From NCBI RefSeq assembly GCF_009882975.1, contig NZ_WTUX01000022.1, positions 70,088 to 134,087 of the forward strand: a stretch of 64,000 bases of DNA, written 5' to 3'. Below, in pieces: positions 1 to 64,000 of this stretch. The notes under the pieces are model-generated. The model was not told where the DNA came from. It did no database searches and saw only the letters and a program-made list of their open reading frames with translations. A program made the position numbers and the translations under genes. The first letter of the stretch is position 1, and every line of letters starts with the position of its first letter. The stretch comes from Maritimibacter harenae (GTDB lineage Bacteria; Pseudomonadota; Alphaproteobacteria; Rhodobacterales; Rhodobacteraceae).

Positions 1-38
1 CCGCAACACCAAAGACTTAAGCCGCCTCCGGCCCGCCG

Positions 39-953
39 TCACGCGAGCGTCAGACCCTCGATCGGCTCCAACTCGTCCACCAGTTCGCTGCGCAGATGCT
101 CGTGCTGCGGCGGCAGCTTCAGGTTTGCCCCCAGCTCGGCCACCGGCTCGTCCGCGTCGAAGCCGATGTCCAGCGTCGCCACCTCGTAGAGGATCCCGCC
201 CGGCTCCCGGAAATAGATCGAGTGGAAATAGTTCCGGTCCCGCATCTCCGTCGGCTTCAGACCCGCGTCGATCACCGCGTCGCGGACTTCCATGAGCGTT
301 TCGTCGTTGGCTGTCGCGAAGGCGATGTGGTGGACCGACCCGGCCCCCTCGACCGATTTCGGCATCTCCGGCGCGGCGATCACGTCGACCACGCCGACCG
401 GCGCTTTCATCGTCATCCGGGTGGTGGTCCCCTCCGCGTCCGCCTCCGCGTATCCCATCGCGGTGAGCAGGTCGAGCGTGGGGCGCGGGTCCGCGACCAT
501 CAGCGTGACGGAGTGGAAACCCCGGATTGCCATGTCCGCGGGCAGCGCGTCCCACGGGGTGCGTTCGTCGTCGGTCTCGACCAGCGACAGCGTCTCGCCG
601 TCCGGGCCGGGGAACCTCAGCTGCGTCTCGCCGAACACCTCGACCCGCTGGCCACCCTCGAGCCGCTTCTCCCAGGCGTACAGCGATCCGTGCGGCACGG
701 CGAAGGAGGTCACCGCCACTTCGCCATGCCCGCGATGGCCCTGGCGCCATTTGCGGGCCGGGAAATGGGTCATCACGGTGCCGGGCGTCCCGATCTCGTC
801 GCCGAAATACAGGTGGTAGACATGCGGGTTGTCGAAATTCACCGTGGTCTTCACCCGGCGCAGGCCGAGCGTGTGGGTGAAGAAGGCGTTGTTCTCGGGC
901 GCGGGGCCGGCAAAGGCCGTGACGTGGTGCAGGCCGCGGATGTGCGGGATCAT
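39..953 (-). CDS. VOC-family ring-cleaving dioxygenase (MhqO-like)
   Basis: A 304-residue protein with two vicinal-oxygen-chelate modules (about residues 5-130 and 145-270). Likely metal ligands are the His in GLHHVT near the start, the His in VHHIAFA near residue 210 and the Glu in LYEVAT near residue 265. Length and layout match MhqO/LinE-like ring-cleaving dioxygenases or glyoxalases acting on hydroquinone-type substrates. The ATG follows GGAGGACACC. It is divergent from the Nudix gene at 1029. The substrate cannot be read from the sequence; the family call is firm, the reaction is inferred. Confidence 0.85.
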   Translation of the reverse strand: MIPHIRGLHHVTAFAGPAPENNAFFTHTLGLRRVKTTVNFDNPHVYHLYFGDEIGTPGTVMTHFPARKWRQGHRGHGEVAVTSFAVPHGSLYAWEKRLEGGQRVEVFGETQLRFPGPDGETLSLVETDDERTPWDALPADMAIRGFHSVTLMVADPRPTLDLLTAMGYAEADAEGTTTRMTMKAPVGVVDVIAAPEMPKSVEGAGSVHHIAFATANDETLMEVRDAVIDAGLKPTEMRDRNYFHSIYFREPGGILYEVATLDIGFDADEPVAELGANLKLPPQHEHLRSELVDELEPIEGLTLA

Positions 954-1028
954 GGTGTCCTCCGTTTTCTTGGACTACGCCGGGGCGCTCGTTGTGGATG
1001 ATAACACCATATCGGGTATCGTGCCGCC

Positions 1029-1436
1029 ATGGACTTCTCCGGCACCAAGCTGATCTGCCTCGTGGGCCGCAGGCTGGTCACCCTCCGGCGCGATTGCGAC
1101 CCGTCGATCCCCTGGCCCGGCTACTGGGACCTGCCGGGGGGCGGACGCGATGGCGATGAGAGCCCGGAGGCCTGCGTGCTGCGCGAAACGGCCGAGGAGG
1201 TGGGGCTGACGCTCACGCCGAACGACCTGATCTGGCGGCGCTTCTACCCTCGCCCCGTCGCGGCGTGGTTCTTCGCGGCCCGGCTGCCCGAGAGCGCCGC
1301 CGCGGACCTGTCACTGGGGGACGAGGGGCAGGCGCTCGCCCTGGTCGACCCGGCCGAATGGGTGCTGCGCGAGGACGTGATCCCGCATTTCCGCATGCGC
1401 GTGGCGTTCGCGATGGAAGAACTGCACGACCTCTGA
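1029..1436 (+). CDS. Nudix hydrolase
   Basis: A 135-residue protein with a complete Nudix box: G, five residues, E, seven residues, then RETAEEVGL (about residues 37-59), which binds the metal and the diphosphate of a nucleoside-diphosphate-linked substrate. Length is normal for a single-domain Nudix protein. The start at 1029 leaves about 75 bp to the divergent dioxygenase gene, so the two probably share a promoter region. It ends 8 bp before the convergent pyrF stop. The substrate is unknown. Confidence 0.85.
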   Translation: MDFSGTKLICLVGRRLVTLRRDCDPSIPWPGYWDLPGGGRDGDESPEACVLRETAEEVGLTLTPNDLIWRRFYPRPVAAWFFAARLPESAAADLSLGDEGQALALVDPAEWVLREDVIPHFRMRVAFAMEELHDL

Positions 1437-1444
1437 GCGGGTGC

Positions 1445-2152
1445 TCAGGGCAGTTCGGCCAGAATCGCCTCGGCGGCGGCCTTGGGATCGGGGGCGGACT
1501 TGATCGGGCGGCCCACCACGATGTGGTCGGCCCCGTCGCCGATCGCCTTGGCGGGTGTCGCGATGCGTTTCTGGTCGCCCGTCGCGGCGCCGGCCGGGCG
1601 CACGCCGGGCGTGACTATCAGCTTGCCCTTGGCCTCCGGCAGCGCGCGGATCATGGCCGCTTCGTGGGGCGAGGCGATGACACCGTCGGCGCCCGCCTCC
1701 ATCGCGCGCCGGGCGCGCTCCACGACGATGTCCTGCAGGTCGCCCGGGGCGATCATCATCTGGTCCAGGTCGCCCCGGTCGAGCGAGGTGAGCACCGTGA
1801 CCGCGAGAATCTTCATGTCCGACCCGCCCTTGCCGGTCTGCGCCGCGCGCACCACCTGCGGGTCGCCGTGGACCGTCAGGAAGTCGATCCCGTAGTTGGC
1901 CAGCCCCTTCACCGCCGCCTCGACGGTGTTGGCGATGTCGAAGAACTTCATGTCGAGGAAGATGCGCTTGTCCATCTCGTCGATGAGCTCGCGCGCCAGC
2001 GCCAGCCCGCCGCCGGTCAGCATCCCCAGCCCGATCTTGTAGAACCCCACCGGGTCCCCGATCCGCTGGGCGAGGGCCAGGCCCTCCAGCGCGTTGGGCA
2101 CGTCCAGCGCCACGATCAGGCGGTCGTCGGTCTTGGTCATCTCTCGGGCCAT
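1445..2152 (-). CDS. pyrF: Orotidine-5'-phosphate decarboxylase
   Basis: PyrF removes CO2 from OMP to make UMP, the last step of de novo pyrimidine synthesis in the cytosol. The catalytic D-x-K-x-x-D motif is seen as FLDMKFFDIANT near residue 68, and the phosphate-binding end TPGVRP and VVGRPI are present. I chose ATG 2152 because GAGGTGA sits at a normal distance before it; an internal ATG at 2140 and a GTG at 2161 are alternatives. The 235 residues match the family. It lies downstream of a membrane protein gene read the same way. Confidence 0.95.
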   Translation of the reverse strand: MAREMTKTDDRLIVALDVPNALEGLALAQRIGDPVGFYKIGLGMLTGGGLALARELIDEMDKRIFLDMKFFDIANTVEAAVKGLANYGIDFLTVHGDPQVVRAAQTGKGGSDMKILAVTVLTSLDRGDLDQMMIAPGDLQDIVVERARRAMEAGADGVIASPHEAAMIRALPEAKGKLIVTPGVRPAGAATGDQKRIATPAKAIGDGADHIVVGRPIKSAPDPKAAAEAILAELP

Positions 2153-2203
2153 CCAGGTCACCTCATCCGGTTTCGGCCCTTGTGCGAAAGCCGCCCCGGA
2201 AGG

Positions 2204-2905
2204 TCAAGCTAGGAGCCGTGGAGACGCCGCAGGTCCGGCGCCTCGGTCGGGCATGTGCACCCAGATATAGGCATGCTGGAAGGCCGCGACGACCAGCGCG
2301 TTCCACGACCCGAACAGAAGGGCGATACCCCACAGGCCCAGGAAGACGATCCCGTACATGCCGTTGTCGGTCAGGTCGAAGACCCCGCCCTTCACCGGCG
2401 GCAGGCGTCGGATCTCTTCGCGGAAGTGATCGCCGCCGACCGCGCGGCGCAGCGTGAAATGGACGAGCGTCGAATGGAGGCCCCACGCGGCCGGGACGAG
2501 GAGGACCAGACCCGCCGTCACCTCGGCACCGCGCACGCCGGTGATCGGAACGGTGTCGGCCCATCCAGCCAGGATCAGGGTGAGGGGACGGGCGGCGAGG
2601 AGCGGCATGAAGATCGCGGTCCAGACGGCCAGGTCGCGCGGGCCGAAAAGACGCGTCAGGATCGCGTGATGCAGCTGGAGCCGGAAGCCAGCAACGACCA
2701 CCACCTGGTGCAGGATGGCCAGCCAGATCGACAGGCGCGCCCAGCCGGCCCCGGTCAGGCCCAGAAGTCGCGGCGCATCGGCGGGCGACTCGATCAGGGA
2801 GAACGCGGCGACCGCCAGCATCGCAAGCAGCAGAAGATGCTGCGGCTGGCCCTCGAGGACCTGCCGCCACGTGGTCTGCGCCCGGATGTCGTCCAGCGTG
2901 GCCAT
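2204..2905 (-). CDS. Integral membrane protein, possible phospholipid methyltransferase relative
   Basis: A 233-residue hydrophobic protein with about six membrane segments. The C-terminal part (DNGMYGIVFLGLWG, then HAYIWVH) resembles the membrane-embedded methyltransferases of the isoprenylcysteine/phosphatidylethanolamine N-methyltransferase type, but the usual SAM-binding GxG pattern is not obvious. The start at 2905 is preceded by AAGGGGGTGGC. pyrF follows in the same direction after 51 bp. Membrane location is certain; the enzymatic role is a guess. Confidence 0.65.
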   Translation of the reverse strand: MATLDDIRAQTTWRQVLEGQPQHLLLLAMLAVAAFSLIESPADAPRLLGLTGAGWARLSIWLAILHQVVVVAGFRLQLHHAILTRLFGPRDLAVWTAIFMPLLAARPLTLILAGWADTVPITGVRGAEVTAGLVLLVPAAWGLHSTLVHFTLRRAVGGDHFREEIRRLPPVKGGVFDLTDNGMYGIVFLGLWGIALLFGSWNALVVAAFQHAYIWVHMPDRGAGPAASPRLLA

Positions 2906-2943
2906 GCCACCCCCTTTCGACCCATCCTAGCACGGATATACCG

Positions 2944-3126
2944 CTAGCCCGACGCAGCCTGCACCAATCGTTCTGCCACGGTCCGGATATCGACCCAGCC
3001 CCGGTGGGCCCGGCGCCCGTCGCCCGGCTCCTCCCGCATTCGCCCCCGGACGACCCGGACTCCGAAACCGTCCTTCAACAGCCCCTCCCGGCATGGATCC
3101 CGCCTTTCGATGTCCGCGAGTTTCAT
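2944..3126 (-). CDS. Small basic hypothetical protein
   Basis: A 60-residue, Arg-rich protein that I do not recognise. The start is chosen at ATG 3126, preceded by the near-perfect ribosome site AAAGGAGG five bases upstream; a longer reading from 3144 would cover that site. There are no membrane segments or Cys motifs. It lies 38 bp upstream of the membrane protein gene at 2905 and may be in its operon. The strong ribosome site is the main reason to call it real. Confidence 0.5.
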   Translation of the reverse strand: MKLADIERRDPCREGLLKDGFGVRVVRGRMREEPGDGRRAHRGWVDIRTVAERLVQAASG

Positions 3127-3228
3127 GACGCCTCCTTTCGTCACAATCCGTGTGCATCATCGCGCGGGAACGTGAACATTCCGTTGCCGCTCCAAGGCGC
3201 GCCGGGTGCGACTTTTTGTGATCACGGA

Positions 3229-3258
3229 CTTGCGAGCTTCCCACCCCCGCCCCATCTA
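3229..3258 (+). promoter_or_regulatory. Candidate sigma-32 heat-shock promoter of clpB
   Basis: CTTGCGA at 3229-3235 and CCCCATCTA at 3250-3258 are separated by 14 bp. This closely matches the known RpoH consensus CTTGAAA-N11-16-CCCCATNTA, with the -10 element matching fully. It lies 75 bp before the clpB start codon. Confidence 0.75.
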
Positions 3259-3332
3259 TGACCCGAGGCCCGGAGAGGGTGCGCCGCCGAGCGGGCACCC
3301 GAGAAAAGGGCGCTTAACAGAAGGAGACAGCC

Positions 3333-5954
3333 ATGAACTTGGAGAAGTTCACGGAACGGTCGCGTGGGTTCATTCAGGCCGCCCAGACGATCGCGATGCG
3401 CGAGAACCACCAGAAACTCGCGCCCGAGCATTTGCTCAAGGCCCTCATGGACGACGAAGAAGGCATGGCCGCCAACCTCATCCGCCAGGCGGGAGGGGAA
3501 CCCAAGCGCGTGGCCGAAGCCGTCGACGCCGCCATCGCCAAGATCCCGCAAGTGACCGGTGACGCTGGGCAGATCTACCTCGACACCACGACCGGCCGCG
3601 TGCTGGACGAGGCCGAGAAGGTCGCCAAGAAGGCCGGCGACAGCTTCGTGCCGGTCGAGCGGCTTCTGACCGCGCTCGCACTGGTGAAATCGAAAGCCAA
3701 GGATGCGCTCGAAGCGGGCGCCGTTTCGGCGCAGAACCTCAACGCTGCCATCAACGACGTGCGCAAGGGGCGCACGGCGGACTCGGCCTCTGCCGAGGAC
3801 AGCTACGAGGCGCTCAAGAAATACGCGCGCGACCTGACCGAGGCCGCCGAAGCGGGCAAGATCGACCCGATCATCGGGCGTGACGAGGAAATCCGCCGCG
3901 CGATGCAGGTGCTGTCCCGCCGGACCAAGAACAACCCGGTCCTGATCGGTGACCCGGGCGTCGGCAAGACCGCGATCGCGGAAGGCCTGGCCCTTCGGAT
4001 CGTGAACGGCGACGTGCCCGAAAGCCTAAAGAACAAGAAGCTGCTTGCGCTCGACATGGGCGCGCTCATCGCCGGTGCGAAATACCGGGGTGAGTTCGAG
4101 GAGCGTCTGAAGGCAGTCCTCACCGAGATCACCGACGCGGCCGGCGAAATCATCCTGTTCATCGACGAGATGCACACCCTCGTGGGCGCCGGCAAGACCG
4201 ACGGCGCGATGGACGCGGCGAACCTCATCAAACCTGCGCTGGCGCGCGGGGAGCTTCACTGCGTGGGTGCCACGACGCTCGACGAGTACCGCAAGTACGT
4301 CGAGAAGGACGCGGCCCTTGCCCGCCGGTTCCAGCCGGTGATGGTGGACGAGCCGACGGTCGAGGACACGATCTCGATCCTGCGCGGCATCAAGGAGAAG
4401 TACGAACTGCACCACGGCGTGCGGATCTCGGACTCCGCCCTCGTGTCCGCGGCGACGTTGTCGAACCGCTACATCACGGACCGGTTCCTGCCGGACAAGG
4501 CGATCGACCTTGTCGACGAGGCGGCCAGCCGCCTGCGCATGGAGGTGGATTCCAAACCGGAAGAGCTCGACCAGCTCGACCGCAACATCCTCCAGCTCCA
4601 GATCGAGGCCGAGGCGCTCAAGAAGGAAGACGACAAGGCGTCGAAGGACCGGCTCGAAAAGCTCGAATCCGAACTCTCGGCGCTGCAGGAGCAATCCGCG
4701 TCGATGACCGCCAAGTGGCAGGCCGAACGCGCCAAGCTTGAAGGCGCGCGCGACCTGAAGGAGAAGCTGGACCGCGCGCGGGCCGAGCTAGACAGCGCGA
4801 AGCGCGAGGGCAACCTGGCGCGGGCCGGCGAGCTGTCCTATGGCGTCATTCCGGAGCTGGAGCGCAACCTCGCCGAGGCCGAGAAGGCCGAGGAAGAGGG
4901 CGACGTGATGGTCGAGGAAGCCGTGCGTCCGGAACAGATCGCGCAGGTCGTCGAGCGGTGGACGGGTATCCCGACCTCGAAGATGCTCGAAGGCGAACGC
5001 GAGAAGCTCCTGCGCATGGAAGAGGGCCTGCACAAGCGCGTCATCGGCCAGGACCAGGCGGTCCGCGCCGTGGCCAACGCGGTGCGCCGGGCCCGGGCCG
5101 GGCTGAACGACGAGGCGCGCCCGCTGGGCAGCTTCCTGTTCCTCGGGCCGACCGGCGTGGGCAAGACCGAGCTGACCAAGGCCGTTGCCGAGTTCCTGTT
5201 CGACGACGACAGCGCGATGGTCCGCATCGACATGTCCGAGTTCATGGAGAAACACGCAGTCGCCCGTCTGATCGGCGCGCCCCCGGGTTATGTCGGCTAT
5301 GACGAAGGCGGCGTACTGACCGAAGCGGTTCGGCGCCGGCCCTACCAGGTCGTGCTGTTCGACGAGGTCGAGAAGGCCCACCCGGACGTGTTCAACGTGC
5401 TGCTCCAGGTTCTGGACGACGGCGTGCTGACGGACGGCCAGGGCCACAGGGTCGACTTCAAGCAGACGCTGATCGTGCTGACCTCGAACCTCGGGTCGCA
5501 GGCGCTGAGCCAGCTGGCCGACGGGGCCGACGCGGCGAAGGCCAAGCAGGACGTGATGGACGCGGTGCGGGCGCATTTCCGGCCCGAGTTCCTGAACCGT
5601 CTCGACGAAACCGTGATCTTCGACCGGCTGGGCCGGGAAGACATGTCGGGCATCGTCGACATCCAGCTGGGCCTTCTGGCCAAGCGTCTGGCGAAGCGCA
5701 ACATCGCGCTCACGCTGGACGAGGATGCCAAGGAATGGCTCGCCGACCAGGGCTACGACCCGGTCTACGGCGCGCGCCCGCTCAAGCGGGTGATCCAGAA
5801 GGCGCTGCAGGACCCGCTGGCCGAGATGATCCTGTCCGGCGACGTGCTGGATGGCGAGACGTTGCCGGTCACGGCCGGGGCCGACGGGTTGATCATCGGG
5901 GACCGGGTGGGAAACTCGTCCAACCCGAAACCGGATGACGCCGTGGTCCACTGA
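3333..5954 (+). CDS. clpB: ATP-dependent disaggregase ClpB
   Basis: An 873-residue Hsp100 chaperone that pulls polypeptides out of aggregates together with DnaK. The order is N domain (about 1-150), first AAA+ module with Walker A GDPGVGKT near residue 207 and Walker B LFIDEMH, a coiled-coil middle domain (about 400-530), and second AAA+ module with Walker A GPTGVGKT near residue 606. The middle domain separates it from ClpA and ClpC. AGAAGGAGA precedes the ATG. A heat-shock promoter is seen upstream and a hairpin follows the stop, so it looks monocistronic. Confidence 0.98.
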
Positions 5955-5972
5955 GGATCATGACAAGAGATG

Positions 5973-6001
5973 AAAGGGGCGGGGAAACCTCCGCCCTTTT
6001 T
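5973..6001 (+). terminator. Terminator after clpB
   Basis: An imperfect GC-rich hairpin (AAAGGGGCGG and CCGCCCTTT arms around a short GGAAACC-type loop) runs into a T stretch 18 bp after the clpB stop. It also lies just beyond the 3' end of the convergent petR gene. Confidence 0.7.
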
Positions 6002-6009
6002 CGTGCGCC

Positions 6010-6645
6010 CTACTCCGCGACCAGCATGTAGCCGGTGCCGCGCACGGTCTGGAGCACCTTGGGCGCCTTCGGGTTCGGCTCGAGCTTGCGGCGAAGCCGG
6101 GTGATCTGCACGTCCACGGCGCGGCTCGTGGGGTCCGCTTCCACCTCGTCGGCCAGTTCCGCCCGGGTGATCGGCGCCCCGGCGCGGGCTGCCAGCGCGC
6201 GCATGAGCTTCACCTCGGTCGCGGTAAGCCCGATCCTCTTGTCGCCCTGCTTGAGGACCGCCGCCTCCACGTCGTAGGTCAACGGACCCAGCTGCAACTC
6301 CTTCGGCCCCGTCTCGGCCGGCTCCGGACGGCGGTCCAGCATCGTGTTGATCCGGTCGATCAGCGCCTGCGGCTCGAACGGTTTCCGAAGCGTTTCGCCC
6401 GCGTGCGTCTCCCCTTCCGGTACGAGCCAGAGCACCGGCGCGGCGGTCTGCTCCCCAAGGTTTTCGGCCCCCTCGACCTGGTCGAGGATCACGAGGTCGA
6501 AGTCGAGCCCGGCCAGGAGCCGCGCGGCATGGTCGACGTCACGCGCGGCCGACACCAGGAACCCGTTGCGTCCGAGGAAGGTCTTGAGCAACCCGCGCCG
6601 TGTCTCGTTCGGGTCGACCAGCATCAGGTGCGCATCGAATGGCAT
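6010..6645 (-). CDS. petR: OmpR-family response regulator, PetR-like
   Basis: A 211-residue two-domain regulator: receiver (about 1-115) and C-terminal winged helix (about 120-210, ending in RGTGYMLV). The likely phospho-acceptor is D55 in LVILDQ, with K88 in RKPF. The N-terminal acidic pair is reduced to one Asp (D11), and the conserved Thr/Ser position is Val in VLWLV, so phosphorylation may be atypical. The ATG overlaps the stop of the MarR gene (TGATG). In Rhodobacter capsulatus petP-petR is a MarR/response-regulator pair needed for cytochrome bc1 gene expression; gene order and sizes fit, so the name rests on that match. Confidence 0.8.
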   Translation of the reverse strand: MPFDAHLMLVDPNETRRGLLKTFLGRNGFLVSAARDVDHAARLLAGLDFDLVILDQVEGAENLGEQTAAPVLWLVPEGETHAGETLRKPFEPQALIDRINTMLDRRPEPAETGPKELQLGPLTYDVEAAVLKQGDKRIGLTATEVKLMRALAARAGAPITRAELADEVEADPTSRAVDVQITRLRRKLEPNPKAPKVLQTVRGTGYMLVAE

Positions 6646-7136
6646 CAATCGGGGTCCTTCAGCGCGTTGAAGTGGCGCCGCATGTCGGGGTCCATCATCG
6701 CCTCCAGCACCTTGCGGAACCCGTCGACCGCCTCCGGCCCCACCTCGCGGTAGGCGGCACGCATCCGGGCGCGTTGCGCGTCCGACAGCTCCGCCTCGAA
6801 GGCCCGGCCCGCCTCGGTCAGGGTCAGGTGACGTTCCCGTTTGTCGCGCGTCCCGACCCGGCTGTCCACCAGCCCGTCCTCGACCAGCGTGCGCAGCACC
6901 CGGTTGAGCGATTGCTTGGTGACACCCAGTATGGCCAGCAGGTTGTTGACGGTGGTGCCCGGACTGCGGTGGATGAAATGGATCGCGCGGTGATGCGCCC
7001 GGCCGTAGCCGTACTTCTCGAGAATCCGGTCGGGGTCCGCGGTGAACCCGCGATAGGCGAAATACATCGCCTCGATCCCCTTCTTCAGCTGCTCATCCGT
7101 GAGGAAAAGCAGGTGCGGCCCGCGCCTCTCGTCCAT
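6645..7136 (-). CDS. petP: MarR-family regulator, PetP-like
   Basis: A 163-residue MarR-type winged-helix protein; the DNA-reading part is near residues 55-105 (VNNLLAILGVTKQSLNRVL, then the wing DKRERHLTLT). The start ATG 7136 is preceded by GGAGG; a longer reading from 7175 has no ribosome site. It is translationally coupled to petR. The upstream region to ilvE holds an inverted repeat that could be its own operator. Size and partner match PetP of Rhodobacter capsulatus. Confidence 0.8.
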   Translation of the reverse strand: MDERRGPHLLFLTDEQLKKGIEAMYFAYRGFTADPDRILEKYGYGRAHHRAIHFIHRSPGTTVNNLLAILGVTKQSLNRVLRTLVEDGLVDSRVGTRDKRERHLTLTEAGRAFEAELSDAQRARMRAAYREVGPEAVDGFRKVLEAMMDPDMRRHFNALKDPD

Positions 7137-7183
7137 TCTCGGCCTCCGTTCACAAATCGCCGCGTCTTTGGGCAATTTACGTC

Positions 7184-7206
7184 AGTCTTATTGACTTTCC
7201 AAGACT
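7184..7206. promoter_or_regulatory. Inverted repeat in the petP-ilvE divergent region
   Basis: AGTCTT (7184-7189) and AAGACT (7201-7206) form a perfect inverted repeat with an 11-bp gap, 48 bp upstream of petP and about 100 bp upstream of ilvE. This is a plausible site for the MarR-type PetP; binding is inference. Confidence 0.35.
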
Positions 7207-7306
7207 TGAGTGGTAGCGAATCGCGTCTTTGACGCAACTTTACGTCCGGTACGGACATAAATCGCGCAACATATGGAAAAGAAGCTCGACATCGACGGAG
7301 GATGAC

Positions 7307-8173
7307 ATGGCTGGATACGATGACCGCGACGGCAAGATCTGGGTCGACGGCACGCTTGTGGAATGGCGCGACGCCAACGTCCACATCCTGACCCACGCCA
7401 TGCACTATGCCTCGTCGGTCTTCGAGGGCGAGCGCGCCTACAACGGCAAGATCTTCCTCACCGAAGAGCACTCCAAGCGCCTCCTGCGGTCGGGCGAGAT
7501 GATCGACATGCCGATCCCGTGGACGGCCGAACAGATCACCGCGGCCAAGGACGAGGTGCTGAAGGCCAACGGGCTCGAGAACGCCTACGTGCGCGCGGTC
7601 GCGTTCCGCGGCGCGGGCGAGGACATGGGTGTCAGCTCTTCGCGCAACCCGGTCCGCCTGTTCATCGCCGCCTGGGAATGGGGCAGCTACTACGGCGACG
7701 CCAAGATGAAGGGCGCCAAGCTCGACATCTCCAAGTGGAAGCGCCCCTCGCCGGAGACGATCCCGACCTCGGCCAAGGCCGCCGGTCTTTACATGATCTG
7801 CACCATGTCCAAGCACGCCGCCGAGGAGAAGGGTTGCTCGGACGCGCTGTTCTACGACTACCGCGGCTACGTGGCAGAGGCGACCGGGGCAAACGTCTTC
7901 TTCGTGAAGGACGGCGAGGTTCATACGCCGATCCCCGACGCGATCCTGAACGGCCTGACCCGTCAGACCGTGATCCGGATGCTAAAGGAGCGCGGCATCA
8001 CCGTGCACGAACGCCATATCATGCCGGAAGAGATGGAAGGCTTCGAACAGTGCTGGCTCACCGGGTCGGCGGCAGAGGTCACGCCCGTCGGCCAGATCGG
8101 CGACTACACCTTCGAGGTGGGCCAGCTCACCCGCGACATCGCCGAGGCCTACGAGGCGCTGGTCCGCGCGTAA
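7307..8173 (+). CDS. ilvE: Branched-chain amino acid aminotransferase
   Basis: A 288-residue fold-type IV PLP enzyme moving the amino group between glutamate and the keto acids of Leu, Ile and Val. The PLP lysine lies in TIPTSAKAAG, equivalent to the AAKAGG lysine of E. coli IlvE, and the phosphate-binding part is ATGANVFF. ATG 7307 follows GGAGGATGAC; the longer reading from 7229 is rejected. It is divergent from petPR. Length is slightly below E. coli IlvE (309), as usual for the group without N-terminal extension. Confidence 0.95.
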   Translation: MAGYDDRDGKIWVDGTLVEWRDANVHILTHAMHYASSVFEGERAYNGKIFLTEEHSKRLLRSGEMIDMPIPWTAEQITAAKDEVLKANGLENAYVRAVAFRGAGEDMGVSSSRNPVRLFIAAWEWGSYYGDAKMKGAKLDISKWKRPSPETIPTSAKAAGLYMICTMSKHAAEEKGCSDALFYDYRGYVAEATGANVFFVKDGEVHTPIPDAILNGLTRQTVIRMLKERGITVHERHIMPEEMEGFEQCWLTGSAAEVTPVGQIGDYTFEVGQLTRDIAEAYEALVRA

Positions 8174-8227
8174 CCCTTTCTAAAGAGACGTCCCCTAGAG
8201 TCCGGCGATCAGACTTTTGGGGACGCC

Positions 8228-8653
8228 ATGCGCTCACGTCGCACATTCTCCTACATCAGCGGGATCATCGCGCTTCTCGTGGCGCCGTCGATGGTGTCGC
8301 TGATCGTGTACCACATCACGCATAATCCGAGCCTGCGGCCCTTCGCCGTGACTGAGCAGAGCCTGCGCGCCTTCCTGAACGGACAGACACGCGCGGTGCG
8401 GATCGTCGCGCATGTCGACTGGGTGCCGCCGCGCACCGGCGGCTACACGCAGGCGAAGCTAACCCGCGCGCTCGGCAACGCCTTTCGCGCGAAGGGTGTG
8501 GAGGTCGACGTGAAGTTCCGGCCGGGCGACGAGGTGACGCGCATTTCCTACAAGGTGGGCGAAAGCACGATCGGCCCCTACCCCGCCACCCGCGCGGCGG
8601 AGGGGATCTCGGCGGCGGTGGAGGCGTATCACATGTACGTCCCGATCAAGTAG
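8228..8653 (+). CDS. Membrane-anchored hypothetical protein
   Basis: 141 residues with a positive N-terminus and one membrane segment at about residues 9-29, followed by a soluble, probably periplasmic domain with an alternating pattern ([18 protein letters not shown]). I do not recognise the family. A GGGGACG ribosome site precedes the ATG. It follows ilvE by 54 bp and ends 8 bases into the 3' end of the convergent queG. Function unknown. Confidence 0.65.
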
Positions 8654-9680
8654 CGCCCGCCAGCCGCCCGATTGCCCATTGCGCGGCATCCGCGAGCACC
8701 GGGTCGGGGTCGCGCGCAAGCTCCTGCAGACGGGGCACGAAGGACGGATCGCCCGAATTGCCCATCGCGTAGGCCACGTTGCGCAGGAACCGGTTGCGCC
8801 CGACGCGCTTGATCGGGCTGCCGGAGAACTTCGCGCGGAAGGCCGCGTCATCCAACTGGGCGAGGTCGGCGAGCTTCGGCGCCGCGAAATCGTCGCGCGC
8901 CATGTAGCGCGCCTCCTGCGCCTCGGCGGCGAACTTGTTCCACGGGCAGACCGCGAGACAATCGTCGCACCCGTAGATCCGGTTGCCCAGAAGGGGGCGG
9001 AGCTCTTCGTCCACAGGCCCCTTGTGCTCGATCGTGAGATAGGAAATGCACCGCCGCGCGTCGAGCTGGAAAGGCGCCGGGAAGGCGTCCGTGGGGCACA
9101 CGTCGAGGCAGGCGGTGCAGCTGCCGCAATTCTCCCGGCCCGGCGCATCCGCCGGCAGCTCCAGCGTGGTGAAGATCGCGCCGAGGAAGAACCAGCTGCC
9201 CAGCTCCCGGCTCAGAAGGTTGGTGTGCTTGCCCTGCCAGCCCAGCCCCGCAGCCTGCGCAAGCGGTTTTTCCATCACCGGGGCCGTGTCCACGAACACC
9301 TTGATTTCGCCCCCGAATTCCTCGATGAGCCACCGCCCCACCCGCTTGAGGCGTTTCTTGACGATGTCGTGGTAGTCGCGGTTCTGGGCATAGACGCTGA
9401 TCGCGCCGCGGTCGGGCTGTTCGATCACCGCCATCGGGTCGTGGGTCGGGGTGTAGAGCTCGGCCAGCATGATGACCGACTTCGCCTCGGGCCAGAGCGC
9501 CGCGGGGTCGCCGCGCCATCCCATGCGCTCGGCCATCCAGCCCATGTCGCCGTGCCGCCCCGCCTCCACGAAGGTGGCGAGCCGGTCGGCAAGCTCCGGC
9601 ACGGCGTCGGGCCGGGTCACGCCGAAGCCCGCGAAGCCTTCGGCCAGCGCCTGCGCCTTCACCTTGTCATAGATGCTCAT
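8646..9680 (-). CDS. queG: Epoxyqueuosine reductase
   Basis: QueG reduces epoxyqueuosine to queuosine in tRNA, using cobalamin and two [4Fe-4S] clusters. The cluster motifs are [16 protein letters not shown] near residue 185 and [13 protein letters not shown] near residue 240; a HEAT-like tail near residues 290-340 follows. The 344 residues are typical. ATG 9680 is chosen; the reading from 9803 runs into the upstream GST gene. The GST gene ends 25 bp upstream, so the two are likely co-transcribed. It overlaps the convergent gene at 8653 by 8 bp. Confidence 0.95.
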
Positions 9681-9705
9681 GCGACGCCTCCGGCCCCGCG
9701 TGGGT

Positions 9706-10371
9706 TCAGAAGTCCAGATCCGCGTAATGCGGCGGCGGCGGGAAGCCCGGCACCTGGTCGGCCAGGATCGAGCGGAACGCGGGCCGCGACTTGATCTTGG
9801 CATACCACTCGCGCACGTTCTCGTTCCGGTTCCAGTCCACGTCCGAGATGTAGTCCAGCGACGACAGATGCGCGGCCGCGGCGAAATCCGCCAGCGTCAG
9901 CGTGTCGCCGGCCAGCCAGCGGCGCTGATCCAGAAGCCAACCCATGTAGTCGAGGTGATACTTGATCGCCTTCGCGCCGGCCTTGATCTTCGAGGAATCG
10001 GGATACCCCTCACCGGTGAGCTTCTTGTTCACCCGCTCGTAGACCAGGTTCGCCGTCACCTCGTGGTGGAACTTGTCGTCGAACCACATCACCAGGCGGC
10101 GCACTTCGTATCGCCCGTCGACGGTCGGCGGCATCAGCGCGGGCTCGGCGATCTTTTCCTCGATGTATTCGCAGATCGGCCCGCTCTCGGTCAGCGTCTT
10201 GCCGTCCATGCGCAACACCGGGACCTTGCCCGCCGGGTTGCGGCGCAGGAACTCGACGCTCTTTTCCCAGTACCGCTCTTCGATCAGCTCGACCTCCTGA
10301 CGCTTTTCGCCAAGGACCAGCCGCACCTTCCGGCAGAACGGGGACAGGGGGGAATGATAAAGTCGGATCAT
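9706..10371 (-). CDS. Glutathione S-transferase family protein
   Basis: 221 residues with an N-terminal thioredoxin-like domain ([14 protein letters not shown], then PAGKVPVL and the ESGPICEY glutathione-binding turn) and an all-helical C-terminal domain ([12 protein letters not shown]). The SPFC turn puts a Ser/Cys in the active-site position. The start is set at ATG 10371 where the thioredoxin fold begins; the ribosome site is weak and upstream Met codons exist. It is followed by queG. Substrate unknown. Confidence 0.88.
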
Positions 10372-10424
10372 GCTCGAGATGTATCGTGGGGTTTCGCCCG
10401 TCATGCCGTGAAACGGGCCTCTGT

Positions 10425-11153
10425 TCAATCCTCGAAGCAGTCCGCGCGTCCGTCCCGGAGGATTGTCGCCGCCCCGTCCATGATCGAGGCCGCCCGCGCC
10501 TGCGTGAACTGCCCGGGCCGCGAGGCCGAGCGATCCTTGGGCGACGGCAGGATCGCGGCAAGGCGCGCGGCCTGGGTCGGGGTGAGCTGATCGGGCGTCA
10601 CGCCGAAGTAATGCGATGCGGCCGCTTGCACCCCGAAAACGCCTTCGTCGAACTCAGCGACGTTGAGATAGACCTCGACGATCCTCCGCTTGGTCCAGAC
10701 CAGTTCGACCACCGGCGTGATCGCGGCCTCCAGCGCCTTGCGCACGTAACTGCGCGCCGGCCAGAGATAGACGTTCTTAACCACCTGCTGGGTGAGCGTG
10801 GAGGCCCCCCGGTTCTCGCCATCCTCGATCACCTTGCGGATCGCGGTCATGTCGAAGCCCCAGTGGATGCAGAAATTCGCGTCTTCGGCCGCCACGACCG
10901 AGCGCGCCATCACCGGCGCCACGTCTTCGAGATCGACCCATTCATGCGCCACCCCGCCCAGGCGCCCGGATTCGGAGGCCATGTAGAGCGTGGTCGGCGG
11001 GTTCACGAAAGCGAAGAGCGCCACTCCGACGCAGACCAGGGCCACGAAGGCCAGCACGATGCGGCGCAGCCAGCGCAGCAGGAAACGCCGCGCAGAGCGA
11101 AGGGGCCCGGCGCGGCGTGGTGTCTTTGACTTTCGAGCCGGTTTCCGCGCCAT
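10425..11153 (-). CDS. mtgA: Monofunctional peptidoglycan transglycosylase
   Basis: A 242-residue GT51 enzyme that polymerises lipid II into glycan strands at the outer face of the inner membrane. It has a basic N-terminus, one membrane anchor (about residues 31-50), then the GT51 motifs: AAEDANF with the catalytic Glu, GASTLTQQ, and RKALEAAITPVVE. There is no transpeptidase domain, so it is MtgA and not a bifunctional PBP. ATG 11153 is preferred to GTG 11159. Confidence 0.95.
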   Translation of the reverse strand: MARKPARKSKTPRRAGPLRSARRFLLRWLRRIVLAFVALVCVGVALFAFVNPPTTLYMASESGRLGGVAHEWVDLEDVAPVMARSVVAAEDANFCIHWGFDMTAIRKVIEDGENRGASTLTQQVVKNVYLWPARSYVRKALEAAITPVVELVWTKRRIVEVYLNVAEFDEGVFGVQAAASHYFGVTPDQLTPTQAARLAAILPSPKDRSASRPGQFTQARAASIMDGAATILRDGRADCFED

Positions 11154-11185
11154 GGCCACTTATGACCATGCGGCGCGGTCATCGG

Positions 11186-11737
11186 TCAAGCAAGCTTGGG
11201 CTGATCGCGCAGTTCGGCCTTCTCGCCGCCGTCCGCGTCCGCCGTCTCCTCTTCGGTCTCGGCGGTAACGGTGCGGATCTGGTCGCGGTGACGCCCCGAC
11301 AGGGACGAGCGCATGACCGTGCCACCGAAGCGGCGGATGACCTCGGCCACCGCGCCCGGGTTGGCACGGCGGGCCAGCAGCGCAACGGCCGCTTCGCCTT
11401 TCTCGAGCTGGCGGCCGACGCTTTCCAGGTACGTGTTTCGGATACCCACGTCGGTGATCCGCCCGGTCACGAAACCGACCGCCGCGCCGGCGATGATCCC
11501 GACGGCGGGCATGAGGAACACGACGCCAAGCACGCCGCCCCAGATCGCACCCCCGATCACGTGGGCCCAGTAGAGGTTCACCTCGGGTTGGATGGCGATG
11601 GAATCGGCCCGGCTTCGGCTGACGATCTCGATATCCTCGGGTTCGATCTCGTAGGTGCGGCCCAGCCGTGTGAGCGCGCTGCGCGCTTCGGCGGCCTGCG
11701 TGGCATTGGGGAATTTCGCGACGACGATCTCTGACAT
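11186..11737 (-). CDS. DUF1269-family membrane protein
   Basis: 183 residues: an N-terminal ferredoxin-like part (SEIVVAKFPNATQAAEA), a central Gly/Ala-rich hydrophobic stretch (about residues 60-95, small-residue zipper), and a C-terminal acidic tail. This matches DUF1269 proteins, which are of unknown function. GGAGGACAG precedes the ATG. It ends about 30 bp upstream of mtgA in the same direction. Confidence 0.75.
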   Translation of the reverse strand: MSEIVVAKFPNATQAAEARSALTRLGRTYEIEPEDIEIVSRSRADSIAIQPEVNLYWAHVIGGAIWGGVLGVVFLMPAVGIIAGAAVGFVTGRITDVGIRNTYLESVGRQLEKGEAAVALLARRANPGAVAEVIRRFGGTVMRSSLSGRHRDQIRTVTAETEEETADADGGEKAELRDQPKLA

Positions 11738-11867
11738 GTTTCTGTCCTCCGATGAACGAGGGTCACCAGATCAACGCCGCTTGCGCGCAGCCGGTTCCGT
11801 TGTCGGCCATCAAGGCGCGACGTCGCGATCGGGCGTAAGGAGCGGTGGACCACGACAGGAGGACACA

Positions 11868-12374
11868 ATGCCGTTCGACACGATCCCCGCCTACGACACC
11901 TCGGACAATGAAACCGGCTGCTGCCCGCGCTTCAACGCCACGGCGTGGGACGGGTTGGAACTTCACTTCGAAAACAAGCTCTTCGTGCGCGCCCGGACAC
12001 ATGCGGTGTTTCATGTGCCACTCGACATGGGGCGCCTCTATCCCCGCGTGCAGGCGCATCTCGAAGCGGCCGGTGCGTTCGACCCAGAGGACTTCCTGAT
12101 CCTGTCGCGCGACCCGAGCCCCTGGATCTCCGAACATCTCTTCGCCGCCTCCCGCGAGGTGCCGGACGAAGAGATGACGCGCCTGACCGGCACGTTCCTG
12201 ACCAAGGTGTTCGACGGCCCCTTCTCGGACGCGCGGCGCTGGTACGAAGAGATGCGCGCGCTCGGGCACGAGCGGGGCCGGCCCGACGGGCAGATCTGGT
12301 TCTACTACACCACCTGCCCGAAATGCGCCGAGCACTACGGGCACAATTACGTGGTCGGGTTCGTCGAGATCTGA
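11868..12374 (+). CDS. Conserved hypothetical protein with paired cysteines
   Basis: 168 residues with a GCCPRF motif near the N-terminus and CPKC near the C-terminus (TTCPKCAEHYG). The four Cys could hold one metal ion, as in a split zinc ribbon, but this is not shown. No signal peptide or membrane segment. ATG 11868 follows AGGAGGACACA. It is divergent from the DUF1269 gene. Similar proteins occur across Rhodobacteraceae as far as I recall, without assigned function. Confidence 0.75.
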   Translation: MPFDTIPAYDTSDNETGCCPRFNATAWDGLELHFENKLFVRARTHAVFHVPLDMGRLYPRVQAHLEAAGAFDPEDFLILSRDPSPWISEHLFAASREVPDEEMTRLTGTFLTKVFDGPFSDARRWYEEMRALGHERGRPDGQIWFYYTTCPKCAEHYGHNYVVGFVEI

Positions 12375-12380
12375 GACGGT

Positions 12381-12494
12381 TCAGGCGTAGATCGGCAGGG
12401 CGCTCGCCAGAACGGCACCGAGCGTCAGGCCGATGGACAGCCCGAGGATGACGCGCAGGAAGAACTGCGCCGTTGTGAAGATCGCGAGCAGCAT
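12381..12494 (-). CDS. Possible 37-residue membrane microprotein
   Basis: A short reading frame encoding a single hydrophobic helix (about residues 9-33) with a small-residue stretch GLSIGLTLGAVLASAL. The ATG at 12494 is preceded by GGGGGAATTCC, a usable ribosome site. It sits 6 bp from the convergent gene end at 12374. No family recognised; it could be a chance frame. Confidence 0.35.
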   Translation of the reverse strand: MLLAIFTTAQFFLRVILGLSIGLTLGAVLASALPIYA

Positions 12495-12594
12495 GGAATT
12501 CCCCCGCGCCCAGGTTAGCACGGAAGTCGGTGCGGGCGACCCGGCACGGCCGGCCTTCCCGCGAACGTGAACGGGGGTGAGCCCCCGCCCGTGG

Positions 12595-12942
12595 TCAGCC
12601 GGAGCAGGCCCAGACACGCACCCGGCAGCCGTTTCCGTACTGGCGGCAATAGCCCATCGCCCGGGACTCGGCCGCGCCGCGCGACGCGCCGGTGCCCCAG
12701 CCCCAACCGCCGTTCGAAGCGACCGCCATCGCGGCGCAGGTGTTGAAGAACGTCCGGATCTCCGTGCAATCCCATTCGCAGCCACGCGCGGCAGAGCCAT
12801 AGGCCTGCCGTTCCGTGTTCCAGTCATGGGCATAGCCATAAGCGCCACCCGGACCGATCCCCACCGCGCCCCACTGCTGGGCCAGGGCCGCGCCGGGCAG
12901 AAGGAACGCGAGAAAAGCTATCAATTTTGGAAAATGTGTCAT
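12595..12942 (-). CDS. Secreted DUF4189-like protein
   Basis: 115 residues with a clear signal peptide ending near AALAQQ (about residue 21), then WGAVGIGPGGAYGYAHDW and six Cys, a pattern of DUF4189 proteins (AV-Gly-rich repeat with paired Cys, probably disulfides). ATG 12942 is chosen because it starts the signal peptide; the frame runs further up to 13014. Periplasmic or exported; function unknown. Confidence 0.7.
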   Translation of the reverse strand: MTHFPKLIAFLAFLLPGAALAQQWGAVGIGPGGAYGYAHDWNTERQAYGSAARGCEWDCTEIRTFFNTCAAMAVASNGGWGWGTGASRGAAESRAMGYCRQYGNGCRVRVWACSG

Positions 12943-13034
12943 GTCAAACCCCCAAAGTGTGAGTCGAGCATAACCCGAAACGCTTGCTCTCAGAGGAAAA
13001 TGTGACTGCTCCACCGCACCGCGGGGCGGACACG

Positions 13035-13060
13035 AAAAGGGCGGACCGCACGGCCCGCCC
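13035..13060 (-). terminator. Terminator after gltB
   Basis: GGGCGG (13039-13044) and CCGCCC (13055-13060) form a hairpin followed, on the minus strand, by TTTT. It begins 25 bases past the gltB stop. Confidence 0.7.
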
Positions 13061-13084
13061 CTTCCATTCGATATCCGTTCCGGA

Positions 13085-16000
13085 TCACTCCGCCGGGATC
13101 GCCCCTTCTTCGAGGCTGAGCGGCGCCGAGAGGTGCGGCAGCATCTCTTTCGGGCAGACCTGGAGGAAGTTGTCCTTCTCGATGTCCCAGTGTTGCAGGA
13201 TCTCGGCGGCCTTCCGGCTGCCCGTTTCCTGCACGTGGCGTTCGATCAGGCCTTTCAGCTCGGTCTCCCAGTGGTCGACCGTGACCGGGCACGTCACAAG
13301 GGTTTCCTTGTTCATGTAGGTCTCGGCCACCGCGTCCGGGTCGTAGAGATAGGCCATGCCCCCGGTCATGCCGGCGCCGAAGTTGGCGCCGATGGTGCCC
13401 AGGATCACCGCGACACCGCCGGTCATGTATTCGCAACCGTTCGAGCCGCAGCCTTCGATCACCACGTGGGCGCCGGAGTTGCGCACCGCGAAGCGTTCAC
13501 CGGCACGGCCGGCGGCGAAGAGATAGCCGGCCGTGGCCCCGTAGAGCACCGTGTTGCCGATGATCGTGTTCTCGGAGGCGACCAGCGGGCTGGACATGGT
13601 GGGCCGCACCACGACGATGCCGCCGGACAGACCCTTGCCGACATAGTCGTTGGCGTCGCCCGCCACCTCGATCTTGAGACCCGGGGCCGCGAAGGCGCCC
13701 AGAGACTGACCGGCGGAACCCGCCAGCTTGATCGTCAGGTGGTCCGGCTGAAGGTTGTTGTTCATGCCGAAGTTGCGGACGATGTGGCTCGACACCCGCG
13801 TCCCGATGGTCCGGGCCGTGTTCTGCACCGCGTATTGCAGCTGCATCTTCTCGCCGTCGTTCAGGAAGCGCGCGGCGTCCTTGATGATCTCGGCGTCGAG
13901 CGTGTCCAGCACCTCGTTGCGCGGCCGGGTGCGGTCGTAGGTCGACGCATCGACACCGTCGACCGAGATCAGCAGCGGGTTGAGGTCGAGGTCGTCGAGA
14001 TGCGCGGCACCCCGGCTGACCTGGCTCAGAAGGTCGGCGCGGCCGATCACCTCGTCCAGCGAACGGGCCCCGATGCGGGCGAGGATCTCGCGCACCTCGG
14101 TGGCGTAGAAGGTGATGAGGTTCACCACCTTGTCCGCGTTGCCGGTGAACTTGGCCCGCAGGCTTTCGTCCTGCGTGCAGACGCCCACCGGGCAGGTGTT
14201 CGACTGGCACTGGCGCACCATGATGCAGCCCATCGCGATCAGCGCGGCGGTGCCGATGCCGAATTCCTCGGCCCCCATCATGGCGGCCATGACGATGTCA
14301 CGACCCGTGCGAAGCCCCCCGTCCGTACGCAGCGTGACGCGCGAACGCAGGTTGTTCATCGCAAGCACCTGGTGCGCTTCCGACAGGCCCATTTCCCACG
14401 GCAGGCCGGCGAACTTGATCGACGTGGCGGGCGATGCGCCCGTGCCGCCGTTGTGACCCGAAATCAGGATCACGTCCGCTTTCGCCTTGGCGACACCGGC
14501 CGCGATGGTGCCGACGCCGGAGGACGCCACCAGCTTCACCGTCACCTTGCAGCGCGGGTTGATCTGCTTGAGGTCGTAGATCAGCTGCGCCAGGTCCTCG
14601 ATCGAGTAGATGTCGTGGTGCGGCGGCGGCGAGATCAACGTCACGCCCTTGGTCGAATGGCGCAGGCGGGCGATCAGGTCGGTGACCTTCATCCCCGGCA
14701 GCTGACCACCCTCACCGGGCTTGGCGCCCTGGGCCACCTTGATCTCGAGCTCTTCGCACTGGTTCAGGTATTCGGCGGTCACGCCGAAACGGCCCGACGC
14801 GACCTGCTTGATCTTGGCCGACGGGTTGTCGCCGTTGGCCTCCGGCACGAAGTGCGCCGGGTCCTCGCCGCCCTCGCCGGAGTCGGACTTGGCGCCGATC
14901 CGGTTCATCGCGACGTTCAGGGTCTTGTGCGCCTCGGGCGACAGCGCGCCCAGCGACATCCCCGGCGTCACGAAACGCTTGCGGATCGAGGTGATGCTTT
15001 CGACCTGTTCGATCGGCACCGGTTCACCCAGCGGCTTGATGTCGAGCATGTCGCGCAGGTGGATCGGCGGGTTGGCCTGCATCCGCGCGGAATACTGCTT
15101 CCACATCTCGTAGGAGGCACGATCGCAGGCCGCCTGCATCAGGTGCATCGTCTGCGCGCCCCAGGCGTGCGTCTCACCGCCCTTGCGGGCCTTGTAGAAA
15201 CCGCCGATCGGCAGCACGTCCTGACCCGAGCGCCAGCCCTTGGCATGGATCGCGCGCGCTTTTTTCTGGATGCCGCCCACGCCGATGCCGGAGATCCGGC
15301 TGGTCATGCCCGGGAAGTATTCATTGACCATCGCACGGCTCAGGCCGACGGCCTCGAAGTTCAGGCCCCCGCGATAGGACGAGATGACCGAGATGCCCAT
15401 CTTGGACATGATCTTGAGAAGACCCTGGTCCACTGCTTCCCGGTACTTGCGCACCGCGTCGGTCAGCGTGCCTTCCAGGAGCCCGCGCTCGATCCGGTCG
15501 GCAAGGCTGTCCTCCGCGAGATAGGCGTTCACGACGGTCGCACCGGCGGCGATGAGCACCGCGAAGTAGTGCGGATCGATACATTCGGCCGAGCGGACGT
15601 TGAGCGAGGTGAAGGTGCGCAGGCCCTTGCGGGTCAGCCAGCTGTGCACCGCGCTGGTGGCGAGGATCATCGGCATCCCCACCTTGTCCTCGTTCTGACC
15701 CATGTCGGACAGGACGATGTGCCCGGCGCCGGAGCGCACGGCCTCTTCCGCCTCGTCGCGGATGCGGGCCAGCCCCTCGCGCAGCGCCTGCTCCCCGCCG
15801 TCGGCCGGGAAGGTGCAGTCGATCTCGACCATCTTGGCGTTGAAGTGCTTCACGAGTTCGTCGAACTGCGCGTTGCCGACGAAGGGGCTTTCCAGCACGA
15901 GGATCTCGGTCTGGCTGCCGGCTTCGTCGAGCACGTTCTTGAGGTTGCCGAACCGCGTCTTGAGGCTCATCACGCGGAATTCGCGCAAGGAGTCGATCGG

Positions 16001-17623
16001 CGGGTTCGTCACCTGGCTGAAGTTCTGGCGGAAGAAGTGGCTGAGGGGGCGGTATTCGTTGGACAGCACCGCGCTCGGGGTGTCGTCGCCCATCGAACCG
16101 ATGCTTTCCTTGCCGTCCTCCGCCATCGGCGCGAGGATCGATTCCAGCTCTTCCAGGCTGTAGCCCGCGGCCACCTGGCGGCGACGCAGGTCGTTACCGG
16201 AATGAAGCGCCTTCTCCTCGACGCCCAGAAGCTCTTCGTCGATGTCGTTGACCCGGCCGACCCATTCTCCGAACGGCTGGCTGTTGGCCAGTTTGTCCTT
16301 GATCTCGACGTCGTGGTAGAGCTTGCCCTCTTCCATGTCGATGGCGAGCAGCTGGCCAGGGCCGAGCGCGCCCTTCTCGACGCAGGTCGCTTCGTCCACC
16401 GGCACCATGCCGGCTTCGGAGCCCGCGATGACCAGCCCGTCCCCCGTCACGACGTAGCGCATCGGGCGCAGGCCGTTGCGGTCGAGCCCGGCGCAGACCC
16501 AGCGACCATCGGTCATGGCAAGCGCGGCGGGGCCGTCCCACGGCTCCATCGTGGAGTTGGCATAGGAATACATATCGACCCAGGCCTGCGGCAGCTCGGC
16601 CGACTGCTTGGACCAGCTTTCCGGCACCAGCATCGTCTTCGCCATCGGGGCCGAGCGGCCCGCGCGCACGAGCACCTCGAAGACGGAGTCGAGCGCGGCG
16701 GAGTCCGACGAGCCCTGCGGCACGATCGGCTTGATGTCTTCCGCGAGGTCCCCGAACGCGCCCGAGGCCATGCGGATCTCGTGGCTCTTCATCCAGTTCA
16801 GGTTGCCCTTCAGCGTGTTGATCTCGCCGTTGTGGGCGAGCATGCGGAAGGGCTGGGCCAGCCACCACTGCGGGAAAGTGTTGGTCGAATAGCGCTGGTG
16901 ATAGATCGCGAAGGCGCTCTCGAAACGCTCGTCCTGGAGGTCCGGGTAGAACTCGGCCACCTGCTCGGCGAGCATCATGCCCTTGTAGATGATCGAGCGG
17001 CAGGACAGCGACGCGAGGTAGAGCTGCGCCACGCCGGCGGCGGCCGCGGCCTTCTCGATCCGGCGGCGGATCACGTAGAGTTCGCGCTCGAAGGTTTCCT
17101 GGTCGGTTCCCTTGGCGTTCGAGATCAGGATCTGCTCGATCTCGGGCCGGGTCGCGTTGGCCTTTTCACCCAGGCAGGAAATATCGACCGGCACGTGGCG
17201 CCAGCCGTAGATGTAGTACCCCATGCGCAGGACTTCGGTCTCCACGATGGTCCGGCACGTTTCCTGGGCACCGAAGTCGGTGCGCGGCAGGAACACCTGG
17301 CCGACCGCGATCAGCTCGTCCTTGCGCGGCTCGTGGCCGGTGCGGCGGACCTGGTCGTAGAAGAAGTCGACAGGGATCTGCACGTGGATGCCGGCGCCGT
17401 CGCCGGTCTTGCCGTCCGCGTCGACCGCGCCACGATGCCAGATCGCCTTCAGCGCCTCAATGCCCGATTCCACGACCTTGCGGCTTTTCTTGCCGTCGAT
17501 CGACACGACGAGCCCGACGCCGCAGGAGGCGTGCTCGAACTCGTCGCGGTACATCCCGTGTTCGGCAAGATAGGCGCGCTTGGCTTCTTCCTCGGCCACC
17601 CAACGGTCATCAAATTTGGTCAT
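13085..17623 (-). CDS. gltB: Glutamate synthase (NADPH) large subunit
   Basis: A 1512-residue subunit that takes ammonia from glutamine and adds it to 2-oxoglutarate. The class II amidotransferase domain begins with Cys34 (HASCGVG) after a short propeptide, followed by the central domain, the FMN synthase domain with the 3Fe-4S motif C-x5-C-x4-C (CIMVRQCQSNTC) around residue 1160, and the C-terminal GXGXG domain. ATG 17623 follows AAAGGAGACC. It overlaps the 3' end of the upstream periplasmic protein gene by 14 bp, so the genes are likely one operon with gltD. Confidence 0.98.
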   Translation of the reverse strand: MTKFDDRWVAEEEAKRAYLAEHGMYRDEFEHASCGVGLVVSIDGKKSRKVVESGIEALKAIWHRGAVDADGKTGDGAGIHVQIPVDFFYDQVRRTGHEPRKDELIAVGQVFLPRTDFGAQETCRTIVETEVLRMGYYIYGWRHVPVDISCLGEKANATRPEIEQILISNAKGTDQETFERELYVIRRRIEKAAAAAGVAQLYLASLSCRSIIYKGMMLAEQVAEFYPDLQDERFESAFAIYHQRYSTNTFPQWWLAQPFRMLAHNGEINTLKGNLNWMKSHEIRMASGAFGDLAEDIKPIVPQGSSDSAALDSVFEVLVRAGRSAPMAKTMLVPESWSKQSAELPQAWVDMYSYANSTMEPWDGPAALAMTDGRWVCAGLDRNGLRPMRYVVTGDGLVIAGSEAGMVPVDEATCVEKGALGPGQLLAIDMEEGKLYHDVEIKDKLANSQPFGEWVGRVNDIDEELLGVEEKALHSGNDLRRRQVAAGYSLEELESILAPMAEDGKESIGSMGDDTPSAVLSNEYRPLSHFFRQNFSQVTNPPIDSLREFRVMSLKTRFGNLKNVLDEAGSQTEILVLESPFVGNAQFDELVKHFNAKMVEIDCTFPADGGEQALREGLARIRDEAEEAVRSGAGHIVLSDMGQNEDKVGMPMILATSAVHSWLTRKGLRTFTSLNVRSAECIDPHYFAVLIAAGATVVNAYLAEDSLADRIERGLLEGTLTDAVRKYREAVDQGLLKIMSKMGISVISSYRGGLNFEAVGLSRAMVNEYFPGMTSRISGIGVGGIQKKARAIHAKGWRSGQDVLPIGGFYKARKGGETHAWGAQTMHLMQAACDRASYEMWKQYSARMQANPPIHLRDMLDIKPLGEPVPIEQVESITSIRKRFVTPGMSLGALSPEAHKTLNVAMNRIGAKSDSGEGGEDPAHFVPEANGDNPSAKIKQVASGRFGVTAEYLNQCEELEIKVAQGAKPGEGGQLPGMKVTDLIARLRHSTKGVTLISPPPHHDIYSIEDLAQLIYDLKQINPRCKVTVKLVASSGVGTIAAGVAKAKADVILISGHNGGTGASPATSIKFAGLPWEMGLSEAHQVLAMNNLRSRVTLRTDGGLRTGRDIVMAAMMGAEEFGIGTAALIAMGCIMVRQCQSNTCPVGVCTQDESLRAKFTGNADKVVNLITFYATEVREILARIGARSLDEVIGRADLLSQVSRGAAHLDDLDLNPLLISVDGVDASTYDRTRPRNEVLDTLDAEIIKDAARFLNDGEKMQLQYAVQNTARTIGTRVSSHIVRNFGMNNNLQPDHLTIKLAGSAGQSLGAFAAPGLKIEVAGDANDYVGKGLSGGIVVVRPTMSSPLVASENTIIGNTVLYGATAGYLFAAGRAGERFAVRNSGAHVVIEGCGSNGCEYMTGGVAVILGTIGANFGAGMTGGMAYLYDPDAVAETYMNKETLVTCPVTVDHWETELKGLIERHVQETGSRKAAEILQHWDIEKDNFLQVCPKEMLPHLSAPLSLEEGAIPAE

Positions 17624-18359
17624 GGTCGGTCTCCTTTCCCCCAATGGCGGGGGCAACTGGCGCGGGGCTGAACCCCGCCTTCTGCTGGTCGCATTCGTAA
17701 AGGGGGAGCGTCTGGGCAAAGCCCGGCTCACCCGGTGTGATGAAATCGACGGGGCTGCCGTCGAAAGGTGTGGCGTTGCCCGCCTCGTCGTAGACTTCCT
17801 CGGGTCCGAGGAAGAACAGCCGCTCGTCCCGGTCGAGGTACTGGATGCCGCGCGCGTGGTATTCCACCGTGCCGTTGGCGCGCAGGATCTGCATTTCCGT
17901 GCGCACGTGTTCCAGCACGCGGCCGTCGATCGTGCTCGTCGTGTCGGTCAGGATGTCCGCACCGACCACGGTGATCTCGCGCGAGTCATCGGGGGCCGAA
18001 CGGCGCATGGTGAAGCGGAACGTGTCGATGCCTTCTTCGATCAGCGCATCAATGTCGATCGGATCCTCGGCCGGAGGCAGAAGCTCTTCGCGCGAATTGT
18101 CCCAGGCATAGCGTGCGTCGAGCCACTGGTACTTGTCGTCATAGGCCACGATGCTCTGGATACCGTCGCCGGAGAACAGCGCCTCCCACAGCCTGACCGG
18201 CGCGGAGCCTTCGCAGCGGTAGAAGTTGGACACCGAGCATTCCCGCGCCTGGACGGTCAGGAACGTCTCGCAGCCCTGGGGCGGGTTGAAATCCGCGGCG
18301 GCGGCCGCCCCCGGAAGGGTCAGCGCGCCAACGGTCGCCGCGATCAGGCGCATGCTCAT
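17610..18359 (-). CDS. Periplasmic hypothetical protein between gltD and gltB
   Basis: 249 residues with a signal peptide (AATVGALTLPGAAAAA), four clustered Cys near the mature N-terminus (QGCETF, ARECSV, YRCEG) and an otherwise acidic beta-rich body. I do not recognise the family. ATG 18359 follows GGAAGGAGGG. It lies in the glutamate synthase operon: 117 bp after gltD and overlapping gltB by 14 bp. The position suggests co-expression with gltB, not necessarily a role in glutamate synthesis. Confidence 0.75.
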   Translation of the reverse strand: MSMRLIAATVGALTLPGAAAAADFNPPQGCETFLTVQARECSVSNFYRCEGSAPVRLWEALFSGDGIQSIVAYDDKYQWLDARYAWDNSREELLPPAEDPIDIDALIEEGIDTFRFTMRRSAPDDSREITVVGADILTDTTSTIDGRVLEHVRTEMQILRANGTVEYHARGIQYLDRDERLFFLGPEEVYDEAGNATPFDGSPVDFITPGEPGFAQTLPLYECDQQKAGFSPAPVAPAIGGKETDHDQI

Positions 18360-18476
18360 CTTGACCCTCCTTCCTCTCGTTGCGTTCGGGTCAGGCGTTC
18401 TGACCTGACCCTGGGTCCTCGTCGGTGCGGGGTGATGGCGGCCGGTGTCGTTCGCAACGGCCGCCATCCCGCAGGA

Positions 18477-19913
18477 TCACTCCGCCGCGATGTCCGCAGC
18501 GGCCGCGTTGAAGCGCTCGATGATCGCGTCCGCCGCATCGCGGCCGTCCTTGATCGCCCAGACGACAAGCGAGGCACCGCGCACGATGTCGCCCACCGCA
18601 TAGACACCGTCCATGTCGGTTGCGCCGGTGCGGAAATCGGCCTTCACCGTGCCCCAGCGGGTGACGGGAAGCTCTTCTTCGCCCCAGAGCGTCGGCAGGT
18701 CCTCGGGCTCGAAACCCAGCGCCTTGATCACCAGGTCGGCGTCCTCCGTGTATTCCTCGCCCTCGATGGGCTCGGGACTGCGCCGACCGGTCGCGTCCGG
18801 CTGACCCAGGCGCATGCGCTGCACGACGACACCGGACACCGGGTCGCCCTTGAAGCCCTTGGGCGCGGCCATCCAGACGAATTCGACGCCCTCTTCCTCG
18901 GCGTTCGCCACCTCGCGCTGCGAGCCCGGCATGTTGGCCCGGTCGCGGCGGTAGAGGCATTTGACGCTGGTCGCGCCCTGCCGGATCGCGGTGCGCACGC
19001 AGTCCATCGCGGTGTCGCCGCCGCCGATGACGACGACGCGCTTGCCCTCGGCCCAGAGCGAGCCGTCGGCGTGCTCCGGCACATCGTCCCCGAAAGAGGC
19101 GCGGTTCGACGCGGTGAGGTAGTCGATCGCGCGCACGATCCCGGCGCTGCCCGACCCCGGCCCGCCCAAGTCGCGGGTCTTGTAGACCCCGGTGGCGAGC
19201 AGCACGGCGTCGTGCTTTTCGCGGATCTCCTGGAAGGTGATGTCTTCGCCCACGTTGCAGTTCAGGACGAACTCGACGCCGCCCTTCTCAAGCTGCGCGT
19301 TGCGGCGCATCACGATGTCCTTCTCCAGCTTGAAGCCCGGGATGCCGTAGGTCATCAGCCCGCCGGAACGGTCGTACCGGTCGTAGACGGTGACCTGCAC
19401 GCCCGCGCGGCGCAGGCGGTCCGCCGCGGCCAGCCCGCCGGGGCCGGCCCCGATGATGCCGACGCTTTCAGGGCGTTCGGAGGCGGGCACGATGTCCTCG
19501 ACCCAACCCTCTTCGAAGGCGGTGTCGGTGATGTATTTCTCGACCGCGCCGATCGTCACGGTGCCGTGGCCCGATTGTTCGATGACGCAGTTGCCTTCGC
19601 ACAGCCGGTCCTGCGGGCAGATGCGGCCGCAGATCTCGGGGAAGGTGTTCGTCTCCTGGCTGAGCTCGTAGGCTTCCTTGAGACGCCCGGTCGCGGTCAT
19701 GCGCAGCCAGTCGGGGATGTTGTTGTGAAGCGGACAGTGGCTCTGGCAATACGGCACGCCGCACTGGCTGCACCGCGCCGCCTGCTCGGCCGCCTTGGCG
19801 TCCGCGAACTCGGCATAGATTTCGTGAAAATCTTCGCGCCGCACTTCTGGCCCACGCTTCTCGGGCATGTCGCGCTGCACCGTCACGAATTTGAGCATCG
19901 GCTGCTTGGCCAT
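18477..19913 (-). CDS. gltD: Glutamate synthase (NADPH) small subunit
   Basis: A 478-residue FAD/NADPH subunit that passes electrons to GltB. The N-terminal region carries the Cys-rich [4Fe-4S] motifs (CSQCGVPYC near residue 46, CPQDRLCEGNC near residue 98), followed by the FAD site GAGPGGLAAA near residue 155 and the NADPH site GGGDTAMDCVR near residue 295. ATG 19913 follows CGGAGGACG. It is the first gene of a gltD-(periplasmic protein)-gltB operon. Confidence 0.97.
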   Translation of the reverse strand: MAKQPMLKFVTVQRDMPEKRGPEVRREDFHEIYAEFADAKAAEQAARCSQCGVPYCQSHCPLHNNIPDWLRMTATGRLKEAYELSQETNTFPEICGRICPQDRLCEGNCVIEQSGHGTVTIGAVEKYITDTAFEEGWVEDIVPASERPESVGIIGAGPGGLAAADRLRRAGVQVTVYDRYDRSGGLMTYGIPGFKLEKDIVMRRNAQLEKGGVEFVLNCNVGEDITFQEIREKHDAVLLATGVYKTRDLGGPGSGSAGIVRAIDYLTASNRASFGDDVPEHADGSLWAEGKRVVVIGGGDTAMDCVRTAIRQGATSVKCLYRRDRANMPGSQREVANAEEEGVEFVWMAAPKGFKGDPVSGVVVQRMRLGQPDATGRRSPEPIEGEEYTEDADLVIKALGFEPEDLPTLWGEEELPVTRWGTVKADFRTGATDMDGVYAVGDIVRGASLVVWAIKDGRDAADAIIERFNAAAADIAAE

Positions 19914-20127
19914 GGACGTCCTCCGTTCTTCCGAGCCGCCTATCTACCAGCCTTTTTGAAAAAGAAAAGGCATAACTGCTGACCTAAATTGCAAGTTCTG
20001 GAAATTTTTCGAGGATTTTCGGGGCCGTAGTCCGCAATATATGACAGCACCGCTTACCTTATTTTCCGCTTTCCATTTATTTCCAGCAGGTTAGCTTTGG
20101 GCAACTTATCGGACAGCGGAAAACCGC

Positions 20128-20931
20128 ATGACACTCTTCCACCTCTTCATCGTGGCAGCAATTCAAGGACTTACCGAGTTCCTGCCGGTTTCCTCGTCCG
20201 GACACCTGATTCTCCTTCCGAATCTCACCGGCCTTGCCGACCAGGGCCTGTTCATCGACGTGGCGGTCCACGTCGGGACGCTCGGCGCGGTCGTCCTGTT
20301 CTTCTGGCGCGACGTGCGCCTGGCGCTTCTTGGGGTGCCGCGAATGCTGACCGGCCGCACCGACACCGAGGGCGCGCGGCTCGCCTTCCTGCTTGGCATC
20401 GCGACCGTGCCGGTGCTGGCGCTCGGCGTCGCGTTCAAGCTGAGCGGGCTCGAGGATGCGCTGCGCTCGGTCGCGGTGATCGGCTGGACCATGCTGCTCT
20501 TCGGGCTCGTGCTCTACTGGGTCGACCAGAAAGGGGCCGAGACCAAGACCGACCACGACTGGACACTGCGCGACGCGGTCATCATGGGGTTCTGGCAGGC
20601 GCTGGCCCTGATCCCCGGCACCTCGCGCTCCGGCGCGACGATCTCCGGCGCGCGTGCGCTGGGGTACCGGCGCGAGGACGGCACGCGGCTTGCCATGCTG
20701 ATGTCGATCCCGACGATCCTCGCCTCGGGCCTGCTCCTCGGGGCCGAAGCGGCGACCGAGGCGAACTGGGCGGTGCTGCGCGACGGGGCGATCGCGGCGG
20801 CGATGGCCTTCGTCGCGGCCCTTTTCGCGCTCGCCTTCATGATGCGGCTTCTGCGCTCGGTGAGCTTCACGCCCTACGTGATCTACCGCGTCATCCTGGG
20901 CATCGTGCTGCTGGTCATCGCCTACACCTGA
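20128..20931 (+). CDS. uppP: Undecaprenyl-diphosphatase UppP (BacA)
   Basis: A 267-residue membrane enzyme that dephosphorylates undecaprenyl diphosphate, recycling the lipid carrier for peptidoglycan; its level affects bacitracin resistance. The two family signatures are present: QGLTEFLPVSSSGHL at residues 13-27 and PGTSRSGATI near residue 170. About eight membrane segments. It has its own 214-bp AT-rich upstream region and a strong hairpin after the stop. Confidence 0.97.
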   Translation: MTLFHLFIVAAIQGLTEFLPVSSSGHLILLPNLTGLADQGLFIDVAVHVGTLGAVVLFFWRDVRLALLGVPRMLTGRTDTEGARLAFLLGIATVPVLALGVAFKLSGLEDALRSVAVIGWTMLLFGLVLYWVDQKGAETKTDHDWTLRDAVIMGFWQALALIPGTSRSGATISGARALGYRREDGTRLAMLMSIPTILASGLLLGAEAATEANWAVLRDGAIAAAMAFVAALFALAFMMRLLRSVSFTPYVIYRVILGIVLLVIAYT

Positions 20932-20936
20932 ACATG

Positions 20937-20963
20937 AAAAGGCCGGCCCCGCGGGACCGGCCC
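20937..20963. terminator. Bidirectional terminator hairpin between uppP and the NDUFA9-like gene
   Basis: GGCCGG and CCGGCC arms extend through an inner CCCGCGGG palindrome, flanked by AAAA on the left and CTT on the right. It sits between two convergent genes and could serve both. Confidence 0.6.
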
Positions 20964-20983
20964 TTCGCATCATGGAACGCCGT

Positions 20984-21964
20984 TCAGGTGCGCAGGTTGC
21001 GTGCCGACTGCGTGATGTCCGCGTACTGGCCCGTGGTGCGGTAGCGCCACAGGTATTGCGGAATGACCACTTCCATCGCCGTCGGGGTGATGCCGAGATC
21101 GGCGAAGGTCTTCGCGCCGTCGGCCACGACGTTGTCCTGCTTGAGCTGCGTCACCTGGTCGCGGGTCAGCGGCGCAGGCACCAGACCGCCCGTCATGGCA
21201 GAGCCCGCGTCGAAGATCGACCCCATGACCCCGGCCAGCCAGAACGGCATGTTCAGGATGATCTTGCGGCGCTGGATGACCGTCAGCATATCGACCATGA
21301 GTTCGCGGAAGGTCTGCACCTCCGGCCCGCCCAGTTCGTAGATGCCCGGCGTCGCCTCGCCCTTCGCCGCCTTTTCGGCCACGGCCGCGACGTCGTCGAC
21401 GAAAACCGGCTGGAACTTGGTCTGCCCGCCGACGATGGGAAGGATCGGCCCCATGCGGGACATCGCCGCGAAGCGGTTGAAGAAGTTGTCCTCGGGCCCG
21501 AACATCACCGAAGGGCGCAGGATCACGGCATCCGGGAAATGCTTGAGGATCGCCTCTTCGCCCTTGCCCTTGGACTGGGCATAGAGGCTGGCCCCGTTGG
21601 TGTCCGCGCCGATGGCCGACAGGTGCACGAGCTGCGCGACGCCCTTCTCGGCCGCGAGCCGCGCCACGCGTTCGGCGCCCAGATTCTGGACCGCGTCGAA
21701 ATTGTTCTTCCCGCCCTTGTCGAAGGTGCCCACGCAGTTCACCACCGCGTCCGCGCCCGTCATCGCCTCGGCCACCGAGGCATCGTCGCGGATGTTGCAC
21801 AGGATGGGGGCGACCTGTCCGACCGTGCCATAGGGCTTCACGAACAGCGCCTCGTTCGGGCGCCGCACGGCCACGCGCACGCGCCAACCGGCCTTGGCCA
21901 TCCGGCGGGCGATGTAGCGCCCGACAAAGCCCGAACCGCCGTAAATGGTGACGAGTTTCGACAT
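20984..21964 (-). CDS. NDUFA9-like NAD(P)-binding oxidoreductase (complex I associated)
   Basis: A 326-residue atypical SDR with the Rossmann motif GGSGFVGRYIAR at residues 9-20. It resembles the mitochondrial complex I subunit NDUFA9 and its alphaproteobacterial relatives. The middle (VHLSAIGAD, then LYAQSKGKGEE) fits this atypical SDR family, where the Tyr-x3-Lys pair is altered. ATG 21964 follows GAAGGAGA. It ends 20 bp from the hairpin shared with uppP. Confidence 0.85.
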   Translation of the reverse strand: MSKLVTIYGGSGFVGRYIARRMAKAGWRVRVAVRRPNEALFVKPYGTVGQVAPILCNIRDDASVAEAMTGADAVVNCVGTFDKGGKNNFDAVQNLGAERVARLAAEKGVAQLVHLSAIGADTNGASLYAQSKGKGEEAILKHFPDAVILRPSVMFGPEDNFFNRFAAMSRMGPILPIVGGQTKFQPVFVDDVAAVAEKAAKGEATPGIYELGGPEVQTFRELMVDMLTVIQRRKIILNMPFWLAGVMGSIFDAGSAMTGGLVPAPLTRDQVTQLKQDNVVADGAKTFADLGITPTAMEVVIPQYLWRYRTTGQYADITQSARNLRT

Positions 21965-22093
21965 CGCGATCTCCTTCGCAAATACGGGGTCCTGCATAGC
22001 GGTGCGGGCGCGCGCGAACAAGGCGAATTGAAACTGCGAGAATCCCGTTGACAGCCCCCGCCCGGGGCCTTACATCGCGGCTCCACGACACCT

Positions 22094-22180
22094 GCCCAGG
22101 TGGCGGAATTGGTAGACGCGCTAGCTTCAGGTGCTAGTGTCCGTATGGACGTGGAGGTTCGAGTCCTCTCCTGGGCACCA
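22094..22180 (+). tRNA. tRNA-Leu (anticodon CAG)
   Basis: An 87-nt class II tRNA. The acceptor stem pairs GCCCAGG (22094-22100) with CCTGGGC (22170-22176) and is followed by encoded ACCA. The anticodon stem CTAGC/GCTAG encloses loop TTCAGGT with anticodon CAG (reads CUG). A variable arm (TGTCCGTATGGACG) and the GGTTCGAGTCC T arm are present. Its 3' end is the left att site of the following genomic island. Confidence 0.97.
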
Positions 22181-22182
22181 TT
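22164..22182 (+). repeat. Left attachment site (attL) at the tRNA-Leu 3' end
   Basis: CTGGGCACCATT at 22171-22182 is repeated exactly and in the same orientation at 40267-40278; extending left by seven bases, 17 of 19 positions match. Use of a tRNA 3' end as the integration site is standard for tyrosine integrases. Confidence 0.7.
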
Positions 22183-22244
22183 TCCCTACAGGTAAGCCAC
22201 TGTTTTTCCTTGAGTTCAGCTCAAGAACGCAGGAGGCGTAGACC

Positions 22245-22424
22245 ATGCCGGAGACCACCACGGCAGCCTTCACATTTGTTAAGGCCGGGGTTCACAAGGC
22301 GAGGTCCCGACGATCTCACCCACCACTGCACGGCACGACGCATCAGCTATTCCCTCAGGACACGATCCGCTGCCGTCGCTGAAGCCCGCGCACGACAAGC
22401 TGCTTATCCAATCTGGCGTCCGTG
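22245..22424 (+). pseudogene. Tyrosine-type integrase, N-terminal remnant (frameshifted)
   Basis: An ATG at 22245 after AGGAGGCGTAGACC opens a frame starting MPETTTAAFTFVKAGVH, typical of the start of alphaproteobacterial phage-like integrases. After about residue 20 the homologous text continues in another frame (TARRISYSLRTRSAAVAEAR, ending near 22413), so there is at least one frameshift. The rest is missing: the frame stops at 22424, where the convergent phnM 3' end starts. Its place beside the tRNA supports an island integrase. Confidence 0.6.
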
Positions 22425-23546
22425 ACACCACACGCCACGCACCACTGGCGTTCCGTCCACTCGGCCGACACGCACGAGGTCGCCGTGCAGACCAAGGACG
22501 ACCCGGCCGCGATCTTCGAGCTTTGCAGCCCGTGCGGGATTGGACGTGACGCAGCGAATGGCGCCGGGAAGGTCATCCCATACGTCCGCAAGCAGGAACG
22601 CCGACGACATGAGCGCAGAGGGCACATAGTCGGAGGAGACGATGTCGAGCAGTCCGGCTTCCGCCAGCTCATGCGCTGCGACATTGCCGGAGTGCGACCC
22701 GCCCCGGATAAGGTTCGGCGCTCCCATCATCACTTGAATGCCATGCGCGTGACAGGCTTCGGCGGCCTCGCGCGTGGTCGGGAACTCCGCGAGGTGAATT
22801 CCATGCCGGGCCGAAACATCGACATGTTCGTGAGTCGTGTCGTCATGACTGGCAAGCACCGCGCCCATGCGATGCGCGTGGGCGACCGCTTCGGTTTCGT
22901 GGCGCGGACCATGGGTGCGCTGAAGCTCGAGCAGGCGGCTGACGTGATCCTCGAATTCGTCGTCGGTCATCGAGCGCTTCTTGGCCACATATTGTTTGAG
23001 CTTCGAGATATCCCGGAATTGCCGTTGCCCCGGCGTGTGATCCATAAGACTGACAATCCCGATGCGATCTTCCGGGCCGAATTCCTCCATCTCCTCGATC
23101 AGCGTTTCCGAACAGATCTCGGCGCGAAGGTGGATGTAATGGTTGATGCGCAGCGCCCCTTTGTCGCGCAGGGCCATGATCTCCGAGGCGACCTGACGGG
23201 CGTATTTGCCGTAGTTTCCCTTGCCACCCGAATGGATCGATCCGACCCGCAGCGCGTCGAACACCGTGGTGATCCCGGTCGAGGCCAGTTCGCCGTCATG
23301 CGCGAGGATGCCCGCCGCGTGGGGCCAGTCGACGCCGGGGCGCGGTTCGATATGACGTTCGAGGTTGTCGGTGTGGAGCTCGATCAAACCCGGCATGATG
23401 AAATCACCTTCGCAGTCGATCGCCCCAGTGACGCTCGTATTTCCGAGGTCGATCGCGCGGATATGGCCGTCGGCGACGACGATCGTGCCGTGCATCACTT
23501 CGGCCTCTAATACGATCTGTGCGTTGGTCAGGATCTGGTCGGTCAT
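22404..23546 (-). CDS. phnM: C-P lyase pathway hydrolase PhnM
   Basis: A 380-residue amidohydrolase-fold enzyme that cleaves alpha-D-ribose 1-methylphosphonate 5-triphosphate to the 5-phosphate and diphosphate, the step before the C-P lyase reaction. Metal-site motifs are visible: LIELHTDNLERH near residue 58, SHDDTTHEH near residue 218, and SSDYVP near residue 318. ATG 23546 follows AAGAGGCAAG. It is separated from the phnG-N operon by a gene on the other strand. This is the canonical copy; a divergent paralogue lies at 35000. Confidence 0.93.
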   Translation of the reverse strand: MTDQILTNAQIVLEAEVMHGTIVVADGHIRAIDLGNTSVTGAIDCEGDFIMPGLIELHTDNLERHIEPRPGVDWPHAAGILAHDGELASTGITTVFDALRVGSIHSGGKGNYGKYARQVASEIMALRDKGALRINHYIHLRAEICSETLIEEMEEFGPEDRIGIVSLMDHTPGQRQFRDISKLKQYVAKKRSMTDDEFEDHVSRLLELQRTHGPRHETEAVAHAHRMGAVLASHDDTTHEHVDVSARHGIHLAEFPTTREAAEACHAHGIQVMMGAPNLIRGGSHSGNVAAHELAEAGLLDIVSSDYVPSALMSSAFLLADVWDDLPGAIRCVTSNPARAAKLEDRGRVVLGLHGDLVRVGRVDGTPVVRGVWCHGRQIG

Positions 23547-23587
23547 ATGTCTTGCCTCTTGACGATCCGGCGCTGATAGCGGCCCCG

Positions 23588-23605
23588 TGTCACCGGAATG
23601 TGACA
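23588..23605. promoter_or_regulatory. Palindromic Pho-box-like site between phnM and the DUF1045 gene
   Basis: TGTCAC (23588-23593) and GTGACA (23600-23605) form a perfect inverted repeat in the 80-bp divergent region. Each arm resembles half of the CTGTCAT Pho-box unit, one facing each gene. Assignment to PhoB is inference. Confidence 0.35.
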
Positions 23606-23626
23606 AAAGCCCGTTACCCCGCCCAG

Positions 23627-24316
23627 ATGAAAAACTATTCCAGATACGCTGCCTACTTCGCCCCGCGCCCTGGCCCTTTGGCGGAATTTGCCGATGCTTG
23701 GCTGGGTTGGAGTGCGACCGACGGCCGCGAGGTCGCACACCCCGACATTCCGGGCTTGCCCGCCCCAGTGTCCGACCTCACCGCCACCCCGCGAAAATAC
23801 GGATTTCACGGCACCCTCAAACCGCCCTTCAGCATCGTCGAAGGTCGCGGACGCCAGGATCTGGAGGCGGCGGTTCACGCTTTGGCGCAGACCCTGCACC
23901 CTGTCGTGATGCCGAGCCTGCGACTCGCGCGGCTCGGCGGTTTTCTCGCCCTCGTGCCCGAAGGTGACACCACCGATCTTGCCGCTTTCGCCGCCACGGT
24001 CGTCAAAGAGCTGGACGGGTTTCGCGCCCCGGCCGGCGAAGCGGAACTGGCCCGGCGTCGTGCGGCGGGTCTGACCCCGGCACAGGAGGCGCACTTGCGC
24101 GCCTGGGGTTATCCTTACGTCTTGAGCGAGTTCAGATTCCATCTCACTTTGACCGGCAAACTGCCCACCGACGACGCCGAGCGTGTCCGCGCAGCCCTTG
24201 CTCCCGTGATGGAACCGCGCCTGCCTCAGCCCTTCGTCGTCGAAGACCTGTGCCTCTTTGGCGAGGCCGAGGACGGGTGGTTCCATCTTCTGCATCGTTA
24301 CGCGTTGACCGGCTGA
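23627..24316 (+). CDS. DUF1045 phosphonate-metabolism protein (2H phosphoesterase fold)
   Basis: 229 residues with the two HxT/S motifs of 2H phosphoesterases: HGTLKPPF near residue 65 and FHLTLTGKL near residue 172. This family is found in phn operons of alphaproteobacteria. As this cluster has no phnP, a role in opening the cyclic ribose phosphate made by C-P lyase is attractive, but it is inference. ATG 23627 has a weak ribosome site. It is divergent from phnM and its 3' end overlaps the convergent phnN by 19 bp. Confidence 0.8.
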   Translation: MKNYSRYAAYFAPRPGPLAEFADAWLGWSATDGREVAHPDIPGLPAPVSDLTATPRKYGFHGTLKPPFSIVEGRGRQDLEAAVHALAQTLHPVVMPSLRLARLGGFLALVPEGDTTDLAAFAATVVKELDGFRAPAGEAELARRRAAGLTPAQEAHLRAWGYPYVLSEFRFHLTLTGKLPTDDAERVRAALAPVMEPRLPQPFVVEDLCLFGEAEDGWFHLLHRYALTG

Positions 24317-24837
24317 ACGATCCGCAAGAGCGCGGTGACCGCGTCCTCGATCCGACCCGAATTGTCGATTTCCACCACGTCGAGACCCTCCGGCAGCGGC
24401 AACGCCGCGCGGTCGAGGCGTGCGCGGATATCATCCTCGGTTTCGCGACCTCGGGCCCTCAGGCGTTCGGACAGCACATCGGGCCTTGCCGTGACGTGGA
24501 TCACGCGCATCCCCGGAAAGGCTTCGGCGGCATCGGCCAGCATCGCGCGCGAGCCATTGAACAGAACGGTGTGACCCGCGGCGAGGTCGGCCTGAATGTC
24601 GGCGGGAATGCCATAGGCCAGCCCGTGCGCCTCCCAATCCAATGCGAAGGCCCCCTTGCCTTTGAGGCCGGCGAACTCGTCCCGCGTGACACCGGCAAAG
24701 TCCTCGCCGCCCGATGTGCTGGGCCTGGTTATGACCCGTCGGACCAGCACGATGGACGGATCGGCCTCGCGCGCAGCCTCCATCAGCGTGTCTTTTCCGA
24801 CGCCGGAAGGGCCGACAATGGCGAAGAGCCCGCTCAT
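24298..24837 (-). CDS. phnN: Ribose 1,5-bisphosphokinase PhnN
   Basis: A 179-residue kinase that phosphorylates ribose 1,5-bisphosphate to PRPP, returning the C-P lyase sugar to nucleotide synthesis. Walker A is GPSGVGKD at residues 9-16, in a guanylate-kinase-like fold. The start overlaps the phnL stop (ATGA). It is the last gene of the phnG-H-I-J-K-L-N series, and its 3' end overlaps the DUF1045 gene on the opposite strand. Confidence 0.93.
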
Positions 24838-25520
24838 GCCACGCGCGCCGGGGTAAAATTGCTCACGTCGATCTGACGATCCGCGACGCGGTCGCGGGCG
24901 GCCTCGTCATGGAAAATCCCGACGATGGCAGCCCCGCGCGCCTTGGCTTCTTCGATCAGCGACAACACGGTTGCGCGGTTGACCGCATCGAGCGAAGCGG
25001 TCGGCTCGTCGAGCAGCATGGCGGGGTATTCGTGAGCAAAGCCCCGCGCGATGTTCACCCGCTGCTGTTCCCCACCCGAGAAGGTCGTCGGCGACAGCCC
25101 CCAGAGCGTTTCGGGGATATTGAGGCGCGCCAGAAGCTCTTCGGCACGGGCCCGCGCCGCATTGCCCGGCACACCCACGGCGCGCAAGGGTTCGGCCACC
25201 ACGTCGAGCGTCGGAACACGCGGAACGACGCGCAGGAACTGAGACACATAGCCAAGCGTATGTCGGCGCAATTCGAGAATTTCGCGCGGCTCGGCGCGGG
25301 CGACGTCAACCTCGCCCACCACGATCCGTCCCGACGCGGCAAGGTAGTTGCCGTAGATCATCCGCATCAAAGTGGATTTCCCGGCACCCGAGCTTCCGGT
25401 AAGTGCCACGCATTCCCCGGCGCCGACGGTCAAGTTGGCGTCGCGCATCACTTCGATCACCGCACCGCCTTGGTTGTGCAGCGTGAAAGTTTTCGAGACA
25501 TTTTCGATCCGGATCATCAT
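24834..25520 (-). CDS. phnL: C-P lyase ABC-type ATPase PhnL
   Basis: 228 residues with Walker [10 protein letters not shown] near residue 42, the signature FSGGEQQR and Walker B AMLLDEP. PhnK and PhnL are ABC ATPases without membrane partners; they bind the PhnGHIJ core complex and are needed for phosphonate use. Two ATG codons in a row open the gene directly after the phnK stop. The gene overlaps phnN by 4 bp. Confidence 0.93.
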
Positions 25521-26291
25521 TCACACCTGTAGGACGGAGGACACGAGAAGCTGGGTATAGCCGTGCTGCGGGTCGTCGAGCACCTGATCGGTCAACCCGC
25601 TTTCCACCACATGGCCTGATTTCATCACCATCAGACGATCCGCCAGCAGGCGCACGACGGCGAGGTCATGGGTCACGATGATCGCCGACAACCCCATTTC
25701 GCGCACCAGCCCGCGCAGAAGGTCGAGAAGTCGCGCCTGCACGCTAACGTCCAGCCCGCCGGTGGGTTCGTCCATGAACACAAGACGCGGACCGGTGACC
25801 AGGTTGCGCGCGATCTGAAGACGTTGTTGCATGCCACCGGAGAAGGCACGGGGGCGGTCGTCGATGCGGTCGGCGTTGATCTCGACCCGACCGAGCCAAT
25901 CCGTGGCGGTGTCGCGAATGTCGCCGTAGTTGCGGGCTCCGACCGCCATCAGCCGCTCACCAACATTGCCACCCGCGCTCACGCTCATGCGAAGCCCGTC
26001 GCGCGGGTTCTGATGGACAAAGGCCCAGTCGGTGCGCGCGAGCATCCGGCGTTCCGGCTCTCTCATGGTGAGCGTATCGCGCAGACCCTCGGCGCGGGTG
26101 TCGAAATGCACCTCGCCCCGGTCCGGCGCGTGATGACCAGCAAGGGCCGCGAGAAGCGTGGACTTGCCGGAGCCGCTCTCGCCCACGATCCCCATGACTT
26201 CGCCGGGATAGAGGTCGAAGGACACATCGGCGCAGCCGATGCGGTCGCCATACATCTTGGTGACGTTCTTGACAGACAGGAGCGGCGTCAT
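25521..26291 (-). CDS. phnK: C-P lyase ABC-type ATPase PhnK
   Basis: 256 residues with Walker A GESGSGKST near residue 38, signature FSGGMQQR and Walker B LVFMDEPTGG. It is related to oligopeptide-transporter ATPases but sits in the C-P lyase operon between phnJ and phnL, where PhnK binds the PhnGHIJ core. ATG 26291 overlaps the phnJ stop (ATGA). Confidence 0.93.
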   Translation of the reverse strand: MTPLLSVKNVTKMYGDRIGCADVSFDLYPGEVMGIVGESGSGKSTLLAALAGHHAPDRGEVHFDTRAEGLRDTLTMREPERRMLARTDWAFVHQNPRDGLRMSVSAGGNVGERLMAVGARNYGDIRDTATDWLGRVEINADRIDDRPRAFSGGMQQRLQIARNLVTGPRLVFMDEPTGGLDVSVQARLLDLLRGLVREMGLSAIIVTHDLAVVRLLADRLMVMKSGHVVESGLTDQVLDDPQHGYTQLLVSSVLQV

Positions 26292-27172
26292 TCTGCGGCC
26301 TCCGGGGAAAGGCGCCCACGGTGGCCTTGAGCCTGCCGTCCGGCGCAATAATCGGTGTCGGAACAAACGAACATCCGCCCGCCCGCATCGTCGATGATCA
26401 CCTCGTCGAGATAGGTGTGATCGGCCCCGCAAAGGTCGCAGGGCGCGTCGGCCTTCGAGGGATCAAAGGGGTGATCCTCGAAATCGAGGCTGACCACCTG
26501 CGTATAGGGCGGGATCGCGTAAATCCGCTGCTCACGCCCCGCGCCGAACAGTTGGATCGCCGCCATTTCCAGTTTCGGGTTGTCGAACTTCGGGATCGGC
26601 GACGGGTCCATGACGTAGCGCCCTTCGACCTTCACCGGGTAGGCATAACTGGTCGCGATATGCCCGTGCCGCGCGATGTCCTCGTAGAGCTTCACATGCA
26701 TCAGCCCGTATTCCTCGAGCGCATGCATCTTGCGTGTCTCGGTCTCACGGGGTTCGAGGAACCGAAGCGGTTCCGGGATCGGCACCTGGTAGACGAGGAT
26801 CTGATCCTCGGTCAGCGGCGCTTCGGGTATGCGGTGCCGGGTCTGGATGATCGTGGCGTCCTGCGTGTGCTCCGTCGTTTCGACATCGGCGGTTTTCTCG
26901 AAGAACTTGCGGATCGACACCGCATTGGTCGTGTCGTCCGCGCCCTGGTCGATCACCTTGAACGTGTCGTCTGGGGTGAGGCAGGCGGCAGACACCTGGA
27001 CGCCGCCCGTGCCCCAGCCATAGGGCATCGGCATTTCCCGGCTGGCGAACGGCACCTGGTAGCCGGGGATCGCCACGGCCTTGAGCAGCGCGCGGCGGAT
27101 CATCCGCTTTGTCTGCTCGTCGAGATAGGCGAAATTGTAGTCGCTCGTGGTCGCGCCCGTCTGGTCGGTCAT
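26288..27172 (-). CDS. phnJ: Carbon-phosphorus lyase catalytic subunit PhnJ
   Basis: A 294-residue radical-SAM-type enzyme that breaks the C-P bond of ribose 1-methylphosphonate 5-phosphate, giving methane from methylphosphonate and a cyclic ribose phosphate. The cluster and catalytic cysteines are all present at C245, C248, C270 and C276 (C-x2-C-x21-C-x5-C), each four positions after the E. coli residues. The enzyme therefore looks intact. It overlaps phnI and phnK by ATGA junctions, as expected for fixed stoichiometry of the PhnGHIJ complex. Confidence 0.97.
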   Translation of the reverse strand: MTDQTGATTSDYNFAYLDEQTKRMIRRALLKAVAIPGYQVPFASREMPMPYGWGTGGVQVSAACLTPDDTFKVIDQGADDTTNAVSIRKFFEKTADVETTEHTQDATIIQTRHRIPEAPLTEDQILVYQVPIPEPLRFLEPRETETRKMHALEEYGLMHVKLYEDIARHGHIATSYAYPVKVEGRYVMDPSPIPKFDNPKLEMAAIQLFGAGREQRIYAIPPYTQVVSLDFEDHPFDPSKADAPCDLCGADHTYLDEVIIDDAGGRMFVCSDTDYCAGRQAQGHRGRLSPEAAE

Positions 27173-28257
27173 TCTGCAGCCTCCTGCATCGCGGCTTCGG
27201 CGGCGTCGCGCCGTATCTTGCGCACCAGTTCCAGCTCGGACTGGAAATCGACGTAGTGCGGTAGCTTGATGTGTTCCAGAAACCCGGTCGCCTGGATGTT
27301 GTCGGAATGTGCGAGGACGAATTCTTCGTCCTGCGCGGGAGCGCCCAGGTTGTCTTCGCCAAGCTCCTCCCACCGAAGCGCCCGATCCACGAGCGCCATG
27401 GAAATCGCCTTGCGCTCGGTCTGGCCGAAGACAAGGCCATAACCCCGGGTGAACTGCGCAGGCTCGGTCCTGGAGCCCGCAAACTGGTTCACCGTTTCGC
27501 ATTCGGAGAGCGTGACTTCTCCGATCTCGATGGCGAACCCGAGTTCGGGAATATCCATCTCGACCGCGACTTTGCCGATGCGCAATTCGCCCACGAAGGG
27601 GTGGTTGCGGCCATAGCCGCGCTGCGTGGAATAGGCCATCGACAGGACGAACCCTTCGTCCCCCCGCGTGAGCGCCTGAAGGCGCAGTGGACGACCCGCC
27701 GGATACTGCATCGGCGCATGGGTCATGTCAGGGGGAGTGGCATCCGATCTCGCCTCGGACTGGATCAGCCCGCCCTTGTTCAGAAACTCAGTGACGCGGG
27801 GCGTGTCGCCGGTCTGCGCCTCGGAGGTCTCGGCCGCTGGGGGAAGCCCCTCGGCCTCCAGCGCGAAATCCAACAAGCGGTGCGTGTAGTCGAAGGTGGG
27901 GCCAAGAACCTGCCCGCCCGGCACGTCCTTGAACGTCGCCGAAATGCGGCGATCACAGGCCATTTTCCCGGTATCGACCGGCTCGGCATGTCCAAGGCGC
28001 GGCAACGTCGTGCGATAGGCACGGATCAGAAAGATCGCTTCGATCAGATCTCCGCGCGCCTGTTTGATCGCAAGGGCCGCGAGGTCCGGGTCATAGAGCG
28101 ACCCTTCGGCCATGACACGGTTCACGGCGAGCGACAGTTGCTCGCGGATTTGCGCGACCGAAAGCTCGGCAACCGAGGTGTCACCCCGCCGTTCTTCGGC
28201 CAGCCAGGTGTGGGCATTGTCGATGGCGCGTTCGCCACCTTTGACGGCGACATACAT
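27169..28257 (-). CDS. phnI: C-P lyase core subunit PhnI
   Basis: A 362-residue subunit that, with PhnG and PhnH, couples phosphonate to the ribose of ATP, releasing adenine. The start MYVAVKGGERAIDNAH and overall length agree with PhnI. It overlaps phnH (TGATG) and phnJ (ATGA), so translation of the series is coupled. Confidence 0.95.
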   Translation of the reverse strand: MYVAVKGGERAIDNAHTWLAEERRGDTSVAELSVAQIREQLSLAVNRVMAEGSLYDPDLAALAIKQARGDLIEAIFLIRAYRTTLPRLGHAEPVDTGKMACDRRISATFKDVPGGQVLGPTFDYTHRLLDFALEAEGLPPAAETSEAQTGDTPRVTEFLNKGGLIQSEARSDATPPDMTHAPMQYPAGRPLRLQALTRGDEGFVLSMAYSTQRGYGRNHPFVGELRIGKVAVEMDIPELGFAIEIGEVTLSECETVNQFAGSRTEPAQFTRGYGLVFGQTERKAISMALVDRALRWEELGEDNLGAPAQDEEFVLAHSDNIQATGFLEHIKLPHYVDFQSELELVRKIRRDAAEAAMQEAAE

Positions 28258-28823
28258 CAGAGGTCCTCCACGATCGTGGTGCGGGGCAACCCGGCGATCT
28301 GTTCGCCTGCGGTGAAAAAGAAATCATGCCCCAGCGGAAAGAGCGCACGATTGGCGCGGAAGGGGTCGGTTTCGGGCAGGCGCATCCGGGCGACCGTTTC
28401 GACCCCCGGCCCCGTCAGCCGGGCGGTCGGCGGCGTGAGCGCCTCGACCTCGACGATGAGCGTTGTCGCCCGATCAGGGTATTCGGGGGTCCCGACAGGA
28501 TAGCCGGTGAGCGGCATCAGCGCGTCCCAAGCGCCCAGCGCGAACATGGCATGCGACGGGCCGACCAACGGCGCACCAATATGGAAGGCGATCCACTGTC
28601 CCAGCGCTTCGCTGTCGTGTCCTGGCGCAAGGTAGATTGGCGTTTCCGCATCACAAAGCGTCAGGAGCAAAGTCGCCGCGGCCTCAGACAGGCCGGGGGC
28701 TTCTGCACCCATGATCCGCTCAACCCGCCCGGGGCGGGCAAGGGCCGAGAGTGCCGCGCGAAACGCATGCGACGATTGAACAGGCGGATTTTCGAACCCG
28801 CCATTCAGAGCGTCATCGAGCAT
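28257..28823 (-). CDS. phnH: C-P lyase core subunit PhnH
   Basis: A 188-residue subunit of the PhnGHIJ core complex. The text SSHAFRAALSALARPGRVE near the start and HDSEALGQWIAFHIGAPL later are typical. The start ATG 28823 shares bases with the phnG stop (TGATG); a TTG one codon earlier is less likely. Confidence 0.93.
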   Translation of the reverse strand: MLDDALNGGFENPPVQSSHAFRAALSALARPGRVERIMGAEAPGLSEAAATLLLTLCDAETPIYLAPGHDSEALGQWIAFHIGAPLVGPSHAMFALGAWDALMPLTGYPVGTPEYPDRATTLIVEVEALTPPTARLTGPGVETVARMRLPETDPFRANRALFPLGHDFFFTAGEQIAGLPRTTIVEDL

Positions 28824-29278
28824 CAATCGTCTCCCCGCACCATCGTGAAAAAGTCGACCTTGGTCGCCGCCGCCTTGGCCGCACGATCCGCTTTAGCCCT
28901 CGTCATCGCGTCTTGCAGCGGGTCGAGCACTTTTGCCCGCAATCCTTCGCCCGCTTTCGTCTGCATCATCGCGTCGATCAGGGCGGCGCGTTCGGCATGG
29001 GCCTTGTCGCGCCCCTGCACATAGGCGTGGCCAACTTCGCCGGTCTCCAATTTCAACGCACAGCGCGTCACGGTCATTTCGCCCAGGTTGAACGGCGCAC
29101 CCGTGCCGCCCATACGCCCGCGCAGCATGACGCCCCCCACTTCGCAAGGCCGAAGCCAAGTGAAACCGGGTTTCGGCTCGACCGTGTCGAAGAGGGCCGC
29201 AAGCTGCGCGGGCGGGGCTTTCGCAAGCAGGCCCATCCAGCCTTTGCGCGCCTCGATGTTCTGGTCCGTCTGGGTCAT
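28823..29278 (-). CDS. phnG: C-P lyase core subunit PhnG
   Basis: 151 residues, the first gene of the C-P lyase operon. Typical parts are the N-terminal RKGWMGLLAKA and the middle FNLGEMTVTRCALKLETG. ATG 29278 is chosen, as the frame upstream covers the regulatory region. The 103-bp gap to the divergent phnF holds a promoter-like pair and a palindromic operator. Confidence 0.93.
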   Translation of the reverse strand: MTQTDQNIEARKGWMGLLAKAPPAQLAALFDTVEPKPGFTWLRPCEVGGVMLRGRMGGTGAPFNLGEMTVTRCALKLETGEVGHAYVQGRDKAHAERAALIDAMMQTKAGEGLRAKVLDPLQDAMTRAKADRAAKAAATKVDFFTMVRGDD

Positions 29279-29297
29279 TAGACACCTTGTCGAGTTA

Positions 29298-29311
29298 TAT
29301 AGACAACTATA
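29298..29311. promoter_or_regulatory. Candidate PhnF operator
   Basis: TATAG (29298-29302) and CTATA (29307-29311) form a perfect inverted repeat with a 4-bp centre, inside TTATATAGACAACTATAC. The TATAGAC core resembles known sites of HutC-type GntR regulators such as PhnF. It lies where phnG transcription would begin, so a bound repressor could block it. Confidence 0.5.
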
Positions 29312-29314
29312 CAA

Positions 29315-29344
29315 ATCATACCGAAGACTGCCGAATAGCAGCAA
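29315..29344 (-). promoter_or_regulatory. Candidate phnG promoter
   Basis: On the minus strand TTGCTG (29344-29339) and TATGAT (29320-29315) are 18 bp apart, with the phnF-type operator just downstream. Further upstream, TTGTTAC and AATTCAC at 29372-29366 and 29361-29355 have the 11-bp spacing of a weak Pho box. Confidence 0.4.
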
Positions 29345-29381
29345 GAAGAGTCTTGTGAATTTTTCGTAACAAGGGGCCGGG

Positions 29382-30092
29382 ATGGCACGCACACCGATCT
29401 GGAAACACATCGCGGGAACGCTCGAGGACGAAATGCGCGAGGGGCTGTATCACGCCGGAGGCAAACTTCCGACCGAGGCCGCACTTGCCGCGCGGTTCGG
29501 CGTGAATCGTCATACGGTGCGCCGCGCCTTGGGCGATCTGGTCGAGCGGGGTCTGGTCTACACACGTCGCGGTTCTGGCGCCTTCGTGGCGCAGGAGGTG
29601 ACCGATTATCCCATCGGCAAACGTGTGCGGTTTCACCAGAACGTCTCGGCGACCGGCAAGCTCGTCGACAAGAAGCGCCTTCGCGTCGAAACCCGCCCCG
29701 CTCGCAACGTCGAGGCAGAGGCCCTGGGCCTCGCTTCCGGCGATCCCGTGGTTGTCTACGAAGGGTTGAGTCGTTCGGGCGGCGCGGTGCTCGCGCATTT
29801 CGAGAGCATCTTTTCGGCCGAGCGACTACCCAGACTTGCCGAGACGTTCCTCACCGAAACGTCCGTCACCAACGCGCTGCGGGCGAACGGCATTCCGGAC
29901 TATCTGCGCGCCCAGACCCGTGTGACGGCGGAACTGGCGGACCCGGCACTCGCACTGCACCTCGGCGTGCGCGAACGGGAGCCGATCCTGCGCACCCGGG
30001 CGATCAACACCACGCCCGACGGGGACCCATTGGAATACGGTGTGACCAGTTTCGCCGGAAGCCGCGTGGCGCTCACCATCGAGAGCGATTAG
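29382..30092 (+). CDS. phnF: GntR/HutC-family regulator PhnF
   Basis: 236 residues: an N-terminal winged helix (about 1-75; LPTEAALAARFGVNRHTVRRAL) and a C-terminal UTRA ligand domain (about 90-230). PhnF represses phn genes in other bacteria. It is divergent from phnG with a palindromic site between them, and convergent with the hexapeptide transferase gene, whose end lies 5 bp away. Confidence 0.93.
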   Translation: MARTPIWKHIAGTLEDEMREGLYHAGGKLPTEAALAARFGVNRHTVRRALGDLVERGLVYTRRGSGAFVAQEVTDYPIGKRVRFHQNVSATGKLVDKKRLRVETRPARNVEAEALGLASGDPVVVYEGLSRSGGAVLAHFESIFSAERLPRLAETFLTETSVTNALRANGIPDYLRAQTRVTAELADPALALHLGVREREPILRTRAINTTPDGDPLEYGVTSFAGSRVALTIESD

Positions 30093-30096
30093 CGCC

Positions 30097-30711
30097 TCAG
30101 GCCTCGTATTTTTCAAGGAAGGCTTCAATCTCCATATGCCGGAAATCGTCCAGCCGGTCGCGCAGCGTGCCGTGATCCCAATCCCACCAGCCCAGCGCCA
30201 TGAGGCGATCCGCGATCTGGCGCGGGAACCTCTCGCGTATCGGTTTTGCAGGCACGCCCGCCACGATGGTGTAGGGATCCACGTCTTTGGTCACCATGCT
30301 TTGTGCCGCGACGACCGCCCCGTGACCGATGGTGACTTCGGGTTTCACCACCGCATTGTGGCCGATCCACGTGTCATGCCCGATAAGGGCCACACGGGAT
30401 GCGCGATGCTCAAAGAAATCCACGTCCGGTTCGGCATCGGCCCAGTAGTCCGCCGAGCGATAGAGAAAATGATGCAGCGACGCGCGGTGCATCGGATGAT
30501 CCGTCGGTCCGATCCGCGTGAAGGCCGCGATATTTGCGAATTTGCCGATCTGCGTGTTGGCGATCTCGGCGTATCGGTCACAATAGGAATAATCGCCGAA
30601 GTGGGAAAAGAGCACGCGGCTCCCCTCGCCGATTTCGACGTAGCGCCCCGTCGTGACCTCGTGCAAGTCGGCGCCCTCGTGGACAAGCGGTTCATGTCTC
30701 AGCTTTGGCAT
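30097..30711 (-). CDS. Hexapeptide-repeat transferase of phosphonate operons
   Basis: 204 residues with a left-handed beta-helix pattern of hexapeptides (IGKFANIAAFTRIG, then VVKPEVTIGHGAVVAAQS) and a His in THPMHR-like text (TDHPMHRAS), as in xenobiotic acetyltransferases. Proteins of this type recur in phn operons and may N-acetylate aminoalkylphosphonates in place of PhnO, but the substrate is unproven. Its ATG is fused to the stop of the short SDR fragment (TGATG), so it is translated with the phnE operon. Confidence 0.82.
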   Translation of the reverse strand: MPKLRHEPLVHEGADLHEVTTGRYVEIGEGSRVLFSHFGDYSYCDRYAEIANTQIGKFANIAAFTRIGPTDHPMHRASLHHFLYRSADYWADAEPDVDFFEHRASRVALIGHDTWIGHNAVVKPEVTIGHGAVVAAQSMVTKDVDPYTIVAGVPAKPIRERFPRQIADRLMALGWWDWDHGTLRDRLDDFRHMEIEAFLEKYEA

Positions 30712-30899
30712 CAGAACGCCCTTTCTCCCCCGGAAAAGCGAAAGAATTTGCCGCTGTCGTCCAGCCGCTCGGCAAGGTCGCAGATCACGCCGCGCTTGGT
30801 CCGGCCATGCCGGATCACCGAATGCCCGCGCTCTTCGGCGGCCCGGGCAAGCACTGCCCCGATGCCGCGGTTCGCGCCCGTGATGAGATACCGCATCAT
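30711..30899 (-). pseudogene. Short-chain dehydrogenase remnant (62 residues)
   Basis: The frame starts like an SDR (RYLITGANRGIGAVLARAA, the TGxxxGIG nucleotide site) but stops after 62 residues, before any catalytic Ser-Tyr-Lys. It is joined without gaps on both sides: its ATG overlaps the phnE2 stop and its TGA overlaps the transferase ATG. A clean internal deletion that kept translation coupling fits. It cannot be an active dehydrogenase. Confidence 0.6.
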
Positions 30900-32215
30900 T
30901 CGCCTTTGATCAGCTTTCTGCGAAGGAAGCCGGAAACGCTGTCCATCGCCATGACCATGAGGACGACGAGCACGATGTAATAGGTGACCTCTTCCCAATC
31001 CTTCTGGGTGATCATGGCTTGCGTCAGGAGAAGCCCGATCCCGCCGCCCGTGATTGCCCCGATGATCGTGGCCGAGCGGGTGTTGGATTCGAAGAAGTAG
31101 AGCACCTGAGACAAAAGCACCGGCGTGATCTGAGGGATGACACCGAAGCGATAGCGATGCGCAACGGCCGCCCCGGTCGAGGACACGCCTTCGATCTGCT
31201 TTTCGTCGACGTTCTCCAAGGCCTCCGAGAACATCTTGCCAAAGGACCCGGTGTCCGTGAGCAGGATCGCCAGCGCCCCGGTCATCGGCCCGGGACCGAA
31301 GGCGCGGGCAAGGATGATCGTCCAGATCAGCCCGTCGATGCCGCGAAACAGGTCGAAGAACCGGCGCAGCGCGAAGCGGACGGGGCCGAGCGGCGTGAAG
31401 TTCTTGGCCGCCAAGAACGCCAGCGGGAGCGAGATCACCGCCGCCCCGAAGGTGCCCAGGAAGGCCATCAGGATCGTTTCGAACAGCGCCCAGACGACCT
31501 GCCCGTGGCTCCACATCTTGTTGTGCCAGAAATCCTCGAGCGAGCCCGCGATGTTGCCGCGCTCCGGATCGATGCGCGGGCCGAACAGGATCTCGCCCGC
31601 CGCGTAGCCGTGATAGGGGCTGTCGAAGGTGAAAAAGAACAGCTCCCAACCGTAGAAGTAGTTGAACACCTCCGTGCGGTTACGGGTGAAGGACACCCGC
31701 CCTTCCGCGGTCGTGATCGCCATGCGGGCACGAGACAGGCTGATCCAGTCGGGGATCGGTTCCTCGAGATTGGTCACCACCTCGCGCCCCTCCATCCGGG
31801 CTTCGATCGTGCCGAAGTCGGGGATTTCCATGCGCAGCGCGGTGTCCGGCAGGAAGGTCACGACCTGCCCGCCGCCCAGGCGGATCGTCGTGGTGTCACC
31901 TGCGATGTCGACCCAGTCCGGTGTCACGCCCTCGGGGTATTCCCCCTTGCGTTCACCCTCGACGGACACGCTGGTCTCCCCGTCGCGGTTGTCGCGCGTC
32001 ACGTGGGTCTTGTAGCTTACCATGTCGCGGGTCAGCGTCTGGGCGTTGTCGATCCGTGCGCGCCCGGCCAGCCCGGGAATGTCGAAGGCGAAGACGATGT
32101 AGACGAGGTAGGCGAGCACCAGCACGGGCACCCCGATCGACAGAAGCTTCTTGCGCGCGAAACGCGTGTCGATGAACCCGCGCAGGTCGGGGTTCGTCGC
32201 GGTCATGGCGGACAT
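30896..32215 (-). CDS. phnE: Phosphonate ABC transporter permease PhnE (second, extended)
   Basis: 439 residues. After one membrane segment (about 25-45) there is a soluble insertion of about 150 residues, then the usual permease core (about 235-435) with the EAA-like loop EGVSSTGAAVAHRYRFGVIPQ. A standard PhnE is about 260-280 residues, so the insertion is the odd part; it should lie in the periplasm. The ATG overlaps the stop of phnE1 (TGATG). ATG 32206 is a possible later start. Confidence 0.9.
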   Translation of the reverse strand: MSAMTATNPDLRGFIDTRFARKKLLSIGVPVLVLAYLVYIVFAFDIPGLAGRARIDNAQTLTRDMVSYKTHVTRDNRDGETSVSVEGERKGEYPEGVTPDWVDIAGDTTTIRLGGGQVVTFLPDTALRMEIPDFGTIEARMEGREVVTNLEEPIPDWISLSRARMAITTAEGRVSFTRNRTEVFNYFYGWELFFFTFDSPYHGYAAGEILFGPRIDPERGNIAGSLEDFWHNKMWSHGQVVWALFETILMAFLGTFGAAVISLPLAFLAAKNFTPLGPVRFALRRFFDLFRGIDGLIWTIILARAFGPGPMTGALAILLTDTGSFGKMFSEALENVDEKQIEGVSSTGAAVAHRYRFGVIPQITPVLLSQVLYFFESNTRSATIIGAITGGGIGLLLTQAMITQKDWEEVTYYIVLVVLMVMAMDSVSGFLRRKLIKGE

Positions 32216-33066
32216 CAGCGGCCTCCTTCATGGACAAGCCGGTTGCGGGCGTGGCTCGACAGCTGGTCGAAGAACACGATGGTGAGGAACAGGAGGATGA
32301 AGATGGCGGCGGCCTCGTCGTATTTGCCCTGCCCCCAAGCCATCGCATTCTTGAGCTCGTAGCCGATGCCGCCCGCGCCCACGAAGCCCAGGATGGCCGA
32401 GGCGCGGATGTTGATCTCGAAACGCAGCAGCGCATAGGAGAGGTAGTTCGGCGCGACCTGCGGGATGATGCCCAGCCACATCCGCTGGCCCCAGCGCGCG
32501 CCGACCGACGACAGCCCCTCGACGGGCTTGAGGTCCGCGTTCTCGTTCACCTCGGAGAAGAGCTTTCCAAGCGCGCCGGAGGTGTGGAAGGCGATGGCGA
32601 TCATCGCGGGCACCGGACCGCCGCCCAGCACGAAAATCAGGATCAGCGCGATGACGATCTCGGGCACCGCGCGCATGATGTCCATCACCCGGCGGAAAAG
32701 CCCGATGAGCCGCGGCCAGCGGGCCAGACCTCGGGTCGACAGAAGCGACAGCACCGTGCCCAGGATCGCGCCCACGAGGGTCGCGACCGCGGCGATGTTG
32801 ATTGTCTCGATCAGCGACGGGAAATAGGTGACGACGTGACCGGGCAGCTGGTCCAGCTTCGGCGCAGTATCGGCCCAGACATCGGCCGGGAAATCGAAGA
32901 CGTTCAGGATCCCGTCCCAGAACCCGCCGGCGTTGCGGCTGTCGGCCAGCATGAAGCCGGATATCATCAGGAGCGCGAAAATCGCCAGCATGATCCCGCC
33001 GTAGAGCCGCTTGCGTGCGACCAGCGCTACGTAGTGCGCGCGGAAATCCAGTTCGACATCGGACAT
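32215..33066 (-). CDS. phnE: Phosphonate ABC transporter permease PhnE (first)
   Basis: 283 residues with about six membrane segments and the cytoplasmic loop EGLSSVGARWGQRMWLGIIPQ that docks on the ATPase. It probably forms a heterodimer with the extended PhnE encoded next. Preceded by phnD with a 67-bp gap. The frame continues upstream to 33180, but ATG 33066 begins the normal protein. Confidence 0.93.
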   Translation of the reverse strand: MSDVELDFRAHYVALVARKRLYGGIMLAIFALLMISGFMLADSRNAGGFWDGILNVFDFPADVWADTAPKLDQLPGHVVTYFPSLIETINIAAVATLVGAILGTVLSLLSTRGLARWPRLIGLFRRVMDIMRAVPEIVIALILIFVLGGGPVPAMIAIAFHTSGALGKLFSEVNENADLKPVEGLSSVGARWGQRMWLGIIPQVAPNYLSYALLRFEINIRASAILGFVGAGGIGYELKNAMAWGQGKYDEAAAIFILLFLTIVFFDQLSSHARNRLVHEGGR

Positions 33067-33133
33067 GGGGGGCCTTTCCGTAATAGAGCCCCGCCGCGTT
33101 GTGCGGCGAGGCTCGAGGCTGCTCAAATCCGGA

Positions 33134-34051
33134 TCACTCGGACTTCGCCTTGCGCGCTTCGATGATCGAGAGATACGCATCGTGCGTGATCGGATCGAAG
33201 CCCAGGCTTTCGCCGGCGGAGATGTTGTAGGTGCAGTCCGGGTCGGCGTCGTAGAGGCCGTCCACGAGCTCGGTCATGGTGGTCTTCACGTCCTGCGGGA
33301 GCGCGGTGCGCAAAACGATCGGGCCTTCGGGGATCGGCTTGGAGCGCCAGATCTCCACCAGGTCGTTCATGTCGACGAGGCCCGCGTCCACGGCCTTGCG
33401 CAGCGCGCCGGAGTTGTAGCCGTCTTCCCAGGCGCCCTGCCCGTCGGCCCAGGTCACGCCGCCGTCGATGTCGCCGTTGTTGACCGCGACGATGGTCTGC
33501 TCGTGACCGCCGGTGAAGCGCACGTCGGCGAAATAGTCGCCCGGCTCCATCGTGATCGCCTCGCCTTCCTGCGGGATCTCGATCGAGGGGATCAGGTAGC
33601 CCGAGGTGGAGTTCGGATCGCCGAAGCCAAAGACCTTGCCTTCCATGTCGGCCAGGGACGTGACGCCCGAGTCCTTCCGGGCGAAGCCGATCGAATGGTA
33701 ACCGTAGGAGCCGTCGAGGTTGATCTTGACCAGCACCGGCTCGACCGCCTCGGGGTCCTGCAGGTAGGTCGCGGCATAGCCCGAGGCACCGAGCCAGGCC
33801 ATGTCGATGGTGCCGCCCAGCAGGCCCTGGATCACGCCGGCGTAGTCGGCCGGGGCGAAAAGCTTGACCGGAACGCCGAGCGCGTCCTCGGCGTAGCTCT
33901 TCAGGCATTCGTGGTTGGCCAGGCGGTCCTGAGCGTTCTCACCGCCCAGGATACCGATGTTGAACTCCTCGATGCCCATGCCGTGGCTTTCGGCGAACGC
34001 GGTGCCGGTAAGAGCCGTGGTCGTGAGCGCGGCTGCGATCAGTTTCTTCAT
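33134..34051 (-). CDS. phnD: Phosphonate-binding periplasmic protein PhnD
   Basis: 305 residues with a signal peptide (KKLIAAALTTTALTGTAFA) and the PhnD/SsuA-type body (VPVKLFAPADYAGVIQGLL, then SYGYHSIGFARKDSG). It delivers phosphonates to PhnC/PhnE. It lies between phnC (71 bp away) and phnE1 (67 bp away). Confidence 0.94.
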   Translation of the reverse strand: MKKLIAAALTTTALTGTAFAESHGMGIEEFNIGILGGENAQDRLANHECLKSYAEDALGVPVKLFAPADYAGVIQGLLGGTIDMAWLGASGYAATYLQDPEAVEPVLVKINLDGSYGYHSIGFARKDSGVTSLADMEGKVFGFGDPNSTSGYLIPSIEIPQEGEAITMEPGDYFADVRFTGGHEQTIVAVNNGDIDGGVTWADGQGAWEDGYNSGALRKAVDAGLVDMNDLVEIWRSKPIPEGPIVLRTALPQDVKTTMTELVDGLYDADPDCTYNISAGESLGFDPITHDAYLSIIEARKAKSE

Positions 34052-34122
34052 CTTTCTCTCCAGTTGGTTGCGCCCGCGGGTGTTCGGTGTGGTGCGGGCA
34101 GATGAAATCTTGTGTCGGTGTC

Positions 34123-34950
34123 TCAGACGGTGACCTTCGCAAGCAGGCGCTCGGCCTCCTCGAGCTGTTCGTGGTCGTCGCGGATCTCGGTCGAGGTCGC
34201 CCCTTCGGAGAAGTCGTCGCCCGCCCCGTAGATGTCGCGTGCGACCCCGGTCGTGAGCTGCCCGGGCGTGCCGTCGAAAACCACCCGCCCGTCGCGCATG
34301 CCGATGATGCGGTCGCAGTAGCGGCGCGCGGTATCGAGCGTGTGGAGGTTGGCGATCACCATGCGCCCGTCTTCCTCGTGGATGCGGCGCAGCGCCTCCA
34401 TCACGGTCTGGGCGTTCATCGGGTCGAGCGAGGCGATGGGCTCATCGGCCAGGATGATCTTGGGGTCCTGCATCAGCGCGCGGGCGATCGCCACGCGCTG
34501 CTGCTGGCCGCCCGAGAGCGCCTCGGCGCGCTTGGCGGCGTGCTCCGCGATCCCGAGGCGTTCGAGAATGTCGATGGCGCGATGAATGTCGTCCCGCGGG
34601 AACAGGTTGAAAAGCGTGGCGACGGTCGAGCGTCGTCCCAGCGTGCCGTGAAGCACGTTCGACACGACGTCCATGCGCGGCACCAGATTGAACTGCTGAA
34701 AGATCATCGCGCAGTCCGACTGCCACGCCCGCCGCTCGTGCCCCTTGAGGTCGAGCACGTTGCGCCCGTTGAACTCCAACACCCCCGAGGTCGCGTCGGT
34801 CAGGCGGTTCATCATGCGCAGGAACGTCGACTTGCCCGCCCCCGAACGCCCGATGATTCCGATCATCATGGGCTGGTCGACGGTAAAGGTGGCGTCGTCC
34901 ACGGCCACGTTCTGACCGAAGGTCTTGGTCAGGTTATTGACGGCAAGCAT
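34123..34950 (-). CDS. phnC: Phosphonate ABC transporter ATPase PhnC
   Basis: 275 residues with Walker [10 protein letters not shown] near residue 36, signature LSGGQQQR and Walker [12 protein letters not shown], and a C-terminal acidic tail. First gene of phnC-phnD-phnE1-phnE2. The ribosome site GGGGGAC can pair with CCCCC 9 bases upstream, and a three-unit Pho box ends 53 bp before the ATG. Confidence 0.95.
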
Positions 34951-34956
34951 GTAAGT

Positions 34957-34975
34957 CCCCCGAGTTGACTGGGGG
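34957..34975 (-). promoter_or_regulatory. Hairpin that may hide the phnC ribosome site
   Basis: On the transcript CCCCC (34975-34971), a 9-base loop and GGGGG (34961-34957) can pair; the G run is the Shine-Dalgarno of phnC. The stem is short but all GC. Control of translation is inference. Confidence 0.35.
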
Positions 34976-34999
34976 TCTTAAACGTCGAGTCCTTTACCG

Positions 35000-36271
35000 C
35001 TATTTGACAGTTTCATAATAGTTTTGTGACAGGCTTTTCGACGACTGGGTCACGCTTTGACCACGGGCCGCAGGCTCACCTCGGTAAGCCGCGCGCCCTG
35101 CCACCCATGTGCCCAGGATGGACGGAGCATGCCCATCCGGCCAGTCGACCAGCACCAAGTCCGCCCGTTTCCCAACGGAAATCTCGCCCCGGTCGGACAG
35201 GTTCATGGTCCGCGCGGGACCGTCCGACACCAGGGACCAAAGCGTTAGGCGATCCGCCCGGCGTTCGTGGTCCAGACGCGCAACGGCGGCGAGCATCGCC
35301 GGATAGAAATAGTCCGAGGCCAGCGCATCGCAGAGCCCCGCTTCGACCATATCCCCTGCCGACAGGCTTCCGATATGGCTCCCGCCACGGGCCGCATTGG
35401 GCGCGCCGAAAATGATGGTGTCGCCCGCGTCGCGCGCTGCCTGCGCAGCTTCGAGAACCATGGGAAACTCGGCGACGCTCGCACCTTGGTCGCGAAACCA
35501 TGCGCGGGTTTCGGCACGGGTGTCATCATGGCTGAGCATCGGCGCGCCCACGCTGCGTCCCATCTCGGCGACTTTTGCGATCATCGCAGGCACCTCGCCG
35601 CGCCGATCCCAGACCTTGCCCAAAAGCGCGAGGTAATCGTCATCCGACAGGCCTGCCCGTTTCGCGTTCTTGGCCGTGCGTTGACGCAGCCGTTCGTCAT
35701 CGAGCGAGGCGGTGGCGAAATCCGGGGACAGTTCGAAGCCGCGATCCTGCACCGACGTATCCATCGCGCGCATCGCCATCGATGTGTGATCGTTGAAGGC
35801 GATCGACGGCAACAGCGGCCCGCCCAGCGCCCAGTCGATCACGTCGAGCGCCTCGAAGGCGAAGGTCTCCCACCGCAGTTGCACCCGGTTCTCGACCGTC
35901 AATCGCGGCGCCAGATCGCGCATCGCCTGCATCAGGCCGCGACCCCGGTTCACATCGCGCAACCCCGGCTCCCACCCCAGCGTGATCGCGTGATAGGCGG
36001 TGGCGATACCGGTCGAGGCAAGCTGGCGATCCGTGTCGATGACAGCCGCCTCCACCGGGAAGTAGACATCCGGGCGCGGCATGAGTTGCCGCTCGAAAGC
36101 ATCGCCATGCACGTCGATCAACGCCGGGGCGAGGATCAGGCCACGCGCGTCGATCACCTCACCCTGCGCCGGTCCGCCGATCTCGACGATCCGGCCATCG
36201 GACATGGTCACATTGGTCTCGGCGACCTCGCCCGGAAGATAGGCGGTTGCGCCCACGAAGGTGGTGATCAT
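35000..36271 (-). CDS. PhnM-like amidohydrolase (second copy)
   Basis: 423 residues, clearly a PhnM paralogue: HGDAFERQLMPRPDV near residue 57, SHDDTRAETRAW near residue 250 and SDYFYP near residue 348 keep the metal-site pattern. It is far from the canonical phnM copy in detail (for example HGD in place of HTD). It is the last gene of a transporter-methyltransferase cassette. Its final ten codons (L-S-Q-N-Y-Y-E-T-V-K) lie in the Pho box of the next operon, so the natural C-terminus may have been replaced. Probably hydrolyses a related phosphonate intermediate; substrate unknown. Confidence 0.85.
   Translation of the reverse strand: MITTFVGATAYLPGEVAETNVTMSDGRIVEIGGPAQGEVIDARGLILAPALIDVHGDAFERQLMPRPDVYFPVEAAVIDTDRQLASTGIATAYHAITLGWEPGLRDVNRGRGLMQAMRDLAPRLTVENRVQLRWETFAFEALDVIDWALGGPLLPSIAFNDHTSMAMRAMDTSVQDRGFELSPDFATASLDDERLRQRTAKNAKRAGLSDDDYLALLGKVWDRRGEVPAMIAKVAEMGRSVGAPMLSHDDTRAETRAWFRDQGASVAEFPMVLEAAQAARDAGDTIIFGAPNAARGGSHIGSLSAGDMVEAGLCDALASDYFYPAMLAAVARLDHERRADRLTLWSLVSDGPARTMNLSDRGEISVGKRADLVLVDWPDGHAPSILGTWVAGRAAYRGEPAARGQSVTQSSKSLSQNYYETVK
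35004..35032 (-). promoter_or_regulatory. Three-unit Pho box of phnC
   Basis: Read on the minus strand, CTGTCAC (35032-35026), CTATTAT (35021-35015) and CTGTCAA (35010-35004) repeat every 11 bases, the layout of PhoB-binding Pho boxes (CTGTCAT-N4). It lies inside the end of the phnM-like gene and 53 bp before the phnC start. Confidence 0.75.
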
Positions 36272-36918
36272 AGCAGTCGTTCCGCTTTCATATGCCAATG
36301 GTAAGAGCCTTCGCTCTCGTGCTCGCGGTCTTCCAGCCAGAGGACCTCGAACCCCGAAAACATCGCGAGCAGTTCCGGGGCGTTGCAGAAATAATGCGGG
36401 TGGTTCTTGTCGCTGCCCGCGGGCGCTTCGAACACCCACGTGTTGCGGCTGATCTCGCGCCCCAAAGCCTTCTTCCGTTCATGCGAAAGACGGCGTTTGG
36501 ACAGCATGGTGCCAAGGAACGTGCCCCCGGGGGCCAACACGCGGCGGATTTCTCCGACAGTGCGCAACAAGACATCTTCGTCGCCGTGATAGATCACATT
36601 CCACGACAGCACATGGTCGAAGGTTCGATCTGCGAACGGTAGCGCATGCATGCGCGCCAGAACGGTTTCGACGCCGCCCGCGCGGTCGATCTCCGCCAGG
36701 CCGGCAGAGGCGGCATCAAGTGCAACGACCTCGAACCCTCGACCCGCGAGCCAAAGCGCGTGACGCCCGACACCCGCTCCGAGATCGAGAATACGCGCCC
36801 CCGGTTTCAGGGTTTCGGCCCAGGCCATCACGTCCGCTTCAGGGGTGAGCCATTTGCTCCCCGCATCGACGGTGGCCCATTCTTCGTTCCAATGCACATC
36901 GGCAGTATCGGTCTTCAA
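36268..36918 (-). CDS. SAM-dependent methyltransferase of the second phosphonate cassette
   Basis: A 216-residue class I methyltransferase with motif I LDLGAGVGRH at residues 45-54, motif II VVALDAA and the post-motif LPFADRTFDHVLSWNV. I place the start at TTG 36918, which overlaps the permease stop (TTGA) and follows GGAGAGCAG; the first in-frame Met upstream is inside the permease. It overlaps the PhnM-like gene by ATGA. It may methylate a phosphonate substrate or an intermediate, but nothing in the sequence fixes the target. Confidence 0.85.
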   Translation of the reverse strand: MKTDTADVHWNEEWATVDAGSKWLTPEADVMAWAETLKPGARILDLGAGVGRHALWLAGRGFEVVALDAASAGLAEIDRAGGVETVLARMHALPFADRTFDHVLSWNVIYHGDEDVLLRTVGEIRRVLAPGGTFLGTMLSKRRLSHERKKALGREISRNTWVFEAPAGSDKNHPHYFCNAPELLAMFSGFEVLWLEDREHESEGSYHWHMKAERLL

Positions 36919-37721
36919 CGCTGCTCTCCAATGATTTTCGTGCGGGCCCAACCCGAAAGTTGTTCGATGCCGATCACGACGACGGCGATCATCAAGATGA
37001 CGGTCATCGCGGTCGGGTAATCGAAAAGGTCGAACCCGACCTTGAGCTCGATCCCGATCCCGCCCGCGCCGACGAGGCCCAGAATGGTCGACGAGCGAAC
37101 GGCCTTTTCCAGCGCGTAAAGCGAGGTCGAGACGAAGGACGGCATCGCGCCGGGGATCGTGGCGCAGGCGACGACGTCCAATCGCCCCGCCCCTGTCGCG
37201 GCGAGGCTCTCAGCCGGTCCCTTGTCGGCGGCCTCCATGTCGTCGGCGAAGAACCGTCCACAGAACCCAAGCGTATCCATGACAATGGCGAGCATCCCGG
37301 CAAAAGGCCCAAGCCCCACCGCGACCACGAAAACCAGCGCCCAGGCGATGTCCGGGACAGCGCGGATGAAGCCGAGGACCACGCGCAGTGACTGGTTGAC
37401 CCAAGGCCCTGCGATCAACCCACGTGCGGCGAAGACCGCGATGGGCAACGACAAGATCACGCCGATGACCGCGCCAGCGACAGCGATCTGCATGGTCTCG
37501 AGCATTTTCCAGCCCAACCGAGCCAGCACGCCCGGTTCCAGGTTCGGCGGAAAGGCTCGAGCTGCGAAATCGGCAAAACGTGGCGGCGAGCTGACGACTT
37601 TGTCGATGGAGAACCCAGCTCCGCCAAGGCACCAAAGGATCAGGACCAAAGCCCCGGCATAGGCAAGGAAACTCACCGCCGAGGGGCGCTCGATCCGGTT
37701 CGGGAGTGTCGTGTCAGTCAT
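36915..37721 (-). CDS. PhnE-type ABC permease (second cassette)
   Basis: 268 residues with about six membrane segments and the docking loop ESLAATGAGRLDVVACATIPG. A single permease gene, so it likely acts as a homodimer with the ATPase encoded next to it. It overlaps the ATPase gene by 8 bp and the methyltransferase by 4 bp. Confidence 0.9.
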   Translation of the reverse strand: MTDTTLPNRIERPSAVSFLAYAGALVLILWCLGGAGFSIDKVVSSPPRFADFAARAFPPNLEPGVLARLGWKMLETMQIAVAGAVIGVILSLPIAVFAARGLIAGPWVNQSLRVVLGFIRAVPDIAWALVFVVAVGLGPFAGMLAIVMDTLGFCGRFFADDMEAADKGPAESLAATGAGRLDVVACATIPGAMPSFVSTSLYALEKAVRSSTILGLVGAGGIGIELKVGFDLFDYPTAMTVILMIAVVVIGIEQLSGWARTKIIGEQR

Positions 37722-38544
37722 AAAGCCCTCTCAGGTCCGAGGCCGTGAGGCTGACGGCGGTCGCGTCCAGCATCTTGCGGCCTTCGGCGAGGCCCAGAAC
37801 GCGGTCGCCATAGGACAGCGCGTGATCGATGTTGTGTGAGGTGAAGACGACGGTGACGCCGTTTTCGCGGGCAAGCGACATGAACAGGTCCATCACGTCC
37901 TTCCCAGCCTGCGGGTCGAGCGAGGCGGTAGGCTCGTCCGCGAACAGGATTTCCGGCGCGCCAACGATGGCGCGCGCGATGGCGACACGTTGCGATTGAC
38001 CGCCCGAAAGCCGGTCCGCGCGACGCAGTGCCAGGTGCACGAGGCCGACCTTATCCAAGGCCTCCATCGCGGCGCGGCGAGAGGCTTCGGGAGCAAAGCC
38101 ATGCGCCCAATGGCGCGGCCCGCCCGTGCGTCCGAGCATCCCGTGCAGCACGTTCGACAGCACCGACAGACGTGGGACGAGATTGTGTTTTTGCGAGACA
38201 AGCCCGATACGCGCCCGAAGCGCCCTGAGGTCGGATTTGCGCACCCCGGTCGCAGGTTCACCCAAGAGACGAACCCCACCTGCGGTGGCCGGGATCAACC
38301 CCATGACACAGCGCAGAAGGGTGGATTTTCCGACACCGTTCGCGCCGACCAGAGCGGTCGAGGACCCACGCACCAGCCGGAAACTCACGTCCGAGAAAAT
38401 GGGTGTGTCGCCAAAGGATTTCGAAACCGACTGCGCCTCGATATCCACGACCGGGACCGAGGCGAATTCCGTCCCGGTGGGTTCCGGCCGCACATGACGC
38501 GCGACCGGAGCTTTTTCCCTGAGATCACTCACCGATGAAATCAT
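37714..38544 (-). CDS. PhnC-type ABC ATPase (second cassette)
   Basis: 276 residues with Walker A GANGVGKST near residue 65, signature LSGGQSQR, Walker [13 protein letters not shown] and switch His in TSHNIDHA. An N-terminal extension of about 30 residues precedes the ABC fold. ATG 38544 overlaps the binding-protein gene by 20 bp; GTG 38532 is an alternative. Confidence 0.9.
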   Translation of the reverse strand: MISSVSDLREKAPVARHVRPEPTGTEFASVPVVDIEAQSVSKSFGDTPIFSDVSFRLVRGSSTALVGANGVGKSTLLRCVMGLIPATAGGVRLLGEPATGVRKSDLRALRARIGLVSQKHNLVPRLSVLSNVLHGMLGRTGGPRHWAHGFAPEASRRAAMEALDKVGLVHLALRRADRLSGGQSQRVAIARAIVGAPEILFADEPTASLDPQAGKDVMDLFMSLARENGVTVVFTSHNIDHALSYGDRVLGLAEGRKMLDATAVSLTASDLRGLYD

Positions 38545-39394
38545 CGAACTGCGGGTAGCCTGCGTTCGAATACATCGAGCGCACGTAGTCGTAGGCGCTG
38601 TCATTGATCGAGACGAGGTCCATGCCGACGTATTTGTCGTTCTCCTCATGCGCGGTGATGCCCGCGATGATGGCGTCCTTGTTCTCGAGAATAGCGTTGC
38701 CGACCTTCTCGGCCGCCTCGGTCGGAACGTGGGCACCCACCATGATCATGTCGTTGGGCAGGTCGCCCGAGCGTGCGATCATCTTGAAGAACCCGTAGGG
38801 CACGCCCTCTTCCTTCGCACGAATGCTCATGAAGGATCCGGCGTTCATGCCGATCGCGTCCACGTCCCCGTTTTTCAGCGCTTCGAACGAAATGTTCTTG
38901 GCGGTGTGGGTCTTGTTGATGTCGTTCACCGGGTCGACGCCGTGATCGGCCAGCGCCTGCATCGGGCAAAGCATGTTGGAGGTTGAACCGATGTCACCGA
39001 AGGCCACGGACTTGCCCTTGAGATCTGCCGGCACGTTGATGCCGCTATCGGCGCGCACGATGATGGCACAGTGGTAATCCGGACGCCCCAGACCAATCAG
39101 CGGGGTGGCATTGGTCAGCTTGTTGATCACGACGTATTCGGCGGGGCCGGTGACGACGAAATCGACCGTTTCCCCGCGCAAGGCTTCGGCGGCGGCGGTG
39201 CGCGAATTCACCGGGAAGAACTCGAAGGTCTCGCCGGTCGCCTCTTCGAGTGCGGCTTTGAACGGACCCCATTCGGTTTGCAGACGCTCCATGCCCTCGA
39301 CGTCGGTGACGGCAAGGTTCCAGGTTTCAGCGGTCGCGCCGAGGGCCGACGCGGTGGCAAGTCCGAGGCCAAGGATCAGGGATTTGAGTTGCAT
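38525..39394 (-). CDS. PhnD-type periplasmic binding protein (second cassette)
   Basis: 289 residues with a signal peptide (SLILGLGLATASALGATA) and PhnD-family text (NSRTAAAEALRGETVDFVVTGPAEYVV, where only short parts are conserved; SVAFGDIGSTSN). It differs strongly from the PhnD at 33134, so it probably binds another phosphonate or phosphite-like anion. First gene of a five-gene cassette; GGAGC precedes the ATG and a Pho-box-like repeat lies 55-83 bp upstream. Confidence 0.9.
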   Translation of the reverse strand: MQLKSLILGLGLATASALGATAETWNLAVTDVEGMERLQTEWGPFKAALEEATGETFEFFPVNSRTAAAEALRGETVDFVVTGPAEYVVINKLTNATPLIGLGRPDYHCAIIVRADSGINVPADLKGKSVAFGDIGSTSNMLCPMQALADHGVDPVNDINKTHTAKNISFEALKNGDVDAIGMNAGSFMSIRAKEEGVPYGFFKMIARSGDLPNDMIMVGAHVPTEAAEKVGNAILENKDAIIAGITAHEENDKYVGMDLVSINDSAYDYVRSMYSNAGYPQFDDFIGE

Positions 39395-39448
39395 GATGTG
39401 CTCCAGAATGTGTTTCGGGGGAGTGTTTTTCGGTTCGGTAAAACTTCT

Positions 39449-39477
39449 GCGACGCCTGAATGAACCATCTGTGACAA
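39449..39477 (-). promoter_or_regulatory. Pho-box-like repeat of the second cassette
   Basis: On the minus strand TTGTCAC (39477-39471), GGTTCAT (39466-39460) and GCGTCGC (39455-39449) recur every 11 bases. The first unit matches the CTGTCAT consensus well, the third poorly. PhoB control is likely but not certain. Confidence 0.5.
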
Positions 39478-39651
39478 TTGCGCCGGACGCGGTCGCGACA
39501 CATCGCGACGCGGAGAAATCCTGATCGACCGGGTGCGCTCAACGGGAACGATTGGCCGGCGTCCACGGCCTCGTGCAGGTGGACGACGACGGCTGCCCCA
39601 TCGACCAGAACCATGTCGTAGGCCCGGGCATCGAAGGATCCGCGTCTCGTC

Positions 39652-39849
39652 TCAGGTCCCAAAGTCAGATCCAGCGCGACCTGATGGTTCCGCGAGAAGG
39701 GTTGAGCCACTCCCCATCTCTTGGACAGAATCCGGCGTAATTTGAGCTACTCGCTGCACCTGCTGATCGGGTTGGTTGAGATCGTTTCCCGGCCAATAGA
39801 CCTGCGCTGGAGGCTTGCCACCAAGGGCTGAATACGGGCGCTGGTGGTT
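39652..39849 (-). pseudogene. IS3-type transposase, C-terminal fragment
   Basis: The minus frame reads NHQRPYSALGGKPPAQVYW, the conserved end of IS3-family OrfB transposases (the R-P-x-S-A-L-G-x-x-P pattern), then runs to a stop at 39652. The DDE catalytic part is missing upstream, and no terminal inverted repeats were seen. Confidence 0.65.
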
Positions 39850-40144
39850 GACGACGCCGCGCTCACACCGTGGAACAGCGCCGAGCGTCGCATGTCGACA
39901 TTCACGCCGGAAAAATCCTTAATCGTCCACACCTGCGGAGGGCTCGAAAGCCGACCGCCTCCGCTTCGATCAAAGCGCGGACCTGGTTACCATTTACGCA
40001 AGGAGACTACTCCGGGCGATAACCCTCCCGCTGGAGCTCGGCTTCGATTAGCGACCGGGTTACTTTCTGCGGGCGGGGGGCCATGTCGGCGTTGGGAAAG
40101 CTACAAGCTCAGCGTATAAGGTCCGGATCCTAGGCTCAGGGCCG

Positions 40145-40184
40145 TTTCCGTAGGCGGGGCGCCCGCGGATCTTTCCTACGGAAA
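40145..40184. repeat. Perfect 10-bp inverted repeat near the island end
   Basis: TTTCCGTAGG (40145-40154) and CCTACGGAAA (40175-40184) with a 20-bp GC-rich centre. No T run follows on either strand, so it is not an ordinary terminator. Confidence 0.6.
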
Positions 40185-40224
40185 GCCCCATCAGGAATGA
40201 CGGTTCCTCATCGTGAACTTTTCC

Positions 40225-40255
40225 TGGGTGACGGAAGCCGAAGCTCCGTCACCCA
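40225..40255. repeat. Perfect 11-bp inverted repeat beside attR
   Basis: TGGGTGACGGA (40225-40235) and TCCGTCACCCA (40245-40255) enclose 9 bases and end 5 bp before the right att repeat. It could be a terminator without a T run or a structure linked to recombination. Confidence 0.6.
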
Positions 40256-40259
40256 TAAA

Positions 40260-40278
40260 TTCTCTTCTGGGCACCATT
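40260..40278 (+). repeat. Right attachment site (attR)
   Basis: CTGGGCACCATT at 40267-40278 equals the tRNA-Leu 3' end at 22171-22182; over 19 bp, 17 positions match. No tRNA is present here, as expected for the far end of a tRNA-inserted island. Confidence 0.65.
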
Positions 40279-40367
40279 CGTCCTTTCCCATGACATGAAT
40301 GGTCCGTGACGCTGGCAGGAGGCCGGTCCGGCGCGCTGCCGCTTTTCCTTGTATCCCGGTGAAACGG

Positions 40368-41978
40368 TTACTCTGCAGCAAGACCCGGGTCCGCCCCCGA
40401 TGACACGCCGAGGCGTTCGAGCACCTGGTCGTGCAAGTCCCGCTCCGACTGCATCGTGTAGCTGGCGCGCACCTTCTGGAGCACGCGATCATCCGCCCGC
40501 AACCCGGTCACGTCCGGATGTTCGGGTCGATCCGCCCGCCCCTCCACATGCGTCTTTTCCTGGAACCGCGCGAGGTTCGCGCGGGCCGTGTCCAGCGGCG
40601 TGAAGGCATCGCGACCAACCAGGCGGCCGGCGGTGCTCAGCCCCGCCGTGATCGAGCCCGCCATCTCCTCCAACATCGAGGTCGCCGACGTCGCGACCGA
40701 ATCATCCCGGGCTTCCGCGAGCACCGTGAACAGGACAGCGTTCAGCTCCTGGAGCTGGGCCAGGTGGACGATCTCCGCGCTGGCGCGACCGATCGCAGCC
40801 GTGCATTCGCGCAACTGGTGCGAAACCTCCACCATCGCGCGCCCCTGTTCGCCGATCTTGCTGGACACCAGCGTGGCGTTAACCCCGAGATGGAACATCT
40901 GGTCGTCGAATTCCGCGATCCGTTGGGCCGACACCGCGCTTTGCACGTAAGAGTCGGTCAGCGTTTCCATCTCGGGCGCGATGGCAATGCGTATGTCGCG
41001 CAAGCGGTCGAACCCCGCAGCCATCGCGCGTACGAAGTCCGCGACCGCGTCGAGCGATGTCGTGAACTGCAGGTCGGACAGGCGCGCCACCTCGTCCCGG
41101 GCCGTCGCGGTGATCGACGCAATGGCCGCGAACCGCGGCAATACGTCGTCGACGGCCGAGCGCAATTCGTCCACGGTCGCGTCGAACTGGGCCGCCGCGA
41201 TGGCATGCAGCGCGTCGCGCAGGCCGGGCGGCGCGTCCTCCGCCAGGGCCAGCATCGCGTCCACGTGTTCAAGCCGCTGGCGTGAGGCGTCGCCGCATTG
41301 AAGCGAGGAGACCGAAGCGCTCAGCGCCTCGGACAGCTGCGCACTGGCCGCGCGGATGCGCACCACCGCTTTCTCGAAAGCATCGTGGTGTCCAAAGCTG
41401 CCCAGCACATCCGGAAGCTCCGCGCGCATCGCCTTCAGATCCCGCGCGCAAGCGGACAGCACGCCGATCCGCTCCGCCACGGTTTCAAGCTGCGCGTCCG
41501 CGCGCATCAGATCGTCGCCCACTGCCGTCGCCGCCTGCGACGCGCTGCTGATGATCGGGATCACCTGTTCAGCGAAACTGGCCAGCGAGCCGTGATTCAA
41601 CTCGATACTTTTCGACACGACCTGCGCGTTGGTCGCGATCATCGACACCAGCCGCATGTTGCGCCGCTGCTGGTGCAACAGATCCCGGATCTTCGCCGCA
41701 TTGAGGTGAAGCTTGCCGGACACCCCTTCCAGGAAGGTGTATTGCCCGTCGATGTCATCGAGGTACCCGCCAGCGTCCCGAAGGGACCGGGTCAGCAGGG
41801 TCCGGCTCTCTTCAGCCGCGGCCCTCTCGATCTGCTCGAGCGCCCGGGCCATCTGGCGCAGTTCCGCCAGACGGTCGAAGACCGACATCGAGGCGCCTTC
41901 GAACACGGTCTCGATCGCTCGCGCGATATCGGTCGCGTCGCGGCGCAGCTTGCGGATGGCGACACTTGCCTCGCTCAT
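40368..41978 (-). CDS. Soluble MCP-like protein of the chemotaxis operon
   Basis: 536 residues, almost all helical, with no membrane segment and no sensor domain. Two stretches resemble the receptor hairpin tip that binds CheA/CheW: residues 365-390 (VNATLVSSKIGEQGR, then V-x4-LR) and, more degenerate, residues 113-140 (TNAQVVSKSI, then GSLASFAEQV). The NA-VS-K-I core is shared by both. It is the last gene of the che operon and overlaps cheB (ATGA). I do not know a described family; a role in binding or organising the CheA/CheW array is inference. Confidence 0.75.
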   Translation of the reverse strand: MSEASVAIRKLRRDATDIARAIETVFEGASMSVFDRLAELRQMARALEQIERAAAEESRTLLTRSLRDAGGYLDDIDGQYTFLEGVSGKLHLNAAKIRDLLHQQRRNMRLVSMIATNAQVVSKSIELNHGSLASFAEQVIPIISSASQAATAVGDDLMRADAQLETVAERIGVLSACARDLKAMRAELPDVLGSFGHHDAFEKAVVRIRAASAQLSEALSASVSSLQCGDASRQRLEHVDAMLALAEDAPPGLRDALHAIAAAQFDATVDELRSAVDDVLPRFAAIASITATARDEVARLSDLQFTTSLDAVADFVRAMAAGFDRLRDIRIAIAPEMETLTDSYVQSAVSAQRIAEFDDQMFHLGVNATLVSSKIGEQGRAMVEVSHQLRECTAAIGRASAEIVHLAQLQELNAVLFTVLAEARDDSVATSATSMLEEMAGSITAGLSTAGRLVGRDAFTPLDTARANLARFQEKTHVEGRADRPEHPDVTGLRADDRVLQKVRASYTMQSERDLHDQVLERLGVSSGADPGLAAE

Positions 41979-43093
41979 GCCGGGGCGCTCCGGGCGGCGA
42001 AGGCGGAAATCTCGGCGGGGATGGCCGACAACGGTTTCTCGCGGGACGCGGCGCCAAGGCGCCGCGCCTCGCCGGGCATGCCCCAGACGACCGAGGTCTT
42101 TTCGTCCTGGACCACCGTGTCCGCCCCGACATCACGCATTTCGAGCAAACCCCGCGCCCCGTCGTCGCCCATTCCCGTCAGCAGAACGCCCAGCGCGCCG
42201 GGGCCCGCCGCGATGGCCGTGGAACGGAACAACACGTCGACCGAGGGACGATGGCGCGCCACGTACGGCCCGTTCTGGATTTCCACACGGTACCCCTGCC
42301 CCTGGCGGCGCAGGAGGAGGTGGTGATCCCCCGGCGCGATCAGCACGGTGCCCGCAAGCGCCTTGTCCCCGTTGGCCGCTTCGCGCACCGCGACCTGGCA
42401 CAGGCCGTCGAGGCGCTTGGCGAAGGCCGCCGTGAACTTTTCCGGCATGTGCTGGACGATGACGACAGGGGGTGTCACGCGCGACAGCTTCGGGAGCACC
42501 TCCGACAGCGCCTCGGTCCCGCCGGTCGACGCCCCGATCGCGACGATCGGTGGCAGGCCGTTCGGAAAGGGGGCCTGCGGTCGGGGCGGCGGCAGAATGG
42601 CATCCGCCGTCAGCTTCGGGCCCGGGCTGAACGGTGCCGGTTTCGGCAGGGGTTTCTTGCGCGCGGGGTTGCCCAATCCGCGGCCGCGTCCCGCCTGCGC
42701 CGCGGCCCGCACGGCGTCCGACAACCGGATCTGCGCCTCCTGGCGGGCGGCGGCGGATCCCAGTTTCGGCTTGCCGATCACCTCGCACGCTCCGATCTCC
42801 AACGCGCGCATGGCCGCTTTCGACCCGTTTTCCGTGTGGCTCGAACAGATCACCACGGGCATGGGATGCTGCTTCATGATCTTGGCGAGAAACGTCAGCC
42901 CGTCCATGCGCGGCAGTTCCAGGTCGAGCAGGATCACGTCGGGCAACCCGCCGCTCAGTTTTCCGGCGGCCTCGAATGGATCGGCCGCCAATGCCGCGAT
43001 GCGGATACCCGGATCCTCGGCCAAGAGATCCGACAGCGCGCGTCGCGCGGCCGCGCTGTCATCGACGATCATCACGTTGATCTTCCCGCTCAT
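41975..43093 (-). CDS. cheB: Chemotaxis methylesterase CheB
   Basis: 372 residues: receiver domain (1-120; phospho-acceptor D57 in ILLDLELP, D11/D12 acidic pair), a Pro-rich linker (about 135-180), and the esterase domain with nucleophile S189 in GASTGG, H215 in VQHMPE and Asp in TGMGDDGARG. It removes methyl or amide groups from receptors. The start overlaps the cheR stop (ATGA). Confidence 0.96.
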   Translation of the reverse strand: MSGKINVMIVDDSAAARRALSDLLAEDPGIRIAALAADPFEAAGKLSGGLPDVILLDLELPRMDGLTFLAKIMKQHPMPVVICSSHTENGSKAAMRALEIGACEVIGKPKLGSAAARQEAQIRLSDAVRAAAQAGRGRGLGNPARKKPLPKPAPFSPGPKLTADAILPPPRPQAPFPNGLPPIVAIGASTGGTEALSEVLPKLSRVTPPVVIVQHMPEKFTAAFAKRLDGLCQVAVREAANGDKALAGTVLIAPGDHHLLLRRQGQGYRVEIQNGPYVARHRPSVDVLFRSTAIAAGPGALGVLLTGMGDDGARGLLEMRDVGADTVVQDEKTSVVWGMPGEARRLGAASREKPLSAIPAEISAFAARSAPA

Positions 43094-43950
43094 GCTTGCC
43101 CTCCGATGTTGCGAAAAACGCCCGGTGCAATCTGCTCCAATACCGGCACGTCGACGATCATCGATTCGGAATGCCCGACGATGAGGTAGCCGCCTTTGCG
43201 AAGATGCGTCGCCATCGCCCGGATCACCGCGTGCTGCATGGCCGGCTCGAAATAGATCAGGACGTTGCGCAGAAAGATCAGATCCAGCCCGCGCGGCATG
43301 CCGTATGGCGTCTCTTTCAGGTTCAGGCGGGAAAAGCGCACGCGCGCGCGCAGTTCGGGCGCGATCCGCCCCTTCTCCGATGCCCCGCCGCGACCGGGCA
43401 TCACGAAGGCCTTGCGATAGTCCGACGGCACCGGCGCAAGCTCTGAGGCAGAGTAAACGGCGGTCTCCGCGATCGCCAGAACCCGGGTCGAAAGGTCCGT
43501 ACCCACGATGGCCCAATCGAGCCGGGGATCCGCCTGCGCGGCCTGTGCGAGGATCATCGCGGCCGACCAGGCTTCGGCGCCCGTGGAGGCGGCCGCGCTC
43601 CAGACCCGGTAGGGTACCGGCTGCCCGGGGCGACCCCGCGACAATGCCTCCGGGATCAGCCGCTCTCGCATGATCCGGAAGTGAGCCTCTTCGCGGAAGA
43701 AATCCGTCTTGTTGGTGGTCATCAGGTCGATGATGGCCGGTAACTCTTCGGCCAGGCAGGCCGGGGTGCTGAACAGCCGCTCGAGGTAGGACTCAAGATC
43801 GGGCACGCCCAGCGCCACCAGACGCTTCCGGAGTCGCGACTCGACCATGAGGTTCTTCGATGGGGGCAACTTGATCCCGGTCTCGTCGTGGACGAGCGCC
43901 CGGAATTGCTCGAACCGCTGCCGCCGTTTCGTTTCCGCCATTGCTGCCAT
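43090..43950 (-). CDS. cheR: Chemotaxis methyltransferase CheR
   Basis: 286 residues: N-terminal helical domain (about 10-75) and SAM-binding domain (about 80-280) with RVWSAAASTGAEAWS and IFLRNVLIYFE. It methylates receptor glutamates. Start at ATG 43950, with a second ATG three codons later. Directly downstream of cheW. Confidence 0.95.
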   Translation of the reverse strand: MAAMAETKRRQRFEQFRALVHDETGIKLPPSKNLMVESRLRKRLVALGVPDLESYLERLFSTPACLAEELPAIIDLMTTNKTDFFREEAHFRIMRERLIPEALSRGRPGQPVPYRVWSAAASTGAEAWSAAMILAQAAQADPRLDWAIVGTDLSTRVLAIAETAVYSASELAPVPSDYRKAFVMPGRGGASEKGRIAPELRARVRFSRLNLKETPYGMPRGLDLIFLRNVLIYFEPAMQHAVIRAMATHLRKGGYLIVGHSESMIVDVPVLEQIAPGVFRNIGGQA

Positions 43951-43952
43951 GA

Positions 43953-44432
43953 CTATTGCACGCCCCCCTCGTTCACGAGGTCGCGAAGATCGCCGTCGAA
44001 CAGCCCGTCCACATCCAGCATCGTCACGAACCTTTCTTCACGACGGCCGATGCCCGCCACCATGCGTTCGTGCCAACGCAGAAGCTCGGCTTCGGCGAGC
44101 GGTTCACTTCCCGCGTCGTCCAGTTGCGTCACTTCCGTCACCTGGTCGACCCGGAGCCCGACATGCTGCGCGCCCGCTCCGCGGCCGACGAGCCGGAGGA
44201 CGATGATCCGCGTGCGATCCGTATCGTCCGCATCCGGTTGTCCCAGCAGCCGGCGCAGGTCGACCACCGGGACTGAAGCACCGCGCCGGTCGATCAGTCC
44301 GAGCAGATGCGCCGGGGCCCGCGGCAGGGGAGAAATGTCGCGCGCATCCAGGATTTCGACCACCGGGGCGACCGGAAGCGCAAAATCCGCCTTCCCGATC
44401 CCGAAGGTCACGACCGTATCGGCACTTGTCAT
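43953..44432 (-). CDS. cheW: Chemotaxis coupling protein CheW (second copy)
   Basis: 159 residues of a single CheW domain (ILDARDISPLPRAPAHLLG, then IDRRGASVPVVDLR). ATG 44432 is preceded by GGAAGGATGGGG; the frame extends to 44510 but would then overlap the MCP gene by 38 bp. It links receptors to CheA; two different CheW genes flank the MCP gene. Confidence 0.92.
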   Translation of the reverse strand: MTSADTVVTFGIGKADFALPVAPVVEILDARDISPLPRAPAHLLGLIDRRGASVPVVDLRRLLGQPDADDTDRTRIIVLRLVGRGAGAQHVGLRVDQVTEVTQLDDAGSEPLAEAELLRWHERMVAGIGRREERFVTMLDVDGLFDGDLRDLVNEGGVQ

Positions 44433-44472
44433 ATCCCCATCCTTCCATTGGTCGTGAAGCCGTGTCGCCTGC

Positions 44473-46122
44473 TCATGCGGCTGCCCCGGCGGCTCGGACG
44501 AATTCGGCATCGAGATCGTCTTCGCTGACGCTCATGTCGAAATCGAATCCACCCGACTTCGTCGGCGCCTGGGGCCGCTTGCCCCGCGCAGGCTGGGTCT
44601 GGACCTGGAGCACCGGCGCGGGAACATCGCCTGCGGCGAGCCGGAAGTAGGACATCGCGCCGCGCAGGGTTTCGGCCTGCGCCGACAACTCCTCGGCGGT
44701 CGAGGACATCTGTTCAGCCGCTGCGGTGTTTTCCTGCGTGACCTTGTCGAGCTGCTGGATGGCCAGGTTCACCTGGTTCGCGCCGGTGGCGAGTTCCTGG
44801 CTCGCGCCACTGATCTGGCTCACCAGCGTCGCGGTCTTTTCGATGTCGGGGACCAGTCCCTCGAGCATCTGCCCGGCCTCTTCTGCCGCCTTCACGGTAT
44901 CGGAGGACAGGCCGCTGATTTCACCTGCGGCTGTCTGGCTCCGCTCCGCGAGCTTGCGCACTTCCGACGCCACCACCGCGAACCCGCGGCCATGTTCCCC
45001 CGCCCGGGCCGCTTCGACCGCCGCATTGAGGGCCAGCAGATCGGTTTGGCGGGCGATCTCTTGCACCACAAGAATGCGCTCCGCGATCGTCTTCATCGCG
45101 CCGACGGCGTCCGCCACCGCGCGGCCACTGGCGCGGGCGTCTTCCGCGGACTTCTGAGCCATGCTTTCGGTTTCGCTGGCGTTGTCGGCGGTCTGCTTGA
45201 TGTTGGCGGTCATCTCCTCCATCGAACTCGACGCTTCCTCGGTCGACGAGGCCTGCTCGGTCGCGCCCTGGCTCAGCTGTTCCGAGGTGGACGCCATTTC
45301 GCCGGCGCCCGAGGCCACGTTGGCGGAGCCGCTCGACACCTCCCCGACGATCCCGCGCAGTTTGGCCACCATGTCGTTCAGCGCGCGCACGAGGTCGGTG
45401 ACTTCGTCGTTGCCGCGCAGGGCTGCTGTCTCAGTCAGATCGCCGGACGCCACCCGTTTCGCCAACGCGATAGAGCGGGAAAGGCCACGCGAGATCGTGA
45501 GGATGATCCAGGTCGCCGCGATCGCGCCGAGGGCCACCATCGCGAGTGTCAGCAGGATCGCGAGCTGACGGGACGCGGCATAGTTCTCACCCGCCCGGAC
45601 AACCGCATTTGCAAGTCCATCGCGGTTCAGCGCGATCAGCGCGTCGAGATTATCTTCCATCGCGACCCAAAGGTCCTGACCCTGGCCACTGAGCAGTCGG
45701 AACGCGGCCATGGTATTGCCGTTGTTGGCCATCGAAAGCGCGCGGTTGTTGACGTCGATGAGGGAATCCCAGGCGGCGCGGCCTTCGGTCAGGAGAGCTT
45801 GTCCCTCTTGCGTGGACAGGTCGTTCAGGGCGGTGAAGGTCGTTTCGGCCCGGGCCCTGGCCTGATCCATCCGCGCGCGGATTTCGGATCTGAGTTGCGG
45901 ATCCTCTGCCAGGATCAATTCACGCACGTCCCGCTGGATCCGGAGCTGGCCCGCCGTGAAGTTCTCGGCAAGCCGGACCTTCTCCGCCTCCACTTCAGTG
46001 ATCTCGGTCAGGTTGCCGCTCATCCGACCCAGGGAATTCAGGCTGGAAATCATGCCGAAGGTTGCCAGCGCGATGAGGACCACGAAGGTGGCCGCGAGTT
46101 TGAGTTTGAGTGTCAGGCGCAT
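44473..46122 (-). CDS. Methyl-accepting chemotaxis protein
   Basis: 549 residues: membrane segment 1 (about 9-28), a four-helix-bundle-type periplasmic domain (about 30-185), membrane segment 2 (about 188-210), HAMP, and the signalling domain with the tip [20 protein letters not shown]. No C-terminal CheR-binding pentapeptide is seen. The ATG overlaps the stop of the upstream cheW (TGATG). Ligand unknown. Confidence 0.95.
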
Positions 46123-46661
46123 CAATTTGCCTCCGGTTGGGTGGTTTGGGCCGCGCCGGACGCGGCGGGCATCGGGATGCGGCCGTTCTGGCCGGACAGG
46201 AATTCGGTGAAGATTGCTGAGAGGTCGGGGATCGTTACGAATTCCCCTTCGCAGCGGCCGACCGCCGCGACGTAGCGGGGCGGCCACCGGGTGCCGACGG
46301 GCGGGATTTCCTCGACCGCCTCGCGCGCGATCCGCGTGACGTCATGGACGCTGTCGGCAAAGATGCCGACGACCATATCCTGGTCGGCCAGTGGCAGTTC
46401 GAGCACCAGGATTCGCGGATCGTGTTGGTCCTCGTGACGCGGCATGCGCAGGGGGACGCGCAGGTCGGCGAGCGGCACGACCGCCCCGCGGACATTGAGC
46501 AGGCCCCCGACGAAATCGTCGGCGCCGGGGACGCGTGTAATGTCGGCCGGCTCGAGCACTTCGCGCAGTTGTGCGGCGGGGACCGCCAGCACCTCGTTGC
46601 TGAGACGGAAGGTGACGACATCGGTGTCCGCGATGCCATCCGTACGGATATCCAGCGTCAT
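46122..46661 (-). CDS. cheW: Chemotaxis coupling protein CheW (first copy)
   Basis: 179 residues of a CheW domain ([20 protein letters not shown], then [16 protein letters not shown]) with a short variable tail. Overlaps cheA (ATGA) and the MCP gene (TGATG). Confidence 0.93.
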
Positions 46662-48571
46662 GCCGCCTCCTTTCCGCCGTCGGCCTCCGCGCGTCCGCGC
46701 GAGACGAGCTGCGGCACGTCGAGGATCAGGGCCACGGAACCGTCGCCGAGGATCGTAGCGCCGGAGAAGGTCTTGAACGCCGCATGAAGTGGCGAGAGTT
46801 GCTTGATGACGGTCAGGTTGGAGCCGATGATCCGATCGACCACGAGCCCGACGCGCCCGTCGCTGCTGGTGACGACCACCACCTTCTGGTGCGGGTCCGG
46901 CGTCCCGGCGCTGTGCAACAGGTGCCGCAAGCGCAGAAAGGGGACCAGGCTGTCGCGGATGTCGAGGAAGGCATTGCCGGCGTCGTCTTCGCGCAGGGCG
47001 GCAGGCAGTTCCACGATCTCGTCGACGGCGGCCAGCGGTATCACGAAGCGTTCGCCCGCGACCTCGATCAGCAGCCCATCGATGATGGCGAGGGTGAGGG
47101 GCAGGCGAAGCGTGACGGTCGTGCCGTGGCCCGGTTCGCTTTCGACCTCGATCGTGCCACGCAGCGCGTCGATGGTCTGACGCACAACGTCCATGCCGAC
47201 GCCGCGCCCCGACAGTTCGGTGACGGTCTCTGCGGTGGAGAAGCCCGGCTCGAAAATCAGGCCCGGGATCGTTTCGTCCGAAACCTCGGCCCCCTCGGCA
47301 ATCAGGCCACGCTCGACCGCGCGGGCCCGGATGGCGTGGCGGTCCAGCCCCTTGCCGTCATCGGAGAGCGAGATGAGCACCTCAGCCCCGGCATGGCGCG
47401 CCGTCAGCGTGATGCGCCCGGTCCCTGCCTTGCCCATCGCGCGGCGCGTTTCGGCCTCTTCGAGTCCGTGGTCGGCGGCATTGCGGATGATGTGCATCAA
47501 GGGATCGGTGAGGCGTTCGACGACGGTCTTGTCGAGTTCGGTTTCTTCGCCCTCGACCGCGAAGGTGATCGACTTCCCGGTCTTGGTGGTCAGGTCGTGG
47601 ACCAGCCGCCGGAAACGGCCGGTGATCGCCCCTATGGGCGTCATGCGGATCGACATCGTCGTGTCGCGCATGGCGGTGGTCAGGCGCTGGATGTCCTCGG
47701 CGACGGCGACCAGGCCCGGATCCCCAGACCGCGCCGCGAGTTCGACAAGTCGGGCTTCCGCGATGACGAGTTCGCCGACACGATCCATCATGTCATCGAG
47801 CCGTTCGGCCGGTACGCGCATCAACGCCCCGGTTTTTTGCGCCGGCGTGGCGGCGGGCGTCGGGTCGCCCGGTGGCGCGGTCGGCGGTGTCTGCACAAGC
47901 GTCTTGGGCGCGGGTGCGGCGCCCGGCGCGGGATCCAGGGTGAGGCTCAGCCCATCCTCGTGGAACAGGAAAGCCCCCCGGATATCGTCTTCCGGCACAT
48001 CCGCGGGGACATCCGCCGCCCAGCCCATGTAGAGCCGCGTCGGGTCGAGCGCGTCGAGGCGCGGGAGGTCGTCGAGCAGCGCGCGGATATTGGTCACGCC
48101 CATTGCGCGAAGTTCGTCGAGCACCAGTTCCGGGCGTCCCCCAAGCGTCAAGGTATCCGCAGGCAGGAAGAAGCGAAGCTGGCGGGCCGTGTCGTCTGTC
48201 CCGCTTTCACCGGCCAGATGGTCCGCCAGGCGTTGCAGGATCGGCTGGCCGCCGGCGGGGTTACCCCCGTCGAGAAGCGCGGCCACGTGATCACGCGCGG
48301 CCAGGCTGATATTGACGAGTTCGGGGTCCACGCGTGCGTCGCCCGAGCGCACCTGTTCAAACGCGGTTTCGAAATCGTGCAGGAAACCGGCCACGTCGTC
48401 GCGGCCGAACATGGCGCCGGTGCCCTTGAGCGTGTGCAGGTCCCGGAACGCTGCATCGATGAGCTCGCGGTCATCGGGCGCGTCGCGCAGTTTGAGCAGG
48501 CAGGCCTCGAGGCTTTCGACCAGCCCTTCGGCCTCGGCCCGGAACAGGGCCAGCGATTCGTCATCCATCAT
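46658..48571 (-). CDS. cheA: Chemotaxis histidine kinase CheA
   Basis: 637 residues: P1 phosphotransfer domain with H46 (LHTLKGTGAMFG), an inter-domain segment with LDELDP-like text (RLDALDPTRLYMGW, about 175-190), P3 dimerisation, P4 ATPase with N box HIIRNAADHGLE, G1 DDGKGLD and G2 GRGVGMDV, and C-terminal CheW-like P5. All catalytic motifs look intact. The first of two ATG codons overlaps the cheY stop (ATGA). Confidence 0.96.
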   Translation of the reverse strand: MMDDESLALFRAEAEGLVESLEACLLKLRDAPDDRELIDAAFRDLHTLKGTGAMFGRDDVAGFLHDFETAFEQVRSGDARVDPELVNISLAARDHVAALLDGGNPAGGQPILQRLADHLAGESGTDDTARQLRFFLPADTLTLGGRPELVLDELRAMGVTNIRALLDDLPRLDALDPTRLYMGWAADVPADVPEDDIRGAFLFHEDGLSLTLDPAPGAAPAPKTLVQTPPTAPPGDPTPAATPAQKTGALMRVPAERLDDMMDRVGELVIAEARLVELAARSGDPGLVAVAEDIQRLTTAMRDTTMSIRMTPIGAITGRFRRLVHDLTTKTGKSITFAVEGEETELDKTVVERLTDPLMHIIRNAADHGLEEAETRRAMGKAGTGRITLTARHAGAEVLISLSDDGKGLDRHAIRARAVERGLIAEGAEVSDETIPGLIFEPGFSTAETVTELSGRGVGMDVVRQTIDALRGTIEVESEPGHGTTVTLRLPLTLAIIDGLLIEVAGERFVIPLAAVDEIVELPAALREDDAGNAFLDIRDSLVPFLRLRHLLHSAGTPDPHQKVVVVTSSDGRVGLVVDRIIGSNLTVIKQLSPLHAAFKTFSGATILGDGSVALILDVPQLVSRGRAEADGGKEAA

Positions 48572-48936
48572 GGGCCCACCACCTTTCCGACGACGCTGAG
48601 AAGCTTTTCCTGGTCGAAGGGCTTGGTCATCCATCCGATCGCACCGGCCGCACGGGCGCGGTCCTTGATCGAGCCTTCGCTTTCGGTGGACAGGAAGATG
48701 ACCGGAACGCCCTGGTTCTGCGGCTTCGCGCGGAATGCCTGGCAAAACCCCAGCCCGTCGAGCCGTGGCATGTTCTGGTCGGTGATCACCGCCTGGAACG
48801 GCCGGCGCTCGGTGAATTCGAGCGCTTCTTGGCCGTCCTGGGCGGTTTCCACATCGTAGCCCGCGCTTTGCAGCGTGCTGGCGATCATGTGGCGTACGGA
48901 GGGCGAATCGTCGACGACGAGGATGGTGCGGCTCAT
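48568..48936 (-). CDS. cheY: Chemotaxis response regulator CheY
   Basis: 122 residues, a single receiver domain: acidic pair D9/D10, phospho-acceptor D53 (VITDQNMP), S83 and K105 (MTKPF). The start overlaps the STAS gene stop (ATGA). It is the output regulator of the operon. Confidence 0.95.
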   Translation of the reverse strand: MSRTILVVDDSPSVRHMIASTLQSAGYDVETAQDGQEALEFTERRPFQAVITDQNMPRLDGLGFCQAFRAKPQNQGVPVIFLSTESEGSIKDRARAAGAIGWMTKPFDQEKLLSVVGKVVGP

Positions 48937-49190
48937 GGCGCCGTCCCCCCGCCGTCGAGGGGTAGCACCGCATCCAGGCCGAGTTGCGCCCAGATCCGGA
49001 GCATCGCGGGGGCGTCGCGGACCTCGGCCGGGGGTTCGATGCCCGAACGCATGGCCGCGGCCAGGAGCTGCGCGCCCGCCGCATCGACCCCGTCCGGGTC
49101 CGGCCAATCCCGGTCACCGCCGAGCACCGCCCGCCTGAGCGCTTCCACGCCTCCGATACCGAAGGATGTTCCCGATTTCGTCTTCGACAC
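48933..49190 (-). CDS. Small STAS-like protein at the head of the che operon
   Basis: 85 residues resembling a STAS domain (VDAAGAQLLAAAMRSG, then ALRIWAQLGLDAVLPL-type end: RIWAQLGLDAVL). Starts with GTG 49190 after GCGGAGG. First gene of a nine-gene operon in which nearly every junction overlaps. The usual phosphorylatable Ser/Thr of STAS is not evident (DAAG). Role unknown. Confidence 0.75.
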   Translation of the reverse strand: MSKTKSGTSFGIGGVEALRRAVLGGDRDWPDPDGVDAAGAQLLAAAMRSGIEPPAEVRDAPAMLRIWAQLGLDAVLPLDGGGTAP

Positions 49191-49305
49191 TGCAATGACC
49201 TCCGCGTCGCCATCCTCGACAGATGCGCAAGGTCGTAGCGGCCGCGGACTAAGGGCCGGTTAATGTCTCAACTTTTTTGCGGGTGTTTTCGAGGCGGGAG
49301 GCCCC

Positions 49306-49737
49306 TTACTCGCGGTACTCCGAATGGCAGTCGCGGCAGGCCCCGCCGATGTCGCGCATGAGGGGGACGAGGTCGCCGGACGCCTCCACGGTCCCGGCGC
49401 GTTGCGCGGCCAGGGTTTCCAGCGCCACCGCCTTCTGTTCGAAGCTGTCGAATTCGTCCCAGATCGCAGGCAATGCCTCGGATTTCGGGTCGTCGGCCTC
49501 CGGTTCGAACAGCGCGGGCACGCGGGCGGCTTCGTCCCCGATGCGGGTGAGCGCGGCGTTCGCGGCGGCCGCATCGAAGGGCATCTCCCCTTTCGCCATC
49601 GAACCGATGACCTTCACGTGCTCGGCGATCGCGGACATGCCAGCCATGCGCGCCAGAACCCGTTCATCCTTGACCCCGCTGTGGGCAAAGGCAGCCGCGG
49701 CCACGAAGATCATCGGTCCGGCAATCCAGTATTTCAT
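49306..49737 (-). CDS. Class II cytochrome c (c'/c556 type)
   Basis: 143 residues: signal peptide (about 1-20, MIFVAAAAFA), a four-helix-bundle body and a C-terminal haem motif CRDCH five residues from the end, as in cytochromes c'/c556. Periplasmic electron carrier or haem sensor. ATG 49737 is chosen. It follows a class I cytochrome c gene after 76 bp. Confidence 0.9.
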   Translation of the reverse strand: MKYWIAGPMIFVAAAAFAHSGVKDERVLARMAGMSAIAEHVKVIGSMAKGEMPFDAAAANAALTRIGDEAARVPALFEPEADDPKSEALPAIWDEFDSFEQKAVALETLAAQRAGTVEASGDLVPLMRDIGGACRDCHSEYRE

Positions 49738-49813
49738 CCTGTCAGTCTCCTTGATGTTCCTGCCGGTGGAACGCGGTGACCGCGTTCCACGCTTGTTTCG
49801 ACGGCCGACGGTC

Positions 49814-50251
49814 TCACTCGATCCCGTTGGCGCGTTGCAGTTCGCGGACATAGGCGACGATGGATTTCACGTCGCCTTGGGTCAGCCCGTCCTGCGGAGG
49901 CATGTTCCCGAACCGCCAATGGTGCGAGACGACGCCCCGCTGCACGGCCAGTTGGAACGCCATGTCGCCGTGGTGCGACGGCTCGTAGATCTTGTGGACG
50001 AGCGGGGGGCCGTAGCCCATCTTGCCGGCGGCGTTTTCGCCGTGGCAGTCGGCGCAGATCGCGGTGAAGGCGGTCTCACCGATCTTCGCCTGCGGCGAGA
50101 GCGTTTCGGGCACGGTGACACGCACCATGGGTTCGCCCTGCGCGGGGTCCGGTATCTTCGCGACATCGGCGGATTGATCTGAACGCGTGGCGAGGTAGGC
50201 GCCGCCAGCGATGACGATGGCCGCAATGGCCAGAATGACGAATTTCTTCAT
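49814..50251 (-). CDS. Class I cytochrome c
   Basis: 145 residues with an N-terminal membrane anchor or signal (about 3-20), the haem motif CADCH near residue 68 and the distal Met in FGNMPPQDGL near residue 117. ATG 50251 is chosen. Likely a periplasmic electron carrier, transcribed with the class II cytochrome gene downstream. Confidence 0.92.
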   Translation of the reverse strand: MKKFVILAIAAIVIAGGAYLATRSDQSADVAKIPDPAQGEPMVRVTVPETLSPQAKIGETAFTAICADCHGENAAGKMGYGPPLVHKIYEPSHHGDMAFQLAVQRGVVSHHWRFGNMPPQDGLTQGDVKSIVAYVRELQRANGIE

Positions 50252-50334
50252 GGTCTCTCGATTTGTCTGAAAGCGCGGCACGGGGCGCGCGCAAGATGGC
50301 GTCGCGGCGCACCGCGACGGCTCGGCTCGCGCGT

Positions 50335-50661
50335 TCAGCCGCGCGGCGGCGGCAAATCGAGGGTAAGGGGCGTCGCCCGCGCGGACGTGGGCGGGTCGAC
50401 GAAGCCGGCCGACGTGACATCGGCCGGTGCAACGATCAGGGGGCGCGAGTCGGTCAGTACGCTCACCGCGCACCCGCCGTGCTTGGCGCAGCTCGGCAAC
50501 ATGTCTGCCTGCGCGGTGCCGTCCGACCCGTCGACGCAGGCCGGGCAATCATGGGTGCCGGTCATCGCGGCCATGGGACCGGCATGGTCACCCGCGTCAT
50601 GCGGCGCCGCGGCCGAAGCCACGAGGAACACGGCAGACAAGATGATCAGCACAAAGCGCAA
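50335..50661 (-). CDS. Secreted Cys/His-rich hypothetical protein
   Basis: 108 residues with a signal peptide (about 1-19), then His/Cys-rich text (HDAGDHAGPM, HDCPACVDG, SCAKHGGCAVSV) that could bind metal. Similar in layout to DUF2946-type proteins. It ends 83 bp upstream of the class I cytochrome gene. Function unknown. Confidence 0.6.
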   Translation of the reverse strand: MRFVLIILSAVFLVASAAAPHDAGDHAGPMAAMTGTHDCPACVDGSDGTAQADMLPSCAKHGGCAVSVLTDSRPLIVAPADVTSAGFVDPPTSARATPLTLDLPPPRG

Positions 50662-50967
50662 GGGCCACTCCCGGATAACGGGGCGCGGTCACGGCCGAGC
50701 CCGATGCGCCGTATAATATCCCCTCCGGCACCGATCACAACCGAGCGGTCACCGGCCCGTGTGCCGTCTTTCGCCCAGTCCCACCCGCCGGGCGACGGGA
50801 CCGGCGGGACATGGTCTGCACAGCAATTGACCATCGGGGCCACACAGGCGTTCGCAAGCGCAGCAATCGGAAAACCTGACCAACTGATTAATTTTACCAA
50901 TTGATAAAAAAGTTCAGCCGTGCCAGCGTTCCCCAAAAGAAGAAGACAAACACACAGGGAGACCGCC
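50662..50967. other. Divergent regulatory region before the pyrimidine cluster
   Basis: 306 bp without a gene. The left half is GC-rich and shows nothing. The right half is AT-rich and carries two tandem RutR-like sites (50876-50891 and 50893-50908) and a perfect half-site TTGACCA at 50827-50833, followed by the preT leader. Confidence 0.6.
50876..50908. promoter_or_regulatory. Two tandem RutR-like operators upstream of preT
   Basis: CTGACCAACTGATTAA (50876-50891) and TTTACCAATTGATAAA (50893-50908) each match 11 of the 14 fixed positions of the RutR palindrome TTGACCA-NN-TGGTCAA, with centres 17 bp apart. RutR is a TetR-family regulator of pyrimidine use. Confidence 0.5.
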
Positions 50968-52287
50968 GTGACGAACAGCCCGACCACGCCGGGTGTAGTG
51001 GCGGGGCGCCTCGCGCCCTCGGCCCTCGCCGACAATTTTGCGGACCTGCATCCGCCGCTCGATGCGCACGAAGCGCACGTTGCCGCGGACCGCTGCTATT
51101 TCTGCCATGATGCACCCTGCACCACGGCCTGCCCGACCGAGATCGACATCCCGCTCTTCATCCGCCAGATCATGACCGGCACGCCGGAAGCGGCGGCGAA
51201 GACGATCCTCGACCAGAACATCCTGGGCGGCATGTGCGCCCGCGTCTGCCCGACGGAAACGCTGTGCGAAGAGGTCTGCGTGCGCGAGGTGGCCGAGGGC
51301 GAACCGGTGCAGATCGGCCGCCTTCAGCGCTATGCCACCGACACGCTGATGGGCGCCAACGTCCATCCGTTCACCCGCGCCGCCGCCACCGGCAAGCGGG
51401 TCGCGGTTGTGGGGGCAGGCCCCGCCGGCCTTGCCGCCGCGCATCGGCTTGCCATGCATGGTCATGACGTCGTGATCTACGACGCCAAGCCCAAGCCCGG
51501 TGGCCTGAACGAATACGGCATCGCCTCCTACAAGACCGTGGAGAACTTCGCGGCGCGCGAGGTCGACTGGCTGATGCAGATCGGCGGGATCACGCTGGAG
51601 ACCGGCAAGGCGCTGGGATCCGATATCACGCTCGACGCCTTGACGACTGAGTACGACGCGGTGTTCCTGGGCATCGGCCTGGGCAACACCAACGCGCTGG
51701 GGATCGACGGCGAGAGCCTTGACGGCGTGGTCGACGCGGTGAAATTCATCGCCGACCTGCGCCAGGCGGACGACCTGGCGAAGCTGCCGGTGGGCCGCAA
51801 CGTCGTGGTGATCGGCGGCGGCATGACCGCCATCGACGCGGCCGTGCAGTCGAAACTGCTGGGTGCCGAGAACGTCACGCTGGTCTACCGCCGCACGCAG
51901 GACAAGATGCCCGCCTCGGAATACGAACAGCACCTGGCCCAGTCCAAGGGCGTCCACATCATGTCCAGCGTCGCCCCGGTCGCGCTCAAGGGCGAGGGCC
52001 ACGTCGCGGCGATCGAGCTTGCCTATACCGACGAGAACGCGAAACCGACGGGGGAGACCTTCACGCTTCCCGCCGACCAGGTCTTCAAGGCCATCGGCCA
52101 GGTGTTCGAAGCGGTCGAGGGTCTCGACCTCGACGGGCGCAAGATCGCCGTGACCGGCGCCGGGCGCACCTCGCGCAAGGGCGTGTGGGCCGGGGGCGAC
52201 TGCACCGCGGGCGAGGACCTGACCGTCGTGGCCGTGTCCGAAGGCCGCGACGCCGCCGAAGACATTCACGCGAGCCTGATGGGCTGA
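50968..52287 (+). CDS. preT: NAD-dependent dihydropyrimidine dehydrogenase subunit PreT
   Basis: 439 residues: N-terminal Fe-S part (CYFCHDAPCTTACP near residue 48; GGMCARVCPTETLC near residue 90), then FAD site GAGPAGLAAAHR near residue 150 and NAD site GGGMTAIDAA near residue 285. With PreA it reduces uracil and thymine to dihydropyrimidines. GTG 50968 follows CAGGGAGACC. preA follows after 63 bp. Confidence 0.93.
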   Translation: MTNSPTTPGVVAGRLAPSALADNFADLHPPLDAHEAHVAADRCYFCHDAPCTTACPTEIDIPLFIRQIMTGTPEAAAKTILDQNILGGMCARVCPTETLCEEVCVREVAEGEPVQIGRLQRYATDTLMGANVHPFTRAAATGKRVAVVGAGPAGLAAAHRLAMHGHDVVIYDAKPKPGGLNEYGIASYKTVENFAAREVDWLMQIGGITLETGKALGSDITLDALTTEYDAVFLGIGLGNTNALGIDGESLDGVVDAVKFIADLRQADDLAKLPVGRNVVVIGGGMTAIDAAVQSKLLGAENVTLVYRRTQDKMPASEYEQHLAQSKGVHIMSSVAPVALKGEGHVAAIELAYTDENAKPTGETFTLPADQVFKAIGQVFEAVEGLDLDGRKIAVTGAGRTSRKGVWAGGDCTAGEDLTVVAVSEGRDAAEDIHASLMG

Positions 52288-52350
52288 CGCCGGGGCGCGG
52301 GGGCCGCCCCCGCGCCGCCATCACGATTGCCTAGCGAAGGAGCCTGAGCC

Positions 52351-53679
52351 ATGGCCGACCTGACGACCGACTTCATCGGGATCAAATCCCCCAACCCCTT
52401 CTGGCTGGCCTCGGCGCCGCCCACCGACAAGGAATACAACGTCCGCCGCGCCTTCGAAGCCGGCTGGGGCGGTGTCGTCTGGAAGACGCTCGGCGCGGAA
52501 GGCCCGCCCATCGTCAACGTCTCGGGCCCGCGCTACGGCGCGATCTGGGGCGCCGACCGGCGGCTTCTGGGCTTGAACAACATCGAGCTCATCACCGACC
52601 GCCCGCTTCAGACCAACCTCGACGAGATCAAGCGCGTGAAGCAGGACTACCCGGACCACGCGGTCGTCGTTTCGCTCATGGTTCCGGTGGAAGAGGACGC
52701 GTGGAAGGACATCCTCGAACGCGTGTCCGAGACGGGCGCGGACGGGGTCGAGCTGAACTTCGGCTGTCCGCACGGCATGGCCGAGCGCGGCATGGGGTCG
52801 GCCGTGGGCCAGGTGCCGGAATACGTGGGCCTCATCACCAGCTGGGTGAAGAAGCACTCCGACCTGCCCTGCATCGTGAAGCTGACGCCGAACATCACCG
52901 ACATCACCAAACCCGCGCAGGCCGCCAAGGAAAACGGCGCCGACGCGGTGAGCATGATCAACACGATCACGTCGATCACCTCCGTGAACCTCGACGAGAT
53001 GTGCCCGGAGCCGATGATCGACGGTCTCGGCACCCACGGCGGCTATTGCGGCCCGGCGGTGAAGCCCATCGCGATGAACATGGTGGCCCAGGTCGCGCGC
53101 AAGCCGGAAACGGCGGGCATCCCGATCTCCGGCATCGGCGGCGTCACCACGTGGCGCGACGCGGCGGAGTTCATGGCGCTGGGCGCGGGCAACGTGCAGG
53201 TCTGCACGGCGGCCATGACCTATGGCTTCCGCATCGTGAAGGAAATGTGCTCAGGCCTGAGCCAGTGGATGGACGAGAAGGGCTACACGAGCACCGCCGA
53301 CTTCATCGGCAAGGCGACGCCCAAGGTCACGAACTGGGAGCACCTGAACCTCGACTACGTCACCAAGGCCGAGATCGACCAGGACCTCTGCATCTCCTGC
53401 GGGCGCTGCTATGCGGCCTGCGAGGACACCTCGCACCAGGCCATCGCGATGTCGGACGACCGGGTGTTCACCGTGAAGGACGACGAATGCGTGGCCTGCA
53501 ACCTCTGCGTCAACGTCTGCCCGATCGACGGCTGCATTACGATGCGCACCCTGAAACCGGGCGAGGTCGACGAGCGCACGGGCATGACCATTCCGGCGGT
53601 CGACGACAAGCGCACGTGGCTCGAACATCCGAACAATCCGGACGGGGATCCGCTGACCTGCATCTCGCGCGGGCAGTGA
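52351..53679 (+). CDS. preA: NAD-dependent dihydropyrimidine dehydrogenase subunit PreA
   Basis: 442 residues: FMN-binding dihydroorotate-dehydrogenase-like barrel (about 1-310; ELNFGCPHGM contains the substrate-site residues) and a C-terminal ferredoxin domain with two 4Fe-4S sites (CISCGRCYAAC, CVACNLCVNVCP). GAAGGAG precedes the ATG. Forms the dehydrogenase with PreT. Confidence 0.95.
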   Translation: MADLTTDFIGIKSPNPFWLASAPPTDKEYNVRRAFEAGWGGVVWKTLGAEGPPIVNVSGPRYGAIWGADRRLLGLNNIELITDRPLQTNLDEIKRVKQDYPDHAVVVSLMVPVEEDAWKDILERVSETGADGVELNFGCPHGMAERGMGSAVGQVPEYVGLITSWVKKHSDLPCIVKLTPNITDITKPAQAAKENGADAVSMINTITSITSVNLDEMCPEPMIDGLGTHGGYCGPAVKPIAMNMVAQVARKPETAGIPISGIGGVTTWRDAAEFMALGAGNVQVCTAAMTYGFRIVKEMCSGLSQWMDEKGYTSTADFIGKATPKVTNWEHLNLDYVTKAEIDQDLCISCGRCYAACEDTSHQAIAMSDDRVFTVKDDECVACNLCVNVCPIDGCITMRTLKPGEVDERTGMTIPAVDDKRTWLEHPNNPDGDPLTCISRGQ

Positions 53680-53718
53680 GCGACGCTTGACCGGGGTCGG
53701 GGCTGTGCTAGCCTCGTT

Positions 53719-53734
53719 TTAACCAGACGGTCAA
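53719..53734. promoter_or_regulatory. RutR-like operator upstream of the ureidopropionase gene
   Basis: TTAACCAGACGGTCAA matches 12 of 14 fixed positions of the RutR site TTGACCA-NN-TGGTCAA. It lies in the 269-bp gap between preA and the next gene, which suggests a second promoter inside the cluster. Confidence 0.5.
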
Positions 53735-53948
53735 ACAATCAAGAAAACGCCGAAGCCCCGCAAAAAAAGGGGCACGGCACCGCAACAGGGACACAGCGAT
53801 GCTTCATCGCGCGACTTCACAAGGCTGCATTTGCGCTGGCGGACTGCCGGTGCACGGGCTGCCACGTTTCCCTGCTGCCTCAATTCCGTGCGCCCTGCCC
53901 CTGAAACGGGCATGGCGCCCTCATGCGACGCAATGACAGGAGACAGCC

Positions 53949-55199
53949 ATGGCAGCCCCCGGTGAAAACATCCGCATCAACGGTGATCGTCTGTGGGACA
54001 GCATCATGGAGATGGCCAAGATCGGCCCCGGCGTGGCGGGCGGCAACAACCGCCAGACGCTGACCGATGCCGATGCGGAAGGGCGCGCCCTGTTCCAGAA
54101 GTGGTGCGAAGAGGCCGGCATGACGATGGGCGTCGACACGATGGGCAACATGTTCGCCACGCGCGACGGCACCGACCCCGACGCCCTCCCCGTCTACATC
54201 GGCAGCCACCTCGACACCCAGCCGACCGGCGGCAAATATGACGGGGTGCTGGGCGTGCTTGGCGGGCTGGAGGCGATCCGGTCGATGAACGACCTCGGCA
54301 TCAAGACGAAGCACCCCATCGTCGTGACCAACTGGACCAACGAGGAAGGCACGCGCTTCGCCCCGGCCATGCTGTCGTCCGGCGTCTTCGCCGGCATCCA
54401 CGAGCAGGACTGGGCCTACGAGCGTGAAGATGCCGAGGGCAAGAAGTTCGGCGACGAGCTCAAGCGCATCGGCTGGGTCGGCGAGGAAACGGTCGGCGCA
54501 CGCAAGATGCACGCGATGTTCGAGCTGCACATCGAACAGGGCCCGATCCTCGAGGCCGAGGAAAAGGACATCGGCGTCGTCACGCACGGCCAGGGCCTGT
54601 CGTGGACGCAGGTGACCGTGACCGGCAAGGAAAGCCACACCGGCTCGACCCCCATGCCCATGCGCAAGAACGCGGGCCTCGGCATGGCGCGCATCCTCGA
54701 CCTGGTGGACGAAATCGCCTGGTCGCACAAACCCGACGCCGTGGGCGCGGCGGGCCATATCGACATCTACCCGAACAGCCGCAACGTGATCCCCGGCAAG
54801 GCGGTCTTCACGGTCGACTTCCGCTCCCCCAACCTCGAGGTCATCCAGGACATGGAGAAACGGCTCGCCGAGGGTGCGAAGAAGATCTGCGACGAGATGG
54901 GGCTCGATGTCGAGCTAGAGAAAGTCGGCGGCTTCGATCCGGTGGAGTTCGACAAGGACTGCGTCGCCGCCGTACGCGACGCGGCCGAACGCCTGGGCTA
55001 TTCCCACATGAACATCATCTCGGGCGCCGGCCACGATGCCTGCTGGATCAACCAGGTGGCCCCCACCGCCATGATCATGTGCCCCTGCGTCGATGGCCTC
55101 AGCCACAACGAGGCCGAAGAAATCTCGAAGGAATGGGCCACCGCCGGCGCGGATGTCCTGTTCCACGCCGCGCTGGAAACCGCGGAGATCGTGGCTTGA
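53949..55199 (+). CDS. Beta-ureidopropionase / Zn-dependent amidohydrolase (M20 type)
   Basis: 416 residues of the HyuC/AmaB type: metal-site motifs GSHLDTQPTGG near residue 82 and NEEGTRF near residue 128, and GQGLSWTQVTVTGKESHTG before the dimerisation domain. In this context it should hydrolyse N-carbamoyl-beta-alanine, the third step of pyrimidine breakdown. AGGAGA precedes the ATG. Confidence 0.93.
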   Translation: MAAPGENIRINGDRLWDSIMEMAKIGPGVAGGNNRQTLTDADAEGRALFQKWCEEAGMTMGVDTMGNMFATRDGTDPDALPVYIGSHLDTQPTGGKYDGVLGVLGGLEAIRSMNDLGIKTKHPIVVTNWTNEEGTRFAPAMLSSGVFAGIHEQDWAYEREDAEGKKFGDELKRIGWVGEETVGARKMHAMFELHIEQGPILEAEEKDIGVVTHGQGLSWTQVTVTGKESHTGSTPMPMRKNAGLGMARILDLVDEIAWSHKPDAVGAAGHIDIYPNSRNVIPGKAVFTVDFRSPNLEVIQDMEKRLAEGAKKICDEMGLDVELEKVGGFDPVEFDKDCVAAVRDAAERLGYSHMNIISGAGHDACWINQVAPTAMIMCPCVDGLSHNEAEEISKEWATAGADVLFHAALETAEIVA

Positions 55200-55320
55200 G
55201 CCCAAGCTGTTCCCTCCCCGCCCCGGGCCTGTCCCGGGGCCTGCCGCTCCGGCCACGCACACGGCATTTGACGCGTGGCCCACATGCGGCAACGATGCTC
55301 TCCATAGCAAGGAGACGCGC

Positions 55321-55668
55321 ATGGTGAGCGAACAGGAAAGCCAGGCCCGCGAAGTGGCCCATATCAAGCAGCGGATCGGCTCCGAGATCGAGGCCTTCGA
55401 CCCGACCACGGCCGCTGCCGGGATCGAGGACTGGAACGAGGCGACGCTGGCGGATTTCCGCAACGCGCTGATCGAACCGAACCTGATAGAAGTGAACCTG
55501 CCCGGCGGCATCACCGATTTCGCCTATGCCGTGACGCGGCAGAAGGGGCCCTACCGGGTCCTGTGGCTGCCGTGGCTCGACATCTTCAGCCTCGCGGTCG
55601 AAAGCCGCTTCGGCCCGGTGGACATCAACGTTCACGGTGACGCCATAGGCTGTTTTTCGAGCGTGTGA
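55321..55668 (+). CDS. Hypothetical protein in the pyrimidine cluster
   Basis: 115 residues, acidic N-terminus then a compact domain (YRVLWLPWLDIFSLAVESRFG). No membrane segment or known motif. ATG 55321 follows AAGGAGA. It lies between the ureidopropionase and dihydropyrimidinase genes, all read the same way; the family is unknown to me. Confidence 0.7.
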   Translation: MVSEQESQAREVAHIKQRIGSEIEAFDPTTAAAGIEDWNEATLADFRNALIEPNLIEVNLPGGITDFAYAVTRQKGPYRVLWLPWLDIFSLAVESRFGPVDINVHGDAIGCFSSV

Positions 55669-55793
55669 GCACGCCGGCCCGCCCGCGCGGCGGGCGCCAG
55701 ATCAAACCGGCGACTCCGGCACAGAACCGGGGCGCCCCGACGCAAACCGATCCTGCCGCCAAAGGCAGGGCGACCGACAACAGGAGAGAGAAC

Positions 55794-57251
55794 ATGTCCA
55801 CGACAGTCATCAAGGACGGAACGATCGTCACCGCCGACCTGACCTACAAGGCCGACGTGCTGGTCGAGGGCGGCAAGATCATCGAGATCGGCCAGGGCCT
55901 CTCGGGTGACGAAACGCTGGACGCGACGGGCTGCTACGTGATGCCCGGCGGGATCGACCCGCACACCCACCTCGAAATGCCCTTCATGGGCACCTATTCC
56001 TCGGACGACTTCGAAAGCGGCACCCGCGCGGCGCTGTCGGGCGGCACCACGATGGTGGTCGACTTCGCCCTGCCCCAGCCCGGCGAAAGCCTGCTCGACG
56101 CGCTCAAGCGGTGGGACAACAAGTCGACCCGCGCCTCCTGCGACTATTCCTTCCACATGGCCGTGACCTGGTGGAGCGAACAGGTCTTCAACGAGATGGA
56201 GACGGTGGTGAAGGAGAAGGGGATCAACACCTTCAAGCACTTCCTCGCCTACAAGGGCGCGCTGATGGTGAACGACGACGAGCTCTATGCCTCGTTCACC
56301 CGCCTGGCCGAACTGGGCGCGACCCCGATGGTCCACGCCGAGAACGGCGACGTCGTGGCGGAACTGTCCGCCAAGCTGCTCGCCGCCGGCAACACCGGGC
56401 CCGAGGCGCATGCCTACTCCCGCCCGCCGCAGGTCGAGGGCGAGGCCACGAACCGCGCAATCATGATCGCCGACATGGCCGGCGCGCCGCTCTACGTCGT
56501 CCACGTCTCCTGCGAGGAAAGCCACGAGGCGATCCGGCGCGCCAAGATGCAGGGCAAGCGGGTCTGGGGCGAGCCGCTGATCCAGCACCTGACGCTCGAC
56601 GAATCCGAGTATTTCAACCAGGACTGGGACCACGCCGCCCGTCGCGTCATGTCGCCCCCGTTCCGCAACAAGCAGCACCAGGACAGCCTGTGGGCCGGCC
56701 TGTCGTCGGGTTCGCTGTCGGTGGTGGCCACCGACCACTGCGCCTTCACGACGGACCAGAAACGCTACGGCGTGGGCGACTTCACCAAGATCCCGAACGG
56801 CACCGGCGGGCTCGAGGACCGGATCCCCATGCTCTGGACCTATGGCGTGGGCACGGGCCGGATCACGATGAACGAGTTCGTCGCGGTCACCTCGACCAAC
56901 ATCGCCAAGATCCTGAACTGCTACCCGAAGAAGGGCGCGATCCTCGTGGGCGCGGACGCCGACATCATGGTGCTCGACCCCGAGAAGGAAAAGACCATCA
57001 CGGCGGACACCCAGCAGAGCTCGATCGACTACAACGTCTTCGAGGGCAAGCCGGTGAAGGGCCTGCCGCGCTACGTCATGACCCGCGGCCACGTCGCGGT
57101 GATGGACGGCGAGATGAAGCAGAAGGAAGGCTGGGGCGAATTCGTCTCGCGCGAGCCGAACGCGCCGGTCAACCGGGCGCTGTCCAAGTGGAAGGCGCTC
57201 ACCGCGCCGCAGCCGATCGAACGCAGCGGCATCCCGGCGACGGGGGTCTGA
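55794..57251 (+). CDS. hydA: Dihydropyrimidinase
   Basis: A 485-residue amidohydrolase with a binuclear metal site: PHTHLEMP near residue 60, the carboxylated Lys in AYKGALM near residue 154, HAEN, HVSCEESH and the Asp in TDHCAF. It opens dihydrouracil/dihydrothymine to N-carbamoyl-beta-amino acids, the second step. ATG 55794 follows ACAGGAGAGAG. Confidence 0.96.
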   Translation: MSTTVIKDGTIVTADLTYKADVLVEGGKIIEIGQGLSGDETLDATGCYVMPGGIDPHTHLEMPFMGTYSSDDFESGTRAALSGGTTMVVDFALPQPGESLLDALKRWDNKSTRASCDYSFHMAVTWWSEQVFNEMETVVKEKGINTFKHFLAYKGALMVNDDELYASFTRLAELGATPMVHAENGDVVAELSAKLLAAGNTGPEAHAYSRPPQVEGEATNRAIMIADMAGAPLYVVHVSCEESHEAIRRAKMQGKRVWGEPLIQHLTLDESEYFNQDWDHAARRVMSPPFRNKQHQDSLWAGLSSGSLSVVATDHCAFTTDQKRYGVGDFTKIPNGTGGLEDRIPMLWTYGVGTGRITMNEFVAVTSTNIAKILNCYPKKGAILVGADADIMVLDPEKEKTITADTQQSSIDYNVFEGKPVKGLPRYVMTRGHVAVMDGEMKQKEGWGEFVSREPNAPVNRALSKWKALTAPQPIERSGIPATGV

Positions 57252-57254
57252 GGA

Positions 57255-57680
57255 TTGGCCAGCCCCGACACCCCCGAAGGCGTGCTCGAAGCCGCGATCT
57301 ACGTCGATGACCTGGACGCGGCCGAAGAGTTCTATGCCGGCGTGGTGGGGCTGTCCATCGTGACGCGGCACGACCCGCGCCACGTCTTCTTCGCCTGCGG
57401 GACGAGCGTGGTCCTGGCCTTCGTGGCCGAGGAAACGCGCGTGCCGCCCGGCGAGGGCAAGCTGCCGGTCCCGCCGCACGGGGCCACGGGGCCGGGGCAT
57501 ATCTGTTTTTCCGTACCGGGCGAAGAGCTGGACGGATGGGTCGGACACCTGGAGGCCAACGGGATCGGGATCGAATCCGACTTCCGGTGGCCAAACGGCG
57601 CACGCTCGGTCTACGTGCGCGATCCGGCAGGCAACTCGGTGGAATTCGCCGAACCGAAATTATGGGGACTTGGGACGTGA
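57255..57680 (+). CDS. VOC-family protein
   Basis: A 141-residue single glyoxalase/bleomycin-resistance fold (AAIYVDDLDAAEEFY at residues 13-27; YVRDPAGNSVEF near the end). The start is TTG 57255, four bases after the hydA stop, with AGGA just before it. It overlaps the ABC ATPase gene (GTGA). Role in the pathway unknown. Confidence 0.8.
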   Translation: MASPDTPEGVLEAAIYVDDLDAAEEFYAGVVGLSIVTRHDPRHVFFACGTSVVLAFVAEETRVPPGEGKLPVPPHGATGPGHICFSVPGEELDGWVGHLEANGIGIESDFRWPNGARSVYVRDPAGNSVEFAEPKLWGLGT

Positions 57681-58456
57681 CATCACCCGTGATCGAGGCG
57701 AAAGACCTCGACCTGACATTCGAAACAAATGACGGCCCGGTGCACGCGCTGAAGGGCGTGGACCTGTCGGTTGAGAAAGGCGAGTTCGTCAGCTTCATCG
57801 GCCCTTCGGGCTGTGGCAAGACGACATTCCTGCGCTGCATCGCGGGGCTCGAGACGCCGACCGGCGGGGCGCTGACCGTGAACGGCATGTCGCCCGACGA
57901 GGCGCGCAAGAGCCGGGCCTACGGCTACGTCTTCCAGGCGGCCGGGCTCTACCCCTGGCGCACGATCGCGGGCAACATCCGCCTGCCGCTCGAGATCATG
58001 GGGTATCCGAAGTCGGAACATGCCGAGCGGGTGGACAAGGTCATGTCGCTGGTGGACCTGAAAGGCTTCGGCAAGAAGTTCCCCTGGCAGCTGTCGGGCG
58101 GCATGCAGCAACGCGCCTCGATCGCGCGCGCGCTGGCCTTCGACGCCGACATCCTCCTGATGGATGAACCCTTCGGCGCGCTCGACGAGATCGTGCGCGA
58201 CCACCTCAACGAACAGCTGCTCGAGCTCTGGGCGCGGACCGAGAAGACGATCGCCTTCGTCACCCACTCGATCCCCGAAGCGGTGTACCTGTCGACCAAG
58301 ATCGTCGTCATGTCGCCCCGGCCGGGCCGGATCACCGACGTGATCGAGAGCCCGCTGCCCCGGGAGCGGCCGCTCGACATCCGCGACACGCAGCAATTCC
58401 TCGACGTCGCGCACCGTGTGCGCGAAGGGCTGCGGGAGGGGCACAGCTATGACTAG
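57677..58456 (+). CDS. ABC transporter ATPase (pyrimidine-type uptake system)
   Basis: 259 residues of the SsuB/TauB/ThiZ-like class: Walker A GPSGCGKTT near residue 38, Q-loop FQAAGLYPW, signature LSGGMQQR, Walker B ILLMDEPFG. GTG 57677 overlaps the VOC stop (GTGA); ATG 57662 is an alternative. The two permease genes follow after a 255-bp gap. Confidence 0.92.
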   Translation: MTSPVIEAKDLDLTFETNDGPVHALKGVDLSVEKGEFVSFIGPSGCGKTTFLRCIAGLETPTGGALTVNGMSPDEARKSRAYGYVFQAAGLYPWRTIAGNIRLPLEIMGYPKSEHAERVDKVMSLVDLKGFGKKFPWQLSGGMQQRASIARALAFDADILLMDEPFGALDEIVRDHLNEQLLELWARTEKTIAFVTHSIPEAVYLSTKIVVMSPRPGRITDVIESPLPRERPLDIRDTQQFLDVAHRVREGLREGHSYD

Positions 58457-58616
58457 GTCTTGCGACCTCGCTGCGCTCGGCCGCGGCCGGCTCCGCCGGA
58501 CGGGCAGCGCCCGCCCGACGTCGCCCGGCGCTTTGGGTCAGGGCACGCCGGCCCCTTTCACCTTTCACGGTCATCGGCTCGCCAGCCTGTACCGTGCAGA
58601 CAGGACACCACGAAAT

Positions 58617-58698
58617 CCTTTCATCTTTCCTGAAATACGCACGGCCGAGGCATCGGTTGCAGGCGCGGCGATGGCGTATTTGGTGAAAGATGAAAAGG
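58617..58698. repeat. Large hyphenated inverted repeat between ATPase and permease genes
   Basis: Arms at 58617-58640 and 58674-58698 are inverted copies (common cores CATCTTTC and AAATACGC, with a few mismatches and one gap), separated by 33 bp. It looks like a dispersed intergenic palindrome. It splits the transporter operon just before the first permease gene. Confidence 0.6.
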
Positions 58699-58711
58699 GC
58701 GGGGTGCGGGC

Positions 58712-59575
58712 ATGAGAAACATCGTCCCCATCCTCGTGGTCGTGGCCGCCATCGTCGTCGTCTGGTACGGCGCAGCGGTGAAGATGAACGCGCAGTGGGC
58801 GCTGGACCAGGCGGCGCGCGCGGAGGTCGAACTGAGCTTCGGCGAGTTGGTGACCGACACCCTGTCGCAGGAACGCCCGCGCCTGCCGGCGCCGCACCAG
58901 GTGGTGGCGGAGCTGTGGGATTCCACCGTCGGCAAGAGCATCACCTCGAAGCGCAGCCTGGTGTTTCACGGCTGGATCACGCTGTCCTCAACGCTCCTGG
59001 GCTTCGTCTTCGGCACCGGGCTGGGCATCCTGCTCGCCATCGGGATCGTGCACAGCCGGGCGATGGACATGGGGGTGATGCCCTGGGCCATCGCGAGCCA
59101 GACGATCCCGATCCTCGCCATCGCGCCGATGATCATCGTGGTGCTGAATTCGCTGGGCGTCACGGGCATCATCCCGAAGGCGATCATCTCGGCCTATCTC
59201 AGTTTCTTCCCGGTCGTGGTCGGCATGGTGAAGGGCCTGCGCTCGCCGGCGCCGATGGACCTCGACCTGATGCACACCTACTCGGCGTCGCGGGGCCAGA
59301 TATTCTGGAAGCTGAGGATGCCCGCCTCGATGCCCTATCTCTTCGCGTCGCTCAAGGTCGGCATCGCCGCCGCGCTCGTCGGCACGATCGTCGGCGAGCT
59401 GCCCACCGGCGCGATCCGCGGCCTGGGCGCGCGGATGCTGTCGGGGAGCTATTACGGACAGACCGTGCAGATCTGGTCGGCGCTCTTCGCCGCCGCGATC
59501 CTGGCCGCCATCCTGGTCGGCACGATCGGGATCATCCAGCGCCGCGCGCTCAAACGGATGGGGATGGCAACATGA
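58712..59575 (+). CDS. ABC transporter permease 1
   Basis: 287 residues of the BPD/SsuC type: membrane segment near 5-22, a periplasmic stretch (about 25-85), then five more segments with the docking loop YSASRGQIFWKLRMPASMPYL. Overlaps permease 2 (ATGA). Probably forms a heterodimer. Confidence 0.92.
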   Translation: MRNIVPILVVVAAIVVVWYGAAVKMNAQWALDQAARAEVELSFGELVTDTLSQERPRLPAPHQVVAELWDSTVGKSITSKRSLVFHGWITLSSTLLGFVFGTGLGILLAIGIVHSRAMDMGVMPWAIASQTIPILAIAPMIIVVLNSLGVTGIIPKAIISAYLSFFPVVVGMVKGLRSPAPMDLDLMHTYSASRGQIFWKLRMPASMPYLFASLKVGIAAALVGTIVGELPTGAIRGLGARMLSGSYYGQTVQIWSALFAAAILAAILVGTIGIIQRRALKRMGMAT

Positions 59576-60423
59576 ACTGGGGATGGCTGATCTTCGCCCT
59601 CGCCTTCTGGGCCGGGACCTATTTTCTCAATGTCCGGATCGCCAATTCCCGGTGGTCGCGCACCCGCGTGGCCCGGATCGGCGTGCCGGTGATCTTCGGG
59701 ATCACGATCCTCGTCGTATGGCAGGGCATCGTGCGCGGGCTCGACGTGCCGATGGTGATCCTGCCGGCGCCGACCGACATCTGGCTGAGGATGATCGAGA
59801 GCGTGCCGACCCTGTGGGAGGACTTCGTCCAGACTTTCGTGAAGGGCGCGCTCACCGGCTACGTCATCGGCTGCGGCGCGGCGGTGATCACGGCGATCCT
59901 GATCGACCGCTCGCCCTTCCTGCAGCGGGGCCTGCTTCCGGTGGGCAATTTCATCGCGGCGCTGCCGATCGTGGGCACCGCGCCGATCCTGGTGATGTGG
60001 TTCGGCTTCGACTGGCAGTCGAAGGCCGCCGTGGTCGTGGTGATGGTGTTCTTCCCGATGCTGGTGAACACCGTCGAGGGGCTCGCGGCCTCGACCGCGA
60101 TGCAGCGCGACCTGATGTCGACCTACTCGGCCAGCTACCGGCAGACGCTGACCAAGCTGCGCCTGCCGGCCGCCATGCCGTTCATTTTCAACGGGCTGAA
60201 AATTACGACAACCCTGGCCCTCATCGGGGCCATCGTTGCCGAGTTTTTCGGCAGTCCGATCAAGGGGATGGGTTTTCGCATTTCCACCGAGGTCGGACGG
60301 CTCAGGCTTGATATGGTCTGGGCGGAAATCGCGGTCGCCGCGATCGCCGGCAGCGCCTTCTACGGTGCCGTGGCGCTCATAGAAAAAGGGGTGACCTTCT
60401 GGCACCCATCACAACGAGGCTGA
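59572..60423 (+). CDS. ABC transporter permease 2
   Basis: 283 residues of the same class as permease 1, with docking loop YSASYRQTLTKLRLPAAMPFI. The ATG overlaps the stop of permease 1. The binding-protein gene follows after 31 bp. Confidence 0.92.
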   Translation: MNWGWLIFALAFWAGTYFLNVRIANSRWSRTRVARIGVPVIFGITILVVWQGIVRGLDVPMVILPAPTDIWLRMIESVPTLWEDFVQTFVKGALTGYVIGCGAAVITAILIDRSPFLQRGLLPVGNFIAALPIVGTAPILVMWFGFDWQSKAAVVVVMVFFPMLVNTVEGLAASTAMQRDLMSTYSASYRQTLTKLRLPAAMPFIFNGLKITTTLALIGAIVAEFFGSPIKGMGFRISTEVGRLRLDMVWAEIAVAAIAGSAFYGAVALIEKGVTFWHPSQRG

Positions 60424-60454
60424 GCGTATAATCTTACCAACGGGAGAAAGATCG

Positions 60455-61441
60455 ATGATGAAACCAGTCAAAGCCGCAGCCGCCGTGCTCGCCATGACAT
60501 CCGGGGCCGCGATGGCCCAGGACGAGGTGACGCTCCAGCTGAAATGGGTGACCCAGGCCCAGTTCGGGGGCTACTACGTCGCCCTCGAAAAGGGCTTCTA
60601 CGAGGAAGAGAACCTCGACGTGACGATCAAGCCGGGCGGCCCGGACATCGCGCCGCCGCAGGTGATCGCCGGGGGCGGGGCCGACGTGATCGTCGAATGG
60701 ATGCCCGCCGCGCTGGCCGCGCGCGAGCAGGGCCTGCCGCTCGTCAACATCGCGCAGCCGTTCAAGTCGTCGGGCATGATGCTGACCTGCCTGGAGGAAA
60801 GCGGGATCGAGAGCCCCGAGGACTTCCCGGGCAATACGCTGGGCGTCTGGTTCTTCGGCAACGAGTACCCGTTCCTGAGCTGGATGAGCACGCTGGGCAT
60901 CCCGACCGAGGGGGGCGAGGACGGCGTCGAGGTTCTCAAGCAGGGCTTCAACGTGGACCCGCTGCTCCAGAACCAGGCGGCCTGTATCTCGACCATGACC
61001 TACAACGAGTACTGGCAGGTGATCGACGCGGGCATCTCCGAAGATGACCTGATCACCTTCAAGTACGAGGACCAGGGCGTCGCCACGCTCGAGGACGGCC
61101 TCTACGTGCTCGAGGAAGATCTCGAGGATCCGGCCTTCGTCGACAAGATGGCCCGCTTCGTGCGCGCCTCGATGAAAGGCTGGAAGTGGGCCGAGGAGAA
61201 CCCGGAAGAGGCCGCGATGATCGTGCTCGAGTACGACGAGACGGGCGCCCAGACCGAGAAGCACCAGATCCGCATGATGGGTGAGGTGGCCAAGCTGACC
61301 GCCGGCTCCAACGGCGCGCTCGACCCGGCCGACTACGAACGTACCGTCGACACGCTGATGGCGGGTGGTTCGGACCCGGTCATCACGAAGGAGCCGGAAG
61401 GGGCCTACACGCTGGAAATCACCGACCAGGCGCTGAACTGA
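60455..61441 (+). CDS. NMT1/THI5-type substrate-binding protein
   Basis: 328 residues: signal peptide (about 1-21, ending AMAQ), then VTLQLKWVTQAQFGGYYVAL, the hallmark of NMT1/THI5-like binding proteins (ThiY, RibY). Location in a pyrimidine degradation cluster points to a pyrimidine or related ring as ligand; this is inference. Last gene before a strong terminator. Confidence 0.92.
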   Translation: MMKPVKAAAAVLAMTSGAAMAQDEVTLQLKWVTQAQFGGYYVALEKGFYEEENLDVTIKPGGPDIAPPQVIAGGGADVIVEWMPAALAAREQGLPLVNIAQPFKSSGMMLTCLEESGIESPEDFPGNTLGVWFFGNEYPFLSWMSTLGIPTEGGEDGVEVLKQGFNVDPLLQNQAACISTMTYNEYWQVIDAGISEDDLITFKYEDQGVATLEDGLYVLEEDLEDPAFVDKMARFVRASMKGWKWAEENPEEAAMIVLEYDETGAQTEKHQIRMMGEVAKLTAGSNGALDPADYERTVDTLMAGGSDPVITKEPEGAYTLEITDQALN

Positions 61442-61462
61442 GCCTGAACATCGGAGACATCG

Positions 61463-61493
61463 GGGCGCGCGGGGCAACCTGCGCGCCCTTTTT
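61463..61493. terminator. Terminator at the end of the pyrimidine cluster
   Basis: GGGCGCGC (61463-61470) and GCGCGCCC (61481-61488) with a 10-base loop, then TTTTT. It ends at the stop codon of the convergent GFA gene. Confidence 0.9.
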
Positions 61494-61999
61494 CATGCCT
61501 CGGGCGACCAGTGCGCCTTGCCCACGATCACCGGGGCCCCCACGCCGTGCGACGGGTTCTCGCTCCCGTCCATCCGGCTCATGTGCGCCTCGAAACAGGG
61601 AATGCCGGGCAGAATGACGGCGTTCTGCTGGGCAGCGTTGAGGAATATCTGCTTGCTCGCATCCGGTCTCACGTCGAACCAGTTCGGGTCGTCGAACGTG
61701 CCGGCGTAGACGCCGATGATGTCGGGGAAGCGTTCGAAGCCAAGATGGGTCTTGGTGCCGCAGGTGTCGCAGAAATGCACGTGAACGGCGAGCCCGCTGC
61801 CCTCGGACCGGGTGGTCCAGAGCCGCGGCTCCCCCGCCACGAACCCGAAGTCGGCCTTGTCGAAGATCGGCTCGACCATGTGGGTGCCGCCGGTTGCCCT
61901 TTGGCAGAAATGGCAATGGCACAGCGTGACGTGTGATGGTTCGGCCCGCACGGCGTATCGCAGCGCCCCGCACAGGCACCCTCCCTCTTGCGGTGTCAT
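61493..61999 (-). CDS. GFA-family (glutathione-dependent formaldehyde-activating-like) protein
   Basis: 168 residues with the zinc-binding pattern GGCLCGALRY, CHCHFC and CDTCGT of the GFA fold. ATG 61999 follows AAGGAGC; the frame from 62056 would overlap the regulator gene. Substrate unknown. It lies 53 bp downstream of the CueR-type gene. Confidence 0.85.
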   Translation of the reverse strand: MTPQEGGCLCGALRYAVRAEPSHVTLCHCHFCQRATGGTHMVEPIFDKADFGFVAGEPRLWTTRSEGSGLAVHVHFCDTCGTKTHLGFERFPDIIGVYAGTFDDPNWFDVRPDASKQIFLNAAQQNAVILPGIPCFEAHMSRMDGSENPSHGVGAPVIVGKAHWSPEA

Positions 62000-62052
62000 C
62001 GCGGGGCTCCTTCCGTGCTGTCCTGTCAGGGGCAGTCTAGCACGGATCGGTT

Positions 62053-62444
62053 TCATGCGTCGGCAATTCCCCCCATTTCATCCAGGATCGGGCAATCCGG
62101 TCGGTCGTCACCGTGACAATTGCGCACGAGATGGGAGAGCGTGTCGCGCATCGCGACGAGGTCCGCGATCTTGCGCTCGATCTCCTCGAGATGCTCCTCG
62201 GCGACCTTCTTCACCTCGGATGAGGCGCGCGACTTGTCGGCGTAGAGCGCCAGCAGCGTGCGGCAATCGTCGATCGAGAAGCCCAGCGCCCGCGCCCTGG
62301 CGAGGAAGGTGAGCGTGTGCACGTCGCTGCCGGAGAAATCGCGGTAGCCGTTCGTGTCGCGCGCGGGGGTGACGAGGCCGATATCCTCGTAATACCGGAT
62401 CGTCTTGGCCGGCAGTCCTGCACGGGTCGAAGCGTCGGATATGT

Positions 62445-62448
<4 letters not shown>
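62053..62448 (-). CDS. cueR: CueR-type copper-responsive MerR regulator
   Basis: 131 residues: MerR winged helix (about 1-70, [12 protein letters not shown]), a long dimer helix, and the Cu(I)-binding loop CHGDDRPDC (C-x7-C) near residue 111, as in CueR/HmrR. The ATG overlaps the stop of the copper ATPase gene, so it is encoded with its likely target. Confidence 0.94.

Positions 62449-64000
<1,552 letters not shown>

Follow-up and report, generated by a model that had tools for sequence, protein, structure and literature searches.

Gene content of the locus

The window analyzed in this study is a stretch of 64,000 nucleotides from Maritimibacter harenae. On its forward strand, it carries a tRNA-Leu(CAG) gene (22094–22180; identified with ARAGORN), the anchor of the putative integration, which is followed by two sets of phosphonate genes. 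The first is a C-P lyase cassette at 22404–34950, which comprises phnC, phnD, two phnE genes, a hexapeptide transferase gene, phnF, phnG, phnH, phnI, phnJ, phnK, phnL, phnN, the gene of a DUF1045 protein and phnM. It is encoded on the reverse strand, except for phnF and the DUF1045 protein gene, and phnG, H, I, J, K, L and M are all present with open frames. The second set, at 35000–39394 on the reverse strand, encodes PhnD-like, PhnC-like and PhnE transporter components, a SAM methyltransferase and a PhnM-like amidohydrolase. Genes for phosphonate use had been predicted between two copies of a short repeat, and the cassette and this second transporter module are indeed found there. From established C-P lyase biochemistry, their predicted role is the import of phosphonates, the cleavage of the C-P bond and the release of phosphate.

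Beyond the phosphonate genes, a che cluster extends from 40368 to 49213 on the reverse strand and encodes a 536-residue protein, CheB, CheR, CheW, a methyl-accepting chemotaxis protein (MCP) and CheA. The 536-residue protein has no match in Pfam; it is matched in three of 61 genomes, including that of the window itself, and on plasmids by weak matches only (four records, about 25% identity). Two genes assigned with Pfam to cytochrome c' and cytochrome c follow at 49306–50251, also on the reverse strand. From 50886 to the end of the window at 64000, finally, lie pyrimidine-catabolism (pyd-like) genes and their neighbors.

The repeat at the tRNA 3' end

The 3' end of the tRNA gene harbors the sequence CTGGGCACCATT (22171–22182), an attL-like element that recurs as an exact, attR-like copy at 40267–40278, likewise on the forward strand. 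Ten of its 12 bases lie within the tRNA and two past it. When the comparison is extended to 22164–22182 and 40260–40278, 17 of 19 bases are identical, as had been reported. The repeat is not abundant by chance: CTGGGCACCATT occurs in just two forward copies and no reverse copy in the 4.25-Mb genome (the reversed pattern, used as a control, occurs on neither strand), and its mean count in 100 shuffled versions of the window is 0. Across the window and five other stretches of this genome, the 19-base repeat has no additional site with four or fewer mismatches on either strand; the nearest one, on the reverse strand of locus L096, has five.

The same epimerase gene adjoins tRNA-Leu(CAG) in 44 of 45 named loci, and three of the 44 tRNA-bearing loci other than ours feature an exact 16-base copy of the tRNA 3' end 4.6–9.5 kb downstream, so that this site seems to be used elsewhere, too. 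The rule applied to the named loci, which required an exact match of 11 or more bases up to and including CCA, does not capture the right copy in the window; an alternative 19-base rule captures it with two mismatches. Taken together, the tRNA 3'-end repeat is likely the att repeat of the island.

Putative integrase and transposase remnants

Directly behind the tRNA, at 22245 to about 22348 on the forward strand, lies a decayed, frame-broken N-terminal scrap that probably stems from a tyrosine integrase. This copy matches no Pfam family and was named through its alignment with a copy in the congener G007, which matches PF20172 with an E-value of 6.8e-5, below the gathering score. The scrap is common to the window and the congeners G001 and G007, and homology stops at about the same base in all three. 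As G001 and G007 carry it without the phosphonate block, it does not date that block; a probable integrase remnant is present as predicted, but its reading as a mark of the arrival of the phosphonate genes is not supported. An intact site-specific integrase was not found beside tRNA-Leu(CAG). In the named loci, a regular-expression search of the 3.5 kb that follow the tRNA, which is too strict for counting, returned an N-terminal integrase motif only in L129 and a single C-terminal one in L161.

A second remnant, at 39652–39918 on the reverse strand, resembles the C-terminus of an IS3-like transposase. This assignment was made by eye from a motif in the translation, and Pfam offers only a sub-threshold match (rve_3, E-value 0.2). 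With both integrase and transposase reduced to scraps, the island appears unable to move by itself.

The tRNA site in other Maritimibacter genomes

We compared seven congeners, three of which (G001, G003 and G007) have a resolved tRNA site. In each of these, tRNA-Leu(CAG) leads to the pyrimidine-catabolism genes that are placed at 50.9 kb in the window, and the right flank (50886–64000) is collinear with all three. In G007, only 323 bp separate the tRNA end from the first pyd gene match, so that this close relative has a nearly empty site; the distance is 4557 bp for G001, 18920 bp for G003 and about 28.7 kb here. Since homology to the right flank begins at 50886–50890 according to BLAST, and perhaps at about 50810 in the alignment, the variable stretch spans 22.35 to about 50.8 kb, with the che cluster and the cytochrome genes inside it. 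It is therefore larger than first proposed, with its right border at about 50.8 kb rather than at 40.28 kb.

The original prediction had held that strains lacking the block would show the tRNA followed by the sequence from 40279 onward and the che operon. This order occurs in no strain we have seen (none of the three resolved congeners); the pyd genes stand there instead. The che operon is thereby ruled out as a conserved flank, and neither the cluster nor close relatives of its genes were seen in the hot spots of G001, G003 and G007. What does hold is that the region right behind the tRNA, in which the phosphonate genes are located, varies between strains and is bounded by the repeat of the tRNA 3' end. 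The cargo in the relatives is of other kinds: In M. alkaliphilus HTCC2654 (G003), the hot spot contains a cluster of the tryptophan and anthranilate type, and in both G001 and G003, a CheB-CheR-PAS gene immediately precedes the pyd genes. The window has no such gene at this position, which makes a replacement instead of a plain insertion possible. In a further congener, G004, the bases behind the tRNA had appeared to resemble the sequence right of 40278; in the alignment, however, the 740 bases up to the contig end are similar in short patches only, and from a motif in their last part, we take that part to be an rRNA operon leader.

Base composition does not decide between an import and a relocation. 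At 22–40 kb, GC content is about 62–65%, slightly low against mostly 65–69%, and the che part has no such drop. GC at third codon positions, however, is alike in the C-P lyase cassette (0.804) and the che cluster (0.803), with 0.77 in the second module and 0.90 and 0.85 in the flanks. In G001, G003 and G007, the cassette has a higher third-position GC than the flanking genes.

Origins of the phosphonate genes

The whole C-P lyase capacity had been described as acquired with the block. The comparison speaks against this: an operon with identical gene order is found at other places in three of the seven congeners (G001, G003 and G007), and in a phn tree, these three sequences and that of the window form one clade (support 100/100). 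On these grounds, the operon appears to be of the genus's own type and not to have entered the genus recently. The four other congeners have no match to phnI. Between the window and G001, protein identity is 84% for the cassette and 87% for flanking genes, while silent-site divergence between congeners is somewhat greater in the phn genes than in the flanks. We infer that the operon reached its present site by relocation from another site or by exchange between congeners. The operon of HTCC2654, for example, has the same genes in the same order, but lies 951 kb from the neighbor gene of its tRNA-Leu(CAG), and the second module was not found within the 30 kb around it.

By sequence comparison, this second module (35.0–39.4 kb) is the best candidate for an import. 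Its closest relative found resides on pSMR1-5, a mobilizable plasmid of the roseobacter Pseudosulfitobacter pseudonitzschiae, where PhnD-, PhnC-, PhnE-, methyltransferase- and PhnM-like genes follow in identical order with 65–83% protein identity, flanked on both sides by IS5-type genes. Unlike in the window, the plasmid module adjoins another phnCDE set, to which an NAD(P)-dependent oxidoreductase and a LysR gene also belong; this set resembles a phosphite cluster and may be one. No C-P lyase core is annotated in the 19.2-kb stretch of pSMR1-5 that was viewed.

In gene content, the locus is also similar to fGIphn-A, a strain-variable island of the marine alphaproteobacterium HIMB59, which is described as combining a C-P lyase, phnDCE and phnCDEE transporters, a methyltransferase and a hydrolase (PMC10734472). 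In the described arrangement, the transporters flank the C-P lyase on both sides and are accompanied by a transmembrane protein and a 5'-nucleotidase (PMC10734472), whereas here, the two transporters are found together at the phnC end (22404–39394) and neither of these two proteins was recognized among the genes scanned. The Maritimibacter island is furthermore situated at a tRNA-Leu gene, where the repeat and the integrase scrap accompany it, and adjoins a che cluster, while the description of fGIphn-A in section 9 of that paper names no tRNA site and the word tRNA occurs once in its text (PMC10734472).

Discussion

We consider it probable that the locus is a mosaic tRNA-site island, in which a genus-type C-P lyase operon, a plasmid-shared module and che and cytochrome genes came together in a variable hot spot. 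As the four genomes compared show, the stretch from tRNA-Leu(CAG) to the pyd genes is a variable insertion hot spot in Maritimibacter, filled here with about 28.5 kb of mosaic cargo. An integrase-bearing element may once have inserted at the tRNA and left it whole, as would be expected from the repeat bounding 22.2–40.3 kb. The tRNA-side part would join the relocated or exchanged C-P lyase operon with the second transporter, methyltransferase and hydrolase module, which sequence similarity shows to be shared with the roseobacter plasmid; the che cluster and the two cytochrome genes occupy the remainder. Several points tell against this reading: the lack of an intact integrase, the scrap's presence in strains that do not have the cargo, the failure of any strain seen to show the tRNA followed by 40279 onward, the shortness of the exact repeat core, the CheB-CheR-PAS gene before pyd in G001 and G003, and the somewhat greater silent-site divergence of the phn genes. 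Of the phosphonate island originally proposed at tRNA-Leu(CAG), the variable site and its repeat have thus stood, whereas the che flank, the link to the integrase and the wholesale acquisition of the C-P lyase have not.

It is quite unlikely that 22.2–40.3 kb, C-P lyase included, entered from outside the genus as a single element via an integrase. Such an event would fit the repeat at both ends, the reduced GC over 22–40 kb, the closeness of the second module to the plasmid copy, the four congeners without a phnI match and the greater silent-site difference of the phn genes. Yet the phn genes of the four Maritimibacter genomes group in a single clade and share their gene order, the cassette is nearly as close to G001 as the flanking genes are, and strains that lack the cargo have the integrase scrap as well. 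This last point, together with the mere 12 exact bases of the repeat and the transposase remnant adjoining its right copy, would rather suit a repeat that arose by chance or was left by an unrelated integration, with the cassette arriving by homologous recombination or transposition and without a tRNA-site integrase. We regard this, too, as unlikely, given that the repeat has only two copies in 4.25 Mb, that the second sits at a module boundary in the same orientation, and that a like repeat is seen at the same tRNA in three of 44 other loci.

Very unlikely, in our view, is an ancestral presence of the phn and che blocks at this site with subsequent deletion in the other congeners. Several independent deletions would be required, G001, G003 and G007 have their phn genes elsewhere, and no phn gene or close che relative was seen in their hot spots; in its favor, the window, G001 and G007 share the integrase scrap, with homology that breaks off at nearly one position. 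Returning to the mosaic island, one might extend it to the genus, with the tRNA-Leu(CAG)–pyd interval serving as a docking site for catabolic cargo throughout Maritimibacter and the C-P lyase operon of the genus as a sharp-edged unit that switches its chromosomal place between species. We put this forward tentatively, as a conceivable scenario that we would not yet favor.

A mosaic tRNA-site island with a likely att repeat is of a known kind. The present one is a clear illustrative case, in that the tRNA repeat and the integrase scrap suggest a single imported block, while comparison reveals a composite of an operon typical of the genus at a new location, another module that also occurs on a plasmid, and a che cluster, at a tRNA-Leu site that has other cargo or almost nothing in the relatives. 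It thereby offers a well-defined hot spot for studying the gain and loss of phosphonate use in marine roseobacters.

The tRNA-Leu(CAG) gene and its repeat

The tRNA-Leu(CAG) gene lies at 22094–22180, and the sequence of its 3' end recurs in the same orientation at 40267–40278, 18 kb from the tRNA, with 10 exact bases within the tRNA and two beyond it. This 12-mer has two copies in the 4,246,927-base genome, both forward (reversed control, none). In a 19-base version, the left and right copies match at 17 positions, and neither the window nor five additional stretches of this genome contain another site with up to four mismatches. The repeat of the tRNA 3' end is real.

The epimerase gene and tRNA-Leu(CAG) are adjacent in 44 of the 45 epimerase loci compared; in the exception, L132, the contig stops 194 bases short of the match, approximately where the tRNA is expected. 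An exact 16-base copy of the tRNA 3' end follows 4.6–9.5 kb downstream in three of the 44 loci (L141, L146, L164), longer and nearer to the tRNA than the copy in the window, and a search allowing up to three mismatches in 19 bases returned three forward and no reverse sites in 345,854 bases. None of the sampled downstream stretches of the 44 loci, which reach 9.8 kb at the longest and are much shorter in several cases, contains phn or che genes more than 45% identical to those of the window. In L146, from Tropicibacter alexandrii, a 965-residue open reading frame (6282–9179) between tRNA-Leu and repeat resembles, on visual inspection, a DNA methyltransferase from a restriction or defence system.

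Borders of the variable stretch

In three congeners, the tRNA leads on the same contig to a set of pyrimidine-catabolism (pyd) genes, after 4557 bp in G001, 18920 bp in G003 and 323 bp in G007, a comparison that covers three of the seven Maritimibacter congeners searched, because in G002, G004, G005 and G006 the contigs stop too early or the genes are not neighbours. The same pyd genes are found from 50920 onward in the window, so that its variable stretch begins at about 22349, ends at about 50.8 kb and includes the che cluster; the che operon is thus not the conserved flank it had been taken for. G004 gave only a weak match to the pyd-side gene used as query, and in two further Maritimibacter loci (L130, L131) the 9.8 kb that follow the tRNA contain no pyd, phn or che gene above 45% identity. 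Ahead of the pyd genes, G001 and G003 carry a CheB-CheR-PAS type protein, which the window lacks at that place.

Directly behind the tRNA lies a decayed, probable integrase remnant (22245–22348). The window, G001 and G007 can be aligned over the first ~170 bases after the tRNA, and the three then diverge at roughly one and the same position. G009, a member of a different genus, has part of the first ~75 bases in common with them. The G007 copy matches PF20172, an integrase N-terminus family, with an E-value of 6.8e-5, under the curated cut-off; the window copy has no Pfam match. Because G001 and G007 have the remnant without the island, it does not date the island.

Gene content of the island

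The C-P lyase cassette (22404–34950) is complete, comprising phnM, a DUF1045 protein, phnN, L, K, J, I, H and G, the regulator phnF, a hexapeptide transferase, two phnE genes, phnD and phnC. It is followed by a second phosphonate module (35000–39394) encoding PhnD-like and PhnC-like proteins, PhnE, a SAM methyltransferase and a PhnM-like amidohydrolase. Here, PhnE scores above the cut-off of its model, the PhnC-like and PhnD-like proteins fall under those of TIGR02315 and TIGR03431, and the PhnM-like protein exceeds the subfamily models NF011987 and NF011990, not TIGR02318. A transposase remnant separates this module from the right repeat.

The che cluster (40368–49213) comes next, and then genes for cytochrome c' and cytochrome c, to 50251. 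Its 536-residue protein has a match in three of 61 genomes, the window's own included (G025, 33% identity; G004, 23%). CheR has one in 15 of 19 genomes; besides the window's own, identities are 58% in G025, 44% in G004 and at most 37% in the others. Since the congener G004 has che genes in matching order (23–54% identity, on a 15.6-kb contig), this cluster type is present elsewhere in the genus.

Origin of the C-P lyase cassette

The gene phnI is present in 20 of the 61 genomes, including the congeners G001, G003 and G007; no match was found in G002, G004, G005 and G006, the last of which is only 81% complete. G001, G003 and G007 have the entire cassette in the window's order, sited elsewhere than at tRNA-Leu, and homology stops sharply at its edges. 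The phnI–phnJ spacer is ~600 bases longer in these three than in the window (27142–27169; L089, 14079–14693). Among the 20 genomes, phnI and the epimerase gene share a contig in four (6 kb apart in the window, 263 kb in G011, 951 kb in G003 and 2.6 Mb in G050) and lie on separate contigs in 15 of the remaining 16, with G024 left out of the comparison.

In a tree of PhnH, PhnI and PhnJ, the four Maritimibacter sequences group together (100/100), the window pairing with G001 (98/91), followed by G007 (99/99) and then G003. In the RpoB tree the genus again forms one group, with the pairs G001 and G003 (84/88) and G007 and G005 (100/99), and the window has no resolved place. Given the common phn clade and the differing RpoB pairings, exchange inside the genus is possible, and recent import of the operon from outside is not supported. 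The C-P lyase part thus looks like a possession of the genus. Against this reading stands the silent-site difference, which is higher in phn than in flanking genes (0.46 versus 0.33 for G001, 0.46 versus 0.38 for G003, 0.49 versus 0.39 for G007); the flanking gene BacA by itself gives 0.44–0.50. The cassette lies one gene from ychF, a gene identified by eye, in G007 and ~8 kb from it in G003; the neighbourhood in G001 is different again. In the window's genome, a 40-kb stretch around the ychF region has no phn match, which is compatible with relocation, not proof of it, because the orientations differ. With a cassette of the same order in three congeners, in one clade with the window's, the view that the entire C-P lyase capacity was acquired as a block is not supported.

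Origin of the second phosphonate module

Among the plasmid collection and the 61 genomes, the closest relative found for the second module is carried by plasmid pSMR1-5 of Pseudosulfitobacter pseudonitzschiae, in identical order and with protein identities of 82% (PhnD-like), 65% (PhnC-like), 83% (PhnE-like), 72% (methyltransferase-like) and 80% (PhnM-like). There, IS5-type genes flank the module on both sides, and the plasmid is mobilizable and carries genes for type IV secretion. Within the 61 genomes, the window's own aside, the PhnM-like protein finds its best chromosomal match in G008 (60%, E = 1e-159); no congener match has an E-value better than 9e-42, and the module is not in the phn loci fetched from G001, G003 and G007. 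The second module is the best candidate for a recent import.

On pSMR1-5, the module adjoins further phnCDE genes, accompanied by genes for an NAD(P)-dependent oxidoreductase and a regulator of the LysR type; this group looks like a phosphite-oxidation cluster. In G027, the module's transporter and hydrolase genes adjoin a second, divergent C-P lyase cluster (contig C3); another phnI is on contig C13.

Discussion

Of the original prediction of a phosphonate island at tRNA-Leu, the repeat and the island stand; a single acquired block is not supported. The region is a mosaic in a hot spot, its right border is at about 50.8 kb, and its C-P lyase part looks genus-owned.

No description of this Maritimibacter site was found by title or abstract opening in a partial coverage of the literature. 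For HIMB59, phosphonate islands have been described that combine phnDCE and phnCDEE with genes for a methyltransferase and a hydrolase (PMC10734472). In M. alkaliphilus HTCC2654 (G003), the interval encodes tryptophan dioxygenase, kynureninase, an AMP-ligase, an enoyl-CoA hydratase and an FMN oxidoreductase, which look like genes of tryptophan and anthranilate breakdown. The same hot spot holds, in that strain, catabolic cargo unlike that of the window.
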